Assembly: GCF_016887965.1 (NCBI RefSeq)
Contig: NZ_JAFDVD010000013.1
Span: forward strand, 1-64,000
Origin: Phycicoccus sonneratiae
GTDB taxonomy: Bacteria; Actinomycetota; Actinomycetes; Actinomycetales; Dermatophilaceae
Direction of reading: 5' to 3'
DNA length: 64,000 bases
The translations under genes and the position numbers were made by a program. Below, piece after piece: positions 1 to 64,000 of the stretch (position 1 is its first letter; each line of letters starts with the position of its first letter). The notes under the pieces are model-generated. The model was not told the DNA's origin, did not search any database, and saw nothing but the letters and a program-made list of their open reading frames with translations.

Positions 1-18
1 ACGGCGGGGTGCGCCGCG

Positions 19-321
19 TCAGCCGTGGGTGGGCGGCGAGGCCCGGAGCACCTCGAGGCGGGCGCGGTACTCCTGCTCGTCGATGTCCCCCGCGGCGAAG
101 CGGCCGGCGAGCACCTGCTCGGCGCCCGGCCCGCGGTGCATCCCCGGGCGTCCGGGTCCGCCCCACGGCCCGCCCCAGCGGCGGAACACCAGGCCCCGGA
201 GGGCGACGAAGAACAGGACCCAGAACAGGAAGAAGCCGAAGGGGAAGAACAGGAACCACCAGTGGAAGCCTCCGTCGGCGTACGGCCCCGGGTGGGTGGC
301 GAGTGCGGTCAACGCGGTCAT
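19..321 (-). CDS. Small SHOCT-domain membrane protein
   Basis: A 100-residue protein. A Phe/Trp-rich hydrophobic span at about residues 19-46 should cross the membrane once. A basic Gly/Pro-rich linker follows, and residues 67-95 (ending AGDIDEQEYRARLEVL) match the SHOCT module, a short C-terminal helical unit of many small bacterial membrane proteins, thought to serve oligomerisation. The ATG at 321 has AGAGGA nine bases upstream. It lies 125 bases downstream of the response regulator in the same direction, so it may be co-transcribed and be an envelope protein linked to that two-component system, but nothing proves this. The specific role is unknown. Confidence 0.82.
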   Translation of the reverse strand: MTALTALATHPGPYADGGFHWWFLFFPFGFFLFWVLFFVALRGLVFRRWGGPWGGPGRPGMHRGPGAEQVLAGRFAAGDIDEQEYRARLEVLRASPPTHG

Positions 322-446
322 GGCGCGTCCTCTCGGTCGGTCGGCGACCGGCTCTCGGTCACGCCACCACCGTCGCCCCGGCCGATCTGCTCGCGCGTCG
401 GCCCCGGGATGGCTCTCACGCTGCTCCCCCGGGAGTACGCGCGCCG

Positions 447-1121
447 TCAGGCCATCCAGCCCGGCCGCACGAGCCCGCTCTCGTAGGCGAGGACGACGAG
501 CTGGGCCCGGTCGCGGGCCCCGACCTTGGTCATCGCCCGGCTGACGTGCGTCTTCGCGGTCGCGGGCGAGAGGAACAGCCGCCCTGCGATCTCGTCGTTC
601 GTCAGCCCCTCGCCGACGAGGGCGACGACCTCGCGCTCGCGCCCGGTCAGCGCCTCGAGCGCCCGGACCTGCTCGACCGGCGGCCGGCGGGCGTCGCCGG
701 CGGCCACGTGCTCGAGGAGGCGCCGCGTGACGCTCGGGGAGAGCGCCGCGTCCCCGGCGGCGACCTGCCGGACGGCGATGATGAGGTCGGCCGGCTCGAG
801 GTCCTTGAGGACGAAGCCGCTCGCCCCGACCCGCAGCGCCTCGAAGACGTACTCGTCGAGCTCGAACGTCGTGAGGACGAGGACCCGGGTCCCGGCGAGC
901 GCGGCGTCGGCGCAGATCTCCTCGGTCGCCGACAGGCCGTCGCGCGTCGGCATCCGGATGTCCATGAGGACGACGTCCGGCCGGGTGTCGCGGACGACGG
1001 CGACGGCGACCTCGCCGTCGGCGGCCTCGCCGACGACCTCGAGGTCGTCCTCGCCGTCGAGGATCATCCGGAATCCGGCGCGCAGCAACGGCTGGTCGTC
1101 GACGAGCACGACGCGGATCAC
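447..1121 (-). CDS. NarL/LuxR-type response regulator
   Basis: A 224-residue DNA-binding response regulator. The receiver domain covers residues 1-118: the acidic pocket is at residues 8-9, the phosphorylated Asp is D54 in VVLMDIRMP, and the conserved Lys is in GFVLKDL near residue 104. A linker leads to a LuxR-type helix-turn-helix at about 152-210 (LTGREREVVALVGEGLTNDE). The ATG at 1121 overlaps the stop of the histidine kinase by four bases (ATGA), so the two are translationally coupled and form one two-component system. Length and domain order are normal for the NarL family. The stimulus and target genes cannot be read from the sequence. Confidence 0.95.
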   Translation of the reverse strand: MIRVVLVDDQPLLRAGFRMILDGEDDLEVVGEAADGEVAVAVVRDTRPDVVLMDIRMPTRDGLSATEEICADAALAGTRVLVLTTFELDEYVFEALRVGASGFVLKDLEPADLIIAVRQVAAGDAALSPSVTRRLLEHVAAGDARRPPVEQVRALEALTGREREVVALVGEGLTNDEIAGRLFLSPATAKTHVSRAMTKVGARDRAQLVVLAYESGLVRPGWMA

Positions 1122-2113
1122 CGCCCACCCCCTCCCCCGGACAGCGGGAAGACCGCCCGGACCCGGTGGCCGGAGCCCGTCGCGCCCGACTCGAGGGTGC
1201 CCCCGAGCCGCTCGACCCGCTCACGCATCCCGACGAGGCCGGTGCCGGAGGTCTCGCCGGTCTCGACGGCCGCGCCCTGCCGACCCGGGTCGACGACCTC
1301 GACGACCAGCCCGGACTCGTTCCGCGACAGCATGATCCGCGCGCCACGAGCACCGCTGTGCCGCCGGACGTTGGTCATCGCCTCCTGGACGACGCGGTAC
1401 GCGGCCGCATCGACCGCCGCCGGCAGCGCCCCGACGTCGGCGAGCCCGTCGACCTGCCACCCGAAGCCCGGGTCGGCGGCCACGAGGTCCGCCACGTCGG
1501 TCAGCGCGGGCCCGGGACGCACCGCCGCGGCGGCCCCGGGGTCGCGGACGGCGTCGAGCACGCGGCGCACCTCCTCGAGGGCGCGGTGCGACTCGGCCTT
1601 GACCGTGGCCAGGGCCTGCCGGGCGTTGTCGGGGTCGCGGTCGAAGGCGTGCAGCGCGGCCCCGGACTGCACGTTGATGAGGGTGAGGCTGTGCCCGAGG
1701 GTGTCGTGGAGGTCGCGGGCCATCGCGATGCGCTCCTCGGACCGGGCCCGCTCGACCCGGTCGCGCCGCTCGTCCCGCACCCGCGAGAAGCGCTCGCGCC
1801 GACGCCGGATGCCCTCAACGAGCAGGGCGGCCACGGGGGCGGCGAACACCGGCCCGACGGGCTCGCCGGTGGCGACGTAGGCCAGCGCGGCCGAGATGGA
1901 GACCCCGAGCGGCACGAGCGGGAAGCGCGACAGGAGGGCGATGGACAGCGGGCCGGCGACGAGCAGCAGCACCCCGCCCCAGCCGACCTGCGTGCCGTCC
2001 CGTGCGGCCCGGCCGAGCGAGCCCCCGAGCTGGAGGACGAGCGCGACCGCCGCGAGCGGCACCGCCGGGAGCCAGGCCGGCGGCCCGCCGCGCTCACGCC
2101 ACCGGGGGTCCAC
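1118..2113 (-). CDS. Sensor histidine kinase, HisKA_3 (NarL-partner) family
   Basis: A 331-residue membrane kinase that should phosphorylate the overlapping response regulator. About four hydrophobic segments lie at residues 13-30, 45-62, 64-82 and 86-101. A short basic coiled segment leads to the HisKA_3 dimerisation helix with the phosphorylated His at H136 (ARDLHDTLGH). The C-terminal HATPase has the N-box (QEAMTNVRRHSGA) and the G-box (GTGLVGMRERVERLGG). No extracellular sensor domain is visible, so signals are probably sensed within the membrane. I chose GTG 2113 because TACGGT lies exactly six bases upstream, as for a leaderless message; a GTG at 2176 would add 21 Arg/Asp-rich residues. 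Confidence 0.9.
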   Translation of the reverse strand: MDPRWRERGGPPAWLPAVPLAAVALVLQLGGSLGRAARDGTQVGWGGVLLLVAGPLSIALLSRFPLVPLGVSISAALAYVATGEPVGPVFAAPVAALLVEGIRRRRERFSRVRDERRDRVERARSEERIAMARDLHDTLGHSLTLINVQSGAALHAFDRDPDNARQALATVKAESHRALEEVRRVLDAVRDPGAAAAVRPGPALTDVADLVAADPGFGWQVDGLADVGALPAAVDAAAYRVVQEAMTNVRRHSGARGARIMLSRNESGLVVEVVDPGRQGAAVETGETSGTGLVGMRERVERLGGTLESGATGSGHRVRAVFPLSGGGGGR

Positions 2114-2119
2114 CGTCCG

Positions 2120-2125
2120 ACCGTA
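2120..2125 (-). promoter_or_regulatory. -10 box of leaderless histidine kinase gene
   Basis: TACGGT read on the minus strand, six bases before GTG 2113. It fits the actinobacterial TANNNT -10 pattern and supports that start. Confidence 0.5.
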
Positions 2126-2177
2126 GCCGGGCCGCGGCCTCGCGTCGTCGTCCCGGCGGAGTATCCGGGCGTGCACC

Positions 2178-2197
2178 CGCGGCGGTACGCCGCCGCG
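2178..2197 (-). terminator. Hairpin downstream of the GH4 gene
   Basis: CGCGGCGG and CCGCCGCG form a perfect 8-bp stem around a TACG loop, in the gap between the GH4 stop (2310) and the kinase start (2113), both on the minus strand. There is no T tract; U-less hairpins are common terminators in actinomycetes. It could separate the sugar operon from the two-component operon. Confidence 0.4.
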
Positions 2198-2280
2198 CCT
2201 TCCCGACCTCGTGGGGAGAGACCCGCCGACACGCGGACGGTGAGCGGACGTGCCCCCACAAAGCCGGGAGAAGCGCGGGG

Positions 2281-2325
2281 ACAGGTCGGTGACGGGGGCG
2301 GGGCACAGGTCAGGGACGGGGGCGG
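2281..2325. repeat. Imperfect 24-bp direct repeat at the GH4 3' end
   Basis: Two 21-base copies (2281-2301 and 2305-2325) beginning ACAGGTC and ending GACGGGGGCGG differ at two positions and are 24 bases apart. The stop codon of the GH4 gene (2310-2312) lies inside the second copy. It looks like a small tandem duplication of the gene end; no function is evident. Confidence 0.6.
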
Positions 2326-3662
2326 AAGACGGCGTCGACGGCGGGGATGCGGGCGCGGTACCCGGCGAGCAGCTCGCGGGCCACCGTCACGGAGTCGACG
2401 AGGGGGTGCAGCGCGAAGGCCTCGACGGCCCGCTGCTCCGACCCGGTCGTGGACGCCTCGATGACGAGCCGCTCGACGGCCTTGACCTGCTGCACGAGCC
2501 CGAGAGGGTGCCCGACGAGCGGCGACACGGGGTGCGGCCGCGGCCCGGCGGCGTCGACGGTGCACGGCACCTCGACCACCGCGTCGTCCGGCAGGCCGGC
2601 GACCGTCCCGCCGTTCCGGACGTCGAGGATGAGCTCGGCCGGCTCGCCGCGGGAGATGGCCGCCATGATGGCCAGCGCGACCCCCTCGTACCCGCCGCCC
2701 TGCACGTCGGCCTCGTCGCGCTCCTCGTCGGCGTCGCGCGCCTCCTTCATGTACGTGGCGTTGCGCTCCATCCGCACCCGGTCCCACTCGGCCAGTGCCC
2801 CTGCGTGGGAACCGTGTCCGGACAGCCCGGCGTAGAAGGCGCGCTGCTGCTCGAGGAGGTACTCACCCCGCGTCTGCCCGGACCCGGTGATCGAGCGCAC
2901 CGCGTCGCGGGTGAAGTAGTAGTAGTACAAGTACTCGTTGGGCACCGCCCCGAGCGTGCGCAGCCAGTCGAGGCCGAAGAGCTGCCCCTCCTCCATCGAC
3001 CCGAGCAGCACGTCGTCGGCCAGCAGGTCCGGGAGGACGTCGCGCCCACCGTGCGACACGCCCCGCAGCCAGCCGAGGTGGTTGAGCCCCACGTAGTCGA
3101 CGACCGTCTCGGCAGGGTCGATGCCGAGCGTGGCGGCTGCCCTGCGCCCCAGCCCGATCGGGCTGTCGCAGATGCCCACCACCCGGTCGCCGAGGACCGA
3201 CTGCATCGCCTCGGTGATCATCCCCGCGGGGTTCGTGAAGTTGATGACCCACGCGTCGGGGGCGACGGCCGCCACGCGCCGGGCCACGTGCAGGGCGACG
3301 GGCACGGTGCGGAGCCCGAACGACAGCCCGCCCGGACCCGTGGTCTCCTGCCCGAGCAGTCCGAGGTCGAGGGCGACCCGCTCGTCGGCCGTGCGGCCCT
3401 CGAGCCCGCCGACCCGGATCGCCGAGAAGACGAAGTCCGAGCCCTCGAGCGCGGTGTCGAGGTCGGTGCTGGCGTGCACCACCGGGGGGTCGTCGTGCGC
3501 GGTGGCCATCTCGTCGAGCACCTGCCGGATGGCGGCCAGCCGGTCCTCGTCGACGTCGTGCAGCCACACCTCGTCGACCCGTCGCTCGTGGGCGTCGCGC
3601 AGCAGCGCGCCGTAGACGAGCGGCGTACGGAAGCCCCCGCCGCCCAGCATCGCGAGCCTCAC
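2310..3662 (-). CDS. GH4 family 6-phospho-beta-glucosidase-like enzyme
   Basis: A 450-residue cytoplasmic glycosidase of family GH4, which cleaves phosphorylated glycosides by an oxidation-elimination route using NAD+ and Mn2+. The N terminus has the Rossmann loop (MLGGGGF, residues 5-11); N141 and N144 in NFTNPAG, the metal-ligand Cys C165 in ICDSPIGL and H195 in GLNHLGWL are the family signature. Length is typical. Its ATG overlaps the stop of the upstream DeoR repressor by four bases, so both form one transcript. GH4 enzymes of the phospho-beta-glucosidase branch need a 6-phosphorylated substrate; the PfkB kinase and ABC importer across the divergent promoter could supply it. The exact sugar is unknown. 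Confidence 0.9.
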   Translation of the reverse strand: MRLAMLGGGGFRTPLVYGALLRDAHERRVDEVWLHDVDEDRLAAIRQVLDEMATAHDDPPVVHASTDLDTALEGSDFVFSAIRVGGLEGRTADERVALDLGLLGQETTGPGGLSFGLRTVPVALHVARRVAAVAPDAWVINFTNPAGMITEAMQSVLGDRVVGICDSPIGLGRRAAATLGIDPAETVVDYVGLNHLGWLRGVSHGGRDVLPDLLADDVLLGSMEEGQLFGLDWLRTLGAVPNEYLYYYYFTRDAVRSITGSGQTRGEYLLEQQRAFYAGLSGHGSHAGALAEWDRVRMERNATYMKEARDADEERDEADVQGGGYEGVALAIMAAISRGEPAELILDVRNGGTVAGLPDDAVVEVPCTVDAAGPRPHPVSPLVGHPLGLVQQVKAVERLVIEASTTGSEQRAVEAFALHPLVDSVTVARELLAGYRARIPAVDAVFRPRP

Positions 3663-4420
3663 GCGAGGACCACCTCGGTGCCGGCGGCGCGGCAGGCGGC
3701 GAGCGTCGCGGCGTCGGCCCCCTCGTTCGTCAGGAGCACGTCGACGGCCCCGGCGTCGCAGACCCTCAGCGACCCCGTGCCCGGCAGCTTGTGCGCGTCG
3801 ACGAGCAGGACCGAGGTGTCGGCAGCACCGAGCAGGGCGCGCTTCACCGGCACCTCGACCGCCGTCGTGTCGAGAACCGTTCCGTCCGAACGCACCCCGC
3901 TCGCCCCGAGGAAGACCGTCGTGCCGTGCACCTGCCGCAGCGCGTCCTCGGTGAGCGAGCCCACGAGCGAGTGGTAGGTCCGGCGCACGACGCCGCCGAG
4001 GAGGATGAGCTCGACGGCCTCGTCACCCCGGAGGACGTCGAGGACGGCGAGGCTCGCGGTGACGACCGTGACGGGGCGGCCGCGCAGCTCGCGGGCCAGG
4101 AGCATGGTCGTCGTCCCGATGTCGAGGACGACGCAGTCGCCGTCGGCGACGAGCCCGGCGGCGCGACGGGCCACCGCGGTCTTCTCGGCGGCGTCGGTGG
4201 CCGCGACCTCGGCGAACCCGCGGACGGCGTCGGCGTCGGCGACGCCGTGGGTGACCGCCCCACCGTGCACCCGCCGCAGCGCCCCGAGCCGCTCGAGCTC
4301 GATGAGGTCGCGGCGGACGGTGGCGATGGACACGCCGCACAGGCCGGCGAGCTCCTCGGTCGACGCACTCCCCCGAGCGCGCAGTCTCCCGACGATCGAC
4401 TGCTGCCGCGCTGCCCGCAT
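3659..4420 (-). CDS. DeoR-family transcriptional repressor of the GH4/PfkB sugar locus
   Basis: A 253-residue regulator. Residues 1-55 form the DeoR winged helix-turn-helix (STEELAGLCGVSIATVRRD, then GALRRVHGGAV); residues 75-235 are the sugar-phosphate-sensing domain with the glycine-rich loop VLDIGTTTMLL and the DAHKLPG segment. It is translationally coupled to the GH4 gene and divergent from the PfkB-ABC operon, so it probably represses both and is released by a phosphorylated sugar. ATG 4420 is chosen because TATGGT lies six bases upstream. The reading frame stays open far upstream through the antisense strand of the kinase, but that part has no coding sense. Confidence 0.92.
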   Translation of the reverse strand: MRAARQQSIVGRLRARGSASTEELAGLCGVSIATVRRDLIELERLGALRRVHGGAVTHGVADADAVRGFAEVAATDAAEKTAVARRAAGLVADGDCVVLDIGTTTMLLARELRGRPVTVVTASLAVLDVLRGDEAVELILLGGVVRRTYHSLVGSLTEDALRQVHGTTVFLGASGVRSDGTVLDTTAVEVPVKRALLGAADTSVLLVDAHKLPGTGSLRVCDAGAVDVLLTNEGADAATLAACRAAGTEVVLA

Positions 4421-4426
4421 GCGCCC

Positions 4427-4432
4427 ACCATA
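4427..4432 (-). promoter_or_regulatory. -10 box of leaderless deoR-type gene
   Basis: TATGGT on the minus strand, six bases before ATG 4420. Confidence 0.5.
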
Positions 4433-4444
4433 GCGATCAGAAAT

Positions 4445-4481
4445 CGTCACGGAGTGATGACGTGTGCACATTTGTGTGCAC
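4445..4481. promoter_or_regulatory. Candidate operators in the divergent deoR/pfkB promoter region
   Basis: Two inverted repeats sit between the divergent genes. A perfect 7-bp one, GTGCACA-TTTG-TGTGCAC, spans 4464-4481. A second, TCAC-GGA-GTGA, is at 4447-4457, nested with the arms CGTCA (4445-4449) and TGACG (4458-4462). Their location, about 25-60 bases upstream of the repressor start, suits binding by the DeoR protein for control in both directions. Binding itself is inference. Confidence 0.5.
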
Positions 4482-4564
4482 CGGAGAGCACCACGCGGCC
4501 CCGGACGGGTGCATGCTGGCGGCCTCACCGCCGATGCCCCTCCGGAACCGAGGAGACGACCGCC

Positions 4565-5716
4565 GTGCCCACCCCGGCCTTCGACCCGCTCGCCCCCGTG
4601 CGCCGCGACGGCGACCCCGAGTGCGACGTCTTCGTCTGGGGCACGGTCTTCCTCGACATCATCATGACCGGTCTCGAGGCGCTGCCCGACGGCGGCCAGG
4701 AGGTCTGGGCCACCGGCATGGGGTCGTGCCCCGGCGGCATCGCCAACCTCGCCGTCGCGGCCCGCCGGCTCGGCCTGCGCACCTCGCTCGCCGCGGCCTT
4801 CGGCGACGACGCGTACGGCGACTTCTGCTGGGAGACCCTCGCCGACGAGGAGCGGGTCGACCTCAGCCGGTCCCGCCGCTTCGAGGGATGGCACTCCCCC
4901 GTCACCGTCTCGATGGCCGTCGACCGCGACCGGGGCATGGTCAGCCACGGCCACGCGCCCCCGCTCGACGCCACGGCCCTCATCGGCGAGCCGCCCCGCT
5001 CGCGCGCGGTGATGGCCGAGCTGGCGCCGGGACGCCCGCTCACCGGCGGCACCGAGCCGACCTGGGTCGAGAAGGCCCGCGACGCCGGGGCGCTCGTCTT
5101 CGCCGACGTCGGGTGGGACCCCTCCGGGCGGTGGCCCAAGGACGTGCTCGACCAGCTCGTCGTCTGTGACGCGTTCCTGCCCAACGCCGTCGAGGCGATG
5201 GCCTACACGCGCACGCGCACCCCGAACGAGGCGCTCTACGTGCTCGCCGACCTCGTGCCGCTCGCCGTCGTCACCAACGGCGAGGAGGGCGCGCTGGCCA
5301 TCGACTCCCGCACCGGCGAGGAGGCCGTCGTGCCGGCACTGCGCGTCGACGCCCTCGACCCCACCGGAGCCGGCGACGTCTTCGGGGCGGCCGTCGTGCT
5401 CGGCACCGTCGCCGGCTGGCCGCTCTCGCAACGCATCGGGTTCGCGGCCCTCTGCTCGGCGCTGGCCGTCCAGCACTTCGGGGGCTCGCTCGCGGCCCCG
5501 GGCTGGGGCGACATCGCCGACTGGTGGCACCACCTGCGCGACGGCGCCGCCACCGACAGCTACCACCGCTCGCTCCGCCGCCGGTACGAGTTCCTCGACG
5601 CGGTGGTGCCCGAGGTCCCCATCGGCGCCGAGCGCCGCGCCACCGCAACCATCGCCCGCCACGTCGACGTCGAGGGCTACCGCCCCGCCGCCACCACCAG
5701 AGGAGAGCCCGCATGA
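4565..5716 (+). CDS. PfkB-family carbohydrate kinase
   Basis: A 383-residue cytoplasmic sugar or nucleoside kinase of the ribokinase/PfkB family, using ATP to phosphorylate a sugar hydroxyl. The first signature is the glycine-rich stretch CPGGIANLAVAARRLG near residue 55; the second, DPTGAGDVFGAAVV near residues 265-278, holds the catalytic Asp and the anion hole. GTG 4565 is the start because AGGAG lies ten bases upstream. The stop overlaps the ATG of the binding-protein gene (ATGA). It is the first gene of an import operon, so it probably phosphorylates the imported sugar before the GH4 enzyme or catabolism acts. About 60 extra C-terminal residues follow the usual fold. Confidence 0.9.
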   Translation: MPTPAFDPLAPVRRDGDPECDVFVWGTVFLDIIMTGLEALPDGGQEVWATGMGSCPGGIANLAVAARRLGLRTSLAAAFGDDAYGDFCWETLADEERVDLSRSRRFEGWHSPVTVSMAVDRDRGMVSHGHAPPLDATALIGEPPRSRAVMAELAPGRPLTGGTEPTWVEKARDAGALVFADVGWDPSGRWPKDVLDQLVVCDAFLPNAVEAMAYTRTRTPNEALYVLADLVPLAVVTNGEEGALAIDSRTGEEAVVPALRVDALDPTGAGDVFGAAVVLGTVAGWPLSQRIGFAALCSALAVQHFGGSLAAPGWGDIADWWHHLRDGAATDSYHRSLRRRYEFLDAVVPEVPIGAERRATATIARHVDVEGYRPAATTRGEPA

Positions 5717-7074
5717 GGAGACGACCCACGACCACCCTGATCGCCGCCGGGATGCTCGGCGCGCTCGCGCTGACGGCCTGCACCCCGGGTTCGAACAGCA
5801 GCGAGGGCTCCACCGCCTCGCAGTCCGGCCAGGTCAACACCGACCCCGCCTCGATGGGGCAGGTCACGCTCACCGTGTGGGACCAGGAGGTCCGCGGCGG
5901 CCAGGCGGCGCAGATCGAGGAGCTCAACAAGGAGTTCCAGGCGAAGTACCCGAACATCACGCTCAAGCGGGTCACCCGCTCGTTCGACGACCTCAAGACG
6001 ACCCTCGGCCTCGCTCTCTCCGGCAACACCCCGCCGGACGTCTTCCAGGCCAACAACGGCCGCCCGGACATGGGCAAGTTCGTCCAGGCCGGGCAGCTGC
6101 TGCCGCTCGACCGCTACGCCGACGCGTACAAGTGGACCGACCGCTACCCCGAGTCGGTCCGCAAGTACTCGAGCTACTCCGAGGACGGCAAGACCTTCGG
6201 CACCGGGAACCTCTACGGCCTCCCGCAGGTCGGCGAGGTCGTCGGCGTCTACGCGGACAAGGCCGTGCTCGCCAAGGCCGGGGTGTCCGAGGTCCCCACC
6301 GACTGGGCCGGCTTCGAGGCCAGCCTCCAGAAGGTCAAGGACGCCGGCCAGCAGCCGCTCGTCCTCGGCAACCTCGACAAGTGGCCGGCCATCCACGTCT
6401 TCGGCACCGTCCAGGCGCAGACCACGCCGGCCGACCAGATCCGCCAGCTCGGGTTCGGGCAGAAGGGCGGCAGCTGGACGACCCCGGAGAACACCGAGGC
6501 CGCCCAGACCCTCGTCGACTGGGTCGACAAGGGCTACTTCTCCAAGGACGTCAACGGCCTCGGCTACGACCCGGCGTGGCAGGAGTTCTCGAAGGGCAAG
6601 GGCGCCTACCTCATCGCCGGCACCTGGCTCCAGGCCGACCTCGGCAAGGCGATGGGTGACGACCTGACCTTCGTCCTGCCGCCCAAGGCCCAGGCGACCC
6701 CGGCGGCGACCGGCGGCACCGGCATCCCGTGGGCGGTGTCCAGCAAGACGAAGAACCCCGACGCCGCCGCGGCGTACATCGACTTCATCACGAGCAAGGA
6801 CGCGATGGGCGTCCTCGCCAAGACCGAGAACCTCCCGGTCGCCGACACCGCCGACCAGAAGGCGCCGAGCGCCATCGGGCAGGACGTCTTCACCGCGTTC
6901 GGCACCGCCGTCGAGGACGACGCCCTCGTCCCGTACCTCGACTACGCGACGCCGACGATGGCCGACACCCTCGGGGCGGCGCTCCAGGACCTCCTCGCGA
7001 AGAAGGCGACGCCCGAGCAGTTCCTCGAGACCGTCCAGAAGGACTACGGCGACTTCGTCGCCCAGAACGGATGA
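5713..7074 (+). CDS. ABC transporter sugar-binding lipoprotein (family 1)
   Basis: A 453-residue extracellular binding protein. A lipoprotein signal peptide ends in the lipobox LTAC with C23 as the lipidated residue, followed by a Ser/Gly-rich tether. The body is a family 1 solute-binding protein (maltose/multiple-sugar type): residues near 45 read VTLTVWDQEVRGGQAAQIEE, and there is the usual GTPPDVFQANNG-like segment (here SGNTPPDVFQANNG). ATG 5713 has AGGAGAG upstream and overlaps the kinase stop. It delivers substrate to the two permeases that follow. No ATPase gene is present here; such importers commonly share a distant MsiK/MalK-type ATPase. Confidence 0.93.
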   Translation: MRRRPTTTLIAAGMLGALALTACTPGSNSSEGSTASQSGQVNTDPASMGQVTLTVWDQEVRGGQAAQIEELNKEFQAKYPNITLKRVTRSFDDLKTTLGLALSGNTPPDVFQANNGRPDMGKFVQAGQLLPLDRYADAYKWTDRYPESVRKYSSYSEDGKTFGTGNLYGLPQVGEVVGVYADKAVLAKAGVSEVPTDWAGFEASLQKVKDAGQQPLVLGNLDKWPAIHVFGTVQAQTTPADQIRQLGFGQKGGSWTTPENTEAAQTLVDWVDKGYFSKDVNGLGYDPAWQEFSKGKGAYLIAGTWLQADLGKAMGDDLTFVLPPKAQATPAATGGTGIPWAVSSKTKNPDAAAAYIDFITSKDAMGVLAKTENLPVADTADQKAPSAIGQDVFTAFGTAVEDDALVPYLDYATPTMADTLGAALQDLLAKKATPEQFLETVQKDYGDFVAQNG

Positions 7075-8012
7075 CGGACACGGCGGTCGCGGCCGAGGAC
7101 CGCACGCGGACCCCGGAGCGGGCCCGGCGCCGACGCGGCGGCGGGCCCCCCGGGGAGCCGCGCGCGGTCGGCTGGCTCTACGTGCTGCCGGCCCTGCTCG
7201 TCTACGCCGCGTTCCTCCTCTACCCGCTGCTGCGGGCGGTCCAGATCTCGCTCTACGACTGGAACGGCAACACCCTCGCGACGTGGGCCGGCCTCGACAA
7301 CTACGCCGACGTCGTCACCGACCCGGCCCTGCGGGCGTCGTTCGGGCACGCCCTCGTGCTCATCGCCTTCTACGCGCTGCTGCCGCTGCTCGTCGGGCTG
7401 GTGCTCACGGCGATCCTGTCCCGGGCGCAGGTGCGGGGGCTCGGGTTCTTCCGCACCGTCGTCTTCCTCCCGCAGGTCGTCGCGATGGTCGTCATCGCCG
7501 TCGCGTGGCGGCGGATGTACTCCCCCGACGGCAGCGTCAACGACCTCCTCCGGGCGATCGGGCTCGACGGCCTGACCCGCGGCTGGCTGGGCGACTACAC
7601 CGCCGCGCTGCCCGCCGTCGGGCTTGTCGGCACGTGGTTCGAGATCGGGCTCGTCACCGTGCTGCTGCTCGCCGGCACCGGCAAGATCCCGACCGAGCTC
7701 TACGAGGCGGCCCGGCTCGACGGCGCCGGGCCGGTGCGCGAGTTCGTCACCGTCACCCTGCCGGCGCTGCGCGGCGAGATCTCGGTCGCCCTGACACTCA
7801 CCGTCATCGCCGCCCTGCGCACCTTCGACCTCGTCTACGTGACGACCCGGGGCGGGCCCGGCACGAGCACCTCGGTGCCGTCGTACGAGGTGTACAACCG
7901 CGCCTTCCAGCAGGGACGGGTCGGGTCGGCGGCCGCCATCGCCGTCGTGCTCACGCTCGTCATCTTCGCGATCTCGTTCGGCATCACCCGGATCGCGGAG
8001 CGGGACCGCTGA
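7071..8012 (+). CDS. ABC sugar permease, MalF type
   Basis: A 313-residue inner-membrane permease. After a charged, Arg-rich cytoplasmic tail (residues 1-35) come about six membrane segments, the first at WLYVLPALLVYAAFLLYPL. The coupling (EAA) loop reads YEAARLDGAGPVREF with the conserved Gly and contacts the ATPase. The ATG at 7071 overlaps the stop of the binding-protein gene by four bases, and its own stop overlaps the next permease, so the three transport genes are one translation-coupled unit. It forms a heterodimer with the MalG-type partner. Confidence 0.93.
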   Translation: MTDTAVAAEDRTRTPERARRRRGGGPPGEPRAVGWLYVLPALLVYAAFLLYPLLRAVQISLYDWNGNTLATWAGLDNYADVVTDPALRASFGHALVLIAFYALLPLLVGLVLTAILSRAQVRGLGFFRTVVFLPQVVAMVVIAVAWRRMYSPDGSVNDLLRAIGLDGLTRGWLGDYTAALPAVGLVGTWFEIGLVTVLLLAGTGKIPTELYEAARLDGAGPVREFVTVTLPALRGEISVALTLTVIAALRTFDLVYVTTRGGPGTSTSVPSYEVYNRAFQQGRVGSAAAIAVVLTLVIFAISFGITRIAERDR

Positions 8013-8839
8013 TGCGTGTCTCCCGCGGCGAGCGCACCGCCAACTACGTCGTCCTCGTGGCCTTCGCGGTCTTCGCCCTCTGGCCGGTGCTCACCGTGCT
8101 CCTCGCGGCGCTCGGGCCGGACGACGCCGCCGGCGGGTCGGTCGGCGGCGGCGTGCTCGGCCTGCACCCCGAGAACTTCGTCACCGCCTGGGACCAGGGG
8201 CGGTTCGGCAGCTACCTGCGCACCAGCGTGCTCGTCTCGGGCACCGTCGTCGTCGTCAGCGTCGTGCTCTCGCTGCTCAGCGGGTACGCGCTGGGCACGA
8301 TGCGCTTCCGCGGCTCGACGGCCCTGTTCTACCTCTTCCTCGTCGGCATCATGATGCCGAGCGAGGCGGTCCTCGTGCCGCTGTACTACGACCTGCGCGA
8401 CCTCGGGCTCACCGACACCGTCTGGGCCCTGCTGCTGCCGCAGATCGCGCAGTCGGTGGCCTTCGGGACCTTCTGGATGCGGGCCTGGTTCCGCTCCTCG
8501 AGCCGCTCGATCGTCGAGGCGGCGCGGCTCGACGGCGCGTCGACGTGGCGCATCCTCTGGCAGGTGCTCGTGCCGCTCGCCCGGCCGGCGGTCGTCACGC
8601 TCACCGTGCTCACCTTCATGTGGACGTGGAACGAGTTCCTCGTCCCCCTCGTCATGGTCGTCTCCGAGTCGCTGCGCACCGCGCCGCTCGGTCTGGCGTT
8701 CTTCCAGGGGCAGTACACGCAGGGCTTCACCCTGCTCGCGGCCGGGGCGTGCATCGTCGCGACGCCGGTCGTCGTGCTCTACCTGTTCCTGCAGCGCCAC
8801 TTCATCGCCGGGATGCTCGAGGGGGCAGTCCGGGAGTAG
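8012..8839 (+). CDS. ABC sugar permease, MalG type
   Basis: A 275-residue inner-membrane permease with six predicted membrane segments, starting at NYVVLVAFAVFALWPVL. The EAA loop VEAARLDGASTWRIL near residues 168-182 is the contact site for the ATPase. The ATG shares its first base with the last base of the preceding stop (TGATG). It completes the binding protein-MalF-MalG set and lies 37 bases ahead of the PIG-L deacetylase, which is probably in the same operon. Confidence 0.93.
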   Translation: MRVSRGERTANYVVLVAFAVFALWPVLTVLLAALGPDDAAGGSVGGGVLGLHPENFVTAWDQGRFGSYLRTSVLVSGTVVVVSVVLSLLSGYALGTMRFRGSTALFYLFLVGIMMPSEAVLVPLYYDLRDLGLTDTVWALLLPQIAQSVAFGTFWMRAWFRSSSRSIVEAARLDGASTWRILWQVLVPLARPAVVTLTVLTFMWTWNEFLVPLVMVVSESLRTAPLGLAFFQGQYTQGFTLLAAGACIVATPVVVLYLFLQRHFIAGMLEGAVRE

Positions 8840-8876
8840 GGCAGGGGAAAACCGTTCCGCGACAGGGAAGAGGTCG

Positions 8877-11687
8877 ATGATGACCAGGTTCACGAGTAGA
8901 CCACGCGCGTCCGCGAGGAGGGCGGCGACGCTCGCCGTCGCGGCCGCCCTCGCCCTCACCGGCGCCGGCGCGGCGGGTGCCGCGACGGCGGGTGACCACG
9001 ACGGGCACGGTGGGCACGACGGCCACGGGTCGTCCGCACCGCCGCACGCCACCACCTCGGCGGGCCGGCCGGTCGACCTCGGCGCCCTCTTCATCGGCGC
9101 GCACCCCGACGACGAGGCGGGCTCGCTGTCGGCCTTCGGCGAGTGGGGTCACGAGAACGGCCTGCGCACCGGCGTCGTCACCGTCACCCGCGGTGAGGGC
9201 GGCGGCAACGCCGTCGGGCCCGAGGAGGGTCCGCCGCTCGGCCTGCTGCGCGAGAAGGAGGAACGCTCGGCCGTCGGGCGCGCGGGCATCACCGAGGTCT
9301 TCAACCTCGACGAGGTCGACTTCTTCTACACCGTGAGCGACGCCCTGACCCAGCAGGTCTGGGACCACGACCAGGTCCTCGGCAAGGTCGTCCGGGTCAT
9401 CCGCCAGACGCGTCCCGAGATCCTCTTCACGATGGACCCTGCACCCTCGCCCGGCAACCACGGCAACCACCAGGACGCCGCGCGGCTCGCGACCGAGGCC
9501 TTCGAGGCCGCCGCCGACCCGAAGCGCTTCCCCGAGCAGATCCGGTCGGAGGGACTGCATCCCTGGGCGCCGGCGAAGCTGCTCAACCGCGGCACGGCCA
9601 CCGCACCCACCGGGTCGCAGTGCATGGCGCAGCTGACGCCGAAGGACCCGACCCAGACCGTGTACGGCGTCTGGGCCGGCGCGAAGGCCGCGGACGGTCG
9701 CACGTGGGCCGCGGTCGAGCGTGACGCCCAGCGGCAGTACGCCTCGCAGGGCTGGGCCGGTTTCCCCGACGTCCCCACCGACCCGGCGCAGATCGGCTGC
9801 GACCTCTTCCGGCAGATCGACTCCCGGGTGCCCTTCGCCGAGCCGGGGACGGCTGCCGCGCAGCGGCCGTCGTCCGCGCTGGCCGGGGCGACGGTGCAGC
9901 AGAAGGGTGCGGTGCCGCTGGGTACCGGGCTGCGCGTCACCACGGACCGTTTCGGGGTCCTCGCGGGCGCCCCGTTCACCGCGACGGTCTCGGTCACCGC
10001 GCCGAAGCGCGCCCTCCCCGGCTCGTCGGTGGCGCTCGACCTCCCCGAGGGATGGACCGCGCGCGGCGACGGCCGGCTGGGCACGGTGAAGCCCGGGCGG
10101 ACGGTCACCCGCTCGTTCCGGGTGACCCCGGCCGCCGACGCGACGGCCAGCGAGCGGCAGCGCATCGCGGCACGCCTCTCGACGCGGGTCGGCGCGGGCT
10201 ACTCGGACCGGGTCGTCGAGGTCGTCCCCACCGTGACCGCCCGTCCGCAGCTGCTCCCGCAGGTCGCGGCCTTCGAGGACTGGGCGCCCGCCGTGGCCCA
10301 CCAGCCCCAGCTGAGCGGCACCGTGACGCCCGTCCTGTCCCTGCCGTCCGGCGGGACGCGTGAAGTGCGGGTCGACCTGCACTCCAACGGGACCCGTGAG
10401 GACGCCGGCACCGTGTCGCTCGACCTGCCGGCCGGGTTCTCCGCCGAGCCGGCGAGCGCCCCCTACGGACCGCTCGCCGCGGGAGCCGACGGATCGGTGA
10501 CCTTCACGGTGACGAACACCGACGCGTCGCTGCCGACGTCGAACGCCGGCGGCACGCCGGGCGCGGCGGCCGGTGACTACGCGTACTCGATCGTCACGAC
10601 GACGCGGGCCGGCACGGCGACGACGTCCGCCGCCCTGGAGCTCGTGCCGACGACGACCATCGAGCAGGCCTCTGCCGCACCGGTGGTCGACGGCGTCGAG
10701 TCGTCCGGCGAGTACCCGGGTGAGGAGCTCGACCTCTCCCGGCTCTGGGAGGGGACGGCCTGCTCGTCCGCGGCCGACTGCTCGGCGACCGGGAAGGTCG
10801 CGTGGCACGACGACACGCTCAACGTCCTCGTGCACGTGACCGACGACGTCCTCGGGACGAAGCTCGCCGCGGCCGACTGCAAGCGGCACTGGCGCACCGA
10901 CTCCGTCGAGATCGCCGTCGACCCGCGGGGCGACAGCGAGAACACGTCGACGACGTTCAAGGCCGCCGTCCTGCCGGTCACCGCCGAGGGGACCGCCTGC
11001 GGCCTGCGCGACGCCGACAACCACCAGGGCCCGGCCGCCGAGACGGCACCGGGCATGAAGGTCGCGTCGGTCGTGAACCAGCCCTACGACGGGTACACCG
11101 TCGAGGTGTCCATCCCGATGTCCGAGCTCCCCGGCGCGGTCGACCCCGAGCACCTCGGGCTCGACGTGTTCGTCTACGACTCGGACACCCAGGACAAGAC
11201 CGGCCAGACCCGCATCGGCTGGTCGACCTGGGGTGGCGTGCAGGGCGACCCGTACCGCTGGGGCGTCGCGACCCTGCCGGGGTACACGCCACCGGCCGGA
11301 CGTCCCACCGAGGCACCCGAGCCCGTCATCCCGCTCACGGCGCTGTCCTCGCTCGACAGCCCGCCGAGCCTGGCCCAGGCGGTGCGCGTCGACGTGCCGC
11401 TGGCCGGTGACCCGGCGAGCCGGTCGACGGACGCCGGCTGGGTCGAGAAGGCCTCGGCCGGGCGGTCGTCGGTGACGGCCCGCTTGCGGGCCAACGCGGC
11501 CGGCACGGCGCACGTCGTCGTCGTCAACCGCGACGGCACCGTGGGCACCCGCACCGTCGAGGTGCGAGCCGGCCGTCCGGAGGTGAAGGTCACCCTCGAC
11601 CGGGCGCTCGGGCGGGACGCGAAGGTCTACGTCGGCTGGCTCGACCGGCGCGGCGGCACGCTCGCCTCGGTGGCCCGGGTGCGCTGA
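8877..11687 (+). CDS. Secreted PIG-L deacetylase with NEW3 and CBM9-like domains
   Basis: A 936-residue exported protein. An Arg-rich signal peptide ends near residue 36, then comes a His-rich stretch (GDHDGHGGHDGHG, residues 39-51). The PIG-L/LmbE domain covers about 65-290 with the zinc site H76-P-D-D-E80 (GAHPDDEAG) and the second histidine motif HGNHQDAAR near 197; these enzymes remove N-acetyl groups from GlcNAc-containing compounds. Residues about 330-590 look like two beta-sandwich NEW3-type repeats, about 600-790 like a CBM9-type sugar-binding domain, and the last 130 residues are an unrecognised beta-rich region. GAAGAGG precedes two adjacent ATGs (8877, 8880). Its place in the sugar operon suggests it deacetylates an extracellular glycan before import. 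Confidence 0.85.
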   Translation: MMTRFTSRPRASARRAATLAVAAALALTGAGAAGAATAGDHDGHGGHDGHGSSAPPHATTSAGRPVDLGALFIGAHPDDEAGSLSAFGEWGHENGLRTGVVTVTRGEGGGNAVGPEEGPPLGLLREKEERSAVGRAGITEVFNLDEVDFFYTVSDALTQQVWDHDQVLGKVVRVIRQTRPEILFTMDPAPSPGNHGNHQDAARLATEAFEAAADPKRFPEQIRSEGLHPWAPAKLLNRGTATAPTGSQCMAQLTPKDPTQTVYGVWAGAKAADGRTWAAVERDAQRQYASQGWAGFPDVPTDPAQIGCDLFRQIDSRVPFAEPGTAAAQRPSSALAGATVQQKGAVPLGTGLRVTTDRFGVLAGAPFTATVSVTAPKRALPGSSVALDLPEGWTARGDGRLGTVKPGRTVTRSFRVTPAADATASERQRIAARLSTRVGAGYSDRVVEVVPTVTARPQLLPQVAAFEDWAPAVAHQPQLSGTVTPVLSLPSGGTREVRVDLHSNGTREDAGTVSLDLPAGFSAEPASAPYGPLAAGADGSVTFTVTNTDASLPTSNAGGTPGAAAGDYAYSIVTTTRAGTATTSAALELVPTTTIEQASAAPVVDGVESSGEYPGEELDLSRLWEGTACSSAADCSATGKVAWHDDTLNVLVHVTDDVLGTKLAAADCKRHWRTDSVEIAVDPRGDSENTSTTFKAAVLPVTAEGTACGLRDADNHQGPAAETAPGMKVASVVNQPYDGYTVEVSIPMSELPGAVDPEHLGLDVFVYDSDTQDKTGQTRIGWSTWGGVQGDPYRWGVATLPGYTPPAGRPTEAPEPVIPLTALSSLDSPPSLAQAVRVDVPLAGDPASRSTDAGWVEKASAGRSSVTARLRANAAGTAHVVVVNRDGTVGTRTVEVRAGRPEVKVTLDRALGRDAKVYVGWLDRRGGTLASVARVR

Positions 11688-11724
11688 CCGGCACGCCCCC
11701 GACACGGGCCGGGCCGGAATGCGG

Positions 11725-11776
11725 TTGCCGCCGACCCTGCACGCCGGGGTACGGTGGCCGGGACATGGAGAGCTGA
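11725..11776 (+). promoter_or_regulatory. Promoter and short leader ORF before the ABC-F gene
   Basis: TTGCCG (11725-11730) and TACGGT (11750-11755) are separated by 19 bases, a plausible -35/-10 pair. Just downstream, ATG GAG AGC TGA (11765-11776) is a four-codon open frame, 68 bases before the ABC-F start. Some antibiotic-resistance ABC-F genes are controlled by leader peptides, but whether this one is translated is unknown. Confidence 0.35.
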
Positions 11777-11844
11777 CCCACGCACCCCGCTCGCGCCCGA
11801 GGCCCCGCCCGGCGAGCGCCCGCCGCACCCGCGTGGAGCCTCCC

Positions 11845-13464
11845 GTGTCACCGTCCCCCACCGCCCCCGTCGTCGTCCGCGACCTCTCGATGACCTTCGA
11901 CGGGCGCCCCGTCCTCGACGGCGTCTCGCTCACCGTGCCCCCCGGCCACCGCGTCGGCCTCGTCGGCGAGAACGGCTCCGGCAAGTCCACCCTCCTGGCC
12001 TGTGCGGCCGGCGTCCTCACGCCGTCGGCCGGGTCGGTGACGACGCCCGCCGACCTCGGGTACCTGCCGCAGGACGGCGGCCTCGACCCCGGGGCGACGG
12101 TCGGCGAGGTGCTGCGCGACGCCCTGGCCCCGCTGCACCGGCTCGCGGCCGAGGTCGAGCGGCTCGCGACCCACGTCGGTGCGCATCCGGACGACGCCGC
12201 CGCCTCCGCGTCCTACGACGACGCCCTGTCCCGGGCCGTGGCCCGCGAGGCGTGGGACGCCGACCGCCGGGCCGAGGTCGCCGCGCACCGGCTCGGGCTC
12301 GAGGCGCTGCCCCACGACCGCCCGGTGGCCCGGACGAGCGGCGGCCAGCGCTCGCGCCTCGCCCTGGCCGCCCTCCTCGTCCGCCGGCCCGATGCCCTCC
12401 TGCTCGACGAGCCGACCAACCACCTCGACGACGACGCGCTCGACTTCCTCGAGTCCGAGCTCGTCGCGATGCCCGGCGCGGTCCTCGTCGCGAGCCACGA
12501 CCGCGTGCTGCTCGAACGTGCCTGCACCGGCGTCGTCGACCTCGACCCGCGCCACCGCGGGACCGACGGCGTCGGCGGCGCGACGTGGACCGGCTCGTTC
12601 GCCGAGCACCGCGCCGCCAAGGCCGCGGCCCGCCGGCGCTGGGAGGCGGAGTGGCTCGAGCAGCGCGAGCTCGTCGCCGACCTGCGCGGACGGGCCGAGA
12701 CGCGCGAGTCGTCGGTGGCCCACGGCCGGGGACCGACCGACAACGACAAGTTCATCCACGCCTTCAGGGGCTCCCGGGTGCAGACCGCCGCGCGGCGCCG
12801 AGCGCGCGACGCCGAGCAGCGGCTCCTGCGCATCGAGCGCGACCCCGTGCCGCGCCCGCCGGCGCCGCTGCGCCTCGACGTCGACCTCGGCCGCGCCGGG
12901 GGCGGTGACGCAGGCCTCCGCGTCCGCGACCTCGTCGTCCCCGGCCGGCTCCAGCTGGCCCGCCTGGACGTGGCCGCCGGGGAGCACGTCCTCGTCACCG
13001 GCCGCAACGGGTCCGGCAAGTCGACCCTGCTGCGCGCGCTCGCGGAGCCCGGGCGGCACCGGGGGGTCGAGGTCGGCGGCCGGGTCGCGCGCCTCGCCCA
13101 GGACACCGCGTTCCCCGACCCGCGCCGCTCGCCCCAGGTCCTCGTCGCCGCGGCGCTCGGGGTGGCCGTCGAGGATGCCCGCGCCGCCCTGCTGCCCCTC
13201 GGCCTCGTCCACCCCCGCGACGTCGCGCGCCCGGTCGGCGACCTCAGCCTCGGTCAGCAGCGCCGGCTGGCGCTGGCCCTCGTCGTCCTCGCCCGGCCGG
13301 ACGTCCTGCTCCTCGACGAGCCGACGAACCACCTGTCGCTCACCCTCGTCGACGAGCTCGAGGCGGCCGTCGACGCCTCGCCCGCCACGATCCTCGTCGC
13401 CTCGCACGACCGGTGGCTGCGGCGGCGGTGGACGGGACGCACGATCTCCCTCGACTCCCGCTGA
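11845..13464 (+). CDS. ABC-F family ATPase (ribosome-associated type)
   Basis: A 539-residue soluble protein with two ABC ATPase domains and no membrane segments, the ABC-F layout. Members bind the ribosomal E site and act as translation factors or protect against ribosome-targeting antibiotics. Domain 1 has Walker A GENGSGKST (41-49), signature SGGQRSRLALAALL and Walker B DALLLDEPTNHLD; domain 2 has Walker A GRNGSGKST (about 388-396), signature LSLGQQRRLALALVV and DVLLLDEPTNHL. The charged linker between them (about residues 245-330) is the P-site tRNA interaction region. GTG 11845 is chosen because GGAG lies seven bases upstream. Whether it is a housekeeping or resistance type cannot be told by eye. 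Confidence 0.9.
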   Translation: MSPSPTAPVVVRDLSMTFDGRPVLDGVSLTVPPGHRVGLVGENGSGKSTLLACAAGVLTPSAGSVTTPADLGYLPQDGGLDPGATVGEVLRDALAPLHRLAAEVERLATHVGAHPDDAAASASYDDALSRAVAREAWDADRRAEVAAHRLGLEALPHDRPVARTSGGQRSRLALAALLVRRPDALLLDEPTNHLDDDALDFLESELVAMPGAVLVASHDRVLLERACTGVVDLDPRHRGTDGVGGATWTGSFAEHRAAKAAARRRWEAEWLEQRELVADLRGRAETRESSVAHGRGPTDNDKFIHAFRGSRVQTAARRRARDAEQRLLRIERDPVPRPPAPLRLDVDLGRAGGGDAGLRVRDLVVPGRLQLARLDVAAGEHVLVTGRNGSGKSTLLRALAEPGRHRGVEVGGRVARLAQDTAFPDPRRSPQVLVAAALGVAVEDARAALLPLGLVHPRDVARPVGDLSLGQQRRLALALVVLARPDVLLLDEPTNHLSLTLVDELEAAVDASPATILVASHDRWLRRRWTGRTISLDSR

Positions 13465-13499
13465 GTACCGGTGCTCTCGCCGGACGCCCGGCCGGCGGC

Positions 13500-13505
13500 G
13501 ATGCT
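13500..13505 (+). promoter_or_regulatory. -10-like hexamer before the 140-residue membrane protein gene
   Basis: GATGCT, six bases before ATG 13512; no Shine-Dalgarno sequence is visible there. Confidence 0.35.
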
Positions 13506-13511
13506 CGCGAC

Positions 13512-13934
13512 ATGACGCCGACCCGACCCTCCCCCCTCCGGCTCCTCGGCGCCGCCGGCGTCCTCGCCGCCGCGAGCGCCGCGGCGTGGTTCGTCTGGGT
13601 CGGCTGGGACCACGAGTACCAGGTCGACCCGGCCACCGGGGTCGCCTCCGGCCCCTACGAGGCCTGGCAGGTGGTGGGGTGCGCGCTCACCCTCCTCGTC
13701 GCGGGGGTGGTCGCCGGCGTGCTCGTCTCGCCGTGGCTGCTCGCGGTCGTGCCCCCGGCCTTCACCGCCGCGTGGACGGTCGACGCCGCGGCCTCCGACG
13801 AGACCGGCCTCTTCGTCGTGGGCGCGGTGCTCGTGCTGCTCGGCGCGTCCTTCGGTGCTGCCGTTGTCGCTCTCGTCTCCCTCGGGCTGCGAGCGGCTCG
13901 CGGTCGTCGGGTGCCGTCTACCGTGGGCGGATGA
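13512..13934 (+). CDS. Four-helix membrane protein of unknown function
   Basis: A 140-residue protein with four hydrophobic segments at about residues 12-30, 52-72, 74-92 and 99-125. After the first helix comes a conserved-looking loop, [24 protein letters not shown] do not recognise the family. ATG 13512 has a -10-like GATGCT six bases upstream rather than a ribosome-binding site. The stop overlaps the hemerythrin start (ATGA), the first of a chain of four overlapping small genes. Confidence 0.7.
13919..13924 (+). promoter_or_regulatory. -10 box of leaderless hemerythrin gene
   Basis: TACCGT, six bases before ATG 13931, inside the end of the preceding gene; a possible internal promoter. Confidence 0.4.
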
Positions 13935-14428
13935 CCGGTACGGACCGACGCGTCGTCGCCCTGGGCCGCGAGCTGCGCGATCTGCACGACCGGATCCGCG
14001 ACGTGCTCGAAGACGCCCGCGACGGGCTCGACCCGTCCACCGGCGCGAGCGCCCTGGCGAGCGACCCGGTCACCCGGTGCCGCACCTTCTGCGGCGTCCT
14101 CGACACCCACCACCGGCGCGAGGACGACACCCTCTTCCCCTGGCTGCTCGCCACCCGTCCGGACCTCGCCGACGTCGTCGAGCGGCTCACCCAGGACCAC
14201 CGCGCGGTGGCCACCCTCCTCGCCGACCTGGCCCGGGCCTGCGACGACGAGGCCGCGCCCGCCGTCCTCGTCCGCCACCTCGAGGGCCTCGACGCGATCA
14301 TGGAGAGCCACTTCCGGTTCGAGGAGCGAGTGCTGGTCCCGGTGCTCGACGAGCTCTCACCCGGCCGCCCGGACGACGACCGGCCGGCCCTCGGGCCCGA
14401 CTTCTGGAGGCCGTCGTGGCGCGGATGA
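13931..14428 (+). CDS. Hemerythrin HHE-domain protein
   Basis: A 165-residue helical protein with His and Glu residues spaced for a di-iron four-helix bundle: H19 in [20 protein letters not shown] at 57-68, [12 protein letters not shown] near 85-96 and [12 protein letters not shown] near 124-135. Such HHE proteins bind di-iron and serve oxygen, nitric oxide or redox sensing and iron handling. ATG 13931 overlaps the preceding stop and its own stop overlaps the DUF2256 start. Confidence 0.88.
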
Positions 14429-14580
14429 CGCGCAAGGGCGACCTGCCGACGAAGGTCTGCGCGACCTGCGGCCGCCCGTTCACGTGGCGGAGGAAGTGGG
14501 CCCGCGACTGGGACGAGGTCCGCTACTGCTCGGAGGCCTGCCGTCGCGGCCGACCCGGCGCTGGCAGGGTGGAGGCGTGA
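14425..14580 (+). CDS. DUF2256 small zinc-ribbon-like protein
   Basis: A 51-residue basic protein with CATCGRPF at residues 12-19 and [10 protein letters not shown] near 36-45, giving a four-Cys zinc-binding pattern, and the [15 protein letters not shown] core typical of DUF2256. Function is unknown. ATG 14425 overlaps the hemerythrin stop by four bases, and its stop overlaps the next GTG. A GTG at 14416 would add three residues. Confidence 0.85.
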
Positions 14581-15116
14581 CCGGTACCGACGTCCTCCTC
14601 ATGGGCGACACCCACCTGCCGAAGCGGGCGAAGGACCTGCCGGCGGCGCTGTGGGAGGCGGTCGACGCGGCCGACCTCGTCGTCCACGCCGGCGACTGGG
14701 TCGACGAGCCGACGCTCGACGCGCTCGAGGCCCGCAGCACCCGGCTCCTCGCGTGCTGGGGCAACAACGACGGCCCCGGCCTGCGCGCGCGCCTGCCCGA
14801 GGTCGCCCGCGCGACCGTCGAGGGCGTGCGGATCGCCGTCGTCCACGAGACCGGTGGCCGCGACCGACGCGAGCAGCGGATGCGCTCCGGGTACCCAGGC
14901 GTCGACCTGCTCGTGTTCGGGCACAGCCACATCCCCTGGGACACCGAGCACGACGGCCTGCGCCTGCTCAACCCCGGATCGCCGACCGACCGCCGGGCGC
15001 AGCCGGACTTCACGTGGATGACGCTGCGCCTCGAGGCGGGCGGCATCCACGACGTCCGGCTGCACCGGTTGGCGCCGCCGAGCCGTCAGGCCGGGGCGTC
15101 GGCGAAGCGCAGGTAG
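14577..15116 (+). CDS. YfcE/MJ0936-type metallophosphodiesterase
   Basis: A 179-residue calcineurin-like phosphoesterase of the small YfcE subfamily, two-metal enzymes that hydrolyse phosphodiesters. Metal ligands are visible in order: GDTHLP (residues 10-15), GDWV near 41, GNNDG near 62-66, a His in VVHETGG near 93 and GHSHIP near 118. GTG 14577 overlaps the DUF2256 stop (GTGA) and has GGAGG just upstream; CAGGGT also sits six bases before it. It is the last gene of the overlapping chain and its end overlaps the convergent peroxiredoxin gene by 31 bases. Confidence 0.88.
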
Positions 15117-15715
15117 GGCTTGACCTCGTCGACGTTGGCGAAGCGCTCGCGGGCATCCTCGGTGGACACGGTGGGCGCGACGATGACGCGCTCGCCCGGC
15201 GTCCACTCGGCGGGCGTGGAGACCGGCGCGGCATCGGTCTGCTGCAGTGCGTCGAGGGCCCGGAGGATCTCGGAGAAGTTGCGCCCCACCGACTTCGGGT
15301 AGGTGATGGTGAGGCGCACCTTGTCGGCCGGGTCGACGAGGAAGACCGAGCGGACGGTCGAGGTGTCGCCCTCGCCGGGGTGGATCATGTCGTAGGCCTG
15401 CGCGACGGCGCGGTCCTGGTCGGCGACGATCGGGAAGTCGACCTCGACCCCACCGACCTCGGCGATGTCCGGCACCCAGCGCCGGTGGTCCTCGACCGAG
15501 TCCACCGACACCGCGATCGGCTTGGCGTTGCGCTTGGCGAACTCGGCGGACAGCGCCGCGGTGCGCCCGAGCTCGGTGGTGCACACCGGCGTGAAGTCGG
15601 CCGGGTGGCTGAAGAGCACGGCCCACGCGCCGGACTTCCAGTCGTGGAACGAGATCGGGCCGGCGGTGGTGTCGGCGTCGAAGTCGGGGGCGGTGTCGCC
15701 GAGGCGGAGGGGCAT
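15086..15715 (-). CDS. 1-Cys peroxiredoxin (Prx6 type)
   Basis: A 209-residue thiol peroxidase that reduces hydrogen peroxide and organic peroxides. The peroxidatic Cys is C45 in DFTPVCTTELG, with the catalytic Thr at T42 and Arg in the later TVRSVFLVDP region. I see no second Cys, consistent with the 1-Cys Prx6 group, as are its length and the long C-terminal extension (DEVKPYLRF). ATG 15715 is preceded by AAGGAGTT. It ends inside the 3' end of the convergent phosphoesterase gene, so the transcripts are mutually antisense over 31 bases. Confidence 0.93.
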   Translation of the reverse strand: MPLRLGDTAPDFDADTTAGPISFHDWKSGAWAVLFSHPADFTPVCTTELGRTAALSAEFAKRNAKPIAVSVDSVEDHRRWVPDIAEVGGVEVDFPIVADQDRAVAQAYDMIHPGEGDTSTVRSVFLVDPADKVRLTITYPKSVGRNFSEILRALDALQQTDAAPVSTPAEWTPGERVIVAPTVSTEDARERFANVDEVKPYLRFADAPA

Positions 15716-15804
15716 CGATAACTCCTTGTTCGGATACGTATGGCCCGACGTTATCCAATCGTCGCCGAGATCGTCTCAACCTGCCCGGGATCCGGACAAC
15801 GGCC

Positions 15805-16320
15805 TCAGGACGAGAAGAGGGACCAGCAGAGCTCGTCGCGCCGCACCATGTCCTCGAGGACGAGGTCCCGGACCTCGTCGGGAAGGTGCGCCCGCTGCCA
15901 CGCCAGCTCGCGGAGCCGTTCGCGGTCGCCCGCACCGGCGGGTGCTGCGGCGACGACGGCCTTGAGGGCGTAGGCGGCGGCCCCGAGGTCGTGCTCGGCG
16001 ACGTGGGGGACGCACGCGGCCTGCCCTGCGGCGTAGGCGGCGAAGCGCGGGGCACCGCGCAGCGGCCGGGCCGCCCCCATCGCGTGCCCGCCGGCCGCCC
16101 GGGAGTCCATCATCCGCACCTCGCCCCGCGCCCACCCGCGCACGGCCGCGAGCGCGGCGCGGGGCCGGGCGTCGCCGGGGACCTCGGTCTCCACGAGGGG
16201 CAGCACGTGCTCGGCGCACTCGGCCGCCCAGAGGGCGAGGAGCCGGTGGTCGTCGTCGGCGAGGGTCCCGCCGCGGCGGACGGTGACCATCCGCGGGTCG
16301 CGCACCGGCGGGAGGATCAC
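15805..16320 (-). CDS. Imm5-like putative immunity protein
   Basis: A 171-residue, Ala/Trp-rich helical protein matching the 'putative immunity protein' (Imm5-like) family: LWAAECAEHVLPLVE near residues 31-45, AVRGWARGEVRMMDSRAA near 59-76 and WQRAHLPDEVRDLVLEDM near 141-158. Family members were linked to polymorphic-toxin immunity, but many copies stand alone. The GTG at 16320 overlaps the stop of the WYL regulator by four bases, so the two are co-translated. No toxin gene is visible nearby. Confidence 0.75.
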   Translation of the reverse strand: MILPPVRDPRMVTVRRGGTLADDDHRLLALWAAECAEHVLPLVETEVPGDARPRAALAAVRGWARGEVRMMDSRAAGGHAMGAARPLRGAPRFAAYAAGQAACVPHVAEHDLGAAAYALKAVVAAAPAGAGDRERLRELAWQRAHLPDEVRDLVLEDMVRRDELCWSLFSS

Positions 16321-17279
16321 GCCGACGCGTCCTCGGCGGCCGCGGCGAGCCGCTGCGCGAGCGCCGCGACGGCCGCGCGCAGCTCCGGCCCGCCGACGAC
16401 CGTGAACGGCACCGGGAGCCGGGCGAGGTCGCGCGCGTAGTCGGCGAGGTTGCTCGTCGTGCCGACGAGCCGGGTCCTCCGCTCGTCGACGGCCTCGAGC
16501 CGGCCGAGCGTGCCGGGCAGCCAGACGACCTCGGCGAGGGGTGCCCCGACGAGCACCTCGGTCGGGTGCTCCCAGCCGGCGGCGAGGTGCTCCTCGAGCG
16601 CGGCGACGGGGTCGAGGTCGTCCGGGAGGCGGAAGGGTCGCTCGAGCTGCTCGACCGTCTGCACCCGGTCGACGCGGTACGTGCGCACCGTGCCCGAGCG
16701 CACCGACCGGCAGAGGAGGTACCAGCGCCCGTGGCGGACCACGACCGCCCAGGGCTCGACCTCGGTCGTGAACTCCCGCCCGTTCTCGGACCGGTACAGC
16801 ACTGTGACACAACGCTGTTCGGCTCGAGCACGGACGAGCGCGACGGTCGTGCCGGGGTCGGGCCGGGCGGCGCCGCGGTCCGGGGCGGCGGCGGTGGTGC
16901 GGCGCACGACGTCGGCCTGGTCGGCGACCCGTTGCGGCATCGCGCGCAGCAGCTTGGCGACGGCGGCACCGACCGCGTCGTCCGGGTCGGAGGTCGGGTG
17001 GTGTCCGTCGAGCACGGCCATGACGAGGCCGAGGGCCTCCGCGCTGCTGAAGACGAGCGGCGGCAGCCGGGTGCCGCGACCCAGGCGGTAGCCGCCGGCC
17101 GGGCCGCGGGTGGACTCGACGGGGATCTCGGCGTCGCGGAGGATGCCGACGTAGCGGCGCACCGCCCGCGCGGACACCCCGAGCCGTCCGGCGAGCCGCT
17201 CGGCGGTGATGCCCGGCTCGTCCTGGATCGCCTCCATCGTGATGAGGGCCCGCGCCGCGGGGCTGGTGTCCGGTCGCAC
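16317..17279 (-). CDS. YafY/WYL-domain transcriptional regulator
   Basis: A 320-residue regulator. Residues 1-65 are an HTH_11 winged helix (ITAERLAGRLGVSARAVRRY), and the WYL domain lies at about 125-210 (VTVLYRSENGREFTTEVEPW then GRWYLLCRS), with a WYL C-terminal extension to the end. WYL domains bind ligands such as nucleotides or nucleic acid. The start is taken as GTG 17279 because GACGAT lies six bases upstream; a TTG at 17315 or GTG at 17296 would extend it slightly. It is coupled to the Imm5-like gene and divergent from the dienelactone-hydrolase-like gene, which are its likely targets. Confidence 0.88.
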   Translation of the reverse strand: MRPDTSPAARALITMEAIQDEPGITAERLAGRLGVSARAVRRYVGILRDAEIPVESTRGPAGGYRLGRGTRLPPLVFSSAEALGLVMAVLDGHHPTSDPDDAVGAAVAKLLRAMPQRVADQADVVRRTTAAAPDRGAARPDPGTTVALVRARAEQRCVTVLYRSENGREFTTEVEPWAVVVRHGRWYLLCRSVRSGTVRTYRVDRVQTVEQLERPFRLPDDLDPVAALEEHLAAGWEHPTEVLVGAPLAEVVWLPGTLGRLEAVDERRTRLVGTTSNLADYARDLARLPVPFTVVGGPELRAAVAALAQRLAAAAEDASA

Positions 17280-17285
17280 GGGTCC

Positions 17286-17291
17286 ATCGTC
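17286..17291 (-). promoter_or_regulatory. -10-like box of leaderless WYL regulator gene
   Basis: GACGAT on the minus strand, six bases before GTG 17279. Confidence 0.4.
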
Positions 17292-17322
17292 ATCACGGAC
17301 GCGTTCCGTCCGCAACCCTCCC

Positions 17323-17328
17323 TAGGGT
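17323..17328 (+). promoter_or_regulatory. -10 box of leaderless hydrolase gene
   Basis: TAGGGT, six bases before ATG 17335; no Shine-Dalgarno sequence fits. Confidence 0.5.
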
Positions 17329-17334
17329 GGCCGG

Positions 17335-17910
17335 ATGACCGACATCCTGCTGCTCCACCACCTCCACGGCCTGACCGCCGGCGTCACCGGGCTCGCCGAC
17401 GGCCTGCGGGCGGGCGGCCACACCGTCCACACCCCCGACCTCTTCGAGGGCCGGACCTTCGCGACCCTCGACGAGGGCGCCGACTTCGCCCGGTCCGTCG
17501 GGTTCGACGTCGTCCGGGCCCGCGGTGTCGCCGCGGCCGAGGGGCTGCCCGACGACCTCGTCGTCGCCGGGATCTCGCTCGGGGTGATGGCCGCACAGCA
17601 GCTGGCGCAGAATCGCCCCGGCGTGCGCGCCGCCCTGCTCTACGAGGCCTTCGCCGCCCCCGAGAACTTCGGCACCTGGCCGGACGGGGTGCCCGCCCAG
17701 GTGCACGGCATGGAGCACGACCCCTTCTTCGGGGAGGAGGGCGACCTCGACGCCGCGCGCGAGTTCGCCGCCGGCCGCGACGACGTCGAGGTGTTCGCCT
17801 ACCCGGGATCGGTGCACCTCTTCACCGACTCCACGCTCCCGACGTACGACGCCGACGCCACCCGGCTCGTCCTCGACCGCTCGCTCGAGCTGCTCGGGCG
17901 GCTGGGGTGA
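17335..17910 (+). CDS. Dienelactone-hydrolase-like alpha/beta hydrolase
   Basis: A 191-residue cytoplasmic alpha/beta hydrolase of the dienelactone hydrolase group. The nucleophile elbow reads GISLGVMAA (about residues 80-88) with Ser rather than the Cys of classic dienelactone hydrolases; the acid is likely in VHGMEHDPFF near 122-131 and the catalytic His in GSVHLF near 160. The opening DILLLHHLHGLTAGV matches the family N terminus. The substrate is unknown. The stop overlaps the start of the DinB-type gene (GTGA), making a two-gene operon divergent from the WYL regulator. Confidence 0.83.
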   Translation: MTDILLLHHLHGLTAGVTGLADGLRAGGHTVHTPDLFEGRTFATLDEGADFARSVGFDVVRARGVAAAEGLPDDLVVAGISLGVMAAQQLAQNRPGVRAALLYEAFAAPENFGTWPDGVPAQVHGMEHDPFFGEEGDLDAAREFAAGRDDVEVFAYPGSVHLFTDSTLPTYDADATRLVLDRSLELLGRLG

Positions 17911-18479
17911 GCGCCGACCCGCCGTGGGAGCCGCCGCTCGCCGGCACCGAGGTCGAGCAGCTGCTCGGCGCGCTCGACCGGCAGCGGATGACGTTCCGCT
18001 GGAAGGCCGACGGGCTCGACGCGTCGGGTCTGGCCACGGGCCTGCCGTCCTCCACGCTCACCCTCGGCGGCCTGCTCAAGCACCTCGCCGTCGCCGAGGA
18101 CACGTACTCCAGCCGGAAGCTCTCCGGCACACCGCTGCCCGCGGTCTGGGACGACAACGGGTGGGACACCGACGACGGCTGGGAGTTCACCTCCGCCCGC
18201 GACGACGACCCGGCCGACCTCTACGCCGGCTACGACGCGGCGGTGGAACGCTCCCGGGCCCGGTTCGCCGAGGCACTGGCCGAGCGCGGGCCGGACGGCG
18301 AGGCACACGTCGCGATGCCCGACGGCCGCCACGCGAGCGTCCGCCGCCTCCTGCTCGACCTGCTCGAGGAGTACGGGCGGCGCACCGGCCACGCCGACCT
18401 CATCCGCGAGGCGGTCGACGGACGGACCGGTGAGGACCCGCCCGAGCACTGGGTCCCTCCTCAGCAGCCCCCCCAGTAG
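17907..18479 (+). CDS. DinB/DUF664-family protein
   Basis: A 190-residue helical-bundle protein of the DinB-like/DUF664 superfamily, whose members often bind a metal through three His and some are thiol-dependent transferases. Visible motifs are the N-terminal LDRQRMTFRWKADGL, LGGLLKHLAVAEDTYSSRKL with one candidate ligand His, and LLLDLLEEYGRRTGHADLIRE at the C terminus with another. GTG 17907 overlaps the stop of the hydrolase. The 3' end overlaps the convergent esterase gene by 19 bases. The substrate is unknown. Confidence 0.8.
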   Translation: MSADPPWEPPLAGTEVEQLLGALDRQRMTFRWKADGLDASGLATGLPSSTLTLGGLLKHLAVAEDTYSSRKLSGTPLPAVWDDNGWDTDDGWEFTSARDDDPADLYAGYDAAVERSRARFAEALAERGPDGEAHVAMPDGRHASVRRLLLDLLEEYGRRTGHADLIREAVDGRTGEDPPEHWVPPQQPPQ

Positions 18480-19708
18480 CCGGAGGCGGTCTGCCGCAGC
18501 GTCGCGGTGTAGAAGGTGTTGTAGAGGCCGAGGTTCTGCTCCGAGCCGTTGGCGTACGCGTACCCGCCGGACTGGTGCGCCCGTCCCGCGCTGACGTGGG
18601 CGTAGGTCGAGGCGGTGACGCAGGTGGCCGTCGGGGACGTCGTCGGGGTGCTCGTCGGCGTCGCGGTCGGGGTGGACGTCGGGGTGGCGGTGGGCGAGGG
18701 CGAGGAGCCTCCGGCGTCGAGCCCGAAGAAGCGCGCGTCCTGGTAGGCGGCGCACACGGAGGTGTCGATGAAGTACGCGCCGGCCGTGCCGCACTGGGTC
18801 GTCCCGCTGCCCGGGTCGACGGCGGTGCCGTGCCCCATGCCCTGCACCCGCGTGACGCGCACCTTCCCGGCGTGGTCCTCGACGGTGACGCCGCTCGCGA
18901 CCGTCCCGGTGGACGTCGGGGTCTGCGAGACGCCGGCGACGTCGGTGAACTGGTCGCGCAGCTCGGTGGCGTTCATCGGGGCGACCGTCGTGTCGGACGT
19001 CCCCTGCCAGATGGAGACGAGCGGACGCGGGCCGGTGTACCCCGGCGCGGCGGCCCGGACGAGGTCGCCCCACGCCGCCGGGCTCTTGTCGACGCCGGGG
19101 TTCATGCACGAGAAGGCGTCGAGGGTGCTCGTCGCGCAGCGGTACGGCAGACCGGCGTTGATCGAGCCGCCCGCGTAGGTGTCGGGGTAGGTCGCGAGCA
19201 TGACGGCGGTCATCGCGGCGCCGGCCGAGAGCCCGGTGACGTAGGCGCGGGACGCGTCGAGGCCGTAGCTCGAGACGGCGAAGTCGGTCATCTGCTTGAT
19301 GCTCAGCGCCTCGCCCTGCCCGCGCGCGGTGTCGCCCGCCTGGAACCAGTTGAAGCAGGAGCTCGAGTTGTTGCTGCTGCTCTGCTGGGCGAGCACGAGC
19401 GCGAACCCGTACCGGTCGGCGAGCTCGCGCCACCCGGAGTGCGAGAAGTACGTCGAGGCGTCCTGCGTGCAGCCGTGCAGCTCGACGACGAGGGGGGCGC
19501 CGGCGGGCAGGCCATCCGGTCGGTACGAGTACATCGCCAGCGCACCGGGATTCGACCCGAATCCGGTGACCTGCTGGAGGGTCGCCGCACGTGCGGGCGG
19601 CGAGGTGGTCACGACGAGCCCGACGGCCCCGAGGACGGCGAGGGCCGCCATGAGGACGAGGCTGCGCCCGAGGGCGGCCGCGCGGGTCGGTGGGTGGGTG
19701 GACGTCAT
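18461..19708 (-). CDS. Secreted PHB-depolymerase/feruloyl-esterase-type esterase
   Basis: A 415-residue exported esterase. A signal peptide ends near the ARAA site at residues 39-42. The catalytic domain belongs to the PHB depolymerase/acetylxylan-feruloyl esterase family: oxyanion segment VVELHGCTQDASTYF, nucleophile elbow TGLSAGAAMT, and the His in QGMGHGTAVDPG. A Thr/Pro/Ser linker follows, then a 50-residue C-terminal module (ASTYAHVSAGRAHQSGGYAY onward, ending in GGC) seen on secreted actinobacterial depolymerases and chitinases, probably substrate-binding. ATG 19708 has GGAGG ten bases upstream. The polymer substrate is uncertain. Confidence 0.88.
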   Translation of the reverse strand: MTSTHPPTRAAALGRSLVLMAALAVLGAVGLVVTTSPPARAATLQQVTGFGSNPGALAMYSYRPDGLPAGAPLVVELHGCTQDASTYFSHSGWRELADRYGFALVLAQQSSSNNSSSCFNWFQAGDTARGQGEALSIKQMTDFAVSSYGLDASRAYVTGLSAGAAMTAVMLATYPDTYAGGSINAGLPYRCATSTLDAFSCMNPGVDKSPAAWGDLVRAAAPGYTGPRPLVSIWQGTSDTTVAPMNATELRDQFTDVAGVSQTPTSTGTVASGVTVEDHAGKVRVTRVQGMGHGTAVDPGSGTTQCGTAGAYFIDTSVCAAYQDARFFGLDAGGSSPSPTATPTSTPTATPTSTPTTSPTATCVTASTYAHVSAGRAHQSGGYAYANGSEQNLGLYNTFYTATLRQTASGYWGGC

Positions 19709-19968
19709 CGTCTGCCTCCGTTCCCGGCGGCTCCGTCGACGCCGGTCCGGCCACCGTGGCACCGGCATCGTGGTCGTGGGGTGGTGCGCGGCCCCAGGAC
19801 GAGCGGTCGCGGGTGGACTCCGGCGACACCCGTGCGCAGCGTGGGACGACTGCGTCGGTCAGGTATGGTGGGACGAAAGATGTTGTGGTGCAGCGCAATA
19901 GGGGCTGTGGATGACGCCTTGTGTCGGTCCTCCGGGGTAGGAACGGGGCACGAGGGGAGGGGGAGCCG

Positions 19969-21396
19969 ATGGCCACCGCAGCGACAGCGCAGGACGTCCT
20001 CGGCGCCGTCGGCCTCGCGCGGGCAGCGCTGGCGTCCCTCCTTTCCGTCGGCGGTCCGAGTGGGTCGCTGGAGGCGTGGGCCGACGTGCTCGGGGCCTTG
20101 CAGGGGCTGGTGAACGAGGCGAGCGCGGTGCAGGACGAGGTGGTCGTCGCGCTGGCCGCCCTCGACGCGGAGCGGGCCGAGGACGGCACGGTCGTCGAGG
20201 TCCGCAAGGCTCCGGGGCACGTGGCGCTCGACACCCCGGCCATCGTCTCCGGCGTCCTGTGCCTGTCCGCGAACCAGGCCGAGCGGCGGGTCCGGGACGC
20301 GGTCCGCCGGACCGCCGACGGACCGGACGGCACCGCCACCTGCACCGGGCTCGGCGGGTTGCACGCCGCGATGCGGGCCGGCCGGCTGGACGGGTACCGC
20401 GCCCAGGTCGTCGCGCACGAGCTCGAGGAGTGCCCGCCCGAGGTCGCCGTCACCGTCGTCGCCGCCCTCGACCCCTGGTTCCACACCGACGACGCCACCC
20501 GACTGCGGCGCAGAGCCCACCGGCTGCTGGCGAAGGTCTCCCCGGACCTGCTCCGGCAGCGGGCCGCCCGGGCCCGCGCGGAGTCCGGGCTGAGGCGGTG
20601 GGTCGACGAACCCGGTGTCGACACCTGGCTCGGCACCTTCCCCTCCGAGGAGGCCCGCGGCGCGTGGGCCGCGATCGACGCCCTCGCCCAGCAGTACGTC
20701 GCCGAGGGTGTGTGTCGACGCCTCGACCGGGCCCGAGCCAAGGCCCTCACCGACCTCGTCCTGCAGCAGGCGACCGTCACCACGGTCGTCGTGGAGCACA
20801 CCGCCCACCCCGTCTCGGGTGCGTTCACGGACCCCGACGGGTCGCTCTCCACGACCGCGTACCGCCCGGCGGCGACGCTCGCCGCGTTCGTCCGCGCCCG
20901 CGACACCCGCTGCCGCTTCCCCGGCTGATCGGTCACCGCCCGGTTCTGCGACCTCGACCACGTCGTCGCGTGGCCCGCCGGTCCCACCAGCGCCGCCAAC
21001 CTCGTCTGCCTCTGCCGCCGCCACCACCGGGTCAAGCAGCGCCCCGGCTGGCGCACCCACCTCGGCGCCGACGGCACCTACACCGTCACCGACCCCACCG
21101 GCCGGGTCCGCAGCACGGATCCGCCCGACCACCGGCACGTTCCCCTGCCCCGCGGTCTGCCGAACCCCGACCTCGAACCACCACCGACGGCCCGACCGAG
21201 CCAGGTCGTCCCCGACGGACCCCACAGCGACCTCGAGCACCTCCTCGAGGCGCAGCTGGGCGGCCCCCACGGGCGACGCGCGGCAAACTGTCGCGTCGAC
21301 GTGCGCCACCCGAGCCGACCCGTCGACCTCGGACCGGTTCCGCACCCCCGGCGGTGGCGCGCCGGCTCACCCCGGCCCGACACCCCGCCCTTCTGA
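19969..21396 (+). pseudogene. DUF222-HNH endonuclease-like gene interrupted by a TGA codon
   Basis: Codons 1-319 encode a DUF222 domain (ATG 19969 after a GAGGGGAGGGGGAG ribosome-binding site). The frame stops at TGA 20926-20928 and then continues open for 155 codons to TGA 21394-21396 with an intact HNH domain: CDLDHVVAW, then NLVCLCRRHHRVKQ and GWRTHL. Family members read CRFPGC at this point, so TGA stands exactly where a zinc-binding Cys (TGC/TGT) is expected. The joined length, 475 residues, is normal. A single-base nonsense change (or sequencing error) is the simplest reading; selenocysteine is a remote alternative. The downstream part has no early start codon. DUF222-HNH proteins are multicopy in actinomycetes and their role is unclear. 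Confidence 0.85.
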
Positions 21397-21461
21397 GCCC
21401 GCGCCGCCGGGCAGCGGACGGACCGCCGACCCAGTCGCACCCACCGACGATCCGGCGCGAC

Positions 21462-21507
21462 GTGGTGATGCAGCGGGCGGGCTATGTGCCGCCCTGTGCA
21501 TCACCGC
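21462..21507 (+). terminator. Hairpin between the DUF222-HNH gene and the AAA ATPase gene
   Basis: GGTGATGCA (21464-21472) and TGCATCACC (21497-21505) form a perfect 9-bp stem, extended by a 2-base internal loop and a six-pair G/C stem around a small loop. It lies between convergent gene ends and could stop transcription from both sides. A T-rich stretch (CTTGGTGTGTTGTG) follows on the plus strand. Confidence 0.55.
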
Positions 21508-21547
21508 AGCGTCTTGGTGTGTTGTGAGCCGACGCGGTCGTCGCTGC

Positions 21548-22759
21548 TCAGGTGTGGTCGCGCAGGTAACGGCCGAAGTGCGGGACCGTGAAGGCGATGA
21601 GCCCGCGCTCGCCCGAGTAGATGAGACCCTTCTTGAGCAGGGCGTCGCGCGCGGGCGAGAGCGACTGCGGCTTGCGGCCGAGGTGGGCCGCCACCTCCGA
21701 GGTCGCGACCGCCTCCGTCTCACCGTCCGGCGCCCCCGCCGCGACCTCGGCCATGGCGCGCAGGTACTCGCGCTCACCGGGCGTCGCACGCTCGAACCGC
21801 GACCCGAAGAACCCGACCGCCAGCTCGGAGTCCGCCTCGGGTGCCGCGACCTCGACGTCGGCCGGGGTGATGGGCGACCCGGGGGCCCTGTCCCACACCG
21901 CTTTCCCGTACGCCTGGATGAAGTACGGGTAGCCACCGGTGGCGGCGTACATCGCGTCGAGGGCCGCCGGCTCGTACGCCGCACCTTCCTCCTCCGCCGG
22001 GCGAACGAGCGCTGCATCCGCCGCCGCACGGTCGAGCCGGTCGATGCGCGAGTAGCGGAACAGCCTCTCCGAGTACGACTTCGACGCCGACAGCACCGCC
22101 GGGAGGTGCGGCAGGCCCGCCCCGACGACGACGAGCGGCAGCCCGGTCTGGCTGATCTCGTGGGCCGCCGCGCAGAGCGCCGAGACGTCCTCGGGACCGA
22201 GGTCCTGCATCTCGTCGATGAACACGGCGATGCCGCGGCCGGTGTCGGCGGCCATCCCGCCGAGGTCGGAGAGGAGCTCGACGAGGTCGATCTCGATGTC
22301 GCCGGAGTCGGCCCGCCCGGCGACCGCCGGCACCTGGATGCCGGGGTTCCAGCGGTCGCGCAGCTTCGGGGCGCCCCGCCCGGTCCCGGCCCCGGCGGTC
22401 TCGCGCTGCGCGAAGGACCGGACGACGCCGAGGGCATGCTCCCCGGCGCCCCCGGCCGGCCCGAGCTCGCGCACCGCCTGGTGCAGGGCGCTCGACAGCG
22501 GCCTACGCAGCGACTGCTCGGGGCGGGCCTCGAGCTTGCCGGTGCCCCAGCCCGCACGCACCGCGGCCGAGCGCAGGGCGTTGAGCAGCACGGTCTTGCC
22601 GACACCGCGCAGCCCGGTGAGGACGACCGAGCGCTCCGGGCGCCCGCGCGCCACCCGCTCGAGGACGACGTCGAAGGCATCGAGCTGCTCGTCGCGGCCG
22701 GCGAGCTCGGGCGGGCGCTGCCCGGCGCCGGGGGCGTAGGGGTTCCGGATCGGGTCCAC
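21548..22759 (-). CDS. Orc1/Cdc6-like AAA ATPase
   Basis: A 403-residue ATP-binding protein. The N terminus AGRDEQLDAFDVVL resembles the AAA_16/Orc1-type entry helix; Walker A is GLRGVGKT near residues 48-55, Walker B is AVFIDEMQDL near 177-186, and sensor-1 lies in LPLVVVGAGLPHLP. The C terminus (EVAAHLGRKPQSLSPARDALLKKG near 355-378) is a winged helix. Such stand-alone proteins are common in actinomycetes; their function is unknown, and homology to archaeal replication initiators does not prove a replication role. GTG 22759 has TACGCT six bases upstream. Confidence 0.85.
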   Translation of the reverse strand: MDPIRNPYAPGAGQRPPELAGRDEQLDAFDVVLERVARGRPERSVVLTGLRGVGKTVLLNALRSAAVRAGWGTGKLEARPEQSLRRPLSSALHQAVRELGPAGGAGEHALGVVRSFAQRETAGAGTGRGAPKLRDRWNPGIQVPAVAGRADSGDIEIDLVELLSDLGGMAADTGRGIAVFIDEMQDLGPEDVSALCAAAHEISQTGLPLVVVGAGLPHLPAVLSASKSYSERLFRYSRIDRLDRAAADAALVRPAEEEGAAYEPAALDAMYAATGGYPYFIQAYGKAVWDRAPGSPITPADVEVAAPEADSELAVGFFGSRFERATPGEREYLRAMAEVAAGAPDGETEAVATSEVAAHLGRKPQSLSPARDALLKKGLIYSGERGLIAFTVPHFGRYLRDHT

Positions 22760-22765
22760 GATCGC

Positions 22766-22771
22766 AGCGTA
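22766..22771 (-). promoter_or_regulatory. -10 box of leaderless AAA ATPase gene
   Basis: TACGCT on the minus strand, six bases before GTG 22759. Confidence 0.5.
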
Positions 22772-22996
22772 TGCGGTTCTCTAGCGTTCATCCGATACAT
22801 CCGCAGACACCCCGATCGTGTCGCGCGACGGACAAACCCCCACCCATGTCAGCACCGGTCGGGCCGCCCCCGACCGCTCGCACCACGGCGGCCACCGTTC
22901 GTCGCAGCGCCCGGACCTGCGGGGATGCCGTCCGCGGCCCGCGGGGAGGGTCGAGACGGCCCCGGACCTGCACGACGACGTGGAAGGACCCGCACG

Positions 22997-24538
22997 ATGA
23001 CACCGCAGACCACCCACCCGATCCTCGAGGGCGGCCGGCTCGGCCGGCGCTCCCTGCTCACCGGCGCCGGCGGTGCCGCCGCCCTGGCCGCGACCGGACT
23101 GCTCGGCGGGGCCGACGCCCTCGCCCGTCCCCTCGCCGGACCGCGCGCGGCGGCCGCCGCCCCGAAGCCGCTCGACCTGCTGCGCCGGATGATCGGCTTC
23201 GACACCCAGAACTTCGGCGAGGGCGGGAAGACGCGCGCCCACGCCGAGTGGCTCAAGGGTGTCTGGGACGGGGCCGGCGTCCCGTCCGAGATCATCCCGA
23301 CCCCCCAGCCCGACAACGTGCACCTCATCGCCCGGATCAAGGGCACGTCCTCGGCCCGTCCCCTCCTGCTGCTCGGCCACTCCGACGTGGTCCCCGTCGA
23401 GCGCGAGAACTGGTCGGTCGACCCCTTCGCGGCCGTCGTCGAGGGCGGCGAGATCTACGGGCGCGGGGCGCTGGACATGAAGGGCGCGAACGCGGCGACC
23501 GTCGCCGGCCTGCTGCGCCACGTGCAGCAGGGCCACCGCTTCGAGCGCGACGTCATCGTCCTCACCGACTGCGACGAGGAGGCCGGCCAGTACGGGTCCG
23601 GTTGGCTCGCGGAGAACCACTGGGACAAGCTCGACGCGGGGATGGTGCTCACCGAGGGCGGATGGTTCCTCGCCCAGTCGAACGGCCGCACACCGATGCT
23701 CGTCACCGTCACCCGCCAGGACAAGGTCTACTTCAACCTCGACCTCTACGCCTCGGGCACGGCCACGCACTCGTCCAAGCCGATCCCCGACTCCGCGATC
23801 GTCTCGCTGTCCAGGGCCGTGGCCGACATCGGCGACGACCTCGCCCCGGTCCACCTGACCGCCGTCACCCGCGAGTACTTCTCGGCGCTCGCCCGCGCGA
23901 CCGACGACCGCCGGCTCGCCGGGGCGATCCGGCTGATGCTGGGCACGCACAGCACGAAGGTCCGCGAACGGGCCGCGTCGCTGGTGGTCAAGTACTCCGA
24001 CTACCCGTACCTGCACTCCGCCCTGCTGCGCACCACCGCCGCCTTCGTCATCGAGGACGCGGGGTACAAGGAGAACGTCATCCCGTCCGAGGCCCACGTC
24101 CGCGTCAACTGCCGGGGGATCCCCGGCGGCGAGAAGCCGCGCGACTTCGTGGCCCGGCTGCGGAAGACGCTGCGCGGCAAGGACATCGAGGTCCGACTCG
24201 GGGCGCCGGAGGGGACGAGCGAGGCCGACTACCTCGACCAGCTCGACGAGACCTGGGCGACCGCCCCGGCCTCGCTCGACACCCCGCTCTTCCACGCCAT
24301 CGAGCGGGCGGCGCAGCGCACCTACCCCGGGGCCGTGTTCTCGCCCGCGCTGTTCGAGGCCGGGACGAGCCTCGGGCCGTGGCGCGAGCGGGGCATCCCC
24401 GGCTACGGCGTGTACCCGTACGTCATCGACGACGACCAGCTGATCGGGATGCACGGCAACGACGAGCGGATCTACGTCGACGCGCTGGAGCGCGGCACCG
24501 ACTTCATGTACCGCGTGTTCGACGGGTTCCGCGCCTGA
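22997..24538 (+). CDS. Tat-exported M20 family metallopeptidase
   Basis: A 513-residue M20 peptidase/deacylase with a Tat-type signal (GRRSLLTGAGGAAALAATGLL), cleaved near residue 50. Metal-site residues follow in family order: LGHSDVVPV near 129-137, the bridging Asp in YGRGALDMKG near 155-164, CDEEAGQYGSG near 192-202 with the catalytic Glu, and a late His in IGMHGNDER near 493. The dimerisation domain lies between about 240 and 370. It probably cleaves small peptides or N-acyl amino acids outside the cell. ATG 22997 is preceded by GGAAGGA. A strong terminator hairpin lies just after the stop. Confidence 0.9.
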   Translation: MTPQTTHPILEGGRLGRRSLLTGAGGAAALAATGLLGGADALARPLAGPRAAAAAPKPLDLLRRMIGFDTQNFGEGGKTRAHAEWLKGVWDGAGVPSEIIPTPQPDNVHLIARIKGTSSARPLLLLGHSDVVPVERENWSVDPFAAVVEGGEIYGRGALDMKGANAATVAGLLRHVQQGHRFERDVIVLTDCDEEAGQYGSGWLAENHWDKLDAGMVLTEGGWFLAQSNGRTPMLVTVTRQDKVYFNLDLYASGTATHSSKPIPDSAIVSLSRAVADIGDDLAPVHLTAVTREYFSALARATDDRRLAGAIRLMLGTHSTKVRERAASLVVKYSDYPYLHSALLRTTAAFVIEDAGYKENVIPSEAHVRVNCRGIPGGEKPRDFVARLRKTLRGKDIEVRLGAPEGTSEADYLDQLDETWATAPASLDTPLFHAIERAAQRTYPGAVFSPALFEAGTSLGPWRERGIPGYGVYPYVIDDDQLIGMHGNDERIYVDALERGTDFMYRVFDGFRA

Positions 24539-24545
24539 CCGGTCA

Positions 24546-24581
24546 CCCGCGGTCCCGGGCGGGTTTGCCCGGGACCGCGGG
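24546..24581 (+). terminator. Strong hairpin terminator after the M20 peptidase gene
   Basis: Perfect 15-bp stem, left arm 24546-24560 (CCCGCGGTCCCGGGC) and right arm 24567-24581, with loop GGGTTT, starting eight bases after the peptidase stop. There is no T tract, as usual for actinomycete terminators. It insulates the riboswitch unit that follows. Confidence 0.8.
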
Positions 24582-24617
24582 GCGTGCGACCCTCGGGTCA
24601 GAGCCCGTGTCGGGCTC

Positions 24618-24660
24618 CCGGACGAGGGGTGCCGTACCCGGCGACGCGACAAGACGGCCC
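24618..24660 (+). promoter_or_regulatory. Guanidine-III (ykkC-III) riboswitch
   Basis: The segment CCGGACGAGG (24618-24627), then GTGCCGTACCCGG, then GACAAGACGGCCC (24648-24660) matches, as I recall it, the compact guanidine-III class: CCGG arms on each side of ACGAGG, and GCCGT pairing with ACGGC to give the pseudoknot. It lies just upstream of an SMR exporter gene, the classic target. The Shine-Dalgarno GGAG (24664-24667) is four bases beyond the aptamer, so guanidinium binding probably controls ribosome access. Confidence 0.88.
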
Positions 24661-24673
24661 GCAGGAGCTCGTC

Positions 24674-24988
24674 ATGTCGTGGGTCGTCCTCGTCCTCTCC
24701 GGTGTCCTCGAGGCCGTCTGGGCCACCGCCCTCGGCCGGTCCGAGGGGCTGAGCCGCCCGGTACCGGCGGCCGTCTTCGTCGTCGCGCTCGTCGCGAGCA
24801 TGGGCGGCCTCGGGTGGGCCATGCGCGACCTGCCCGTCGGCACCGCCTACGCCGTGTGGGTGGGCATCGGCGCGGTCCTCACCGTGTCGGTCGCCATGGC
24901 GTCCGGCGAGGAGCCGGTGTCACTGCTGCGGGTGCTGCTCGTGCTCGGCATCGTCGGCTGCGTCGTCGGGCTCAAGCTCGTCCACTGA
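24674..24988 (+). CDS. sugE: SMR-family guanidinium exporter (Gdx/SugE type)
   Basis: A 104-residue inner-membrane protein with four helices, the size and layout of small multidrug resistance proteins. The essential membrane Glu is E13 in SGVLEAVWATALGRSEG, and the second helix region has the family GTAYAVWVGIGAV stretch. The SugE/Gdx branch exports guanidinium in exchange for protons as an antiparallel dimer. A guanidine-III riboswitch directly upstream strongly supports this substrate. ATG 24674 follows GGAG at 24664. It is a single gene, so a homodimer is expected. Confidence 0.92.
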   Translation: MSWVVLVLSGVLEAVWATALGRSEGLSRPVPAAVFVVALVASMGGLGWAMRDLPVGTAYAVWVGIGAVLTVSVAMASGEEPVSLLRVLLVLGIVGCVVGLKLVH

Positions 24989-25015
24989 CGCCTCGCCCCC
25001 GACGGCGGCCGCCCG

Positions 25016-25351
25016 TCAGGAGACCGTGGGTTCGCCGGCGGCGGCCTCCATCGGACGGCCGGCAGCGTGCCACGCGCGCATGCCGCCCTCGAGGTTGGCG
25101 ACCTCGTAGCCCTGCTGGGCCAACCACGGCATGACGCGCTGCACGCGCCCGCCCGACCGGCAGGTGATGACCAGCGGGTCGTCGCGGTCGAGGAACGGCG
25201 CGAGCTCGTCGACCCGCTCCGGCAGCTGGCTCATCGGGATGTGCACCGCCGACGGCGCGTGCCCGAGGTCCCACTCGTCCTGCTCGCGGATGTCGAGCAC
25301 GACGGCGTCGTCGGGCAGGGCGGACACGGGCACGTCGGGGAACTCGCTCAT
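25016..25351 (-). CDS. Rhodanese-like sulfurtransferase
   Basis: A 111-residue single-domain rhodanese. The active-site loop is TCRSGGRVQR with the catalytic Cys near residue 67; the N-terminal VLDIREQDEWDLGHAPSAVH and C-terminal NLEGGMRAWHAAG are family hallmarks. It likely carries sulfur as a persulfide in the cytoplasm. ATG 25351 has GATGCT six bases upstream. It ends 27 bases from the convergent exporter gene. Confidence 0.92.
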   Translation of the reverse strand: MSEFPDVPVSALPDDAVVLDIREQDEWDLGHAPSAVHIPMSQLPERVDELAPFLDRDDPLVITCRSGGRVQRVMPWLAQQGYEVANLEGGMRAWHAAGRPMEAAAGEPTVS

Positions 25352-25357
25352 CGCGAC

Positions 25358-25363
25358 AGCATC
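25358..25363 (-). promoter_or_regulatory. -10-like box of leaderless rhodanese gene
   Basis: GATGCT on the minus strand, six bases before ATG 25351. Confidence 0.35.
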
Positions 25364-25388
25364 GCAGAGCCGGCCGCCGCGGGGGCGA

Positions 25389-26372
25389 TCAGCCCTTCGC
25401 CGCGAGGTAGTCCTCCCACGTGACGACGGTGCGCTGCGCGGAGGTGGACGGGACCCGCTGGTCGCAGTGCCCCAGCCCGTCGCCCTTGTAGACCCACTCG
25501 TAGACCTGGCAGTAGCCGGTCCACCCGTCGTCGACGATCGGAGCGGGCGCCCCGCCGACCCCGTGCACGGCCCAGGCCATCTGGTAGTCGTTGAGCGCGA
25601 CCGCGTGGATGTGGTTGCTCCGCTCCCACGCCGCGAAGCCGACCTCGCGCAGGGCCGCGAGGCGCTTGGCCACGCCGGTGGCGTTCGTGTCGATGATGCG
25701 GACGTCGATGATGCCGCCGCCGTCGTGCGTGCCGAAGGACTCCGGGGCACAGGAGGCGTCGCAGTAGCTGCCCTGGGTGATCGTCATGTCCTTGCCGACG
25801 TCGCCGCGGCGGACCATGTTGCGCTGGGCCTCGAGGAACATGTCGAGGGTGCGCCGGTTGACGACCTCGGTGCCGTCGTCGCTGTTGCCGGCGGGGGCCT
25901 TGGCGACCGTGACCCGGCCACCGACGTCGTAGGACTTGACGACGTCGAACCGGCCGGCGCCGAACTTCCGCAGCTCGGCCGGGCTGGGCAGTCCGTTGCG
26001 GGTGTGGATCCCGTTCTGCCCGATGGACTTCTCGTACCTGCCCCACGCCGCGGTCGTCGTGGTGCCCCAGTAGCCGTCGGCGTACGTCGAGGCGAGCAGG
26101 CCGTCGGCGACGAGCGCCCGCTCGACGCGCAGGACGCTGGTGGAGGCACCGGGCGTCTTGACGTCGTCGGTGCGCCAGGGGTCGAGGGTCGCGGCCAGCA
26201 CGACCTTGCGGGCGTTGACGTCCGGCAGGGCGGTGCACTGGTCGCCCGCCGGGCAGGCGGCCTGCGCGGCCGGCGCCGGCAGCGCGAGGACGGTCGCCGC
26301 GACGGCGGCGACGCCGGCGAGACCGCGCCGGACCAGGCGCCGGGTCGGACGGGTGGACGGGTGTGCGGTCAT
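25389..26372 (-). CDS. Secreted M15-like (D-Ala-D-Ala carboxypeptidase-like) protein
   Basis: A 327-residue exported protein. An Arg-rich signal peptide ends near residue 39 (AQAAC). Residues about 75-135 resemble a peptidoglycan-binding fold (LVADGLLASTYADGYWG, then AAWGRYEKSIG). The C-terminal half has an M15-like zinc-site pattern: a His in ESFGTHDGGG followed by the Asp of GIIDVRIID, and a later ERSNHIHAVAL. Four Cys in that half (YCDASCAP, GYCQVYEW, GHCDQR) suggest disulfides. It probably acts on cell-wall peptides, though the catalytic Asp/Glu is not clear. ATG 26372 follows GGAGGAAGAA. Confidence 0.65.
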   Translation of the reverse strand: MTAHPSTRPTRRLVRRGLAGVAAVAATVLALPAPAAQAACPAGDQCTALPDVNARKVVLAATLDPWRTDDVKTPGASTSVLRVERALVADGLLASTYADGYWGTTTTAAWGRYEKSIGQNGIHTRNGLPSPAELRKFGAGRFDVVKSYDVGGRVTVAKAPAGNSDDGTEVVNRRTLDMFLEAQRNMVRRGDVGKDMTITQGSYCDASCAPESFGTHDGGGIIDVRIIDTNATGVAKRLAALREVGFAAWERSNHIHAVALNDYQMAWAVHGVGGAPAPIVDDGWTGYCQVYEWVYKGDGLGHCDQRVPSTSAQRTVVTWEDYLAAKG

Positions 26373-26475
26373 GGGTTCTTCCTCCCCCTCGGGCGCCGGT
26401 CTCCCCCCGACGCGCTCGGACACGGGCAGCGTATCGGCGGGCGGGCCGCAGGGCGAGGGGAGCGCTCCCCGTCGG

Positions 26476-27336
26476 CTACTTGAGGAACTTGCTCGTGCGC
26501 CGGTCGGCGAGCGGCTTGCCGCCGGTCTGGCAGGTGGCGCAGTACTGGAGCGAGGAGTCGGCGAAGGAGACCTCGCGGACGACGTCACCGCACTCGGGGC
26601 ACACCTCGCCGGTGCGGCCGTGCACCCGCATGCCCGCGCGCTTGGCGTCCTTGAGCTCCTTGGCCGGCTTGCCGGAGGCGGTCGCGACCGCCGCGGCGAG
26701 CGTCTCGCGCAGGGCGGTGTAGAGCCGGGTGACCTGCTCGGGCTCGAGCTTGGCGGCGATGGCGAACGGCGAGAGCTTGGCGACGTGGAGGATCTCGTCG
26801 GAGTAGGCGTTGCCGACGCCGGCGATGAGCGCCTGGTCGCGCAGCAGGCCCTTCACCTGCATCCGGTGGTCGGCGAGGAGGGCCGCGAAGACCTCCTCGG
26901 TGAACTCGTCGGCGAGCGGGTCGGGCCCGAGCGAGGCGATGCGCGGCACGTCCTCCACCCGGTTGACGACGTAGGCCGCCAGCCCCTTCTTGGTCCCGGC
27001 CTCGGTGAGGTCGAAGCCCGAGCCGTCGTCGAAGCGCACGCGCAGGGCGATGGGGGACTTGCCGGGCCGCAGCACGGTGGCGGGCATCGCGTCGGACCAC
27101 CGCAGCCATCCGGCCCGGGCCAGGTGGAACACGAGATGGGTTCCGCCGCAGTCGAGGTCGAGGAACTTCCCGTGGCGGCCGACGCCGTCGACCGGTGCGC
27201 CGACGAGGGCGTCCGGGGGTGGCGTGAAGGTCTTGAGGACCGCGAACGACCCGAGCTCGACGCCGGTGACGACGAGCCCGTCGGTGCGCCGGCCGAGGAA
27301 GTCGGCCAGCGCCTGCACCTCCGGCAGCTCGGGCAT
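26476..27336 (-). CDS. Fpg/Nei-family DNA glycosylase
   Basis: A 286-residue base-excision repair enzyme removing oxidised bases and nicking the strand. The catalytic Pro and Glu follow the initiator Met (MPELPEVQ); the helix-two-turn-helix reads LIAGVGNAYSDEIL near 165-178; the C-terminal zinc finger has CPECG (near 246) and YCATCQTGG (near 265). The finger ends with ADRRTSKFLK, slightly longer than usual. ATG 27336 has TAGCGT seven bases upstream, suggesting a leaderless message. Confidence 0.92.
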   Translation of the reverse strand: MPELPEVQALADFLGRRTDGLVVTGVELGSFAVLKTFTPPPDALVGAPVDGVGRHGKFLDLDCGGTHLVFHLARAGWLRWSDAMPATVLRPGKSPIALRVRFDDGSGFDLTEAGTKKGLAAYVVNRVEDVPRIASLGPDPLADEFTEEVFAALLADHRMQVKGLLRDQALIAGVGNAYSDEILHVAKLSPFAIAAKLEPEQVTRLYTALRETLAAAVATASGKPAKELKDAKRAGMRVHGRTGEVCPECGDVVREVSFADSSLQYCATCQTGGKPLADRRTSKFLK

Positions 27337-27346
27337 GGGCCCGACG

Positions 27347-28654
27347 CTACCGTCCGGCGCCGTCCCCCGGGGCCTCCCCGGGCCAGGGGCGCGCGGCGAC
27401 GACGGGCTCGAGCACCGCGCTCGCCTCGGGGGTCGCGAACCACCGCCGCGGCGAGGCGTCGAGGGCGTGGGCCAGCGCGGCCATCACCATCGACTGGTCG
27501 AGCGAGAGGTACCGGCCGGCCGTCCGGCCGGAGCGCAGCCCGACCGAGTCGACGAAGCCGCCGGCGCCGTGGCAGCCGATGTCCTCGAACCGGGCCAGGC
27601 AGGCCGCGGCCTCCTCGGGCTCGTGCAGCAGGGCGAGGGCCGCCGCGTGCGGGGTCGCGACGGGGTCGCCGTCCTCGGTCGTGCTCGGGTAGCCCTCCGG
27701 CGCGAGCGCGATGCCGGGCACGCCGAACACCGAGTACCCCTCGACCGGGCGGGCACACGGCGAGAAGCCCCAGACGGTCCAGCCCTGCTCGGCCGCGTGC
27801 TCCCGGTGCGACGCCACGGTCGCCGGGTGGGACCTGCCCCAGAACCCGGGAGCCCACTCCTCCTCGGGCACGAAGAGGTCGGGCATCAGCGCCTCGAACA
27901 TCGAGCCGCCCCACGTCGGGACGACGTCACGCCCCCGCCACCGCAGCACGGTCGCCGACATCGCCGCGTAGTGCTCCGCGGGGATGTCGCCACCGGCGAT
28001 CCCGGCGTAGGAGGCGATGCGCGGCTCGCTGTCGAGGTGGTCGTAGTGGTGTGGAGTGTGGTGCACGGGCGCCGCACCGTCGAGGTAGGAGGCGACGACG
28101 GTGGGCTCACCGGGATCGCTCTCCCAGAACCCTCCTCGCAGGCGTCCACCCGGGCCCGGCGGCCCGGCCGACGGGTCGTGGAACGCCCCGAGGTCCATCC
28201 GCCCCCGCAGGGCACCGGCCTGCGCGGCCAGCTCGGGGACGGCCGCCGCGACGACGAGCAGCCCCGCCGCCAGCCAGCCGTTGTCGACCGAGGAGTGGAA
28301 CGGCACGATGCGCCGCCCGCCGTCGGGGTCCTCGCGCAGCACCTCTCCGGTGCCCTCGTCGACCCAGTTGGCGATCGTCCCCGCGTCCGGGTGGTGCTCC
28401 AGCCGCTCGACCGTGGCCAGCGTCCGGGCGCAGCGGTCGCGGCACTCGCCGGCGTCGATGACCCCGACGTCGCGCGCGGCCACCGTGCTCCACAGCAGTC
28501 CACCGATGTTCGTCGGCGACGTGTACCCCGACCGGCTGCTGGGGTCGAGGTCGTCGCGTACCGAGTCGGCGGGCAGGCCGGTGCGCTCGTCGGTCATGGC
28601 GGCGAGCGAGGTCCACGTCTCGCCGGCCCACCGTCGCAGCAGGGCGTCAGGCAC
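27347..28654 (-). CDS. GH144-like (endo-beta-1,2-glucanase-type) glycosidase
   Basis: A 435-residue (alpha/alpha)6-barrel protein of the 'glucoamylase-like' Pfam family that includes GH144 beta-1,2-glucanases. Motifs are SGYTSPTNIGGLLWSTVAA near residues 42-60, PFHSSVDNGWLAAGL near 117-131 and GWTVWGFSPCARPVEGYSVF near 295-314. There is no signal peptide, so it should act in the cytoplasm on imported oligosaccharides, unlike exported homologues. The start is GTG 28654, with GAGG nine bases upstream, overlapping the LacI gene by eight bases; GTG 28660 is also possible. It is the last gene of the LacI/ABC transcript; the GH94, GH3 and GH35 genes nearby support a beta-1,2-glucan role. Confidence 0.75.
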   Translation of the reverse strand: MPDALLRRWAGETWTSLAAMTDERTGLPADSVRDDLDPSSRSGYTSPTNIGGLLWSTVAARDVGVIDAGECRDRCARTLATVERLEHHPDAGTIANWVDEGTGEVLREDPDGGRRIVPFHSSVDNGWLAAGLLVVAAAVPELAAQAGALRGRMDLGAFHDPSAGPPGPGGRLRGGFWESDPGEPTVVASYLDGAAPVHHTPHHYDHLDSEPRIASYAGIAGGDIPAEHYAAMSATVLRWRGRDVVPTWGGSMFEALMPDLFVPEEEWAPGFWGRSHPATVASHREHAAEQGWTVWGFSPCARPVEGYSVFGVPGIALAPEGYPSTTEDGDPVATPHAAALALLHEPEEAAACLARFEDIGCHGAGGFVDSVGLRSGRTAGRYLSLDQSMVMAALAHALDASPRRWFATPEASAVLEPVVAARPWPGEAPGDGAGR

Positions 28655-29717
28655 CGGCACCCGCCTCGGCGACGGCAGCCGCGGGCGGGGTCGGCAGCGA
28701 CGGACCGTCCCACGGGCAGCCGCACGACCCACGCAGGACGATGCGGGTGGGGATGACGAGCGGCTCGACGTCCTCGGTGCGCCCCTCGATCCGTTCGTGG
28801 AGGCGGATGGCCGCCCACCGGCCGATCGCGCGGGTCGGCTGCTGGGCGGTGGTCAGCCCCGGCCGGACGTAGCGCGAGGTCATGATGTCGTCGAAGCCGG
28901 TGACCGCGAGGTCCTCCGGCACCCGCACCCCGTGCCGCGCGAGCAGCGCCATCACCGACACCGCGAGCTCGTCGTTGGCGCAGAGCAGCCCGTCGACCGG
29001 CTCGGCCGAGGAGAGGACGGCGTCGACGACCTCGGGCGCCGACGCCTCCTCGAGGCGGACGCGGATCGGCGGTGCGGCCTCGAGCAGCCGGCGCCGCCGC
29101 AGGGCGGCCACGAAGCCGGCGTAGCGCTGCCCGACGTCGTGCGAGTCGGCGGTGTCACCGACGAAGACGAGGTGGCGCCGGCCGTGGCCGACGAGGTGGC
29201 TGGTCAGCTCGGCGGCACTGCGCTCGTTCTCGGCGAGCACGGCGTCGCACCCCTGCACCGGGTCGCGGGCCAGCAGCACGGTCGGGGTCGAGCGCGAGAT
29301 CGTGCGCACCACCGCGTCGTCGACCGTGTCGTTCGCGATGACGACCCCGTCGATCCGCTGGAGCAGCCCGCGCAGCGACTCCTCGAGCGGCACTGGGCCT
29401 CCGGCGAGCAGCACGACGACCGACTGCCCGTACTGGGCCGCGGTCGCCTCGAACCCGCTGAGCAGCTCGGAGTAGTAGGGCCCGACGAGGCCGGGCAGGA
29501 CGAGGCCGTGGGTCTGGTGCCGCGGCACCTCGACCGGACGTGACGAGCGCAGCGGCACGTAGTCGAGCTCCTCGACCGCGCGCAGCACCTTGCGGCGGGT
29601 CATCGGCGAGGCCGGAGTGCTGCCCTGGAGCACCCGGGAGACGGTCGCGATGGACACCCCGGCGCGCGCCGCCACGGTGTAGATCGTCACCGGCCGGTCG
29701 TCGTCGTCCTGCGGCAC
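28647..29717 (-). CDS. LacI-family transcriptional repressor
   Basis: A 356-residue regulator. The LacI helix-turn-helix is at about residues 9-55 (VTIYTVAARAGVSIATVSRV, then hinge region to LDYVPLRSS), followed by a periplasmic-binding-protein-type effector domain with DGVVIANDTVDD, DGLLCANDELAVSVMALL and LAVTGFDDIMTSRYVRPGLT. GTG 29717 is chosen because AAGGAGG lies eight bases upstream; the open frame runs further to 29810 but that part is not conserved-looking. It lies 89 bases after the transporter ATPase gene and overlaps the GH144-like gene, so it probably represses the whole locus, perhaps sensing a sophoro-oligosaccharide or glucose derivative. Confidence 0.92.
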   Translation of the reverse strand: MPQDDDDRPVTIYTVAARAGVSIATVSRVLQGSTPASPMTRRKVLRAVEELDYVPLRSSRPVEVPRHQTHGLVLPGLVGPYYSELLSGFEATAAQYGQSVVVLLAGGPVPLEESLRGLLQRIDGVVIANDTVDDAVVRTISRSTPTVLLARDPVQGCDAVLAENERSAAELTSHLVGHGRRHLVFVGDTADSHDVGQRYAGFVAALRRRRLLEAAPPIRVRLEEASAPEVVDAVLSSAEPVDGLLCANDELAVSVMALLARHGVRVPEDLAVTGFDDIMTSRYVRPGLTTAQQPTRAIGRWAAIRLHERIEGRTEDVEPLVIPTRIVLRGSCGCPWDGPSLPTPPAAAVAEAGAGA

Positions 29718-29806
29718 CTCGGGGCCTCCTTCCGCCGGGGACCACCCTGCCGGGAGGAGGGGCCGAACGGAAGCGGAGGGACGCGACGGCGCCGCGGCGA
29801 GGACGG

Positions 29807-31696
29807 TCACCCGAACGGGTTCGGGACGGCGTCGAGCAGCCGGCGCGTGTACTCGTCGCGCGGCGAGCGGATGACGTCGAGGGTCGGGCCGCGCTCCACG
29901 ACCCGCCCGTCGTTGAGGACGAGCACCTCGTCGGAGAGCATCCGGGCGCTCAGCAGGTCGTGGGTGATGTAGAGGATGCCCATGTCGTGCTCGCGCACGA
30001 GCGACCCGAGGAGCTCGAGGATCTCGGCGCGGATCGAGACATCCAGGCTCGAGATCGGCTCGTCGGCGATGACGATCTCCGGCTCGGCCGCGAGCGCCCG
30101 GGCGATGACGACCCGCTGGCGCTGCCCGCCGGAGAGCTCGTGCGGGTAGCGGTCGACGAAGCGCTCGGTGGGGGTGAGGGCGACGGTCTCGAGCAGCTCG
30201 CGCACCCGGTCGCGCAGCGCCCGGCCGGAGAGGCCGTGGTGGTTGACGAGCGGTCGCTCGAGCGCCTGCCCGATGCGCTTCGCGGGGTTGAGCGAGGAGT
30301 ACGGGTCCTGGAAGACCATCTGCACGTGCTTGCGGTAGCCGCGCAGCGCCCGGCCGCGGAAGCCGGCGACCTCCTGCTCGCCGTCCGGACCGTGGAAGAC
30401 GATCCGGCCGGTCGACGGCTTGTCGACGCCGGTGATCAGCCGGGCGAGCGTCGTCTTGCCGCTGCCGCTCTGGCCGACGAGCGCGGTCACCTCGCCGCGG
30501 CGCAGCTCGAAGGAGACGTCGTCGACGGCGACGGTGCGCTCGACCTTCAGGCCGCGGCGCCGCTCGTACGTCTTCCCGACGGAGTCGACGGAGAGCAGGG
30601 CCGGGCGGGTGAGCGCCTCGGTCGACTCGGCCGCGGTCTTGACGAACTCGGGGCCGGCGAAGCGGCGGGTGGGCTCACCGACGTCGGCGGCCGCGAGCCC
30701 GTCGACCTCGCCCCCGCGCTGCACGCGGGCGACGTGGCAGGCGACGTCCCCACCCGCGAGCGGCGCGAACGCGGGGGTCACGCTCTCGCACAGCGAGATC
30801 CGCTCCGGGCAGCGCGCGACGAACGGGCAGCCCGTGACGTCCTTGGTCAGGTCCGGCAGCCGGCCCGGCACGTACGTGATGCGCACGGTCTCCGCGCGGG
30901 GGTCGCTGTAGGAGCCGAGCAGACCCTTCGTGTACGGGTGCATCGGGTCGCGCAGCAGCGACGCGGCGTCGTTCTCCTCGACGATCCGCCCCGCGTACAT
31001 CACGAGGATCCGGTCGGACAGGTCGAGCACGGTGCCGATGTCGTGGCTGATGAAGAGGACCGCGAAGCCCTTCTCCCGCTGCAGCCGGCGGATGTTCTCG
31101 AGGATCGAGTGCTGCACGACGACGTCGAGCCCGGTCGTCGGCTCGTCGAGGAGGACGACCTTGGGCTCGAGGGCCAGGGCGAGCGCGAGGTTGACCCGCT
31201 GCTTCATCCCCCCGGAGAGCTCGTGCGGGAAGGCGCGGATGAACCGGTGGTCGATCATCACCATGTCGAACAGCTCGCGAACCCGCTCGGTGACGGCGTC
31301 GCCGCGCAGCCCAGAGTGCTCCTCGATGACGTCGCGGAACTGGGCCTCGACGCGGATCACCGGGTTGAGCGCGTTCATGCTGCTCTGGAACACCGTGGAG
31401 ACGTCGCGCCAGCGCAGCGGCCGCAGCTCGTCCTCGGACAGGGCGGTGATGTCCGTGCCGTCGAGGCGCACCGAGCCCTCGCTGATCCGGGCCGGCCGGT
31501 CGAGCAGCCGCAGCAGCGCGGTGCCGAGGGTCGTCTTTCCTGACCCGGACTCGCCGATGAGGCCCACGAACTCACCGGGGCGGATCGAGAACGAGACGTC
31601 GGAGACGGCGGTCAGCGACGGGTTGCGCTTCGGCTCGTAGCGCACCGAGAGGCCGTCGACCTCGAGCAGGGCGTCGGGGCTGGTGGCGGTGGTCAT
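29807..31696 (-). CDS. Oligopeptide-type ABC importer ATPase, fused DppD-DppF
   Basis: A 629-residue cytoplasmic protein carrying both ATPase domains of a peptide-type (Opp/Dpp) importer. Domain 1: Walker A GESGSGKTT near 48-56, signature LSGGMKQR, Walker B VVLLDEPTTGLD, then the oligo_HPY tail with CPFVARCPERISLC, whose Cys residues in some homologues bind an iron-sulfur cluster. Domain 2: Walker A GQSGSGKTT near 410-418, signature LSGGQRQR, Walker B IVIADEPISSLD. ATG 31696 is two bases beyond the preceding permease stop (31699). Fused pairs are known but less common than separate D and F genes. Transporters of this type also import cello- and other oligosaccharides. Confidence 0.93.
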   Translation of the reverse strand: MTTATSPDALLEVDGLSVRYEPKRNPSLTAVSDVSFSIRPGEFVGLIGESGSGKTTLGTALLRLLDRPARISEGSVRLDGTDITALSEDELRPLRWRDVSTVFQSSMNALNPVIRVEAQFRDVIEEHSGLRGDAVTERVRELFDMVMIDHRFIRAFPHELSGGMKQRVNLALALALEPKVVLLDEPTTGLDVVVQHSILENIRRLQREKGFAVLFISHDIGTVLDLSDRILVMYAGRIVEENDAASLLRDPMHPYTKGLLGSYSDPRAETVRITYVPGRLPDLTKDVTGCPFVARCPERISLCESVTPAFAPLAGGDVACHVARVQRGGEVDGLAAADVGEPTRRFAGPEFVKTAAESTEALTRPALLSVDSVGKTYERRRGLKVERTVAVDDVSFELRRGEVTALVGQSGSGKTTLARLITGVDKPSTGRIVFHGPDGEQEVAGFRGRALRGYRKHVQMVFQDPYSSLNPAKRIGQALERPLVNHHGLSGRALRDRVRELLETVALTPTERFVDRYPHELSGGQRQRVVIARALAAEPEIVIADEPISSLDVSIRAEILELLGSLVREHDMGILYITHDLLSARMLSDEVLVLNDGRVVERGPTLDVIRSPRDEYTRRLLDAVPNPFG

Positions 31697-31698
31697 CG

Positions 31699-32622
31699 TC
31701 AGTCCTCCCGCAGGTGGGGGTTGCTCAGCAGGTCGACACCGAAGTTCACGAAGGTCATCGCGGTGATGAGGATGCCGAGGACGAGACCGGGCACGAACAC
31801 CCAGATCCACAGGCCCTGCGCGATCGCGCCCTGCGCGTTGGCCTGGTAGAGCATCGTGCCCCACGAGACCGAGCCGGAGTCGCCGAGACCGAGGATCGCG
31901 AGGCCGGCCTCGGCACCGATCGCGCCGGTCGCGGCGCCGACGAAGCCGGCCGCGACGAGCGAGGTCATGTTCGGCATGATCTCGGCGAAGACGATCCGCA
32001 GCGTGCGGTCGCCGGCGAACTTCGAGGCGGTGACGAAGTCGCGGTTGCGCAGCGTGATGATCTGCGCGCGCTTGGCCCGCGCGGCGCCGGCCCACGACGT
32101 GATCGCGATGACCGCGACGATGAGCGGCACGCCACGGGTGTCGGAGTACGCGACGAGCGTGATGATCAGCGGCAGCACGGGGATGACCAGTGCGACGTTG
32201 GTCAGGAAGGTCAGCGCGTCGTCGAGCAGCGTGCCCTCGGCGTAGCCCGAGACCATCCCGATGACGAGCGCGATGGCCGTCGCGAGGAGCCCGCCGAAGA
32301 GACCGACGAGCAGCGAGATGCGGGTGCCGTGGATCAGCTGGGAGGCGATGTCCTGCCCGTTGGTCGTCGTCCCGAGCCAGTTCTCGGCGCTCGGGCCGGC
32401 GAGCGGGACGAAGTCGGAGTTCGTCGGGTCGTGCGGCGCGATGAGGGGGGCGAAGATCGCCACGAGGACGTAGACGGCGACGATGACGAGGCCGACGCGG
32501 GCCTTGCTGCTGCTCCAGACGACCCTGTACCAGGGGTCCGGTCGGCGGACCTCGACGGTCTCCTCCGGGGCGAGCTGCGGTTCGCCGACGCCCTGCGGGT
32601 CGGTGACGGGGGTGGTCGTCAT
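31699..32622 (-). CDS. Oligopeptide-type ABC permease, DppC/OppC type
   Basis: A 307-residue permease with an N-terminal cytoplasmic tail, a first helix at VGLVIVAVYVLVAIFAPLIA (about 43-62) and about five more. The OppC_N segment is followed by NWLGTTTNGQDIASQLIHGT, a family hallmark, and the coupling loop ASKFAGDRTLRIVFAEIMPN near 201-220. ATG 32622 overlaps the stop of the DppB-type gene by four bases. Confidence 0.93.
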   Translation of the reverse strand: MTTTPVTDPQGVGEPQLAPEETVEVRRPDPWYRVVWSSSKARVGLVIVAVYVLVAIFAPLIAPHDPTNSDFVPLAGPSAENWLGTTTNGQDIASQLIHGTRISLLVGLFGGLLATAIALVIGMVSGYAEGTLLDDALTFLTNVALVIPVLPLIITLVAYSDTRGVPLIVAVIAITSWAGAARAKRAQIITLRNRDFVTASKFAGDRTLRIVFAEIMPNMTSLVAAGFVGAATGAIGAEAGLAILGLGDSGSVSWGTMLYQANAQGAIAQGLWIWVFVPGLVLGILITAMTFVNFGVDLLSNPHLRED

Positions 32623-33608
32623 GACTGCGCCCTCCTCGCGCGCGGGTCCAGCACGCCGTACATGAGGTCGGCGACGAGGTTCGCGAGGAGCACCCCGGCG
32701 GTCGTCAGCAGCATGAGCGTCTGGAGCAGGGGGTAGTCCTTGTTCTCGACGGCCTCGCCCATCAACCGGCCGAGGCCGGGGTAGTCGAAGGCGGTCTCGA
32801 CGAGGATGGCGCCGCCGAGCACGCCGCCGAGGGCGAGCGCGAAGCCGGTGACGCTGGGCAGCAACGCGTTCCGCGCCGCGTACCCGAGGGCGATCCGCCG
32901 GTCGGGCAGCCCCTTGGCCCGGGCGAGGCGGATGTAGTCCTCGCCGAGGTTCATGATCATCGTGTTGCGCATCCCGAGCACCCAGCCGATCGGCGTGACG
33001 ACGAGCAGCGCGAGCGCCGGCAGGAACGAGTGGCTCACGGCCTCCTGGATGAACGGCCCGTTGAACCCGGGCGTCGCGGCTTCGTAGCCGCCGGAGGTCG
33101 GGAACCAGCCGAGCGTGTAGCCGAGCAGGTAGATGAGCAGCAGGGCGATCCAGAACGGCTGGAGGGTGCCGAGGAACGTCGACCCGAGCGTGACGACCGA
33201 GTCGAAGCGGGTGTTGCGCCGCCACGCCGCGTACGCCCCGAGGACGGTACCGACGGCGAAGGACAGCACCTGCGTGACGACGACGAGGACCACCGTCCAC
33301 CAGATCGCCTGGCCGATCACCTCGGTGACGGGGAACGGGTAGTACGTGTAGCTCAGCCCGAAGTTCCCGTGCGCCAGCTCGCCGAGGTAGCCGGTGTACT
33401 GGCTCCACAGCGACCCGTCGGGGGTGCCGAGCATCGCGCGCATGGCCTGCACCTGCGCGGGGTCGAGCTGGGAGTCCTTGCCCGCGAGGCGCTTGACCAT
33501 GATCTCCGCCGGGTCGCCCGGCTGGAGCCGCGGGATGAGGAAGTTCAGCGTGACCACGGCCCAGAGGGTGGCGAGGAAGAACGCGACCTTGCGCGCGAAG
33601 TACCTCAC
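32619..33608 (-). CDS. Oligopeptide-type ABC permease, DppB/OppB type
   Basis: A 329-residue permease. The N terminus MRYFARKVAFFLATLWAVVT with LNFLIPRLQPGDPAE is the classic DppB opening; six membrane segments follow, and the coupling loop reads YIRLARAKGLPDRRIALGYA. It pairs with the DppC-type protein. It starts 28 bases after the binding-protein stop and overlaps the next gene by four bases. Confidence 0.93.
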   Translation of the reverse strand: MRYFARKVAFFLATLWAVVTLNFLIPRLQPGDPAEIMVKRLAGKDSQLDPAQVQAMRAMLGTPDGSLWSQYTGYLGELAHGNFGLSYTYYPFPVTEVIGQAIWWTVVLVVVTQVLSFAVGTVLGAYAAWRRNTRFDSVVTLGSTFLGTLQPFWIALLLIYLLGYTLGWFPTSGGYEAATPGFNGPFIQEAVSHSFLPALALLVVTPIGWVLGMRNTMIMNLGEDYIRLARAKGLPDRRIALGYAARNALLPSVTGFALALGGVLGGAILVETAFDYPGLGRLMGEAVENKDYPLLQTLMLLTTAGVLLANLVADLMYGVLDPRARRAQS

Positions 33609-33636
33609 GACGCACCTCCGGCCGGGTGGCCGGCGC

Positions 33637-35307
33637 TCACTTCGCCGAGGACAACCGGGTGAGCACGAGGAGCCGGTCGTCGGACGGGTTGGCGTAGGGG
33701 TCCTGCTCGCTCGGCCAGCCGACGGCCTTGTCCGTGCGGTACAGGATGCGGGTGGGCGCGTAGATGAGCGGCGTGACGGGGAACTGGGTCATCATCACGT
33801 CGACGAGCTTGCCGACCTCGGTCTTCTGCTCGGCCTGGTCGGTGGCCTTCTCGAGCGCGGCGACGGTGGCGTCGACCTGCGGGTCGGAGAACCGGCCGAC
33901 GTTGCTCCTGACCTCCTTCTCCGTCGGGAACTGCTTCGAGGAGAGCTTGGCCCCGATGTTGCGGGCCAGCTCGCAGCCACCGTGGAGGTACTCGAGCATC
34001 GCGGTGTACTCACCGGTCTTCTTCTGCTGGTCGACCGAGTCGGGGGCCGAGGCGGTGACCTTGGTCTGGACGCCGACCGAGTTCAGGCCCTTGGCGATGA
34101 CGTCGGCGATGGCCTGGTAGTCGATGAAGCCGGCCTGCACCGAGAAGTTCACCGCGAGCGGCGAGCCGTCGGGGTTGGTGCGCTTGCCGTCGGCGCCCTT
34201 GCGGTAGCCCGCGGCGTCGAGCATCTGGTTCGCCTTCGCCACGTCGAAGGGAATGACGGTGTCGGAGTTCGCGACCGAGTCAGGGAGCAGCTTCTGCATC
34301 GACGGCAGCTTGAGGCCGGTCTGGCTCGCGGGCTTCATGATCCCGTAGGTCGCCTTGGTCGACATCGCTTCCTTGTCCATCGCGTAGGACACCGCCTCGC
34401 GGAACTTCGGGTCGTCGAACGGCTTCTGCTTCAGGTTGCCGGTGAGGACGGTCATCCCGTTGGGGGCGAACCAGAAGTGGTTGACCTTCGGGTCGGCCGA
34501 GACGAACGTCTTCTCCGGGTTGGGGATCTCGCCCCAGTAGGCGTCGAGCTCGCCGGAGCGCAGCTTGAGCGCGGCCTGCGACGCGTCGTACTGGCCCTCC
34601 TGGACGATCTTCTGCACCTTGACCTTGTCGGCCTGCCAGTAGTCGGGGCGGCGGTCGAGGACGAGGCGGCGGCCGTTGTAGCTGCCGAGCTCGTACGGCC
34701 CGGTCCCGACTGGCTTCTTGTCGACGTACTTCGTCGGGTCGCCGACCTTCGAGTACACGTGCTCGGGGAGCATCGGCTGCTTGATGATCTCGTCGTACTT
34801 CGCGGCGGCGTTGCCGGAGAACTTCATCGTCACGACGTTGCCCTCGGCCGTGACCGACTCGGCGGGGGCGCCGAAGGTGTCGTTCCAGACACCGGCCTTG
34901 TCCAGGCCGGCGTACTGCTTGCCGAGGTTGAACGTGAAGGCGACGTCCTTCGCGGTGAACGGCTGCCCGTCGCTCCACTTCACACCGTCGCGGATCGTGA
35001 TGGCCAGGGTCTGGTCATCGGTCCAGTCGGCCTTCGTCGCGAGCCACGGCGTCTCCTCGCAGGAGAGACCGTTCTTGATGATCAGCGGCTCGTAGACCCA
35101 GAACCGGGTGAGCGGCTGGGTGGCGTAGGGGTTGAAGTCGCCGAGGCCCCCGGCGGCCCCCGTGACCTCCGCGGGGAAGGTCAGCTGGGCGACCATGCCC
35201 TTGCCGGCGGCTCCTCCGGAACCGCTGTCGGCGCTCCCGGCGCAGGCCGTGAGGGCGAGCGCGGCGACGAGGCCGGTGGCGGCCATGGACATGGTGCGAG
35301 TCAGCAT
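33637..35307 (-). CDS. Extracellular solute-binding lipoprotein, family 5 (oligopeptide/oligosaccharide)
   Basis: A 556-residue binding protein of the SBP_bac_5 family. The lipoprotein signal ends in the lipobox LTAC with C22 lipidated. The body has the family signature region WTDDQTLAITIRDGVKWSDG near 100-119 and AKDVAFTFNLGKQY. Length is normal. The divergent phosphorylase and glucosidase genes suggest its ligand is an oligosaccharide, as for the cellobiose/laminaribiose-binding family 5 proteins of thermophiles, rather than a peptide. It is the first gene of the minus-strand operon; ATG 35307 follows GGAAGG. Confidence 0.92.
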   Translation of the reverse strand: MLTRTMSMAATGLVAALALTACAGSADSGSGGAAGKGMVAQLTFPAEVTGAAGGLGDFNPYATQPLTRFWVYEPLIIKNGLSCEETPWLATKADWTDDQTLAITIRDGVKWSDGQPFTAKDVAFTFNLGKQYAGLDKAGVWNDTFGAPAESVTAEGNVVTMKFSGNAAAKYDEIIKQPMLPEHVYSKVGDPTKYVDKKPVGTGPYELGSYNGRRLVLDRRPDYWQADKVKVQKIVQEGQYDASQAALKLRSGELDAYWGEIPNPEKTFVSADPKVNHFWFAPNGMTVLTGNLKQKPFDDPKFREAVSYAMDKEAMSTKATYGIMKPASQTGLKLPSMQKLLPDSVANSDTVIPFDVAKANQMLDAAGYRKGADGKRTNPDGSPLAVNFSVQAGFIDYQAIADVIAKGLNSVGVQTKVTASAPDSVDQQKKTGEYTAMLEYLHGGCELARNIGAKLSSKQFPTEKEVRSNVGRFSDPQVDATVAALEKATDQAEQKTEVGKLVDVMMTQFPVTPLIYAPTRILYRTDKAVGWPSEQDPYANPSDDRLLVLTRLSSAK

Positions 35308-35340
35308 CGTTGCAGACCTTCCGTGGAGTGGGCTCCGGTC

Positions 35341-35371
35341 AACGTACGACGCCGTAACCGTTGTGTGTCAA
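35341..35371 (-). promoter_or_regulatory. Promoter of the importer operon
   Basis: On the minus strand, TTGACA (35366-35371 in plus numbering) and TACGTT (35341-35346) are 19 bases apart, upstream of ATG 35307. A perfect -35 box is notable in this G+C-rich genome. It is overlapped by the operator palindrome. Confidence 0.55.
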
Positions 35372-35376
35372 CGGTT
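35356..35376. promoter_or_regulatory. Candidate LacI operator between the importer and GH94 operons
   Basis: A perfect 8-bp inverted repeat, AACCGTTG-N5-CAACGGTT, lies in the 168-base divergent promoter region and covers the -35 TTGACA of the importer promoter. It is a natural binding site for the LacI protein encoded in the locus; occupancy would block transcription towards the importer and probably also towards GH94. Confidence 0.6.
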
Positions 35377-35475
35377 TCTGACCATGTAACTACTTTCATG
35401 GATGGCCCTTGCTTACATCTGTTTTCACGGTCACGAAGCCTTCCTGCGCACCGCCCGGACTGGTAGGCAGGAGCC

Positions 35476-38400
35476 GTGCACGAGCAGCAGACCGCCCACC
35501 TCCCCGCCCCCCGACACGGCCTCGACGGCCCCTGCGGGCTGGCCGCGGAGCTGACCACCAACGGGTCGCTCCGGCGCTTCGAGGCGTTCGGGCTGAGCCT
35601 GCTGCTCTATCCCGCGACCGAGCTCGAACCGGGGCCCGCTGGCCTGTTCCTCCGGGTCCTCGACGGCGACCGCGCCCGCTGGACCCCGCTGCTCGGCCCG
35701 GCCTCCGGCGGGGTCGTGCACGGCGGCGACGGTGTCGTCGGTCTGCGCGGCACCTGGGAGGGGCTCGACTGGTCGGTGGCCCTGCGCGCCGGCACCTCGT
35801 CCGGCGACGACCACGTGGCGTGGCGCTGGGAGGTCGAGGTCGAGAACGCCACCGGCCGAGGGCTCGACGTCGACGTCGTCCTCACCCACGACCCCGCCCT
35901 CGCCACTCCCGGCGCGGTGCGCACCAACGAGTACTACGTCGCGCAGTATCTCGACGTCTCACCGCTCGAGGGACCGCACGGCACCGCCCTCGCCGTGCGC
36001 CAGAACATGCCCGGGCCGTTCGTCCCGTGGCTGGCCATCGGGTCGCTGCGGGCCGGCCGCGGCTGGGCCACCGACGCGCTGCAGCTGACCACCCGCACGC
36101 CGGCGGGCACACGGTGGGACGGCCTCGACGCCGCCGCGCTGCCCTCGACGCGCCACCAGCACGAGCACACCCTCGTCGTGCTCGGCGACGAGCCGGTGCA
36201 CCTCGCGGCGGGGGCGACGCACCGCACCGGCTTCGTCGGCGTCGCGGTCGCCGACCACCCGGCGGCCACCGGCGACGACGACGCGCAGTGGCTCCGCCGG
36301 GCCGAGGCCGAGACCGCGTCCCGCCCCGGCCGGCCAGATCCCGGCGGCGCGGCCGTGTCCGCCACGGCGTTCAGCCGCCCCTCGGCGCCCGCCCGCCCGC
36401 TGACCTCCGACGAGCTCGCGCGGCTCGGCATCGCGCCCGATGGCTCGGTCGAGACGGCGGCCGACGGGTCACCCTGGTCGTGGTCGACCCCGGCCGGCCA
36501 GGTCGTCCTGCCGGCCAAGGACCTCACCGTCCTCCGCCCGCACGGCACCGTCCTGCGCACGGGCTCCTCCCTCGTCCCCGACGACGGCTCCCTCACGACG
36601 ACGGTCTGGATGGACGGCACCTTCCTCTCGCAGGTCACCCGGGGCCACGTCGGGCGTGACGCCCTGCTCACCGGGCGCCGCTCGTACCTCGGGCTGCTCG
36701 AGGCGCACGGCGCCCGCCTCCTCGTCCGCGGCGAGCACGGCTGGGAGCGGCTCGGCACCCCGTCGGCCTGGCGCGTCGACCTCGACCGCTGCACGTGGTG
36801 GTACGCCCTCGGCGACACCGTCCTCGAGGTGACGACGACCGCGCCGGAGGGCCGCCACGAGCTCGTCGTCGCCGTGAGGACCCTCGCCGGCCGGCCGCTC
36901 GACCTGCTGCTCGCCCTCGCGGGCACCGGGGCGCCGGTCGAGCCCACCGGGCCGCGCGGCCTGACCCTCGGCACCGACGAGCCCTGGGTGCTCACGTGGG
37001 AGGGCGCCGACGCCACGGTCGGTGACGACGCCCCGCTGCACGACGACCGCGTCGGCCGCGACCCCGCGTGGGTGACCCTCGAGGTCCCCGCCGCCGCGGA
37101 CTGGAGCATCCGGCTCGGCCGGCCTGCCCCGACACCGCCGGTGCCGGCCGAGGCACCGGAACCGTTCTGGGACAGGGTCGCCCGCGCCCTCGACGTCTCG
37201 GCCCCGACCTCCCCCACCGGCGGCTCGGTGCGGCACGTCGCCGACGCCCTGCCCTGGTTCGCGCACGACGCCGTCGTCCACTACCTGGCGCCGCGCGGCC
37301 TCGAGCAGTACAGCGGCGGGGCGTGGGGAACCCGTGACGTCTGCCAGGGACCGGTCGGGCTGCTGACCGCCCTCGACCGGCAGGACGTGGTCCGCGAGGT
37401 GCTCGGGCGCGTCTTCCGCGGGCAGAACGCGCGTGGTGACTGGCCGCAGGCCTTCGAGTTCCTCGAGCCGCTGCCGACCGCCGGCCAGCAGGACTCGCAC
37501 GGCGACGTCGTGTTCTGGCCGCTGCTCGCGACCGGCGAGCACCTCCTCGCGAGCGGGGACCCCGCCCTCCTCGCCGACGAGGTGCCGTTCGTCGGCGACA
37601 CCGGTCTCACCGACCCGGCGCCGGTGCTCGACCACCTCGCCCGGGCCGTCGAGCGCGTCGAGGCGTGCACCGTCGACGGCAGCCCGCTCCCGGCGTACGG
37701 TCACGGCGACTGGAACGACTCGCTCCAGCCCGCCGACCCGCGGCTCGCCCGGCGCCTGGTGTCCGTGTGGACCGCCGTCCTGCAGACCCAGTCGCTGCGC
37801 ACCCTCGCGCACGGCCTCCGGGCCGTCGGCGCCACCGGCGCCGCGGCCGACCTCGCCGAGCGGGCCGCCGCGCTCGCCGACGCCACCGAGGACGCCATCC
37901 ACCGCGACCTCATCGTCGACGACGTCATGCCCGGGTACCTGCTGCTCCACGAGGACGGCACCACCGAGCCGCTGGTCCACCCCCGCGACACCCGCACCGG
38001 CCTGACCCTCGGCATCCTCCCGTGGATCCACGCGGTGAGCGCCGACCTCCTCACCCCCGAGCAGGCCGGGCAGCACCTCGCGCTCGTCGAGGAGCACCTG
38101 CTCGGCCCGGACGGGGCGCGCCTGTTCGACCGGCCGGTGGCCTACGCCGGCGGGCCGATGAGCGTCTTCCAGCGCGCCGAGGCCAGCACCTTCTGGGGCC
38201 GCGAGATCGGGCTGATGTACGTCCACGCGCACCTGCGGTATGCCGAGGCCCTGGCCCGCGTCGGGCGCGGGGCCGAGCTCGTGCGGGCCCTCGCGCTCGC
38301 CACCCCGGGCGGCGCCACCGAGCTCGTGCCCTCCGCCCGGCCGCGCCAGACCAGCTGCTACTACTCCTCGTCCGACGGCGCCTTCACCGACCGGCTCGAC

Positions 38401-38784
38401 GCCCAGGAGCGCTACCCGGAGCTGATGGCCGGCCGCGTCCCGCTGGAGGGGGGCTGGCGCGTGTACTCCTCGGGTCCCGGGCTCTTCCTCCGGCTCGTCG
38501 TCGAGTGCCTCCTCGGCATCCGGCGGCGCGGCGACGTCGTCGAGGTCGACCCCGTGCTCGACCCCGCGCTCGGCGAGCTGCACGCCCGGGTCCCCCTGGA
38601 CGGCCGCGTCCTCGACGTCGTCGTCCGGCCCGGCGGCACCGGGAACGGCGTCACGTCGGTCACCGCCGACGGCACGCCCCTCACGACCACCCCGCTCGAC
38701 AACCCCTACCGGCGCGGTGGCGTGGCGGTGCGGCTGGACGACCTCCGGCGCACCGCCACGAGCCTCGTCGTGGAGACCTTCTGA
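35476..38784 (+). CDS. GH94 phosphorylase, probably 1,2-beta-oligoglucan phosphorylase type
   Basis: A 1102-residue cytoplasmic enzyme of family GH94, which splits beta-glucosides with inorganic phosphate to yield alpha-glucose 1-phosphate. The catalytic barrel has YGHGDWNDSL with the GDWND motif at residues 744-748 carrying the general-acid Asp, and PRQTSCYYSSSDGAF near 955. Large N-terminal beta-sandwich regions precede it. At about 1,100 residues it is far longer than cellobiose phosphorylases (about 800) and matches sophorose/1,2-beta-oligoglucan phosphorylases. GTG 35476 has GGCAGGAG upstream. It starts a plus-strand operon with GH3 (one base gap) and GH35. Specificity is inferred from length and context. 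Confidence 0.85.
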   Translation: MHEQQTAHLPAPRHGLDGPCGLAAELTTNGSLRRFEAFGLSLLLYPATELEPGPAGLFLRVLDGDRARWTPLLGPASGGVVHGGDGVVGLRGTWEGLDWSVALRAGTSSGDDHVAWRWEVEVENATGRGLDVDVVLTHDPALATPGAVRTNEYYVAQYLDVSPLEGPHGTALAVRQNMPGPFVPWLAIGSLRAGRGWATDALQLTTRTPAGTRWDGLDAAALPSTRHQHEHTLVVLGDEPVHLAAGATHRTGFVGVAVADHPAATGDDDAQWLRRAEAETASRPGRPDPGGAAVSATAFSRPSAPARPLTSDELARLGIAPDGSVETAADGSPWSWSTPAGQVVLPAKDLTVLRPHGTVLRTGSSLVPDDGSLTTTVWMDGTFLSQVTRGHVGRDALLTGRRSYLGLLEAHGARLLVRGEHGWERLGTPSAWRVDLDRCTWWYALGDTVLEVTTTAPEGRHELVVAVRTLAGRPLDLLLALAGTGAPVEPTGPRGLTLGTDEPWVLTWEGADATVGDDAPLHDDRVGRDPAWVTLEVPAAADWSIRLGRPAPTPPVPAEAPEPFWDRVARALDVSAPTSPTGGSVRHVADALPWFAHDAVVHYLAPRGLEQYSGGAWGTRDVCQGPVGLLTALDRQDVVREVLGRVFRGQNARGDWPQAFEFLEPLPTAGQQDSHGDVVFWPLLATGEHLLASGDPALLADEVPFVGDTGLTDPAPVLDHLARAVERVEACTVDGSPLPAYGHGDWNDSLQPADPRLARRLVSVWTAVLQTQSLRTLAHGLRAVGATGAAADLAERAAALADATEDAIHRDLIVDDVMPGYLLLHEDGTTEPLVHPRDTRTGLTLGILPWIHAVSADLLTPEQAGQHLALVEEHLLGPDGARLFDRPVAYAGGPMSVFQRAEASTFWGREIGLMYVHAHLRYAEALARVGRGAELVRALALATPGGATELVPSARPRQTSCYYSSSDGAFTDRLDAQERYPELMAGRVPLEGGWRVYSSGPGLFLRLVVECLLGIRRRGDVVEVDPVLDPALGELHARVPLDGRVLDVVVRPGGTGNGVTSVTADGTPLTTTPLDNPYRRGGVAVRLDDLRRTATSLVVETF

Positions 38785-38785
38785 G

Positions 38786-40969
38786 ATGACGCGCACCGAC
38801 CGTCCGTGGCTCGACCCTGCCCTCGGCCCCGAGGAGCGGGTCGAGGCCCTGCTCGCCGTGATGACCCTCGAGGAGAAGGTCGGCCAGACCCACCAGGTCG
38901 CGAACATCACGCCGGAGGACGAGGACGCCATCCGCGCCGGTGCCGTGTCGTCGAGCCTCTACGCGTCCGGCGCGACCGCCGGCAACGAGCGCGACGAGGG
39001 GATGCTCGTCGCGAACATCGATGCGGCACAGCGGCTCGCCGTCGAGGAGTCGCGCCTCGGCGTCCCGCTGCTCTTCGGCCGCGACGTCATCCACGGCCAC
39101 CGGACCGTCTTCCCGATCCCCCTCGGTCTCGCGGCCGCGTTCGACGACGGGCTCGCCGAGGAGACCGCGCGGGTGGCCGCCGAGGAGGCGACGCTCGAGG
39201 GGGTCGCCTGGACCTTCGCGCCGATGATGGACGTGTCCGAGGAGCCGCGCTGGGGGCGCGTCGCCGAGTCGCTCGGTGAGCAGCCGGTGCTCGCTGGCCG
39301 GCTGGCCGCGGGGATGGTGCGCGGCTTCCAGGGCGAGGACCCGTCCGACCGCCGCCGTCTCGCCGCCTGCGCCAAGCACTTCGTCGGCTACGGGCTGTCC
39401 ACCGGCGGACGCGACTACAACACCGTGTCGGTCGGCGAGAACACGCTGCGGAACCTGCACCTGCGGCCGTTCCGCGACGCCGTGCGCGCCGGCGTCACCA
39501 CCGTCATGGCCGCGTTCAACGACGTCGACGGCACCCCGATGCACGCGCACCGACGGCTGCTGCGCGAGGTGCTCAAGGACGAGTGGGGCTTCGACGGGGT
39601 CGTCGTCGGCGACTGGAACGGCGTCGGCCAGCTCGTGCGCCAGGGCGTCGCCGGCGACCTGCGCGAGGCCGCCCGGCTGGCCATCGAGGCGGGGGTCGAC
39701 CTCGACATGTGCGCCGGGGCCTACACGGCGCACCTCGCGGACCTCGTGCGCTCGGGGGAGGTCGACGAGGCCCTGCTCGACGACGCCGTGCGCCGCGTGC
39801 TCCGGCTCAAGGTGCGCCTCGGGCTCTTCGAGCACCCGTACGCCGGTGACCTCGAGGACGACCCGGCGCCCACGGCCGCGACGCGGTCCCTGGCCCGGCG
39901 GGCGGCGCAGGCGGCGCACGTGCTCGTGAAGAACGACGGGGTGCTGCCGCTCGACCCCGCGGGGGAGGACCGCGTCCTGCTCACCGGAGGCTTCGTCGAC
40001 GAGGGCGACGCCCTGCTCGGCACGTGGGTGCTCGACGGGCGCGGCGAGGAGGTCGTCACGCCCGCCGACGCCCTGCGCGAGCGGCTGGGCGAGGAGCCCG
40101 GGGTGCAGTTCGGCCGGCGCCTCGACGTGCTCGACGGGCGCTTCCCCGACCAGGTGCTCGAGCTGGCCCGGCGCGCCTCGACCGCCGTGATGCTCCTCGG
40201 TGAGCACCGCGGCCGCTCGGGCGAGGACCGCTGCGTCACCGACATCGGCCTGCCGCCCGGCCAGCTCGACGTGCTCCGGCACGTGGCGGCCCTCGGCACA
40301 CCGGTCGTCGCCGTCGTCTACACCGGCCGGCCGCTCGACCTCACCGAGGTGCTCGACCTCGCGGCGGCCGTCGTCGTCGTGTGGCACCCCGGTGTCGAGG
40401 CGGGGTCGGCGCTCACCGACGTGCTCGTCGGCGACGTCGAGCCGCACGGGCGGCTGCCGATGACCTTCCCGCTCTCGGTCGGTCACGTGCCGACGAGCAC
40501 GCACCAGCGCCCGACCGGACGGCCCATCCCCGTCGAACGCGACCGCTTCGAGGGCCGGTACGTCGACGCGCTGACCCACAGCCGCCTGCCGTTCGGGTTC
40601 GGGTTGTCGTACACGAGCGTCGAGTACGGGGAGCCGTCGGTGGAACCGGAGTCCGTGCCGGTCGAGGACGGGACGGCGACCGTGCGGGTCACGTTGTCCA
40701 ACAGCGGTTCCCGGCCGTGCCGAGAGGTCGTCCAGCTGTACGCGCACGACCCGGTCGCCGACGTCACGCGTCCGGAGGTCGAGCTCGTCACGTGGCAGAC
40801 CGTCGACCTCGCGCCCGGTGAGAGCCGGGAGGTCGCCCTCGCGGTGTCCACGCGCGACTTCGCGTACTCGGGCCGGGACCTCACCGAGCGGGTCGACCGC
40901 GGCGACATCGTGCTGCTCGCCGGGCCGGACTCGGCCACGCTGCGCGCCACGACCCTCACCCTGACCTGA
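38786..40969 (+). CDS. GH3 beta-glucosidase
   Basis: A 727-residue GH3 glycosidase with no signal peptide. The N-terminal barrel contains LLFGRDVIHGHRTVFP, the KHFVGYG motif and the nucleophile D276 in GVVVGDWNG; the C-terminal alpha/beta sandwich includes LLGEHRGRSGEDR and RLPMTFP; a fibronectin-III-like domain ends the protein (PSVEPESVPVEDGTATVRVT onward). It releases glucose from the non-reducing end of beta-glucosides. The ATG is one base after the GH94 stop. Together with GH94, a role on sophorose and short beta-1,2-glucans is likely. Confidence 0.92.
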   Translation: MTRTDRPWLDPALGPEERVEALLAVMTLEEKVGQTHQVANITPEDEDAIRAGAVSSSLYASGATAGNERDEGMLVANIDAAQRLAVEESRLGVPLLFGRDVIHGHRTVFPIPLGLAAAFDDGLAEETARVAAEEATLEGVAWTFAPMMDVSEEPRWGRVAESLGEQPVLAGRLAAGMVRGFQGEDPSDRRRLAACAKHFVGYGLSTGGRDYNTVSVGENTLRNLHLRPFRDAVRAGVTTVMAAFNDVDGTPMHAHRRLLREVLKDEWGFDGVVVGDWNGVGQLVRQGVAGDLREAARLAIEAGVDLDMCAGAYTAHLADLVRSGEVDEALLDDAVRRVLRLKVRLGLFEHPYAGDLEDDPAPTAATRSLARRAAQAAHVLVKNDGVLPLDPAGEDRVLLTGGFVDEGDALLGTWVLDGRGEEVVTPADALRERLGEEPGVQFGRRLDVLDGRFPDQVLELARRASTAVMLLGEHRGRSGEDRCVTDIGLPPGQLDVLRHVAALGTPVVAVVYTGRPLDLTEVLDLAAAVVVVWHPGVEAGSALTDVLVGDVEPHGRLPMTFPLSVGHVPTSTHQRPTGRPIPVERDRFEGRYVDALTHSRLPFGFGLSYTSVEYGEPSVEPESVPVEDGTATVRVTLSNSGSRPCREVVQLYAHDPVADVTRPEVELVTWQTVDLAPGESREVALAVSTRDFAYSGRDLTERVDRGDIVLLAGPDSATLRATTLTLT

Positions 40970-41003
40970 CCGACCACCTCCCACCACCCCAGGAGCGATC
41001 CTC

Positions 41004-43397
41004 GTGATCGAGCTGTCCCGCAAGCAGATCCACATCGACGGCGTGCCCCGAGTCGTCATGGCCGGGGAGGTGCATTACTTCCGCGTCGCGCGCGAGGAGT
41101 GGGAGCAGCGCCTCGACCTCGTCGTCGAGGCCGGGCTGACGGCCGTCGCCTCGTACATCCCGTGGATCTACCACGAGCTGCCGGACGGGACCATCGACGT
41201 CGAGGGTCGCACCCGGCCCGAGCGCGACGTCGCGGCGTTCGTCGACCTGTGTCGTGACCGCGGGCTGCTGTTCATCGCCCGGCCCGGGCCGTTCGTCATG
41301 GCCGAGCTGAAGAACGAGGGCATCCCGCACCGCGTGTACCGCGAGCACCCCGAGGTGGTGCCGACGGGGTGGGACGGGGCGCCGACGACGTCGAGCACCG
41401 TCGACTACCTCGCACCGGCCTTCCTCGAGGAGACCGCCCGCTGGTACGCGGCGATCATGCCGCTGCTGGCCCCGCGGCTGCAGCCGCGCGGAGGGAACGT
41501 CGTCGCCGTCCAGCTCGACAACGAGGTGGGGATGCTCGCCTGGGTCACCAACACGCCCGACCTCACCGACGACCTCGTCGACCACCTCGGACGCTGGGTG
41601 CGCGAACGGTACGCGGGTGCGGGGCCGTTTCCGGTCGAGCCCGGGGGGCCCGGCTGGGCCGAGGTCGTCCGCAGCCCCGAGGAGGCGTGGGCCGGCCCGC
41701 TGCGCCGCGACCTCGGTGAGTTCATGCGGGTGCGCTTCGCCGACTACGTCGCCGCCCTGCGGACCATGGCCGAGGAGCAGGGCATCGTCGACGTCCCGTT
41801 CCTCGTGAACATCCACGGCACCGAGGGTGGCAGCGGCCAGCCGTTCCCGATCGGCATCAGCCAGCTCGTGCGCACGTACTCCGGTGTGCCGGGCATGGTC
41901 TCGGGCAGCGACCACTACATGGGCGAGGCGACGCTCTCGACGATGTCGGACCTCTACGTCATCAACGCGTTCATGGACGCGGTGCACGACGAGGACCAGC
42001 CGCTCACGTCGCTGGAGTTCGAGGCGGGGTCGGGCGACTACGGCGCCGGGGCCGAGATGCAGTACGACCCGTCGACGACCGAGCTGAAGACCCGGCTCTG
42101 CCTCGCGCAGGGCAACCGGCTCGTCAACTACTACCTCTTCGCCGGCGGCATCAACCCGATGCTCGACGAGCGCGTCGACGACGGCAACGAGCGGCTGTCC
42201 TTCACCGGCGAGCGCCACGGCACCGCGGCCCCCGTGGGTCCGGAGGGGCAGCGCGGGTTCGCCTACGAGGCGACCGCGCGGTGCGTGCGGGCGGTGGCGG
42301 CCAACGAGCCGTGGCTCGCGGTGATGGACGAGGAGCACGACGACGTCGAGCTCGGGCTGGTGCTCGACGCCTACGCCACCGAGTACCACCACCCCGGGTC
42401 GGACCTGATGACCGACGCGGTGACCGACCTCGCCGCCCACCGAGGGGCGGGGCAGCGGCGGGCGCTGGTGCGGTCGCTGCTCATGGCGGGGTACCGGTTC
42501 GGGGCGGTGCACCTCGAGGAGCGTTCTCCCCGAGCGGGTTCGGTGCTCGTGCTCGGTGCGGGACGGTACCTGGCGCGGGCCGTGCAGGAGCGCGTGCTGG
42601 CGCACGCGGAGGCCGGGGGAGGGGTGCTGCTCCTCGGGCCGGCGCCGGTGCTCGACCTCGACGGGACGCCGTGCACGGTGCTCGTCGACGCGCTGGGGGT
42701 CGTGCCGGGCGAGGTCGTGCGCGACACCGGGCACTACTACCCGTCGGTCGTGGCGCAGGGCTGGGCCGCGCCGTGGCCGGAGATGCGGGTCGGCTGGCGC
42801 CAGGAGCTGACGCCGTCGCGGGGTGACGCGGTGCTCACCGACGTCTACGGGGCGGTGTGCGGCGTCGACGTGCCGGTGGGGGCGGGGCGCGTGGTGCTGC
42901 TCTCGGCCGAGCTGCCGTCCAGCCGCGAGCTGTTCACCCGCGCCGTCGAGCGGCTGGGGGCGACGCCCGGGGTGTCCACCCGGACGCCGTGGCCCGGGGT
43001 GGTCACGACGACGACCGCGTCGGAGGACGGGCAGCGGGCGCTGCACGTCATCAACCTGTCGGGGGCCGCGATGCCCGTGGAGGTGACGGTGGACGGACAC
43101 CCGCTGACCGACGCGGCCCTACGGGTGCCGGCGCGGTCGGGGTACGTCCTGCCGCTCGGGCTCGACGCGGGTGGAGTGCGGGTCGTCGGGGGGACCGGCG
43201 AGGTGGCCGGGGTGGAGGAGGGCGCGATCCGCTTCCGGCCGCTGCTCGGCGTGGGTGAGGGGCCGGGGTACGTCGACCTGGCTTCCGGGACGCCCGTGCT
43301 GCCGGACGAGGACTACGTCGTGGCGGCCGGGCCGGACGGGTGCGTGCGGGTGACGCCGCTCGACCCCGGTGGGTCACTGGTGTTGCGGCTGGGGTGA
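41004..43397 (+). CDS. GH35 glycoside hydrolase (beta-galactosidase family or beta-1,2-glucan-active)
   Basis: A 797-residue GH35 protein without a signal peptide. The barrel starts with IHIDGVPRVVMAGEVHYFRV; the acid/base Glu is E174 in VQLDNEVGM, and the nucleophile is probably E338 in SLEFEAGSG, matching the usual TEFWxGW region but without the Trp. Beta-rich C-terminal domains follow from about residue 470. GH35 is mostly beta-galactosidases, but I recall a member acting on beta-1,2-glucosidic bonds as a glucosyltransferase, which would fit this operon better. GTG 41004 follows AGGAG. Confidence 0.85.
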   Translation: MIELSRKQIHIDGVPRVVMAGEVHYFRVAREEWEQRLDLVVEAGLTAVASYIPWIYHELPDGTIDVEGRTRPERDVAAFVDLCRDRGLLFIARPGPFVMAELKNEGIPHRVYREHPEVVPTGWDGAPTTSSTVDYLAPAFLEETARWYAAIMPLLAPRLQPRGGNVVAVQLDNEVGMLAWVTNTPDLTDDLVDHLGRWVRERYAGAGPFPVEPGGPGWAEVVRSPEEAWAGPLRRDLGEFMRVRFADYVAALRTMAEEQGIVDVPFLVNIHGTEGGSGQPFPIGISQLVRTYSGVPGMVSGSDHYMGEATLSTMSDLYVINAFMDAVHDEDQPLTSLEFEAGSGDYGAGAEMQYDPSTTELKTRLCLAQGNRLVNYYLFAGGINPMLDERVDDGNERLSFTGERHGTAAPVGPEGQRGFAYEATARCVRAVAANEPWLAVMDEEHDDVELGLVLDAYATEYHHPGSDLMTDAVTDLAAHRGAGQRRALVRSLLMAGYRFGAVHLEERSPRAGSVLVLGAGRYLARAVQERVLAHAEAGGGVLLLGPAPVLDLDGTPCTVLVDALGVVPGEVVRDTGHYYPSVVAQGWAAPWPEMRVGWRQELTPSRGDAVLTDVYGAVCGVDVPVGAGRVVLLSAELPSSRELFTRAVERLGATPGVSTRTPWPGVVTTTTASEDGQRALHVINLSGAAMPVEVTVDGHPLTDAALRVPARSGYVLPLGLDAGGVRVVGGTGEVAGVEEGAIRFRPLLGVGEGPGYVDLASGTPVLPDEDYVVAAGPDGCVRVTPLDPGGSLVLRLG

Positions 43398-43523
43398 GCC
43401 GTCGGGGGGCGGGACGCGGGGGGCGGCCCTCCCGGAGCGACATCGGTGGCACGCCGACCGGAGGCAGCGCCATCGGCGCAGGCCGACCGAGGCCGCGAGG
43501 TGGACGGTGAGGGTTCGCCCGAT

Positions 43524-43607
43524 CCTTGCTCCCCGCAAGGGACCCCTTGCCGCCCGCAAGGGATTCCTTGCACGTGGCAAGGGATCGCTTGCGGGTGGCA
43601 CGGAGTG
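43524..43607. repeat. Array of four 21-bp palindromic repeats
   Basis: Units start at 43524, 43545, 43566 and 43587. The first three each contain CCTTGC-N5-GCAAGG followed by GA and two variable bases; the fourth is degenerate (GCTTGC-N5-GCACGG). The 21-bp period equals two helical turns, so all dyads face the same side. It lies between the convergent GH35 and App1-like genes, which have stops at 43397 and 43673. The spacer bases differ between units (TCCCC, CGCCC, ACGTG, GGGTG), so the arms are conserved and not simply copied. Confidence 0.85.
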
Positions 43608-43672
43608 CGCTCGCACCAGGGTGGGGGGTCGAGCCGGCCGGCGAGCGTCGCCGCGACCCCCGCCGCCGTGGC

Positions 43673-44824
43673 TTAGCGCTCGTCCGGCCCCTCGACGAGG
43701 TAGTCGGGCGGGTCGTCGACGTCGGTGACCACCGTCGACGCGTACTCGCCGAGGGTCCGCGCCCGCGGCGCCTCGTCCCACAGCCCCTGCACCCGCCGAC
43801 GCAGGTCGTACCCGTCCGCGGCGCGCACCACCGGCACCTCGAGCTGCTCGGTGGGCGCCGGGGCGATGTCGTCGGTCGCGACCGGGATGACGTGGCTCAG
43901 CACCTGCTCACCGGCCGACAGCTCGCGGATGGCGATGCCGCGCACCCGGTCTGGCCGCCTCGTCGCGAAGTCTGTGTACAGCCGCGGGTCGTGCTGCCCG
44001 TCGTCGCCCACGAGCAGCCACCGCACGTTCGGCAGCTCGCGCGCCAGCCGGTGCAGCTGCGCCCGCTTGTGCTCCTGCCCCGAGCGGAACCATCCCGTGT
44101 TCGTCGGCCCCCAGTCGGTGAGCAGCATCGGTCCCGCGGGGTACCCGTTGCGCCGGAGGAAGCGGGTCAGCTGCGGCGCGGTGTTCCACGCCCCGGTCGA
44201 CAGGTAGACCACCGGCGCCCCCGGCTGCGACGCCAGCAGCTCGCGGTACATCGTCGCCATCCCCGGCACCGGCCGGCGCGCCCCCTCCGAGCGGAGGAAG
44301 GTGTTCCAGGCCGCGATCATCGGGCGCGGCAGCGAGGTCGAGAGCACCGTGTCGTCGATGTCGCTGATGATCCCGTGCGTCACCTGCGACCCGACGACGA
44401 GCACCGGCACGTCGATGGTCTCCGCGCGCGGCGACGAGAGGTAGACGTGGTGCCACCCCGGGGTCAGGCCGTGCCCGCGGATGACGAGGTCGACGAAGCC
44501 GCCGCGGTCGGTGCGCGTCGTCACGAGCCGCTCGTTGACCCGCACGGTCACCGGCTCCTCCATCGCCGGTGTCGCCACGAAGGCCCGCCAGCCCCGCGTC
44601 TCGAGCTCGACGGCCCGCAGCCGCGCGGCGTACGTGGGCTCCTCGGGCTCGTCCTCCGGCCGGCCCCGCGTGAAGATCACCCGGCCGAACACCCGCAGCT
44701 GGCTGGTGCTGCCGTACCCCGTGGACGGCACAATGCGGGTGACCCAGCCGCGCGAGCGCAGGAGCCCGGCCTTGCGCTCGGTGTAGGCGTCCTCGAGGAG
44801 GGCTGCCGCGTGCGGTCGCGCCAT
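43673..44824 (-). CDS. App1-domain (DUF2183) phosphatase-like protein
   Basis: A 383-residue protein of the App1 phosphatidate-phosphatase-like family, a HAD-type fold. The DxDxT catalytic motif is VTHGIISDIDDTVLSTSL near residues 148-165; VVYLSTGAWNT gives the second HAD motif and LVGDDGQHDPRLY near 280 the acidic metal site. Residues 1-140 form a beta-rich N-terminal domain (GWHHVYLSS). Yeast App1 dephosphorylates phosphatidate; bacterial substrates are not known. ATG 44824 has TAGAGT six bases upstream. Confidence 0.88.
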   Translation of the reverse strand: MARPHAAALLEDAYTERKAGLLRSRGWVTRIVPSTGYGSTSQLRVFGRVIFTRGRPEDEPEEPTYAARLRAVELETRGWRAFVATPAMEEPVTVRVNERLVTTRTDRGGFVDLVIRGHGLTPGWHHVYLSSPRAETIDVPVLVVGSQVTHGIISDIDDTVLSTSLPRPMIAAWNTFLRSEGARRPVPGMATMYRELLASQPGAPVVYLSTGAWNTAPQLTRFLRRNGYPAGPMLLTDWGPTNTGWFRSGQEHKRAQLHRLARELPNVRWLLVGDDGQHDPRLYTDFATRRPDRVRGIAIRELSAGEQVLSHVIPVATDDIAPAPTEQLEVPVVRAADGYDLRRRVQGLWDEAPRARTLGEYASTVVTDVDDPPDYLVEGPDER

Positions 44825-44830
44825 GGACCG

Positions 44831-44836
44831 ACTCTA
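44831..44836 (-). promoter_or_regulatory. -10 box of leaderless App1-like gene
   Basis: TAGAGT on the minus strand, six bases before ATG 44824. Confidence 0.5.
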
Positions 44837-44847
44837 GGACACCGCCC

Positions 44848-45621
44848 TCAGCGCTCCGACAGGTCCGCTCCGGCGGTGCCGCTGAGCACGCCGCGGACCA
44901 CCTGCTCGGCGAGCACCCGCACCTTGACGTTGCGGTCCTGGGAGGTCTTGCGGAGCACCTGGAAGGCGTCGTGCTCGGGGATGCCGCGCAGCGCCATGAT
45001 GACGCCCTTGGCCTGCTCGATGACCGCCCGGCTGGCCATCGCCTGCTCGAGCTGACCGGCCAGCCGGCGCATCCCGTCGAGGGCGGTGACGGCGACGACG
45101 GCGTCCGCGCACCGGGCCGCGGCCACGCGGACGAGGGCGGCGTCGAAGCCGTCGAAGGCGTCCGTGGCCCACGCGTAGAGGTTGAGCGCCCCGACGCACT
45201 CGTCGCCGCTGACGAGCGGCACGGCGAAGAGGCTGCGCATGCCGTCGCGGCGGGAGACCTCGGCGAAGATCGGCCAGCGACCGTCGTCGGTGCACAGGTC
45301 GGGCACCATCTGCTCGCGCCGGGAGCGGGCGGCGTCGAGGCACGGTCCCTCGTCGAGCGCGTACTGCGCGGCGTCGATCTCGAGGGTCTGGACGGTCGTG
45401 TAGGCCGCCGTGTGCGGGCGGTCGTTGCTGAGGATGGTGACGCCCACCTCGTCACAGCCGTCGACGTGCCGACGGACGGCGTGCACGACGCGTTCGAGGT
45501 AGTCGGAGAGCTCCTCCATCGACTCGAGAACACCGGCGAGCTCCTGGCTGAAGCGCTCGAGCAGGACGGCGGCGTCGGTGTCCTCGTCCTCCGGGTGAGG
45601 CAGCGCGAGGGTGTCGGTCAT
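44848..45621 (-). CDS. GAF-ANTAR RNA-binding regulator
   Basis: A 257-residue cytoplasmic regulator. Residues about 20-165 form a GAF sensor domain (VGVTILSNDRPHTAAYT, LDEGPCLDAA, LFAVPLVSGDECVGALNLY); residues about 180-245 form an ANTAR three-helix domain (QLEQAMASRAVIEQAKGVIM, then EHDAFQVLRKTSQDRNVKVR) that binds tandem hairpins in mRNA to cause antitermination. Its targets and ligand are unknown. ATG 45621 follows GAGGATCCC. It is divergent from the kinase pair. Confidence 0.92.
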   Translation of the reverse strand: MTDTLALPHPEDEDTDAAVLLERFSQELAGVLESMEELSDYLERVVHAVRRHVDGCDEVGVTILSNDRPHTAAYTTVQTLEIDAAQYALDEGPCLDAARSRREQMVPDLCTDDGRWPIFAEVSRRDGMRSLFAVPLVSGDECVGALNLYAWATDAFDGFDAALVRVAAARCADAVVAVTALDGMRRLAGQLEQAMASRAVIEQAKGVIMALRGIPEHDAFQVLRKTSQDRNVKVRVLAEQVVRGVLSGTAGADLSER

Positions 45622-45703
45622 GGGATCCTCCGAGGTCACACGGTGTTCGGTGCCGACTGTAGCCCGAGCCCGCGACCTCGTGCCCGGCACGGGTGGTGGG
45701 TGC

Positions 45704-45709
45704 GACGAT
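45704..45709 (+). promoter_or_regulatory. -10-like box of leaderless kinase gene
   Basis: GACGAT, six bases before GTG 45716. Confidence 0.4.
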
Positions 45710-45715
45710 GGGCCG

Positions 45716-46483
45716 GTGCCGCGCCGCTACCGGAAGTCCTCGCCGAGCGCGCCACCGGGCTACTTCCACTGGGAGGCCCGGGGGCTGCGCTGGCTCAGTG
45801 ACGCCGGCGGCGCCCTCGTGGCGGAGGTGCTCGACGTCGGTGAGGACTACCTCGAGCTGCCGCTGCTCGAGGCGGCGCCGCCCACCGCCGCGCACGCCGA
45901 GCAGCTCGGGCGCGGGCTCGCCGCCGTCCACGCCGCCGGAGCCGAGGCCTTCGGCGCCGGGCCCGACGGCTGGGACGGGGACGGATGGCTCGGCCCGGTC
46001 AGCGAGCTCCTGCCGCTGCGCCTCGGGACGTGGGGGACCTGGGGGTCCTTCGCCGCCGAGGCCCGGGTGCGACCGCTGGCCCGCCTCGGCCACGAGCGCG
46101 GGGTCTTCGACGACGAGGGGCTGGCCCTCCTCGAACGGCTCGCCGACACGCTCGCCACGGGGACGCTCGACACCGATGACGGGCCGTCCCGGCTGCACGG
46201 CGACCTGTGGTCCGGCAACGTCGTGTGGACGCGCGACGGGGCGGTGCTCATCGACCCGGCCGCCCACGGTGGGCACCGCGAGGCCGACCTCGCGATGCTC
46301 CTCCTCTTCGGCGCCCCCGAGCTCGACCGGGTGCTCGCCGCGTACGACGAGGCCGCGCCGCTCGCCGACGGCTGGCGCGACCGCGTCCTCCTGCACCAGG
46401 TGCACCCGCTGCTCGTCCACGCCGTGCTCTTCGGCGGGTCCTACGTCCGGCAGGCCCTCGACGCCGCCGCCCGGTACGCCTGA
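45716..46483 (+). CDS. Fructosamine-kinase-like phosphotransferase
   Basis: A 255-residue cytoplasmic kinase of the fructosamine-3-kinase/aminoglycoside phosphotransferase fold. The catalytic loop is SRLHGDLWSGNVVW near residues 161-174 and the metal-binding motif LIDPAAHGGHREADLAML near 181-198, both typical of bacterial fructosamine kinases, which repair glycated amines. The N-terminal lobe is short (APPGYFHWEARGLRWL). GTG 45716 has GACGAT six bases upstream. It is seven bases before the HPr-kinase-like gene. Confidence 0.88.
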   Translation: MPRRYRKSSPSAPPGYFHWEARGLRWLSDAGGALVAEVLDVGEDYLELPLLEAAPPTAAHAEQLGRGLAAVHAAGAEAFGAGPDGWDGDGWLGPVSELLPLRLGTWGTWGSFAAEARVRPLARLGHERGVFDDEGLALLERLADTLATGTLDTDDGPSRLHGDLWSGNVVWTRDGAVLIDPAAHGGHREADLAMLLLFGAPELDRVLAAYDEAAPLADGWRDRVLLHQVHPLLVHAVLFGGSYVRQALDAAARYA

Positions 46484-46490
46484 GGCCGGC

Positions 46491-47672
46491 GTGACGACGC
46501 AGCGGCTCAACGCGTTCGGCGCCGGGTGGGACCTCGACGTCTCCGGGCTCGGGGAGCCGATGGCCGGGCGGCTGCGCACCCTGTGGGCCCGGGCGGCGAG
46601 CGGACCCGAACCGGGCGGCGAGGTGCTGCCGTACGTCGTGGCGCGCGACGGGGACGACGCGCTGTCCGTCGCCGGTGTGCCACACCGGGCGAGCGACGAC
46701 GAGCTGCCCTACCTGCTGTCACGCGCCCTGACGATGGCCTCGATCCGGCGGCGCACCGGTCAGTGCCTCATGCTGCACGCGGCGGGGGTGTGCACCCCGG
46801 ACGGCTCCACGGTCGCGCTCGTCGCGGCCTCGGGCACCGGCAAGACGACCGCCGCCCGGCTCCTCGGGCAGCACCTCGGCTACGTCTCGGACGAGACCGT
46901 CGCGGTCGAGGACGACCTCACCGTCCGGCCCTGGGCCAAGCCGCTGTCGGTGCTCGTCGACCCGCGTGACCCGTTCGACAAGACCGAGTCCGGCCCGGAT
47001 GAGCTGGGCCTGGCCCGCGCTCCTGAACACCTCCGGCTGGGGGCCGTCGTGCTCCTCGCCCGCGACCCCGGGCACGGCGAACCCGTCCTCGAGCCGGTCC
47101 CCCTCGTCGAGGCGCTCGCCGAGGTCGTCCCGCAGACATCGGCGCTGCTGCGCCTCGAGCGGCCGATGGAGTCGGTCGTCGCCGCGCTCACCGCCGGCGG
47201 GGGGCCGTGGCGGCTGCGCTACTCCGAGGTCGCCGACTGCGTCGACCTCGTCGCCGGGCTCGCCGGGGGGTCCGGGGCGTCCCAGCCCGCCATCCGGTGG
47301 ACGACCGAGCGCGGCGGGGAGCCGGCGCTGATCGATGACGACGCGTCGGCCGCGTCGGCCCCACCGATGACGCCGGAGCCCCCGGACGTCGACCTCCCCG
47401 CTGGCGCGCTCGTGCAGCGCACCTCCTTCCAGCACGCCGTGCACGCCGAGGGGGCCTCGTTCGTCGTCCGGGGTCAGGTGCCGGCCGTCCTCCCCGACCT
47501 GGCGTCGACCGTGTGGCGGGCGGCCTCCGAGCCGGTCTCCGTCCGCGACCTCGTCGACGTGGCCGTCGAGCAGCACGGGGCGCACCCCGAGGCCGAGCAG
47601 CTCGTCACCGCGACGGTGACGGCGCTGCTGGCCTCGGGGCACGTGGCGCCGGCCGGGGGCCGGCACCCCTGA
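46491..47672 (+). CDS. HPr-kinase-like P-loop protein with PqqD-like C terminus
   Basis: A 393-residue protein. Near residues 95-125 comes QCLMLHAAGV and the P-loop AASGTGKTTAARLL, followed by GYVSDETVAVEDD with a catalytic-type Asp, the pattern of HPr-kinase-related proteins. Residues about 300-390 (LPAGALVQRTSFQHAVHAEG, then LASTVWRAASEPVSVRDLVD) resemble a PqqD-like winged-helix peptide-binding domain. Such fusions occur in peptide-modifying clusters, but no precursor or modifying enzyme is seen here. GTG 46491 lies seven bases after the upstream stop. The target of phosphorylation is unknown. Confidence 0.7.
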   Translation: MTTQRLNAFGAGWDLDVSGLGEPMAGRLRTLWARAASGPEPGGEVLPYVVARDGDDALSVAGVPHRASDDELPYLLSRALTMASIRRRTGQCLMLHAAGVCTPDGSTVALVAASGTGKTTAARLLGQHLGYVSDETVAVEDDLTVRPWAKPLSVLVDPRDPFDKTESGPDELGLARAPEHLRLGAVVLLARDPGHGEPVLEPVPLVEALAEVVPQTSALLRLERPMESVVAALTAGGGPWRLRYSEVADCVDLVAGLAGGSGASQPAIRWTTERGGEPALIDDDASAASAPPMTPEPPDVDLPAGALVQRTSFQHAVHAEGASFVVRGQVPAVLPDLASTVWRAASEPVSVRDLVDVAVEQHGAHPEAEQLVTATVTALLASGHVAPAGGRHP

Positions 47673-47707
47673 CCGGACCGGGCGCGACAGGGGTGCCCCC
47701 GGTCCGG
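47662..47707. terminator. Two overlapping alternative hairpins at convergent gene ends
   Basis: Stem A: GGCACCCCTG (47662-47671) with CAGGGGTGCC (47688-47697). Stem B: CCGGACCGGG (47673-47682) with CCCGGTCCGG (47698-47707). Both are perfect 10-bp pairs and interleave, so they compete. The site sits over the stop of the HPr-kinase-like gene and 12 bases from the stop of the chaplin-like gene; most likely a bidirectional terminator. Confidence 0.6.
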
Positions 47708-47718
47708 CCGGTCCGGTC

Positions 47719-48696
47719 TCACGCCCGGGACGCCCGCGGGGTCCCGCGTGAGGTGGTGATGAGTGCCGCGCCCGCGAGGAGCAGCGCCAGGGCCAGGGCC
47801 AGGAGGGCCCCCGTCTCGACGCCGGTCTGCGCGAGCTGCGGGGCCGCGGCCTGCGCCGCGACGACGTCGAGGACCGCGCTCGGAGTCACCGAGCCCGCCG
47901 GGACGTCCGTGTCACCGGGGGTGTCGGGCGTGCCGGGGTCACCCGGGGTGCCCGGCGTGCCGGGGTCCTCCGTGCCGGGCGGCGAGCCGGTGCTCGACCC
48001 CTCGGTCGTCGAGTCCCCGACGACGGAGACCGCGTTGCCGCCGACGGTCACCGGCACCGACACCGGCAGACCCACCTGGTTGCCACCGAGGACCGAATCC
48101 TCACCGGTCGTCGACGACGCACCGTCCGTCCCGGACGAGCCCGTCGAGGTCCCGGTCGCGGCACCCTCGCTGTGCGAGTCCCCGACCACGGAGATCGCGT
48201 TGCCGCCGACGGTCACCGGCACCGACACCGGAGCGGTGGCCTGGTTGCCACCCCCGGCCGAGTCCTCACCCGAGGTGCTCCCCACCCCTCCGGAGGAGCC
48301 ACTGCCGGCCGACGAGGCGGCCTTCGAGCCCTCGCTGTCCGAGTCCCCGACGACCGAGACGGCGTTGCCGCCGACGGTCACCGGCACCGACACCGGAGCG
48401 GTGGCCTGGTTGCCACCCCCGGCCGAGTCCTCACCCGAGGTGCTCCCCACCCCTCCGGAGGAGCCACTGCCGGCCGACGACGCGGCCTTCGAGCCCTCGC
48501 TGTGCGAGTCCCCGAGCACCGAGACCGCGTTCCCGGCGGCGGTGACGGGTGCGGTCACCGCGGCGACCACCTGGTTGCCCCCGAGGAGGCCGTCCGAGCC
48601 GGACGTGGTGTCGTCGGCCCACGCGGGGCTGGCGAACAGCACCCCGCCTCCGACGAGGAGGGCCACCTGGAGCCCTCTGCGCATGTAGACGTGCAT
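47719..48696 (-). CDS. Chaplin-like surface protein with four repeats and LAXTG sorting signal
   Basis: A 325-residue exported protein. A signal peptide ends near ASPAWADD (residues 22-29). Four 55-residue repeats follow; each has a chaplin-like core of the form GGNQ-x4-PV-x2-PVT-x2-GNA-[VI]SV-[VL]GDS. Compared with Streptomyces chaplins, the PV-x-V-PV beta core is kept, but the Cys is replaced by Gly or Ala and the NPAFGN ending by DSxSEG. A Pro/Gly/Asp-rich spacer and the sorting signal LAQTG, a hydrophobic segment and a basic tail (class E sortase type) end the protein. ATG 48696 follows AAAGGA. It is probably a wall-anchored, beta-rich surface protein. Confidence 0.85.
   Translation of the reverse strand: MHVYMRRGLQVALLVGGGVLFASPAWADDTTSGSDGLLGGNQVVAAVTAPVTAAGNAVSVLGDSHSEGSKAASSAGSGSSGGVGSTSGEDSAGGGNQATAPVSVPVTVGGNAVSVVGDSDSEGSKAASSAGSGSSGGVGSTSGEDSAGGGNQATAPVSVPVTVGGNAISVVGDSHSEGAATGTSTGSSGTDGASSTTGEDSVLGGNQVGLPVSVPVTVGGNAVSVVGDSTTEGSSTGSPPGTEDPGTPGTPGDPGTPDTPGDTDVPAGSVTPSAVLDVVAAQAAAPQLAQTGVETGALLALALALLLAGAALITTSRGTPRASRA
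48032..48691 (-). repeat. Four 165-bp tandem repeats in the chaplin-like gene
   Basis: The same position in each repeat (GCGTTGCCG or GCGTTCCCG on the plus strand) occurs at 48032, 48197, 48362 and 48527, an exact 165-bp period (55 codons). The units beginning at 48197 and 48362 are nearly identical over their full length, implying recent duplication or gene conversion; the outer ones have diverged. Confidence 0.85.
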
Positions 48697-48780
48697 GATC
48701 GTGCGTCCTTTCCTGGATGTTCCGTGGACCCCCGCAGGGCGGGGTCGAGCCGTGCGCCGTCAGGACGGCGAGGGCGCGGA

Positions 48781-49770
48781 TCAGCCAGGGCTGGAGCCGG
48801 GGACGAGGGCGGGGCCCGGGACCGGGCTCCGAAGGACCGAGAACACGCGCTCGCTCGCGAGCGGCGGTGCGGCAGAACGGGAGGGGACGAGCGCCGGCCC
48901 GGCCAAGCTCAGGCCGCGACCGGCCGAGGACGCCAGCGCGCCGGCCGCCGCGACGCACGCGAGGTAGGGCAGAGCCGGGAGCGGGCCCGGGGCCACGGGC
49001 ACCGGGGACGACACGACGGCAGCGCCGGACTCGACGGCACCGGCGGCCGGCGGGCGCACCGCGCCGCCCGTCACCGCGAGGGCCGCCGACCCGGGCGCGA
49101 CGACGCCGGACGCGTCCGACCCGGCCGAGGGCGCGAGCAGCTCGACCGGGGTCGTGGCACCGGGCCGGGCCGAGGTGTCGGGGAGCACACCACCGGGGGC
49201 GGGGACCTCGGGGGCGTCGGGCACGACCGGCTCCACGGCGTCCGAGACCGTCCCGACGACGGCGCCGACCGCGCCATCGGCCGTGTCGACCACGCGGGAC
49301 ACGGTGTCGGACACCGTCTTCGACGTCGTATCGACGGTCCGGACGAGCTTCGCGCCGGCCTCGTCGACGAGCTCGCGCCCGGACGTCGTCACCTCACGCG
49401 TCGTGCGATCGACCGTCACCGTCGTCTCGCGCACGGCATCGGTCACGGGGCGGACCGGAGTGGCCGCGGTCTGCTCGGCGGCCTTCTCGACCGTGCCGGT
49501 GGAGTGGTGCGTGACCTTCTCGACCGTGCCGAGCAGGTCGTCGGTCGTCCGCGTCGCGGTCTCGACACCCTCCCGGACGGAGTCGGTGACGGAGGCGGTC
49601 ACCTCGGGCTCCACGGCGGCGGCCACTTGGCCGAGGAGGCCCGAACCCGTTGCGGGAGAAGGCTCTTCTGCCTCAGCCCGGGCCGAGCCGAGCAACAGCC
49701 AGCACGCGCCGACGACGCCCATCAGGAGCAGGAGCCGGAGGGGCACGCGGACGAACGGCGACGCGGTCAT
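48781..49770 (-). CDS. Secreted Thr/Val/Ala-rich protein with C-terminal membrane segment
   Basis: A 329-residue exported protein of no family I recognise. A signal peptide covers residues 1-35 (LRLLLLMGVVGACWLLLGSA). Residues about 50-180 are an amphipathic helical region of repeated short VTDxVRExVExxT-like motifs (DSVREGVETATRTTDDLLGT, RPVTDAVRETTVTVDRTTRE), likely coiled coil. A Pro/Ala-rich region (180-260) leads to one hydrophobic segment, LPALPYLACVAAAGALA, near 265-281, and a 45-residue tail. It lies 84 bases upstream of the chaplin-like gene in the same direction, so both may be one transcript and one surface structure. Confidence 0.65.
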   Translation of the reverse strand: MTASPFVRVPLRLLLLMGVVGACWLLLGSARAEAEEPSPATGSGLLGQVAAAVEPEVTASVTDSVREGVETATRTTDDLLGTVEKVTHHSTGTVEKAAEQTAATPVRPVTDAVRETTVTVDRTTREVTTSGRELVDEAGAKLVRTVDTTSKTVSDTVSRVVDTADGAVGAVVGTVSDAVEPVVPDAPEVPAPGGVLPDTSARPGATTPVELLAPSAGSDASGVVAPGSAALAVTGGAVRPPAAGAVESGAAVVSSPVPVAPGPLPALPYLACVAAAGALASSAGRGLSLAGPALVPSRSAAPPLASERVFSVLRSPVPGPALVPGSSPG

Positions 49771-49789
49771 CGGCGAACCTCCCCTCGAC

Positions 49790-49900
49790 GGCTTTCAAGG
49801 CCTTCGCACAAACACATCACAATGGATTGGTGCATTTCCATTGTTCCGGCATTTCTTTGCAAAGCCTTTAATTCCGACCCTGTCGACAAAACGACCCCGA
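49790..49900. promoter_or_regulatory. AT-rich promoter region upstream of the surface-protein genes
   Basis: This stretch is far richer in A+T than its surroundings. It holds the inverted repeat ACAATGGA-N10-TCCATTGT (49819-49844), the palindrome CTTTGCAAAG (49855-49864) and several AAGGC/GCCTT dyads. It separates the surface-protein gene (start 49770, minus strand) from the dienelactone hydrolase gene (start 49963). The dyads suggest regulator binding, perhaps developmental or stress control; no specific regulator can be named. Confidence 0.5.
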
Positions 49901-49950
49901 ACCATCGGCGCGGGCACCCCCGCTCACCGGGGTCCGCGCGGGCCGCGCGG

Positions 49951-49956
49951 CATACT
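49951..49956 (+). promoter_or_regulatory. -10-like box of leaderless dienelactone hydrolase gene
   Basis: CATACT, six bases before ATG 49963. Confidence 0.4.
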
Positions 49957-49962
49957 GGCGCG

Positions 49963-50670
49963 ATGAGCGAGCGTCTCGAGGTCCCCACGTCCGACGGACC
50001 GATGCCGGCCCACCTCTGGCGGCCCGAGGCCGGGTCCGGGCCCGGCATCCTCCTGCTCCAGGAGATCTTCGGCATCAGCCCCTACATCCGCCGGCGCGCC
50101 GAGGACCTCGCCGCCCTCGGCTACGTCGTCCTCGCCCCCGAGGTCTTCTGGCGGCTCGGCGTGAGCGACGTCGCCAACGGCCCGGACATGCTCGAGGAGG
50201 CCATGGGGCTGCTGAACCGCCTCGACTGGGACGCCGCCGTGGCCGACTCGACGGCCGCCCTCGAGTCCCTCCGGGACCGGCCCGAGGTGCGGGGCGGCAC
50301 GGGCGTCGTCGGGTTCTGCTTCGGCGGCGGGCTCGGGTACGCGGTCGTCGCCGGCGATCCGGCCGACGCGCTCGTCTCGTACTACGGCTCGGCCCTCCCG
50401 GGGCTCGTCGAGGCCGTGCCCTCGGTCTCGACCCCGTCCCTGCACGTCTTCGGCGAGTCCGACGCCTACCTGCCGATGGACCAGGTGACGCGCATCCGCG
50501 ACGCCGTGACCTCCGGCGACGCGCCGGCCGAGGTGAACACCTACCCCGGAGCCGACCACGCCTTCGACAACGACGACTTCGTCAACCACGACCCGGCGGC
50601 CAGCGCGGCGGCCTGGTCACGCACCGAGGCCTGGCTCGCGGAGGTCCTGCCGACCGGGGTCGACGCCTGA
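49963..50670 (+). CDS. Dienelactone hydrolase family protein
   Basis: A 235-residue alpha/beta hydrolase of the dienelactone hydrolase family. The catalytic Cys lies in GVVGFCFGGGLG near residues 111-122, the Asp in FGESDAYLP near 162-170 and the His in YPGADHAFDN near 190-199, the full Cys-Asp-His triad. The opening LLLQEIFGISPYIRRRAEDL holds the conserved Glu. It hydrolyses lactones or esters, classically in aromatic degradation, but no such pathway is nearby. It ends one base before the convergent MazG-like gene's stop. Confidence 0.92.
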   Translation: MSERLEVPTSDGPMPAHLWRPEAGSGPGILLLQEIFGISPYIRRRAEDLAALGYVVLAPEVFWRLGVSDVANGPDMLEEAMGLLNRLDWDAAVADSTAALESLRDRPEVRGGTGVVGFCFGGGLGYAVVAGDPADALVSYYGSALPGLVEAVPSVSTPSLHVFGESDAYLPMDQVTRIRDAVTSGDAPAEVNTYPGADHAFDNDDFVNHDPAASAAAWSRTEAWLAEVLPTGVDA

Positions 50671-50671
50671 C

Positions 50672-50953
50672 CTACGGGCAGGTGCAGGGCGAGCCGGCGC
50701 AGCGCGGGCACCCGTCGGCGTAGCGCTCGACGGCGGCGGCGAGGTCGACGTCCATCTGGTTCGCCAGGGAGGCGACCCACGCGACGACGTCGGCGAACTC
50801 GTGCTCGCGCTGGGCGTGCGTGCCCTTGCGGACGGCCTGGGCCAGCTCGCCGACCTCCTCGGCGAGCCACGCCACCGTGCTGGGGACGCCCCGGGCCCGG
50901 TCGCGCTCGCCATAGGTGCGCTCGATGACCTCCTGGAGGCGGGCGAGGTCCAT
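50672..50953 (-). CDS. MazG-like nucleotide pyrophosphohydrolase
   Basis: A 93-residue all-alpha NTP pyrophosphatase of the MazG-like group. The metal-binding motif is WLAEEVGELAQAVRKG near residues 29-44 with the later EFADVVAWVASLANQ (ExxD). The C terminus is Cys-rich (GCPRCAGSPCTCP) and may bind a metal. It probably hydrolyses noncanonical or excess dNTPs. ATG 50953 has TAGGGT seven bases upstream; GTG 50962 would add three residues. Confidence 0.88.
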   Translation of the reverse strand: MDLARLQEVIERTYGERDRARGVPSTVAWLAEEVGELAQAVRKGTHAQREHEFADVVAWVASLANQMDVDLAAAVERYADGCPRCAGSPCTCP

Positions 50954-50976
50954 GCGCGGCACCCTACGCGAGCGGC

Positions 50977-51642
50977 TCAGTTGAGCGAGGCGCCGCCGAG
51001 GTCTGTGGGCGTCGGGAGCGCGGCGAACCGGTCGACGATGGCCGTCTCGCGCCCGAGGAGGGAGAGCACGGTGCGCAGGCGGGTGGCGGCGTCCGACCCG
51101 TCGAGCACGCGCTGCCGGTCCGCCGGGTCGAGGACCATCCGCTCGGCCACCCGGAACGCGACGTCCTTCGGCCGGGCCTCGACGGGGTCGGCGGTGGCGC
51201 CGAGGGTCTCGAGGTACCGCCCGTGGGCGGCGAGCACCCGGGCCGCGAGCGCGACCACCTCGGGGTCGTCGTCGGCGCCGGTGTCCTCGAGCCAGGTGAC
51301 CGACCCGGTGAGGTAGGTCGTGCCCGCGCCCTCGTCGAGCCCGTCGAGGCGGAACCGGCGGGCACCGCGCGCGACGAGGTGCACGACGGTGCCGACGTCA
51401 CCGCGCGCGAGCGCCATCGCGTCGACCTTCGCCTCGCACCCGATCTCCTGGAGGTCGGTCGCCGCACCGTCCCCCACCTCGTGCCCCTGACGGATGCGGA
51501 CGACGCCGAAGCTGCGCTGGTCGTCGGGGAGCGACGCGAGGTGCTGGGCGAGCTCGAGGTAGCGCGGCTCGAAGAGCTGCAGCGGCATCCGGGCCCCGGG
51601 CAGCAGCACCCCACCGAGCGGGAAGAGCGGCAGCGCGGCCAT
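50977..51642 (-). CDS. Lon substrate-binding (LON N-terminal) domain protein
   Basis: A 221-residue protein consisting of only the Lon protease N-terminal domain (LPLFPLGGVLLPGARMPLQL and FEPRYLELAQHL), with no ATPase or protease part, and an all-alpha C-terminal half. Such stand-alone LON-N proteins are widespread in actinomycetes; their role is unknown. Normal length. ATG 51642 has TACAGT five bases upstream. It lies 23 bases before the MazG-like gene. Confidence 0.92.
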   Translation of the reverse strand: MAALPLFPLGGVLLPGARMPLQLFEPRYLELAQHLASLPDDQRSFGVVRIRQGHEVGDGAATDLQEIGCEAKVDAMALARGDVGTVVHLVARGARRFRLDGLDEGAGTTYLTGSVTWLEDTGADDDPEVVALAARVLAAHGRYLETLGATADPVEARPKDVAFRVAERMVLDPADRQRVLDGSDAATRLRTVLSLLGRETAIVDRFAALPTPTDLGGASLN

Positions 51643-51700
51643 GCTCCACTGTAGGCACTCCGGCGGGGCCGTCGAGCCCGTCGCTGCACGGCGCGTGCCC

Positions 51701-53002
51701 TCACGTCACGACGAAGTACCGGATCCAGACGTAGGGGATGCAGACCGCGATGGTCACCGCGGTGACGACGAGGCCGTACCTCGTGAAGGTCCAGAACGAG
51801 ATGGGGTGGTCGTTGCGCCTGGCGATGCCGGTGATGACGACGTTGGCGCTCGCGCCGATGGCCGTCGCGTTCCCCCCGAGGTCGGCGCCGAGGGCCAGCG
51901 CCCACCACAGCGACTGCTGCGCCGGTGGGAGGCCGGCCCCGGGTCCGACGAGGTCGTGGACGAGCGGGGCCATCGTCGCGACGTAGGGGATGTTGTCGAC
52001 GATGCCCGAGAGCACCGCCGACCCGCCGAGGATCCCGAGGGCGGCCGGCAGGTAGTTGTCGCCGATCGCGGAGGTGAGGCTCGAGGCCAGCTCGGAGATG
52101 ACGCCGGCCTTGACCAGCGCCCCGACCATGACGAAGAGGCCCGCGAAGAAGAGCAGCGTCTCCCACTCGACGTCCTCGAGGTACTCGTCCGAGGGCAGCC
52201 GCGAGAGGAGCACGGAGGCCCCGGCCCCGAGCAGGGCGACGAGCGAGGGCTCGAGGTGGGTGAGGTTGTGGGTGAGGAAGCCGAGCAGGACGAGCCCGAG
52301 GACGACGAGCATCCGGCGCAGCAGGCGGGCGTCGGCGATGGTCTCGCGCGGGGTGAGGGCCATGACCGACGCGGCCCGCTCGGGGTCGTAGACCATCCGG
52401 CGCCCCCAGAGGAGCCAGGCGAGAGCGAGGAAGACGCCGAGGAGGACGACGACGATCGGCGCGAGGTTGACGAGGAAGTCGTTGAAGGTCAGGCCGGCGC
52501 GGCTGGCGATGATGATGTTCGGCGGGTCGCCGATGAGCGTCGCGGTCCCGCCGATGTTGCTCGCCATCGCCTCCGCGAGGAGGAACGGCACCGGGGCCAG
52601 GGCCAGCCGGTCGCAGAGCAGGAGCGTGACCGGGGCGACGAGGAGCACCGTCGTGACGTTGTCGAGCAGCGCCGAGGCCACCGCCGTGATGACGATGAGC
52701 AGGGCCATCATCCGGAACGGCCGGGCCCGGGCGCGCTGGGCGGCCCAGATGGCCACGAACTCGAAGACCCCCGTCTGGCGCAGGACGCCGACGATGACCA
52801 TCATCCCGAGGAGCAGGAAGATGACGTTCCAGTCGACGCCGGTCTCCTCGGAGAAGAAGACGTCGCCCCCGCGCACGACGCCGATGAGCACCATGAGGGC
52901 GGCTCCGCCGAGCGCGACCGCGGTGCGGTTGACCTTCTCGGACGCGATGAGGACGTACGCGCCCGCGAAGACGACGACGGCGAGGACGGCGGAGACGGTC
53001 AC
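51701..53002 (-). CDS. ArsB/NhaD-superfamily ion transporter
   Basis: A 433-residue inner-membrane transporter with about eleven helices, of the ion-transporter (ArsB/NhaD/CitM) superfamily. Conserved reentrant regions are [14 protein letters not shown] with [18 protein letters not shown] in the first half, and [17 protein letters not shown] with [20 protein letters not shown] in the second, showing the inverted repeat. It could move Na+/H+, arsenite or dicarboxylates; sequence alone does not decide. Its start overlaps the stop of the CBS-domain gene by four bases, hinting that the CBS protein regulates it. Confidence 0.9.
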
Positions 53003-53550
53003 GGCGCCTCGCGGGTGGGGCCGGACTCGTCGGGCGTGCCGCGCAGGATGATGTCCTTCGCGAGGCGGCGCCGGACCAGGTCGCTGTCCTGGCCGGCGGC
53101 GGTGGCGACGGCCGCGAGGACCCGCGACATGGTCAGCACGCCCCGGAAGGTGCCGTCGGCGTCCCGGACGACGACGACGGGCGAGTGGGCCTCGTCCATC
53201 GCGGAGGCGATCTCGAGGAGGGTGTCCTCGGGGAGGACGGACGGCAGCTTCTTCGCGGTGAGCTTCTCGTCGTCGAGCAGGTCGCCGATCGTCGACTCGT
53301 TGAGCCGCCGGCAGAGGTCGTCGGCGCCCGCCTCGTCGTAGGCGTGGACGAGCTTGCGGTCGTCGCGGACCCAGCGCGGCAGGACGAGCCCGAAGAGCTG
53401 GCTGCCGGGCACGACGGCGATCGGCTCGCCCGACTCGTCGGCGACGACCAGCCCGGAGAGCCGGTACTCGGCGACGACCCGGGCCGCCTCGGCGCCCGTC
53501 GTGGCCCGGGTGACGGTGGGTACCTGTTCGACGAGGTCCTCGGCGCGCAT
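52999..53550 (-). CDS. CBS-domain protein
   Basis: A 183-residue protein with two CBS domains, about residues 8-65 ([20 protein letters not shown] then [18 protein letters not shown]) and 108-165 ([20 protein letters not shown] then [20 protein letters not shown]), separated by an unusual 45-residue insert containing [19 protein letters not shown] pairs sense adenosine nucleotides. It is translationally coupled to the transporter and probably regulates it. ATG 53550 follows AAGGA. Confidence 0.88.
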
Positions 53551-53584
53551 CGGCGGTCCTTCTCTCTCTCCGGTCGGTGGGGTC

Positions 53585-54508
53585 TCAGCCGGTGAGGCCG
53601 AGGGCCCGCAGCGGGGTGGTCGTGGCGGCGGTGAGGACGTCGGCCTCGGGGATGCCGGCGACCTCGATGCACCACCGGACGCAGTCGGCGAGGGTGGAGG
53701 TGCTGCCGGCGATCGAGCCGGTGTCGGTGGTCCGGGCGGTGCCGGCGGTGACCTCGACCTCGAGACCGCCCAGCCGGTACCGGCCGTCGCCGAGGCCGGT
53801 GGCGGCCATCGCGTCGGAGACGAGGACGACCGACTGCGGCCCGACGGTGTCGAAGACCATGCGGACCACCTCGGGGGCGACGTGCACCCCGTCGGTGATG
53901 AGCTCGAGGAGCGCCTCGCCCCGGGCGGCGGCGGCGAGGGCCGCCGCCACCGGACCGCCGGCGCGGTGGTGCAGGGGCGGCATCCCGTTGAACAGGTGGG
54001 TGACGAGCGCCGGGGCCCCCTGGAGCTCGGCGACCTCGGCGAGCGTGCGGGCGGTCGTCGCGGCGTCGGCCTCGGTGTGCCCGACCGAGGGCCGGATGCC
54101 GAGCTCGACGAGGGTGCGCACGAGGGGGTCGGCGCCGGGGAGCTCGGGGGCGAAGGTCATGTGCCGCAACGCGTCCGGTGCACCCGCGAGGGCTGCGGCC
54201 TCGGCGAGCCGCTCGACGAGCGCGGGGTCCGGGAGAGCCAGGGCCGCGGGGTCGTGGGCCCCGCGCCGGCCGTGGGAGAGGAAGGGGCCCTCGAGGTGGA
54301 TGCCGGCGAGCGTGCCGTCCGCGACGAGCGGGGCGAGCGTGGCGACCCGGGACACGAGGTCGTCGGCGGGGGCGCTGACGAGGCTCGCGACGAGCCGATG
54401 GGTGCCGGCCGCGGCGTGGTGCGCGACGGCGGCCCGGCTGCCGTCGGCGGTGTCGCCGAGCTCGGCGCCCGCGGCGCCGTGGCAGTGGATGTCGACGAGG
54501 CCGGTCAC
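53585..54508 (-). CDS. nagA: N-acetylglucosamine-6-phosphate deacetylase (short form)
   Basis: A 307-residue amidohydrolase removing acetate from GlcNAc-6-phosphate. Motifs: DIHCHG (residues 6-11), GIHLEGPFLS near 69-78, SVGHTEAD near 140, THLFNGMPPLHH near 165, TDGVHVAPE near 205 and VSDAMAATG near 228. It is some 70 residues shorter than usual because the N-terminal beta-sandwich strands that normally precede the barrel are missing; the start, GTG 54508, has TAGCGT seven bases upstream, supporting a genuine short form. It probably works with the nearby ABC importer and ROK kinase in amino-sugar use. Confidence 0.85.
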   Translation of the reverse strand: MTGLVDIHCHGAAGAELGDTADGSRAAVAHHAAAGTHRLVASLVSAPADDLVSRVATLAPLVADGTLAGIHLEGPFLSHGRRGAHDPAALALPDPALVERLAEAAALAGAPDALRHMTFAPELPGADPLVRTLVELGIRPSVGHTEADAATTARTLAEVAELQGAPALVTHLFNGMPPLHHRAGGPVAAALAAAARGEALLELITDGVHVAPEVVRMVFDTVGPQSVVLVSDAMAATGLGDGRYRLGGLEVEVTAGTARTTDTGSIAGSTSTLADCVRWCIEVAGIPEADVLTAATTTPLRALGLTG

Positions 54509-54572
54509 GCCCCCGACGCTACCGGGCCCCTCCCGGCCCGTGCACAGGTGCGGCGGCTACGGTCCGGTGCCC

Positions 54573-55274
54573 GTGGACGTCGACGAGGTGTGGCAGCGCG
54601 TGCAGCCGGTGGGCGAGGTGTCGCTGAGCGGCCGGCCGGTGCTCGTCGTGCTCCTCGCGGCCCTCGTCGCGGTGGGGGTCGGGCCGGTCTGGCGGGTGCT
54701 GCGGCTCGGGGTCACCCTCGTGCACGAGCTCGGCCACGCGGGGGTCGGCATCCTCTGCGGTCGGCGGTTCACCGGGTTCGTCCTGCGCGGCGACATGTCC
54801 GGGCACGCGGTGACGGTGGGGCCGGCGCGGGGGTTCGGGCGCGTGGCGACGACGTGGGCCGGCTACCCGGCGCCGGCCGTGGTCGGCGCCGCGGCGGTCT
54901 GGCTGGCCGGTCGCGGGTGGGGGCCGAGCGTGCTCGCGGCGGTGCTCGTCGTGCTCCTCGTGGCGCTCGTCCGGTCGCGCTCGGTGCTCACGGCCATCGT
55001 GGTGCTGGCGGTCGGGGCGGTGACGGGCTGGCTGTGGTGGTCGGGGTCGGACCGGCTGCACGCCCAGGTCCTCGTCGGCACCGGGGTCGTCCTCGTCGTC
55101 GGGGCCTGGCGGCACCTCGGCGCGGTGGCCGGGTCGCGCGACCGGTCGGCGAGCGATGCGGCCGTGCTGGCCCAGCTGACCGGCGTGCCTCGGGTGCTCT
55201 GGGTGGTGTCGTTCGCGCTCGTCTGTGCCGGCGCCACCTGGCTCACCGCGAGCACCGTCCTCGCCGCCCTCTGA
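54573..55274 (+). CDS. M50-like membrane metalloprotease-type protein
   Basis: A 233-residue protein with about six membrane helices. The zinc motif HELGH is in TLVHELGHAGVGI near residues 49-61, followed by FVLRGDMSGHAVT; this is the M50B-like family of actinobacterial membrane proteins. A second NPDG-like metal motif is not obvious, so proteolysis is uncertain. Start at GTG 54573 is my choice; GTG 54567 is in frame too, and TACGGT lies at 54558-54563. It is divergent from nagA. Confidence 0.78.
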   Translation: MDVDEVWQRVQPVGEVSLSGRPVLVVLLAALVAVGVGPVWRVLRLGVTLVHELGHAGVGILCGRRFTGFVLRGDMSGHAVTVGPARGFGRVATTWAGYPAPAVVGAAAVWLAGRGWGPSVLAAVLVVLLVALVRSRSVLTAIVVLAVGAVTGWLWWSGSDRLHAQVLVGTGVVLVVGAWRHLGAVAGSRDRSASDAAVLAQLTGVPRVLWVVSFALVCAGATWLTASTVLAAL

Positions 55275-55283
55275 CCCGACGTA

Positions 55284-55342
55284 TTGCGAGTTCCGCCGCC
55301 GACACGCCGCGTCGGGGGCATGTCGAGCGGGCGAACTCGCAA
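55284..55342. terminator. Bidirectional hairpin between convergent genes
   Basis: TTGCGAGTTC (55284-55293) and GAACTCGCAA (55333-55342) are perfect 10-bp arms; an inner CCGAC/GTCGG stem lies between them. It separates the M50-like gene from the MalG-type permease. The AT-containing outer arms look like an intergenic repeat (REP-like) as well as a terminator. Confidence 0.6.
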
Positions 55343-55354
55343 GAAGTGGGGTGG

Positions 55355-56179
55355 TTACTTGACGGAGCCGGCGGTCAGGCCGCCGACGAGGTGCTTCTCG
55401 ATGAGCGCGAAGAGGATGACGACCGGGACGACGGCGATGACGGACGCCGCGAACAGCTGGTCCCAGTTCTGCTCGTAGCCGGTGACGTAGGACCGGAACC
55501 CCACGGTCAGCGGCTTCTTGTCGTCGTCGATCATCAGGGTCAGCGCGACGACGTACTCGTTCCACGCCGCGATGAACGTGAAGATCACGGCGGTGACGAG
55601 CCCGGGCAGGGTCAGCGGCAGCATGATGCGCCGCAGCATCCCGACCCGGCCGACGCCGTCGAGCGCGGCGGCCTCCTCGACCTCGAGCGGGATCGAGGAG
55701 AAGAACCCGTGGAGGATCCAGATCGCGAAGGCGAGGTTGAACGCCGCGTTCGTGATGATCAGCGCCCCGTAGGTGTTGATCATGTTCAGCTCGAAGAACT
55801 GCCGGTAGAGCCCGACGACGAGCGAGGTCGGCGCGAACATCTGCGTCACGAGCACGACGAGGAGGAACACCCCGCGCCCCGGGAACCGGTGCCGCGCGGT
55901 CATGAACGCCGCCGGGATGGCCACGAGGATGACGACCGCCGTCGCACCGAGCGAGACGATGAGCGAGGTGAGCAGCCAGTGCGGGAAGCGGCCGTCGGTG
56001 AGCACGGTCGTGTAGGTGTCGAACTGCCACACCCGCGGGAGGAACGACGGCGGGGTGGTCTTGACGTCGGTGCTCGTGCGGAAGCTGTCGAGCACCATGA
56101 CGAGGTAGGGCGCCAGGAACACGAGCGCGACGACCGCCGCGGTGAAGGCGACGAGCCGGGGCCGGCGGACGGTGGTCAC
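55355..56179 (-). CDS. ABC sugar permease, MalG type
   Basis: A 274-residue inner-membrane permease with six helices, the first at VAFTAAVVALVFLAPYLVMV. The coupling loop is EVEEAAALDGVGRVGMLRRI near residues 170-189. GTG 56179 overlaps the stop of the MalF-type gene (GTGA) and follows GAGGAGA. It is the last gene of the binding protein-MalF-MalG set; again no ATPase is encoded locally. Confidence 0.92.
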   Translation of the reverse strand: MTTVRRPRLVAFTAAVVALVFLAPYLVMVLDSFRTSTDVKTTPPSFLPRVWQFDTYTTVLTDGRFPHWLLTSLIVSLGATAVVILVAIPAAFMTARHRFPGRGVFLLVVLVTQMFAPTSLVVGLYRQFFELNMINTYGALIITNAAFNLAFAIWILHGFFSSIPLEVEEAAALDGVGRVGMLRRIMLPLTLPGLVTAVIFTFIAAWNEYVVALTLMIDDDKKPLTVGFRSYVTGYEQNWDQLFAASVIAVVPVVILFALIEKHLVGGLTAGSVK

Positions 56180-57144
56180 CGCGACGTCTCCTCGCGCCAG
56201 TTGACGAGCCTCAGGTAGACGAGCACGACGAGCAGGATGACCAGCACGTTGATGATGCCCGTCGCCGCCGACATCCCGACGTCCTTCTCCTGGCTCTTGA
56301 ACGCGAGCTTGTACATGAAGGTGATGAGGGTGTCGTGCCCGAAGCCGGGGTTGCGGTCGTTGAGCGTGTAGATGATCGGGAAGCTGTTGAACACGTAGAT
56401 CGTGTTGAGCACGGTGGCGATGAGCATCGCGGGGCGCAGCAGCGGGAAGGTGATCTGCCGCCAGCGCTGCCACGGCGACGCGCCGTCGACCTCGGCGGCC
56501 TCCATGACGTCGTCGGGGATCGCGTTGAGCCCGGCGATGAAGACGAAGATCGTGAACGGCAGCGACACGAAGACGCCGACGACGACCATCGAGGCCATCG
56601 TGAAGCGGTCGTCACCGAGGAACGAGATGGGCGTCGAGATGAGGTGCAGCTTCATGAGCACGTGGTTGATGAGCCCGTAGTTGCTGTCGTAGAGCAGGAC
56701 GAACAGCTGGCTCGTGATGACGAGCGAGGCGGCCCACGGCACGATGACCGCCCACCGGACGAAGCGCCGGCCGGGGAAGTCCTTGACGAGCAGCTGGGCC
56801 AGGGCCAGCGACAGGACGATGGTGATGGCGACGACCGCCACGACCCAGACGACGGTGTTCTTCAGCACGACCGGGAGGTCGGGGTAGCTGAGCACCTTCG
56901 CGTAGTTGTCCCACCCGGCGCTGCCCTTGTAGAGCCCGGTGATCGAGTACTCCGAGCGCGAGGCCCGGAAGAGCATCACCGCCGGGAAGAACACCACCCC
57001 GACGATGAGGGCGATCGCCGGGGCGAGCCAGAGCAGCGCGACCGGCGCGCTGACCCGGCCGACCCCGGAGGACCGCCGCCGTGCGCGGGGTCCTCCGGGG
57101 GTCGTGCCGGCCGACGGCGCCCGGACGTCGCCGGTCGTCGTCAC
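56176..57144 (-). CDS. ABC sugar permease, MalF type
   Basis: A 322-residue inner-membrane permease with a basic N-terminal tail and about six helices, beginning at APVALLWLAPAIALIVGVVF. The coupling loop reads MEAAEVDGASPWQRWRQI near residues 215-232. GTG 57144 lies five bases after the binding-protein stop; its stop overlaps the next permease start. Confidence 0.92.
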   Translation of the reverse strand: MTTTGDVRAPSAGTTPGGPRARRRSSGVGRVSAPVALLWLAPAIALIVGVVFFPAVMLFRASRSEYSITGLYKGSAGWDNYAKVLSYPDLPVVLKNTVVWVVAVVAITIVLSLALAQLLVKDFPGRRFVRWAVIVPWAASLVITSQLFVLLYDSNYGLINHVLMKLHLISTPISFLGDDRFTMASMVVVGVFVSLPFTIFVFIAGLNAIPDDVMEAAEVDGASPWQRWRQITFPLLRPAMLIATVLNTIYVFNSFPIIYTLNDRNPGFGHDTLITFMYKLAFKSQEKDVGMSAATGIINVLVILLVVLVYLRLVNWREETSR

Positions 57145-57149
57145 GTCGG

Positions 57150-58409
57150 TCAGCCTCCGTTTTCGGCGGTCTGCTGCAGCTTGTCGAGGACGGCCTTCGG
57201 GTCACCGGTCATCGCGCCACCGAGGTTCTGCTGGACGGCGAGCTTGATCTTGTCCCACGTCGGGTCGTCGGTGGGGGTCAGCCGCGCGTTGGGCAGGGTG
57301 TCGAGGTAGACCTTGAGCTTGTCGTCCTTCTGGAAGTACTCCAGGCCCGAGGTCGTCACCGGGAGGAAGCCCTCCTTCTCGATGAAGGTGTTGATCTGGT
57401 CCTTCGAGTAGTAGAGCTCGTAGAACGCCTTGACCGCGTCCTGGTTGCCCTTCTTCTTGAAGGCCATGAGGTAGTCGGTGACGCCGAAGGTCTTGCTCTC
57501 GGAGCCGTCGTTGCTCGGGAACGGCGCGACCGCGTACTTGACGGTGCCGTCCTTGTCGAGGTCACCGGCGAGCGGCGAGAAGCCGACGACCATCCCGGCC
57601 TTGCCCGACTTGAAGAGGTCGAAGGCGTCGGCGCGGTTGGTGCGGGCCGGGTTCGACTGCGTGAGACCGGCGTCCGCGAGCTTCTTCATGAAGGTCAGCG
57701 TCTCGACGTTCTTCTCGGAGTTGACCGCCCACTTCCCGTCGGCCTTCCAGTCGCCGCCGTTGTTGAACAGCCACATCGAGAACTCGCCCTGCGACTCCTC
57801 CGGGCCGAGCGGCATCGCGTAGCCGGTGTTGCCGGTGGCCTTGACCTTCTGGGCGTCGGCCTCGAGCTCGGCCCACGTCGTCGGGGGAGCGGAGATGCCG
57901 GCCTTGGCGAAGAGGTCGGTGTTGTAGAAGAGCGCGCGGGCGCTGCTGAGGTCGGGGAAGCCGTAGAACGTGCCGTCGTAGGTGCCGTACTTGACGAAGG
58001 TCGGCAGGATGTCGGACTTGACCTCGGAGGGCAGCACGTCGTCGGCGCCGTAGAGCAGGCCGTCCTTGGCGTAGCTGGCGTACGCGTTGAGGTTGAGGAT
58101 GTCCGGCGGCTGGTTGTTCTGGATCATCGTCGAGGACTGCTGGTCGATGTTGTCCCAGCTGACGACGTTGACGTTGAGGGTGTACCCGTACTTGCTCTTG
58201 TACTCCTTGGCGAACGCGTCCCAGAACGCCTTGGTGTTGTCCTTGGAGTACTCGGCCGCCATCAGCGTGATGGACGTCGCCTTGTCGCCACCGTCTCCGG
58301 AGTCGCCCCCCGCGTTGCCCGCACCGGTGCCCCCGCCGCAGGCCGAGAGGACCAGGGCCCCCGTGGCCGCGGCGCCGACCAGCATCATCTGTCGTCGCGT
58401 CGTGCTCAT
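57150..58409 (-). CDS. ABC transporter sugar-binding lipoprotein (family 1)
   Basis: A 419-residue extracellular binding protein. The signal peptide (MSTTRRQMMLVGAAATGALV) ends in lipobox LSAC with C24 lipidated, then a Gly/Asp linker. The body is family 1: SITLMAAEYSKDNTKAFWDA at the start of the mature domain and NNQPPDILNLNAYASY near 100. ATG 58409 follows GAGGAGA; the open frame extends upstream without coding sense. The NagA, ROK kinase and DeoR context suggests an amino sugar or a short oligosaccharide as ligand. Confidence 0.92.
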   Translation of the reverse strand: MSTTRRQMMLVGAAATGALVLSACGGGTGAGNAGGDSGDGGDKATSITLMAAEYSKDNTKAFWDAFAKEYKSKYGYTLNVNVVSWDNIDQQSSTMIQNNQPPDILNLNAYASYAKDGLLYGADDVLPSEVKSDILPTFVKYGTYDGTFYGFPDLSSARALFYNTDLFAKAGISAPPTTWAELEADAQKVKATGNTGYAMPLGPEESQGEFSMWLFNNGGDWKADGKWAVNSEKNVETLTFMKKLADAGLTQSNPARTNRADAFDLFKSGKAGMVVGFSPLAGDLDKDGTVKYAVAPFPSNDGSESKTFGVTDYLMAFKKKGNQDAVKAFYELYYSKDQINTFIEKEGFLPVTTSGLEYFQKDDKLKVYLDTLPNARLTPTDDPTWDKIKLAVQQNLGGAMTGDPKAVLDKLQQTAENGG

Positions 58410-58500
58410 CGTTCTCCTCGTCGAGAATGCCGGTCCTCCGGCAGTGGAGCGCCGGCTCGCGGGAGGGCGTCCGTGGGTCGCCCCCGGCCGGGCGCCTGCC

Positions 58501-58506
58501 ACTGTA
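58501..58506 (-). promoter_or_regulatory. -10 box of the binding-protein/permease operon
   Basis: TACAGT on the minus strand, 91 bases upstream of ATG 58409. The flanking GTGCGCGCATG and CGATCGCTCACAATCG dyad may include a DeoR site. Confidence 0.4.
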
Positions 58507-58581
58507 CATGCGCGCACGATTGTGAGCGATCGGGGAATCCGGCGAGCAGAAACGCGCAGTCCGCGGCGCGTGCCGGGGCGG

Positions 58582-59388
58582 TCAGACGCAGTCGACGACG
58601 ACGCCCCGGGCCCGCAGGGCGGCGACCTCCGAAGCGTCCTCCGGGGCGGTCGTCACGAGGGTGCCGATCCGCTCGGCGGGGCAGATCGAGGCGAAGGTCC
58701 GCGACCCCAGCTTGCCGGCCCCGGCGACGACGACGACCCGCCGCGAGCGCTCGACCATCGCGCGGACGACGGCCGCCTCGTCCTCGTCGGCGCAGGTCGC
58801 CCCCTCGGCGGCCGAGAGGGCGTGGACGCCGACGACCGCGACGTCGAACCACAGCTGGGCGACCACCTGGGCGGCAAGCGGCCCGCTCACCTCGTAGGAC
58901 TCCGGGCGGGCGACCCCGCCGAGCGACACGCAGCGCACGTGCGGGCGCAGCACCGCCTCGGCCGCGATGTTCAGGGCGTTGGTCACGAGCGTCAGGGCGG
59001 GGCCGTTCTCGCCGGCGAGGTCCTCGCGGGCGGTGAGGGCGCGGGCCGTCGCGGTCGTCGTCGTGCCGCCGTTGAGCGCCACGACCTCGCCGGGGTGGAC
59101 CAGGGAGGCCGCGTGCGCGGCGATGCGCTCGAGCTCGCCGTCGGCCTGGCTCGACCGGTACCGGTACGGCAGCTCGTAGGCGACCGAGGTGGCGACGACC
59201 CCGCCGTGGTGGCGCGTCACCAGCTGTCGGCGGGCGAGCTCGGCGAAGTCGCGGCGCACCGTGGCCTCGGAGACGCGCAGGTGGACGGCGGTCTCGGACA
59301 CCGAGAGTCGGCCACGGGTGGCCAGCAGGTCGAGGACCGCGGCCCATCGGGACGACGGCGTGCTCGCCCCGATCGCGTCCTCGCCCAC
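58582..59388 (-). CDS. DeoR-family transcriptional repressor
   Basis: A 268-residue regulator. The helix-turn-helix is at about residues 14-60 (GRLSVSETAVHLRVSEATVR, then RRQLVTRHHGGVV); the sugar-phosphate domain follows with VALNGGTTTTATARAL and late VVAGAGKLGS. It lies between, and probably controls, the binding-protein/permease operon downstream and the divergent ROK kinase gene. GTG 59388 is chosen because TACGAT lies six bases upstream; the open frame extends to 59460 without conserved residues. Confidence 0.92.
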   Translation of the reverse strand: MGEDAIGASTPSSRWAAVLDLLATRGRLSVSETAVHLRVSEATVRRDFAELARRQLVTRHHGGVVATSVAYELPYRYRSSQADGELERIAAHAASLVHPGEVVALNGGTTTTATARALTAREDLAGENGPALTLVTNALNIAAEAVLRPHVRCVSLGGVARPESYEVSGPLAAQVVAQLWFDVAVVGVHALSAAEGATCADEDEAAVVRAMVERSRRVVVVAGAGKLGSRTFASICPAERIGTLVTTAPEDASEVAALRARGVVVDCV

Positions 59389-59394
59389 GCGGGC

Positions 59395-59400
59395 ATCGTA
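59395..59400 (-). promoter_or_regulatory. -10 box of leaderless deoR-type gene
   Basis: TACGAT on the minus strand, six bases before GTG 59388. Confidence 0.55.
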
Positions 59401-59431
59401 GTGGCCGGTGAGCGGCGTCGTGGTGCGACTA

Positions 59432-59467
59432 TGCTCGATCGGCGCCGTGATCCGTCGCATTCGAGCA
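59432..59467. promoter_or_regulatory. Candidate regulator site between the DeoR and ROK genes
   Basis: Inverted arms TGCTCGA (59432-59438) and TCGAGCA (59461-59467), 22 bases apart, lie in the 92-base divergent promoter region. They could be paired half-sites for the DeoR protein. Confidence 0.3.
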
Positions 59468-59480
59468 CCGAGGAGGGCCC

Positions 59481-60419
59481 GTGGACGACACCGTCCGCAC
59501 CACCGCCGGTGTCGACGTCGGGGGCACCCGCGTCAAGGCGGTCCTCGTGCGGGGGGGCAGCGTCCTCGGGCGGCACGTCGAGCCGACGCCCCGGGACGTC
59601 GCGCAGTCCCTGGGGCCCACGGTCGCCGGCGTCCTCGAGCGGTTGCGGGCGGGCGTCCCGGACGCGCCCGCGCCCGACCGGGTCGGCCTCGTCGTCCCGG
59701 GCCTCGTCGACGAGGCCGGCGGGCACGGCGTCTGGTCGGCGAACCTCGGCTGGACCGACCTCGACCTGCGCGGCTCGCTCGCGGGACACCTCGCGGCCGA
59801 GGTCGTCGTCGGGCACGACGTCCGCGCCGGGCTGCTCGCCGAGCACCTGCTCGGTGCGGCCCGCGGGGTCGACGACGTGCTCTTCGTGCCGCTCGGCACC
59901 GGGCTCGCCGTGGCCCTGATGACCGGTGGCCGCGTGGTCCGGGGCGGCACCTGGACGGGGGAGCTGGGGCACCTCCGCGTGCAGCCCGACGGACCGGCCT
60001 GCGGGTGCGGCCGGCGCGGGTGCCTCGAGGCCGTCGCCGGCGCGACGGCGGTCGGCCGGCGCTGGCGGGAGGCCGGCCGCGCCGGTGACGCCTCCGACGT
60101 GGCCGCCGCGGTGGTGGCCGGTGACGACCTCGCCGCCCGCATCTGGCAGGACGCCGTCCACAGCCTGGCCGCCGCGCTGGCTCCGGTGATCGCCTCTGCC
60201 GGAACGCGACTCGTCGTCGTCGGGGGTGGGATGGCCGAGGCCGGTCCGACCCTCCTCGACCCTCTGCGGTCCTCGCTCGCCGAGCTCCTGCCCGACCCGG
60301 ACGGCGTCGCGGTCGTGCGCGCCGGCCTCGGCGAGTGGGCCGGGGCCATCGGGGCGAGCCACCTCGAGCCCGCGCCCGACCGAGCGACGGCGTCCGTCCC
60401 GGTGCCCGACCTGCCGTAG
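59481..60419 (+). CDS. ROK-family sugar kinase
   Basis: A 312-residue cytoplasmic kinase of the ROK family. The phosphate loop is AGVDVGGTRVKAVLV (residues 9-23), the acidic catalytic region LFVPLGTGLAVALM near 135-148, and the zinc-binding ROK signature CGCGRRGCLEAVAG with GELGHLRVQPDG just before it. Glucokinase and GlcNAc or N-acetylmannosamine kinases share this pattern; the NagA and importer context favours an amino sugar, but glucose is possible. GTG 59481 follows GAGGAG. Divergent from the DeoR repressor. Confidence 0.9.
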   Translation: MDDTVRTTAGVDVGGTRVKAVLVRGGSVLGRHVEPTPRDVAQSLGPTVAGVLERLRAGVPDAPAPDRVGLVVPGLVDEAGGHGVWSANLGWTDLDLRGSLAGHLAAEVVVGHDVRAGLLAEHLLGAARGVDDVLFVPLGTGLAVALMTGGRVVRGGTWTGELGHLRVQPDGPACGCGRRGCLEAVAGATAVGRRWREAGRAGDASDVAAAVVAGDDLAARIWQDAVHSLAAALAPVIASAGTRLVVVGGGMAEAGPTLLDPLRSSLAELLPDPDGVAVVRAGLGEWAGAIGASHLEPAPDRATASVPVPDLP

Positions 60420-60423
60420 GATG
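60418..60423 (+). promoter_or_regulatory. Promoter -10 box for the DEAD-box helicase gene
   Basis: TAGGAT, a consensus actinobacterial -10, overlaps the ROK stop. It implies a 5' leader of about 170 bases before GTG 60604, holding GC-rich dyads such as GGCGCCGCGGCC and a short ATG frame at 60469-60486. The leader may be regulatory (for example cold control), but no known RNA motif is recognised. Confidence 0.5.
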
Positions 60424-60603
60424 GACCCCGAGCGCCCGCCCCGTTCTGCAGCGGACGCCACCCCCCAGATGTCGATGCCCTTGTGACGGACCCCGGTCCG
60501 GCCACGGCGCCGCGGCCCCCGGGCCCGCCCGGCAGAACATCCACCTCGTCGCCGCCGACGGCTCGCGCCGCGCTGCGACACCACAGACCCTCGGAGACCC
60601 CCC

Positions 60604-62130
60604 GTGTCCACTGACACCTTCGCCTCGCTCGGTATGCCCGCCGCCCTCGTCGACGTGCTCGCCCGCGACGGCATCACGACGCCCACCCCCATCCAGGCCG
60701 CGACGGTGCCGGACTCGCTCGCCGGCCGCGACGTGCTCGGCCGGGGCCGCACCGGCTCCGGCAAGACCGTCGCGTTCGTCCTGCCGCTGCTCTCGCGCCT
60801 CGCCGCCTCGGGCACCCGGCGCACGTCGAAGCGCCCGCGCGCCCTCGTCCTCGCGCCGACACGCGAGCTGGCCACCCAGATCGACGACGTCCTCGCGCCG
60901 CTCGCGCGCGTGCTCGGCCTCACCTCCTGCACCGTCTTCGGCGGCGTCGGCCAGAACCCGCAGGTGACGAACCTGCGGCGGGGCGTCGACGTCGTCGTCG
61001 CGTGCCCCGGCCGGCTCGAGGACCTCATCGGGCAGGGCCACGTCTCGCTCGGCGGGGTCGAGGTGACCGTCATCGACGAGGCCGACCACATGGCCGACCT
61101 CGGGTTCCTCCCACAGGTCCGCCGCCTCCTCGACGCCACCCCGGAGCGGGGGCAGCGGATGCTCTTCTCGGCGACGCTCGACGCCGGCATCGGCGTGCTC
61201 GCCCGGCGCTACCTGCACCAGCCGGTCACCCACGAGGCCGACTCGGCCCAGTCGCCGGTCGCGACCATGGAGCACCACGTGCTGCACGTCAGCCAGGACG
61301 CCCACTTCCCGGTGCTCGTCGACCTGACGGCCGCGCCGGGACGCACCGTCGTCTTCACCCGCACCAAGCACCGCGCCAAGAAGCTGGCCCGCCAGCTCAA
61401 CGGCTCCGGCGTCCCCGCGGTCGAGCTGCACGGCAACCTCAGCCAGGGCGCGCGGGCCCGCACGATGGAGGCCTTCCACAGCGGCGCGGCCCGCACGCTC
61501 GTCGCCACGGACATCGCCGCGCGCGGCATCCACGTCGACGACGTCGCGCTCGTCATCCACGCCGACCCGCCGGTCGAGCACAAGGCCTACCTGCACCGCT
61601 CCGGTCGCACCGCGCGGGCCGGGGCCTCGGGCACCGTCGTCACCCTGATGACCGACGACCAGGTGCGCGACGTGCGCGACCTCACCCGCAAGGCGGGCGT
61701 GCGCCCGACGACGACCCGCGCCCACGCGACCCACCCCGTCCTGCGCGAGCTGGCTCCCGGCGAGCGCTCGTTCGAGGGTGGGTTCGTCGCGGCCGCGCCC
61801 GCCGAGTCCGGTCGCGGTGGTTCTGGCGGAGGCCGCCGCGGCGGCGGCCGCGCGCAGGGCGGGTCGTCCACGACCCCCGGTGGTGGCCAGCGGCGTTCGG
61901 GCGGTCAGCGCCGGCGCGGCCCCCGCCCCGAGGCCGGCAGCGGCCAGGGTGCCCCCCGCTCGGGGTCGGCCGCGCAGGGTCCGGGCCAGAAGCGCTCCGG
62001 GCCGAAGCGCTCGGGGCAGGGTCGTCCGGCCGGTCAGGGTCGTCCGGGTGGGGCACGCCAGGGTGGCGGGCGCTCCGGCGGTGGCGCGGCGGCGTTCTCG
62101 GAGCGCGCCGGGGGTCGCCGCTCCCGCTGA
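60604..62130 (+). CDS. DEAD-box ATP-dependent RNA helicase
   Basis: A 508-residue RNA helicase. Q motif PTPIQAATVPDSL (residues 22-34), motif I GRTGSGKT near 50-57, Ia APTRELATQ, motif II VIDEADHM near 157-164, motif III FSATL, then the second RecA domain with VFTRTKHRAKKLA, ATDIAARGI and motif VI HRSGRTARAG near 337-346. After about residue 395 a 110-residue Gly/Arg/Ser/Gln-rich tail (RGG-like) should bind RNA non-specifically and be disordered. It probably serves rRNA maturation or mRNA turnover at low temperature. GTG 60604 follows GGAG. Confidence 0.93.
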   Translation: MSTDTFASLGMPAALVDVLARDGITTPTPIQAATVPDSLAGRDVLGRGRTGSGKTVAFVLPLLSRLAASGTRRTSKRPRALVLAPTRELATQIDDVLAPLARVLGLTSCTVFGGVGQNPQVTNLRRGVDVVVACPGRLEDLIGQGHVSLGGVEVTVIDEADHMADLGFLPQVRRLLDATPERGQRMLFSATLDAGIGVLARRYLHQPVTHEADSAQSPVATMEHHVLHVSQDAHFPVLVDLTAAPGRTVVFTRTKHRAKKLARQLNGSGVPAVELHGNLSQGARARTMEAFHSGAARTLVATDIAARGIHVDDVALVIHADPPVEHKAYLHRSGRTARAGASGTVVTLMTDDQVRDVRDLTRKAGVRPTTTRAHATHPVLRELAPGERSFEGGFVAAAPAESGRGGSGGGRRGGGRAQGGSSTTPGGGQRRSGGQRRRGPRPEAGSGQGAPRSGSAAQGPGQKRSGPKRSGQGRPAGQGRPGGARQGGGRSGGGAAAFSERAGGRRSR

Positions 62131-62162
62131 CCCCACGGGGCCCGCCCACCACCGCGGGCCCC

Positions 62163-62206
62163 ACGACGAGGCCCCCGGATCCGACCGGATCCGGGGGCCT
62201 CGTCGT
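62163..62206. terminator. Perfect 21-bp bidirectional terminator
   Basis: Arms 62163-62183 and 62186-62206 are perfect reverse complements (ACGACGAGG... and ...CCTCGTCGT) around a 2-base AC spacer. It lies between the stops of the helicase (62130) and the nuclease (62214) genes and serves both. Confidence 0.9.
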
Positions 62207-62213
62207 CAGCGGG

Positions 62214-64000
62214 TCAGCGCAGGCGCAGCGTCGACGTCGCGGTCTGCCCGGTCTCGGGCAGGGTGACCGTCAGCGCGTAGGTGCCCTTGGCGATCCCGGA
62301 GGTCCGCAGGGCCCCGATCCACAGCGGTCCGACCGCGGTGAGCGACGTGCGCGCCACCTCGGTGCCACCGCGCGTCAGCGTGGCGACCGGGGCGGTGGTC
62401 GACACGAACCGGCCGTCGCACTGGCGGACCGTCGCGAGTACCGGCACCGGCACGCCGCGCGGCAGGGTCAGCGTCGAGCCGGCCGTCGGCACCGTGTCGA
62501 GGCGGTACTCGACGACGACGTCGGCGGTCGTCGTGACGACGTTGCCCCGGCTGTCGGTGACGGTGACCGTCGCGGTGTGCTTCCCGGCGGTGGCGTAGGT
62601 GTGCCCGATGGTCCGCTCACCCGTGACGCCCTCGACCGTGGAGGTCGTCCCGTCGCCCCAGGCGACGCGCACCGTGGCGGTGTCACCCGGGTCGGTGACG
62701 GTGACCCGCAGCTGCGCGTTGTCCCGACCGCAGCGGACCGAGCCGTCGACGAAGCCCGCGACGACCCGCGGCGGCCCGTCCGGCGACAGACCCACCTTGA
62801 CCGGGTCGTGGTCCGAGACGCGGTACTGGTCGGGCGCGTAGAGCGAGTCGACCTGGCCCGCCGACTTGAACTCGGTGTTGTAGTCGAGGACCGACGGCTC
62901 GTCCGCGTTGATGTGGTAGTCCGCGACCCCGGTCACCTGGCCGACAAGCGAGGGTGACCCGAGCGCGTGGTCGAGGTAGCCCCACTGCCCGTCGAACGCG
63001 TAGGAGTACGCGTCCTCGCCCTGGTACTTCTCGACGAGGTTGGTGAAGCCGCCCTCCTCGAGGGTCCGGATCGGGTCCTCCTTGGCGTAGGAGTTGTAGT
63101 CGCCGACGAGGAGGACGTCGTCGTCACCGGTGCCGGTCGGGTCGGTGCCGAGCCACTGGAGCAGCGCCTTGACCGAGTTGGTGCGGACGACGTTGCAGTT
63201 GCCCTGTCCGTCACCGGCATCGGGGACCTCGCACGCCGACCCCTTGGACTTCAGGTGGTTGACGTCGACGACGAAGACGCCGCCGGTGGCGTTCACCTTC
63301 CAGGCCTGGGCGAGGGAGGGGCGGGCCCGCGGGGCGGCGTCGCCGCCGTTGACGAACTCGGGGGTGTTGAGGACGGCGGTGTCGCCGACGGGCGTGACGA
63401 CCGACGGCTTGTAGACCATCGCGACCTTGATGGCGTCGGAGCCGAGGACGTCGGTGCCGCCGGTCCGCGCGTCGACGTCGAGGTACGCGTACGTCCCCGG
63501 CGCGGTCGCGGCGTTGAGCCGGCCGACGAGGTCGGCGAGCGCGCTCGTGTCGCCGTAGCCGTCGTTCTCGATCTCGTTGACGCCGAACACGTCCGCGTCG
63601 AGGGCCGTCATCGCGGCGACGGTCTTGGCCGCCTGCCGCTCGAACTCGGCCGCCGAGTTGGCGCCCCGGCAGTCGAGGGCGGCACCGGCCGTGCCGGCGG
63701 CGCACCCGGTGAAGGTGTTGAAGTAGTTGAGCAGGTTCATCCCGACGACCTGGACGTCACCGCCGACGTCCGGCGCCGAGGTCGGACGCGGGTTGGCGGC
63801 CTCGAACCGGATGCCGGTGCCCGACTGGTCGACCGGGCGCAGCCGGTAGGCGTTGCCGCTCGCGGCGTTGCCGGCCCAGGTGTAGGTCATCACGCCGGTG
63901 GCGCCGGTGACGGTGTCGCCGCCACGCAGGGTGTTCTCCGCCGACAGCGGCGCGCCACCACGACCCCAGATGATCGGGTCGGGGTTCTGGTTCTGCAGCG
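62214..64000 (-). CDS. Secreted ExeM/NucH-type endonuclease, 5' end beyond the window
   Basis: At least 594 residues are encoded; the frame is open to the right edge, so the N terminus is missing. The edge region reads NPDPIIWGRGGAPLSAENTL, typical of the OB-like domain that precedes the nuclease in ExeM/NucH proteins. The endonuclease/exonuclease/phosphatase domain follows with VVGMNLLNYF, the metal Glu in DVFGVNEIEND, VDVNHLKSKGS, LLVGDYNSYAKEDP and the catalytic pair in YRVSDHDPVKVGL. A PKD-like domain (VRVAWGDGTTS, then HTYATAGKHTATVTVTD) and another beta-rich module end the protein. A secreted DNase for nutrient scavenging or biofilm DNA is likely. No LPXTG-type anchor is present. Confidence 0.9.
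   Translation of the reverse strand, partial: LQNQNPDPIIWGRGGAPLSAENTLRGGDTVTGATGVMTYTWAGNAASGNAYRLRPVDQSGTGIRFEAANPRPTSAPDVGGDVQVVGMNLLNYFNTFTGCAAGTAGAALDCRGANSAAEFERQAAKTVAAMTALDADVFGVNEIENDGYGDTSALADLVGRLNAATAPGTYAYLDVDARTGGTDVLGSDAIKVAMVYKPSVVTPVGDTAVLNTPEFVNGGDAAPRARPSLAQAWKVNATGGVFVVDVNHLKSKGSACEVPDAGDGQGNCNVVRTNSVKALLQWLGTDPTGTGDDDVLLVGDYNSYAKEDPIRTLEEGGFTNLVEKYQGEDAYSYAFDGQWGYLDHALGSPSLVGQVTGVADYHINADEPSVLDYNTEFKSAGQVDSLYAPDQYRVSDHDPVKVGLSPDGPPRVVAGFVDGSVRCGRDNAQLRVTVTDPGDTATVRVAWGDGTTSTVEGVTGERTIGHTYATAGKHTATVTVTDSRGNVVTTTADVVVEYRLDTVPTAGSTLTLPRGVPVPVLATVRQCDGRFVSTTAPVATLTRGGTEVARTSLTAVGPLWIGALRTSGIAKGTYALTVTLPETGQTATSTLRLR

Follow-up and report, generated by a model that had tools for sequence, protein, structure and literature searches.

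The divergent gene cluster at 27347-43397 of the window, the 64,000 nucleotides of Phycicoccus sonneratiae DNA that were analysed, places an oligopeptide-type importer beside enzymes of predicted beta-1,2-glucan metabolism, and the question that it raises is in which form the glucan is taken up and where it is cut. Beta-1,2-glucans are produced by plant-associated and other bacteria and, to our knowledge, the form in which other bacteria take them up is poorly known. The initial annotation had proposed a binding lipoprotein, two permeases, a fused ATPase, a LacI repressor and a glucanase on one strand and GH94, GH3 and GH35 enzymes on the other. All nine genes (9/9) were present on those strands, and reading corrected the starts of the glucanase, LacI, ATPase, OppC and GH3 genes. 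The features are the following:

26476-27336, minus strand: flank gene, presumably Fpg-like (named from its translation, read by eye), left insertion border
27347-28654, minus strand: putative beta-1,2-glucanase, GH193-like, signal-less; GTG start at 28654, overlapping the LacI stop codon
28647-29690, minus strand: LacI-family regulator (Pfam LacI); probable GTG start at 29690
29807-31696, minus strand: fused DppD-DppF-type ATPase, one chain with two ABC_tran stretches and an oligo_HPY; ATG start at 31696
31699-32622, minus strand: OppC-type permease (BPD_transp_1); ATG start at 32622
32619-33608, minus strand: OppB-type permease (BPD_transp_1)
33637-35307, minus strand: family-5 solute-binding lipoprotein (SBP5; SBP_bac_5, 3.5e-62), nearest to the sugar-binding group
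35383-35400, no strand: candidate LacI operator, CATGTAACTACTTTCATG, with one mismatch to the palindrome CATGWAAGTACTTWCATG of related loci
35476-38784, plus strand: GH94 protein of 1102 residues, predicted SOGP (SOGP_N, SOGP_2nd)
38786-40969, plus strand: predicted GH3 beta-glucosidase, BglX-like (GH3 N and C domains); ATG start at 38786; no signal peptide seen
41004-43397, plus strand: GH35 protein (Pfam GH35, 1.7e-34) with IaSGT, a beta-1,2-glucosyltransferase, as nearest relative
43673-44824, minus strand: flank gene, presumably an App1-like phosphatase, right insertion border

The two flank genes adjoin each other in 7 of 12 members of the genus, and here the locus sits between them. Signals were judged throughout by eye or hydropathy. 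Mean hydropathy over 13-residue stretches of the N-terminal 45 residues peaked at 0.19 for the glucanase, 0.98 for the SOGP, 1.02 for GH3 and 0.94 for GH35; the lipoprotein reached 1.97 and this genome's other glucanase 2.19. The four enzymes showed, as had been claimed, no signal-like N-terminus by this measure.

The 1102-residue protein carries the Pfam domains SOGP_N (PF21958, 2.8e-48) and SOGP_2nd (PF21250, 4.2e-20), and the GH94 catalytic model gave only 19.2 bits, below its cut-off of 27. Its best match was LpSOGP (5h3z; 2.3e-140, 473 bits), versus 39 bits for CGS and 33 bits for cellobiose phosphorylases. In addition, the catalytic Asp760 and the recognition residues of LpSOGP are kept in 13 of 13 positions checked (list from the available part of PMC5309861; chain numbering is that of the paper plus one). 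The sequence thus identifies it as a 1,2-beta-oligoglucan phosphorylase (SOGP), which upholds the earlier assignment.

Both permeases contain BPD_transp_1 (Pfam; 5.1e-39 and 3.6e-17). The 14 best PDB chains for the binding protein (173-218 bits) form a Thermotoga and Vibrio group that includes mannoside- and chitin-oligosaccharide-binding entries, as well as 4jsd and 2o7i, which we take to be tmCBP entries; nickel binders gave at most 114 bits and dipeptide binders at most 79. The motif GWTDW/GWTDF of the Thermotoga and Vibrio chains is GFIDY in this protein. Its structure model was of poor quality (pLDDT 60.1). By these matches the protein belongs with the family-5 sugar binders rather than with peptide or nickel chains, and a peptide importer was rejected. 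Two findings named in the initial annotation as speaking against its proposal, a GH94 protein grouping with cellobiose phosphorylases and a lipoprotein binding peptides, did not come true by sequence, because the former is a SOGP and the latter groups with sugar binders.

The importer had been called unusual in being of the peptide type. This did not hold, since a family-5 importer of beta-glucan pieces has a precedent in tmCBP, and SBP5, OppB and OppC adjoin the SOGP in 18 of the 80 loci fetched (from 191 SOGP relatives), among them actinobacterial ones. The arrangement is therefore not unique. SBP5 and SOGP are divergent in 17 of these 18 loci, one of which (L080) ends at a contig edge, and L051 is rearranged. 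Further regions came from a search of 296 genomes of the class, in which 37 gave a glucanase match; regions from 19 of the 36 others and the second locus of this genome were fetched. In another set, of 20 family regions, 13 duplicated DNA of the sample and were counted once. The component types are known and their combination is unusual; a family-5 importer for beta-1,2-glucan was not met among the papers listed by searches of the open-licence PMC literature.

The glucanase had been labelled GH144-like, and this label was replaced. Pfam detected Glycoamylase (PF10091, 1.4e-8), and the model (pLDDT 92.9) had the SGL-clan fold by Foldseek. Profile matches were 153 and 133 bits to cyclic glucan synthases, 75 bits to EeSGL1 and 31 bits, over one stretch only, to the GH144 enzyme CpSGL, so that GH144 membership was dropped. 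GH189 was dropped as well, because its nucleophile E1442 is replaced by Pro299 in all 32 aligned rows. The helical insert before the acid, a GH189 trait, is also absent, with about 110 residues fewer than in NdvB between the aligned stretches (180-230 versus 1116-1275). The general acid Glu210 and the candidate base Asp124 are invariant in the 32 rows, and their spacing of 86 residues equals that of D160-E246 in SkSGL (published values are 69 in CpSGL, 72 in EeSGL1 and 66 in PgSGL3), a weak sign because loops vary. By its residues the protein is GH193-like, and it is nearer to GH189 than to GH144.

Glucanases beside close relatives of the Opp-type importer form one clade and have neither a signal nor a loop of 26-37 residues (mostly 27-30), which is found in all 26 other glucanases of the alignment; those beside CUT1 importers have both. 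The cyclisation domains of the synthases show, in profile alignment, a gap matching the missing loop. Signal and loop were perhaps lost in one event in this clade. A strict pairing of Opp-type importers with signal-less glucanases was rejected because of L126, where an Opp-type importer (binding protein 33% identical) adjoins a signal-bearing glucanase. Alignment and tree left out L007 (broken glucanase) and L131 (short) and kept the incomplete L020; the tree was also built without L164 and L174. A second system, which pairs a CUT1 importer with a TAT-signal glucanase, lies elsewhere in the genome of this soil-type actinobacterium, on C17, and in L174 both systems lie side by side. Both glucanases are also present in culturable relatives such as Intrasporangium flavum (L003) and Terracoccus (L006). 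The Opp-type module would complement this CUT1-type system, whose glucanase bears an export signal.

An 18-bp palindrome was found at up to three mismatches in 20 of 25 Opp loci, always between SBP5 and SOGP, and in none of 24 CUT1-type or exceptional loci, the count being made in the same loci that yielded it. In this genome a reversed control pattern also gave one site at up to three mismatches, and the two systems have related yet different palindromes. The inverted repeat AACCGTTG-TGTGT-CAACGGTT (35356-35376) was also considered as operator and was rejected, as it was not found in relatives.

The GH35 protein, present in 19 of the 80 loci, had been proposed to split sugars. The family stood, and the role has to be corrected, as the best match was the beta-1,2-glucosyltransferase 7vkw (1.3e-46, 162 bits), with 147 bits for the next galactosidase, a modest margin in sequence score. 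All seven residues compared with IaSGT (Y52, E102, N175, E176, N275, E343 and Y378), which the available part of the IaSGT literature describes as conserved across homologs, are kept. Arg349 of subsite +1 is Gly344 here, and the same literature, as far as available, reports it missing from many homologs. The GH3 protein matched 9urf (1.2e-143), 5xxl, presumably BT_3567 (3.9e-143), and Lin1840 (3.5e-122), and further GH3 proteins similarly.

The identity of the SOGP and the sugar-group binding protein support the earlier proposal of intracellular beta-1,2-glucan (sophoro-oligosaccharide) catabolism. We propose, with a probability of about 0.72, that the locus encodes an inducible uptake and degradation module for beta-1,2-glucan in which the endo-cut would occur inside the cell. 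The cargo would most likely be beta-1,2-gluco-oligosaccharides, the longer ones probably, and perhaps rings. The lipoprotein would capture oligosaccharides that probably exceed in length the Sop3-5 reported for Lin1841, a CUT1-type protein, and OppBC with the fused ATPase would take them in. The cytosolic GH193-like enzyme, with Glu210 as acid and Asp124 as candidate base, would cut the chain or open the ring; the SOGP would phosphorolyse pieces of at least three glucoses, releasing glucose 1-phosphate until sophorose is left; GH3 would hydrolyse sophorose, and GH35 would move or remove an end glucose. LacI bound to the palindrome at 35383-35400 would silence both arms until intracellular sophoro-oligosaccharide releases it. 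Long or cyclic beta-1,2-glucans come, for example, from rhizobia and agrobacteria. A broader version, in which such glucans enter intact, a GH193 enzyme made cytosolic by loss of signal and loop is coupled to phosphorolysis and the CUT1 route with outside cutting is kept, seems to us rather unlikely.

A somewhat less than even chance is given to an importer restricted to short oligosaccharides (Sop2-5) that a GH193 enzyme with a signal releases outside the cell, the inner glucanase being a minor helper or a relic. This differs from the preferred explanation in substrate length only, and the likelihoods overlap and need not sum to one. It is close to the view of the initial annotation. The inner glucanase adjoins the importer in only 9 of the 25 Opp loci (eight readable and signal-less, and the broken L007) and therefore is no obligatory partner; 15 of the 24 readable loci lack an adjoining one, the contig end preventing a judgement in L080. 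A glucanase of about 45-53% identity was present elsewhere in 24 of 26 SOGP-locus genomes searched, and the 22 second glucanases read all had the loop and a signal-like N-terminus (29 of 30 loci were readable, L193 having a broken copy), and extracellular cutting could therefore feed the importer. The GH193 enzyme SkSGL leaves Sop4-8 as its end products (PMC12102758). However, short substrates leave without clear purpose a second importer and an endo-enzyme whose catalytic residues are complete in 6 of 6 aligned signal-less copies.

That the substrate is cyclic is an unlikely reading. It would fit the loss in signal-less glucanases of a loop that the cyclisation domains also lack, and exo-beta-glucosidase leftovers, judged cyclic, were degraded by the endo-glucanase CpSGL (available part of PMC10834661). 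However, an inner glucanase is missing from most Opp loci, and rings of DP at least 17 are perhaps too large for a family-5 protein, the room in tmCBP being two plus three rings in the accessible part of PMC3850815. Very improbable is a role in synthesis or storage, in which the SOGP would build beta-1,2-glucan in the cytosol for the other enzymes to trim. SOGP can also run in that direction, according to the portion of the literature available, and L002 has a lone SOGP without importer; but that SOGP occupies the same site between the Fpg and App1 genes and is perhaps a remnant, and the binding-protein importer, together with LacI and the palindrome that separates the two arms, speaks for inducible import. 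A peptide or nickel importer adjoining a sugar operon by chance is hardly credible, as the ATPase exceeds the NCBIfam cut-offs of dipeptide and NikD/NikE/Cnt models but the binding protein and both permeases pass none, the former matches the sugar group, and importer and SOGP occur together in 18 loci, mostly with the palindrome between.

A cell that has both systems, one with a signal-bearing and one with a signal-less glucanase, makes the question of uptake form directly testable. It also offers as candidate proteins a GH193-like enzyme predicted to be cytosolic, an IaSGT-type GH35 from an actinobacterium and a family-5 binding protein expected for the 1,2 linkage. From the window alone one cannot see the C17 system, the matching relocation of the glucanase, the site of insertion or the conservation of the palindrome.

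Among known systems, as far as the parts of the sources available tell, lin1839-1841 of Listeria innocua is alike in SOGP, GH3 and an importer with a Sop-binding protein. That protein is of another type, presumably family 1, and no GH35 or cytosolic GH193 is named there. The IALB_1185 cluster of Ignavibacterium album shares a signal-less GH35 beta-1,2-glucosyltransferase, GH94, glucanases and an ABC importer, but there the glucanases belong to GH144 and one of them has a predicted location outside the cell or at the membrane, its binding protein is homologous to Lin1841, and the accounts disagree on the presence of a glucosidase. Thermotoga maritima tmCBP, whose presumed entries (4jsd, 2o7i) fall in the PDB group matched by our binding protein, also binds beta-glucan oligosaccharides, although with beta-1,4 and beta-1,3 ligands (PMC3850815, in part). 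Finally, SGR_2422-2427 of Streptomyces griseus, also Gram-positive, has a GH193 glucanase, a Sop importer and a beta-1,2-glucosidase; its importer is Lin1841-like, its glucosidase is GH1 and no SOGP or GH35 is named, and it resembles the C17 locus of this genome.

The cluster under study lies in contig C30 of the 4.1-Mb assembly, and the starts of its genes were corrected from the sequence. It is organized as follows:

27347-43397, both strands: divergent gene cluster
Minus strand, from the middle outwards: family-5 solute-binding lipoprotein (SBP5), OppB, OppC, fused two-domain ATPase, LacI, glucanase
Plus strand: 1,2-beta-oligoglucan phosphorylase (SOGP), GH3, GH35

Both arms are present as the initial annotation had described them, and its statement that the enzymes lack signal peptides was upheld by hydropathy, which revealed no signal-like N-terminus on any cluster enzyme.

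The SOGP matched the Pfam models SOGP_N (2.8e-48) and SOGP_2nd (4.2e-20), and the GH94 catalytic model at 19.2 bits, below its cut-off of 27. Its best PDB match was 5h3z (473 bits), followed by cyclic glucan synthase (39 bits) and lactose/cellobiose phosphorylases (33 bits). We take 5h3z to be LpSOGP, and the residues checked agree. All 13 LpSOGP residues named in the excerpt of PMC5309861 for subsites -1, +1 and +2, the acid and the phosphate were identical in the window protein after residue mapping. These scores and residues answer the main objection foreseen for the proposed beta-1,2-glucan system, a grouping with other phosphorylases, and uphold the predicted identity of the GH94 enzyme. 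The GH35 best matches were Ignavibacterium beta-1,2-glucosyltransferase entries (7vkw, 1.3e-46, 162 bits), a modest margin over the nearest beta-galactosidase in the PDB (147 bits). Seven residues described in part of PMC8861115 as well conserved among IaSGT homologs, including Asn175, which is Asp in GlmA, were all kept (7/7); the window enzyme differs at Arg349 (Gly) and Leu100 (Met), positions for which the same text states variation. The nearest NCBIfam model, exo-beta-D-glucosaminidase, fell far short of its cut-off (159 bits of 1500).

The glucanase had been proposed as GH144-like, which was not borne out: its profile matched cyclic glucan synthases (153 and 133 bits) and then EeSGL1 (75 bits), with GH144 CpSGL well behind at 31 bits. 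GH189 was also rejected. Residues 353, 397 and 439 of chain 8wy1 are spaced by 44 and 86, as are E1356, E1400 and E1442, and the nucleophile position, E439, aligns with Pro299, proline being found in 32/32 aligned copies. The acid Glu210 and the candidate base Asp124 were invariant in the aligned copies, and their spacing of 86 residues is that of GH193 SkSGL (D160, E246), a weak sign because loops vary. Judged from its sequence, the window glucanase is GH193-like; GH193 is presented in PMC12102758 as close to GH189 and chiefly from Gram-positive bacteria.

PF10091 (Glycoamylase) has two matches in this genome. The one outside the window is on contig C17, where the gene order is LacI, CUT1-type (family-1-type sugar importer) binding protein, MalF, MalG, glucanase and GH3, and the glucanase starts with a twin-arginine signal. 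In locus L174 both systems are adjacent: the glucanase of the CUT1 system has a TAT signal, and that of the Opp system has none. Beside a close Opp importer the glucanase was signal-less in 8/8 readable loci (window, L003, L006, L016, L017, L022, L164, L174); a ninth, in L007 (~1738-2726, minus strand), looks broken, with its start part unreadable, and relatives hold intact copies. CUT1-adjacent glucanases carried a signal in 7/7 cases of the SOGP set, 14/14 of the class set, and in L174 and L180, as did those of five class loci with no recognised importer nearby. The exception was L126 (3617-12135), a third arrangement with an Opp-type importer, a distant SBP5 (33%), a Sec-signal glucanase, LacI and TGTAAGCGCATACA sites.

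In a tree built without SkSGL, the six signal-less glucanases included formed one clade (100/99). They lack a loop at alignment columns 256-292 that is 26-37 residues long in the other 26 copies, and the profile alignment places a corresponding gap in the synthase domains. A glucanase was present in 25/26 genomes with SOGP loci, and 24 of the 26 had one of ~45-53% identity, either in addition to the signal-less form or in its place. All 22 readable cases of those 24 had the loop and a signal-like N-terminus, and the seven signal-less copies read had neither. As the signal-less form is one clade, these counts are not independent, and signal and loop may have been lost in a single event.

Among 80 SOGP loci fetched of 191 relatives, SBP5 occurred in 18, GH35 in 19 and the glucanase in 13. 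Going by record title, the 18 SBP5-bearing loci were all actinobacterial, with SBP5 and SOGP divergent in 17; L051 has a rearranged order, and a contig end truncates L080. A family search added seven loci, six with an Opp importer (L164, L173, L174, L176, L178, L182) and one, L180, with CUT1; together with the window this gives 25 Opp loci. SOGP was found in 27/186 genomes of the family and 2/12 of the genus. In one CUT1-type locus a sulfatase-like open frame, identified by reading, separates LacI from SOGP (L020, 8431-10296, minus strand). Non-actinobacterial SOGP relatives of ~40% identity (L023 and others, from Verrucomicrobia, Methylococcus, Deltaproteobacteria and further groups) had hardly any or no recognisable counterparts of the other window genes nearby; among these loci, L058, L063, L074 and L078 carry CUT1-like genes.

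The full locus lies here between Fpg-like and App1-like genes, which are 13-445 bp apart in 7/12 genus genomes. At this site Phycicoccus endophyticus (G445, contig of L002) has SOGP alone, and G443, a genome with no SOGP match, only a GH35 that shares 73% identity with the window enzyme (L226, 15640-18030). The site ends at a contig edge in G452, and G451 gave no App1 match. In one genus member the App1-like match is split, with a TAG inside (L225; G449:C1:3260469-3260801). The single genes may be separate gains; we read them as remnants of an older full locus that decayed in relatives.

The 18-bp palindrome CATGWAAGTACTTWCATG, a candidate LacI operator in the window, occurred at ≤3 mismatches once each in 20/25 Opp loci, always between SBP5 and SOGP (20/20), a descriptive count since these loci were the source of the motif. 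At four mismatches L013 had a site and L008 a stray one; L014, L051, L080 and L182 had none. In 24 CUT1-type or exceptional loci there were none at ≤3 mismatches and five at 4, and in four other loci none; shuffling the mononucleotides of seven loci, 21 times in all, produced no site at 4. A wider form hit one place in the whole genome with 0 mismatches, and its reversed control also one, at ≤3. TGWAAGCGCTTWCA was found at ≤1 mismatch in 15/26 CUT1-type or exceptional loci, C17 among them; of the seven Opp loci scanned for it, L051 also has a site, as does L013 at 1 mismatch. As TGWAAG is common to the half-sites of both palindromes, regulatory cross-talk between the two systems may occur. Within the divergent promoter, a perfect inverted repeat, AACCGTTG-TGTGT-CAACGGTT (35356-35376), adjoins this candidate operator; scans of related promoters did not find it there.

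The need for an inner endo-enzyme would be greatest with a ring-shaped substrate: according to PMC10834661, the endo-enzyme CpSGL broke down what an exo-acting beta-glucosidase had left, material taken to be cyclic. Two observations speak against a role confined to rings: 15/24 readable Opp loci lack an adjacent glucanase, and a signal-bearing glucanase is encoded elsewhere in nearly all of the genomes searched. Our best guess for the substrate is longer linear oligosaccharides, rings being possible.

Regarding the importer, the fused ATPase passed NCBIfam cut-offs of dipeptide and nickel ATPase models, and SBP5 and the permeases passed none. A profile of 19 SBP5 proteins best matched 14 PDB sequences (173-218 bits), including 'Chitin Oligosaccharide Binding Protein' and 'Mannoside ABC transport system, sugar-binding protein'. 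Others of this set, with sugars as ligands, bear 'peptide' or 'oligopeptide' deposit names; nickel binders scored at most 114 bits and dipeptide binders at most 79. The peptide-type importer is present as annotated, but it is less unusual than had been supposed: tmCBP, as described in PMC3850815, binds beta-glucan, having a site for a disaccharide and a cavity that can take three further rings, a precedent for an Opp-type importer of beta-glucan pieces.
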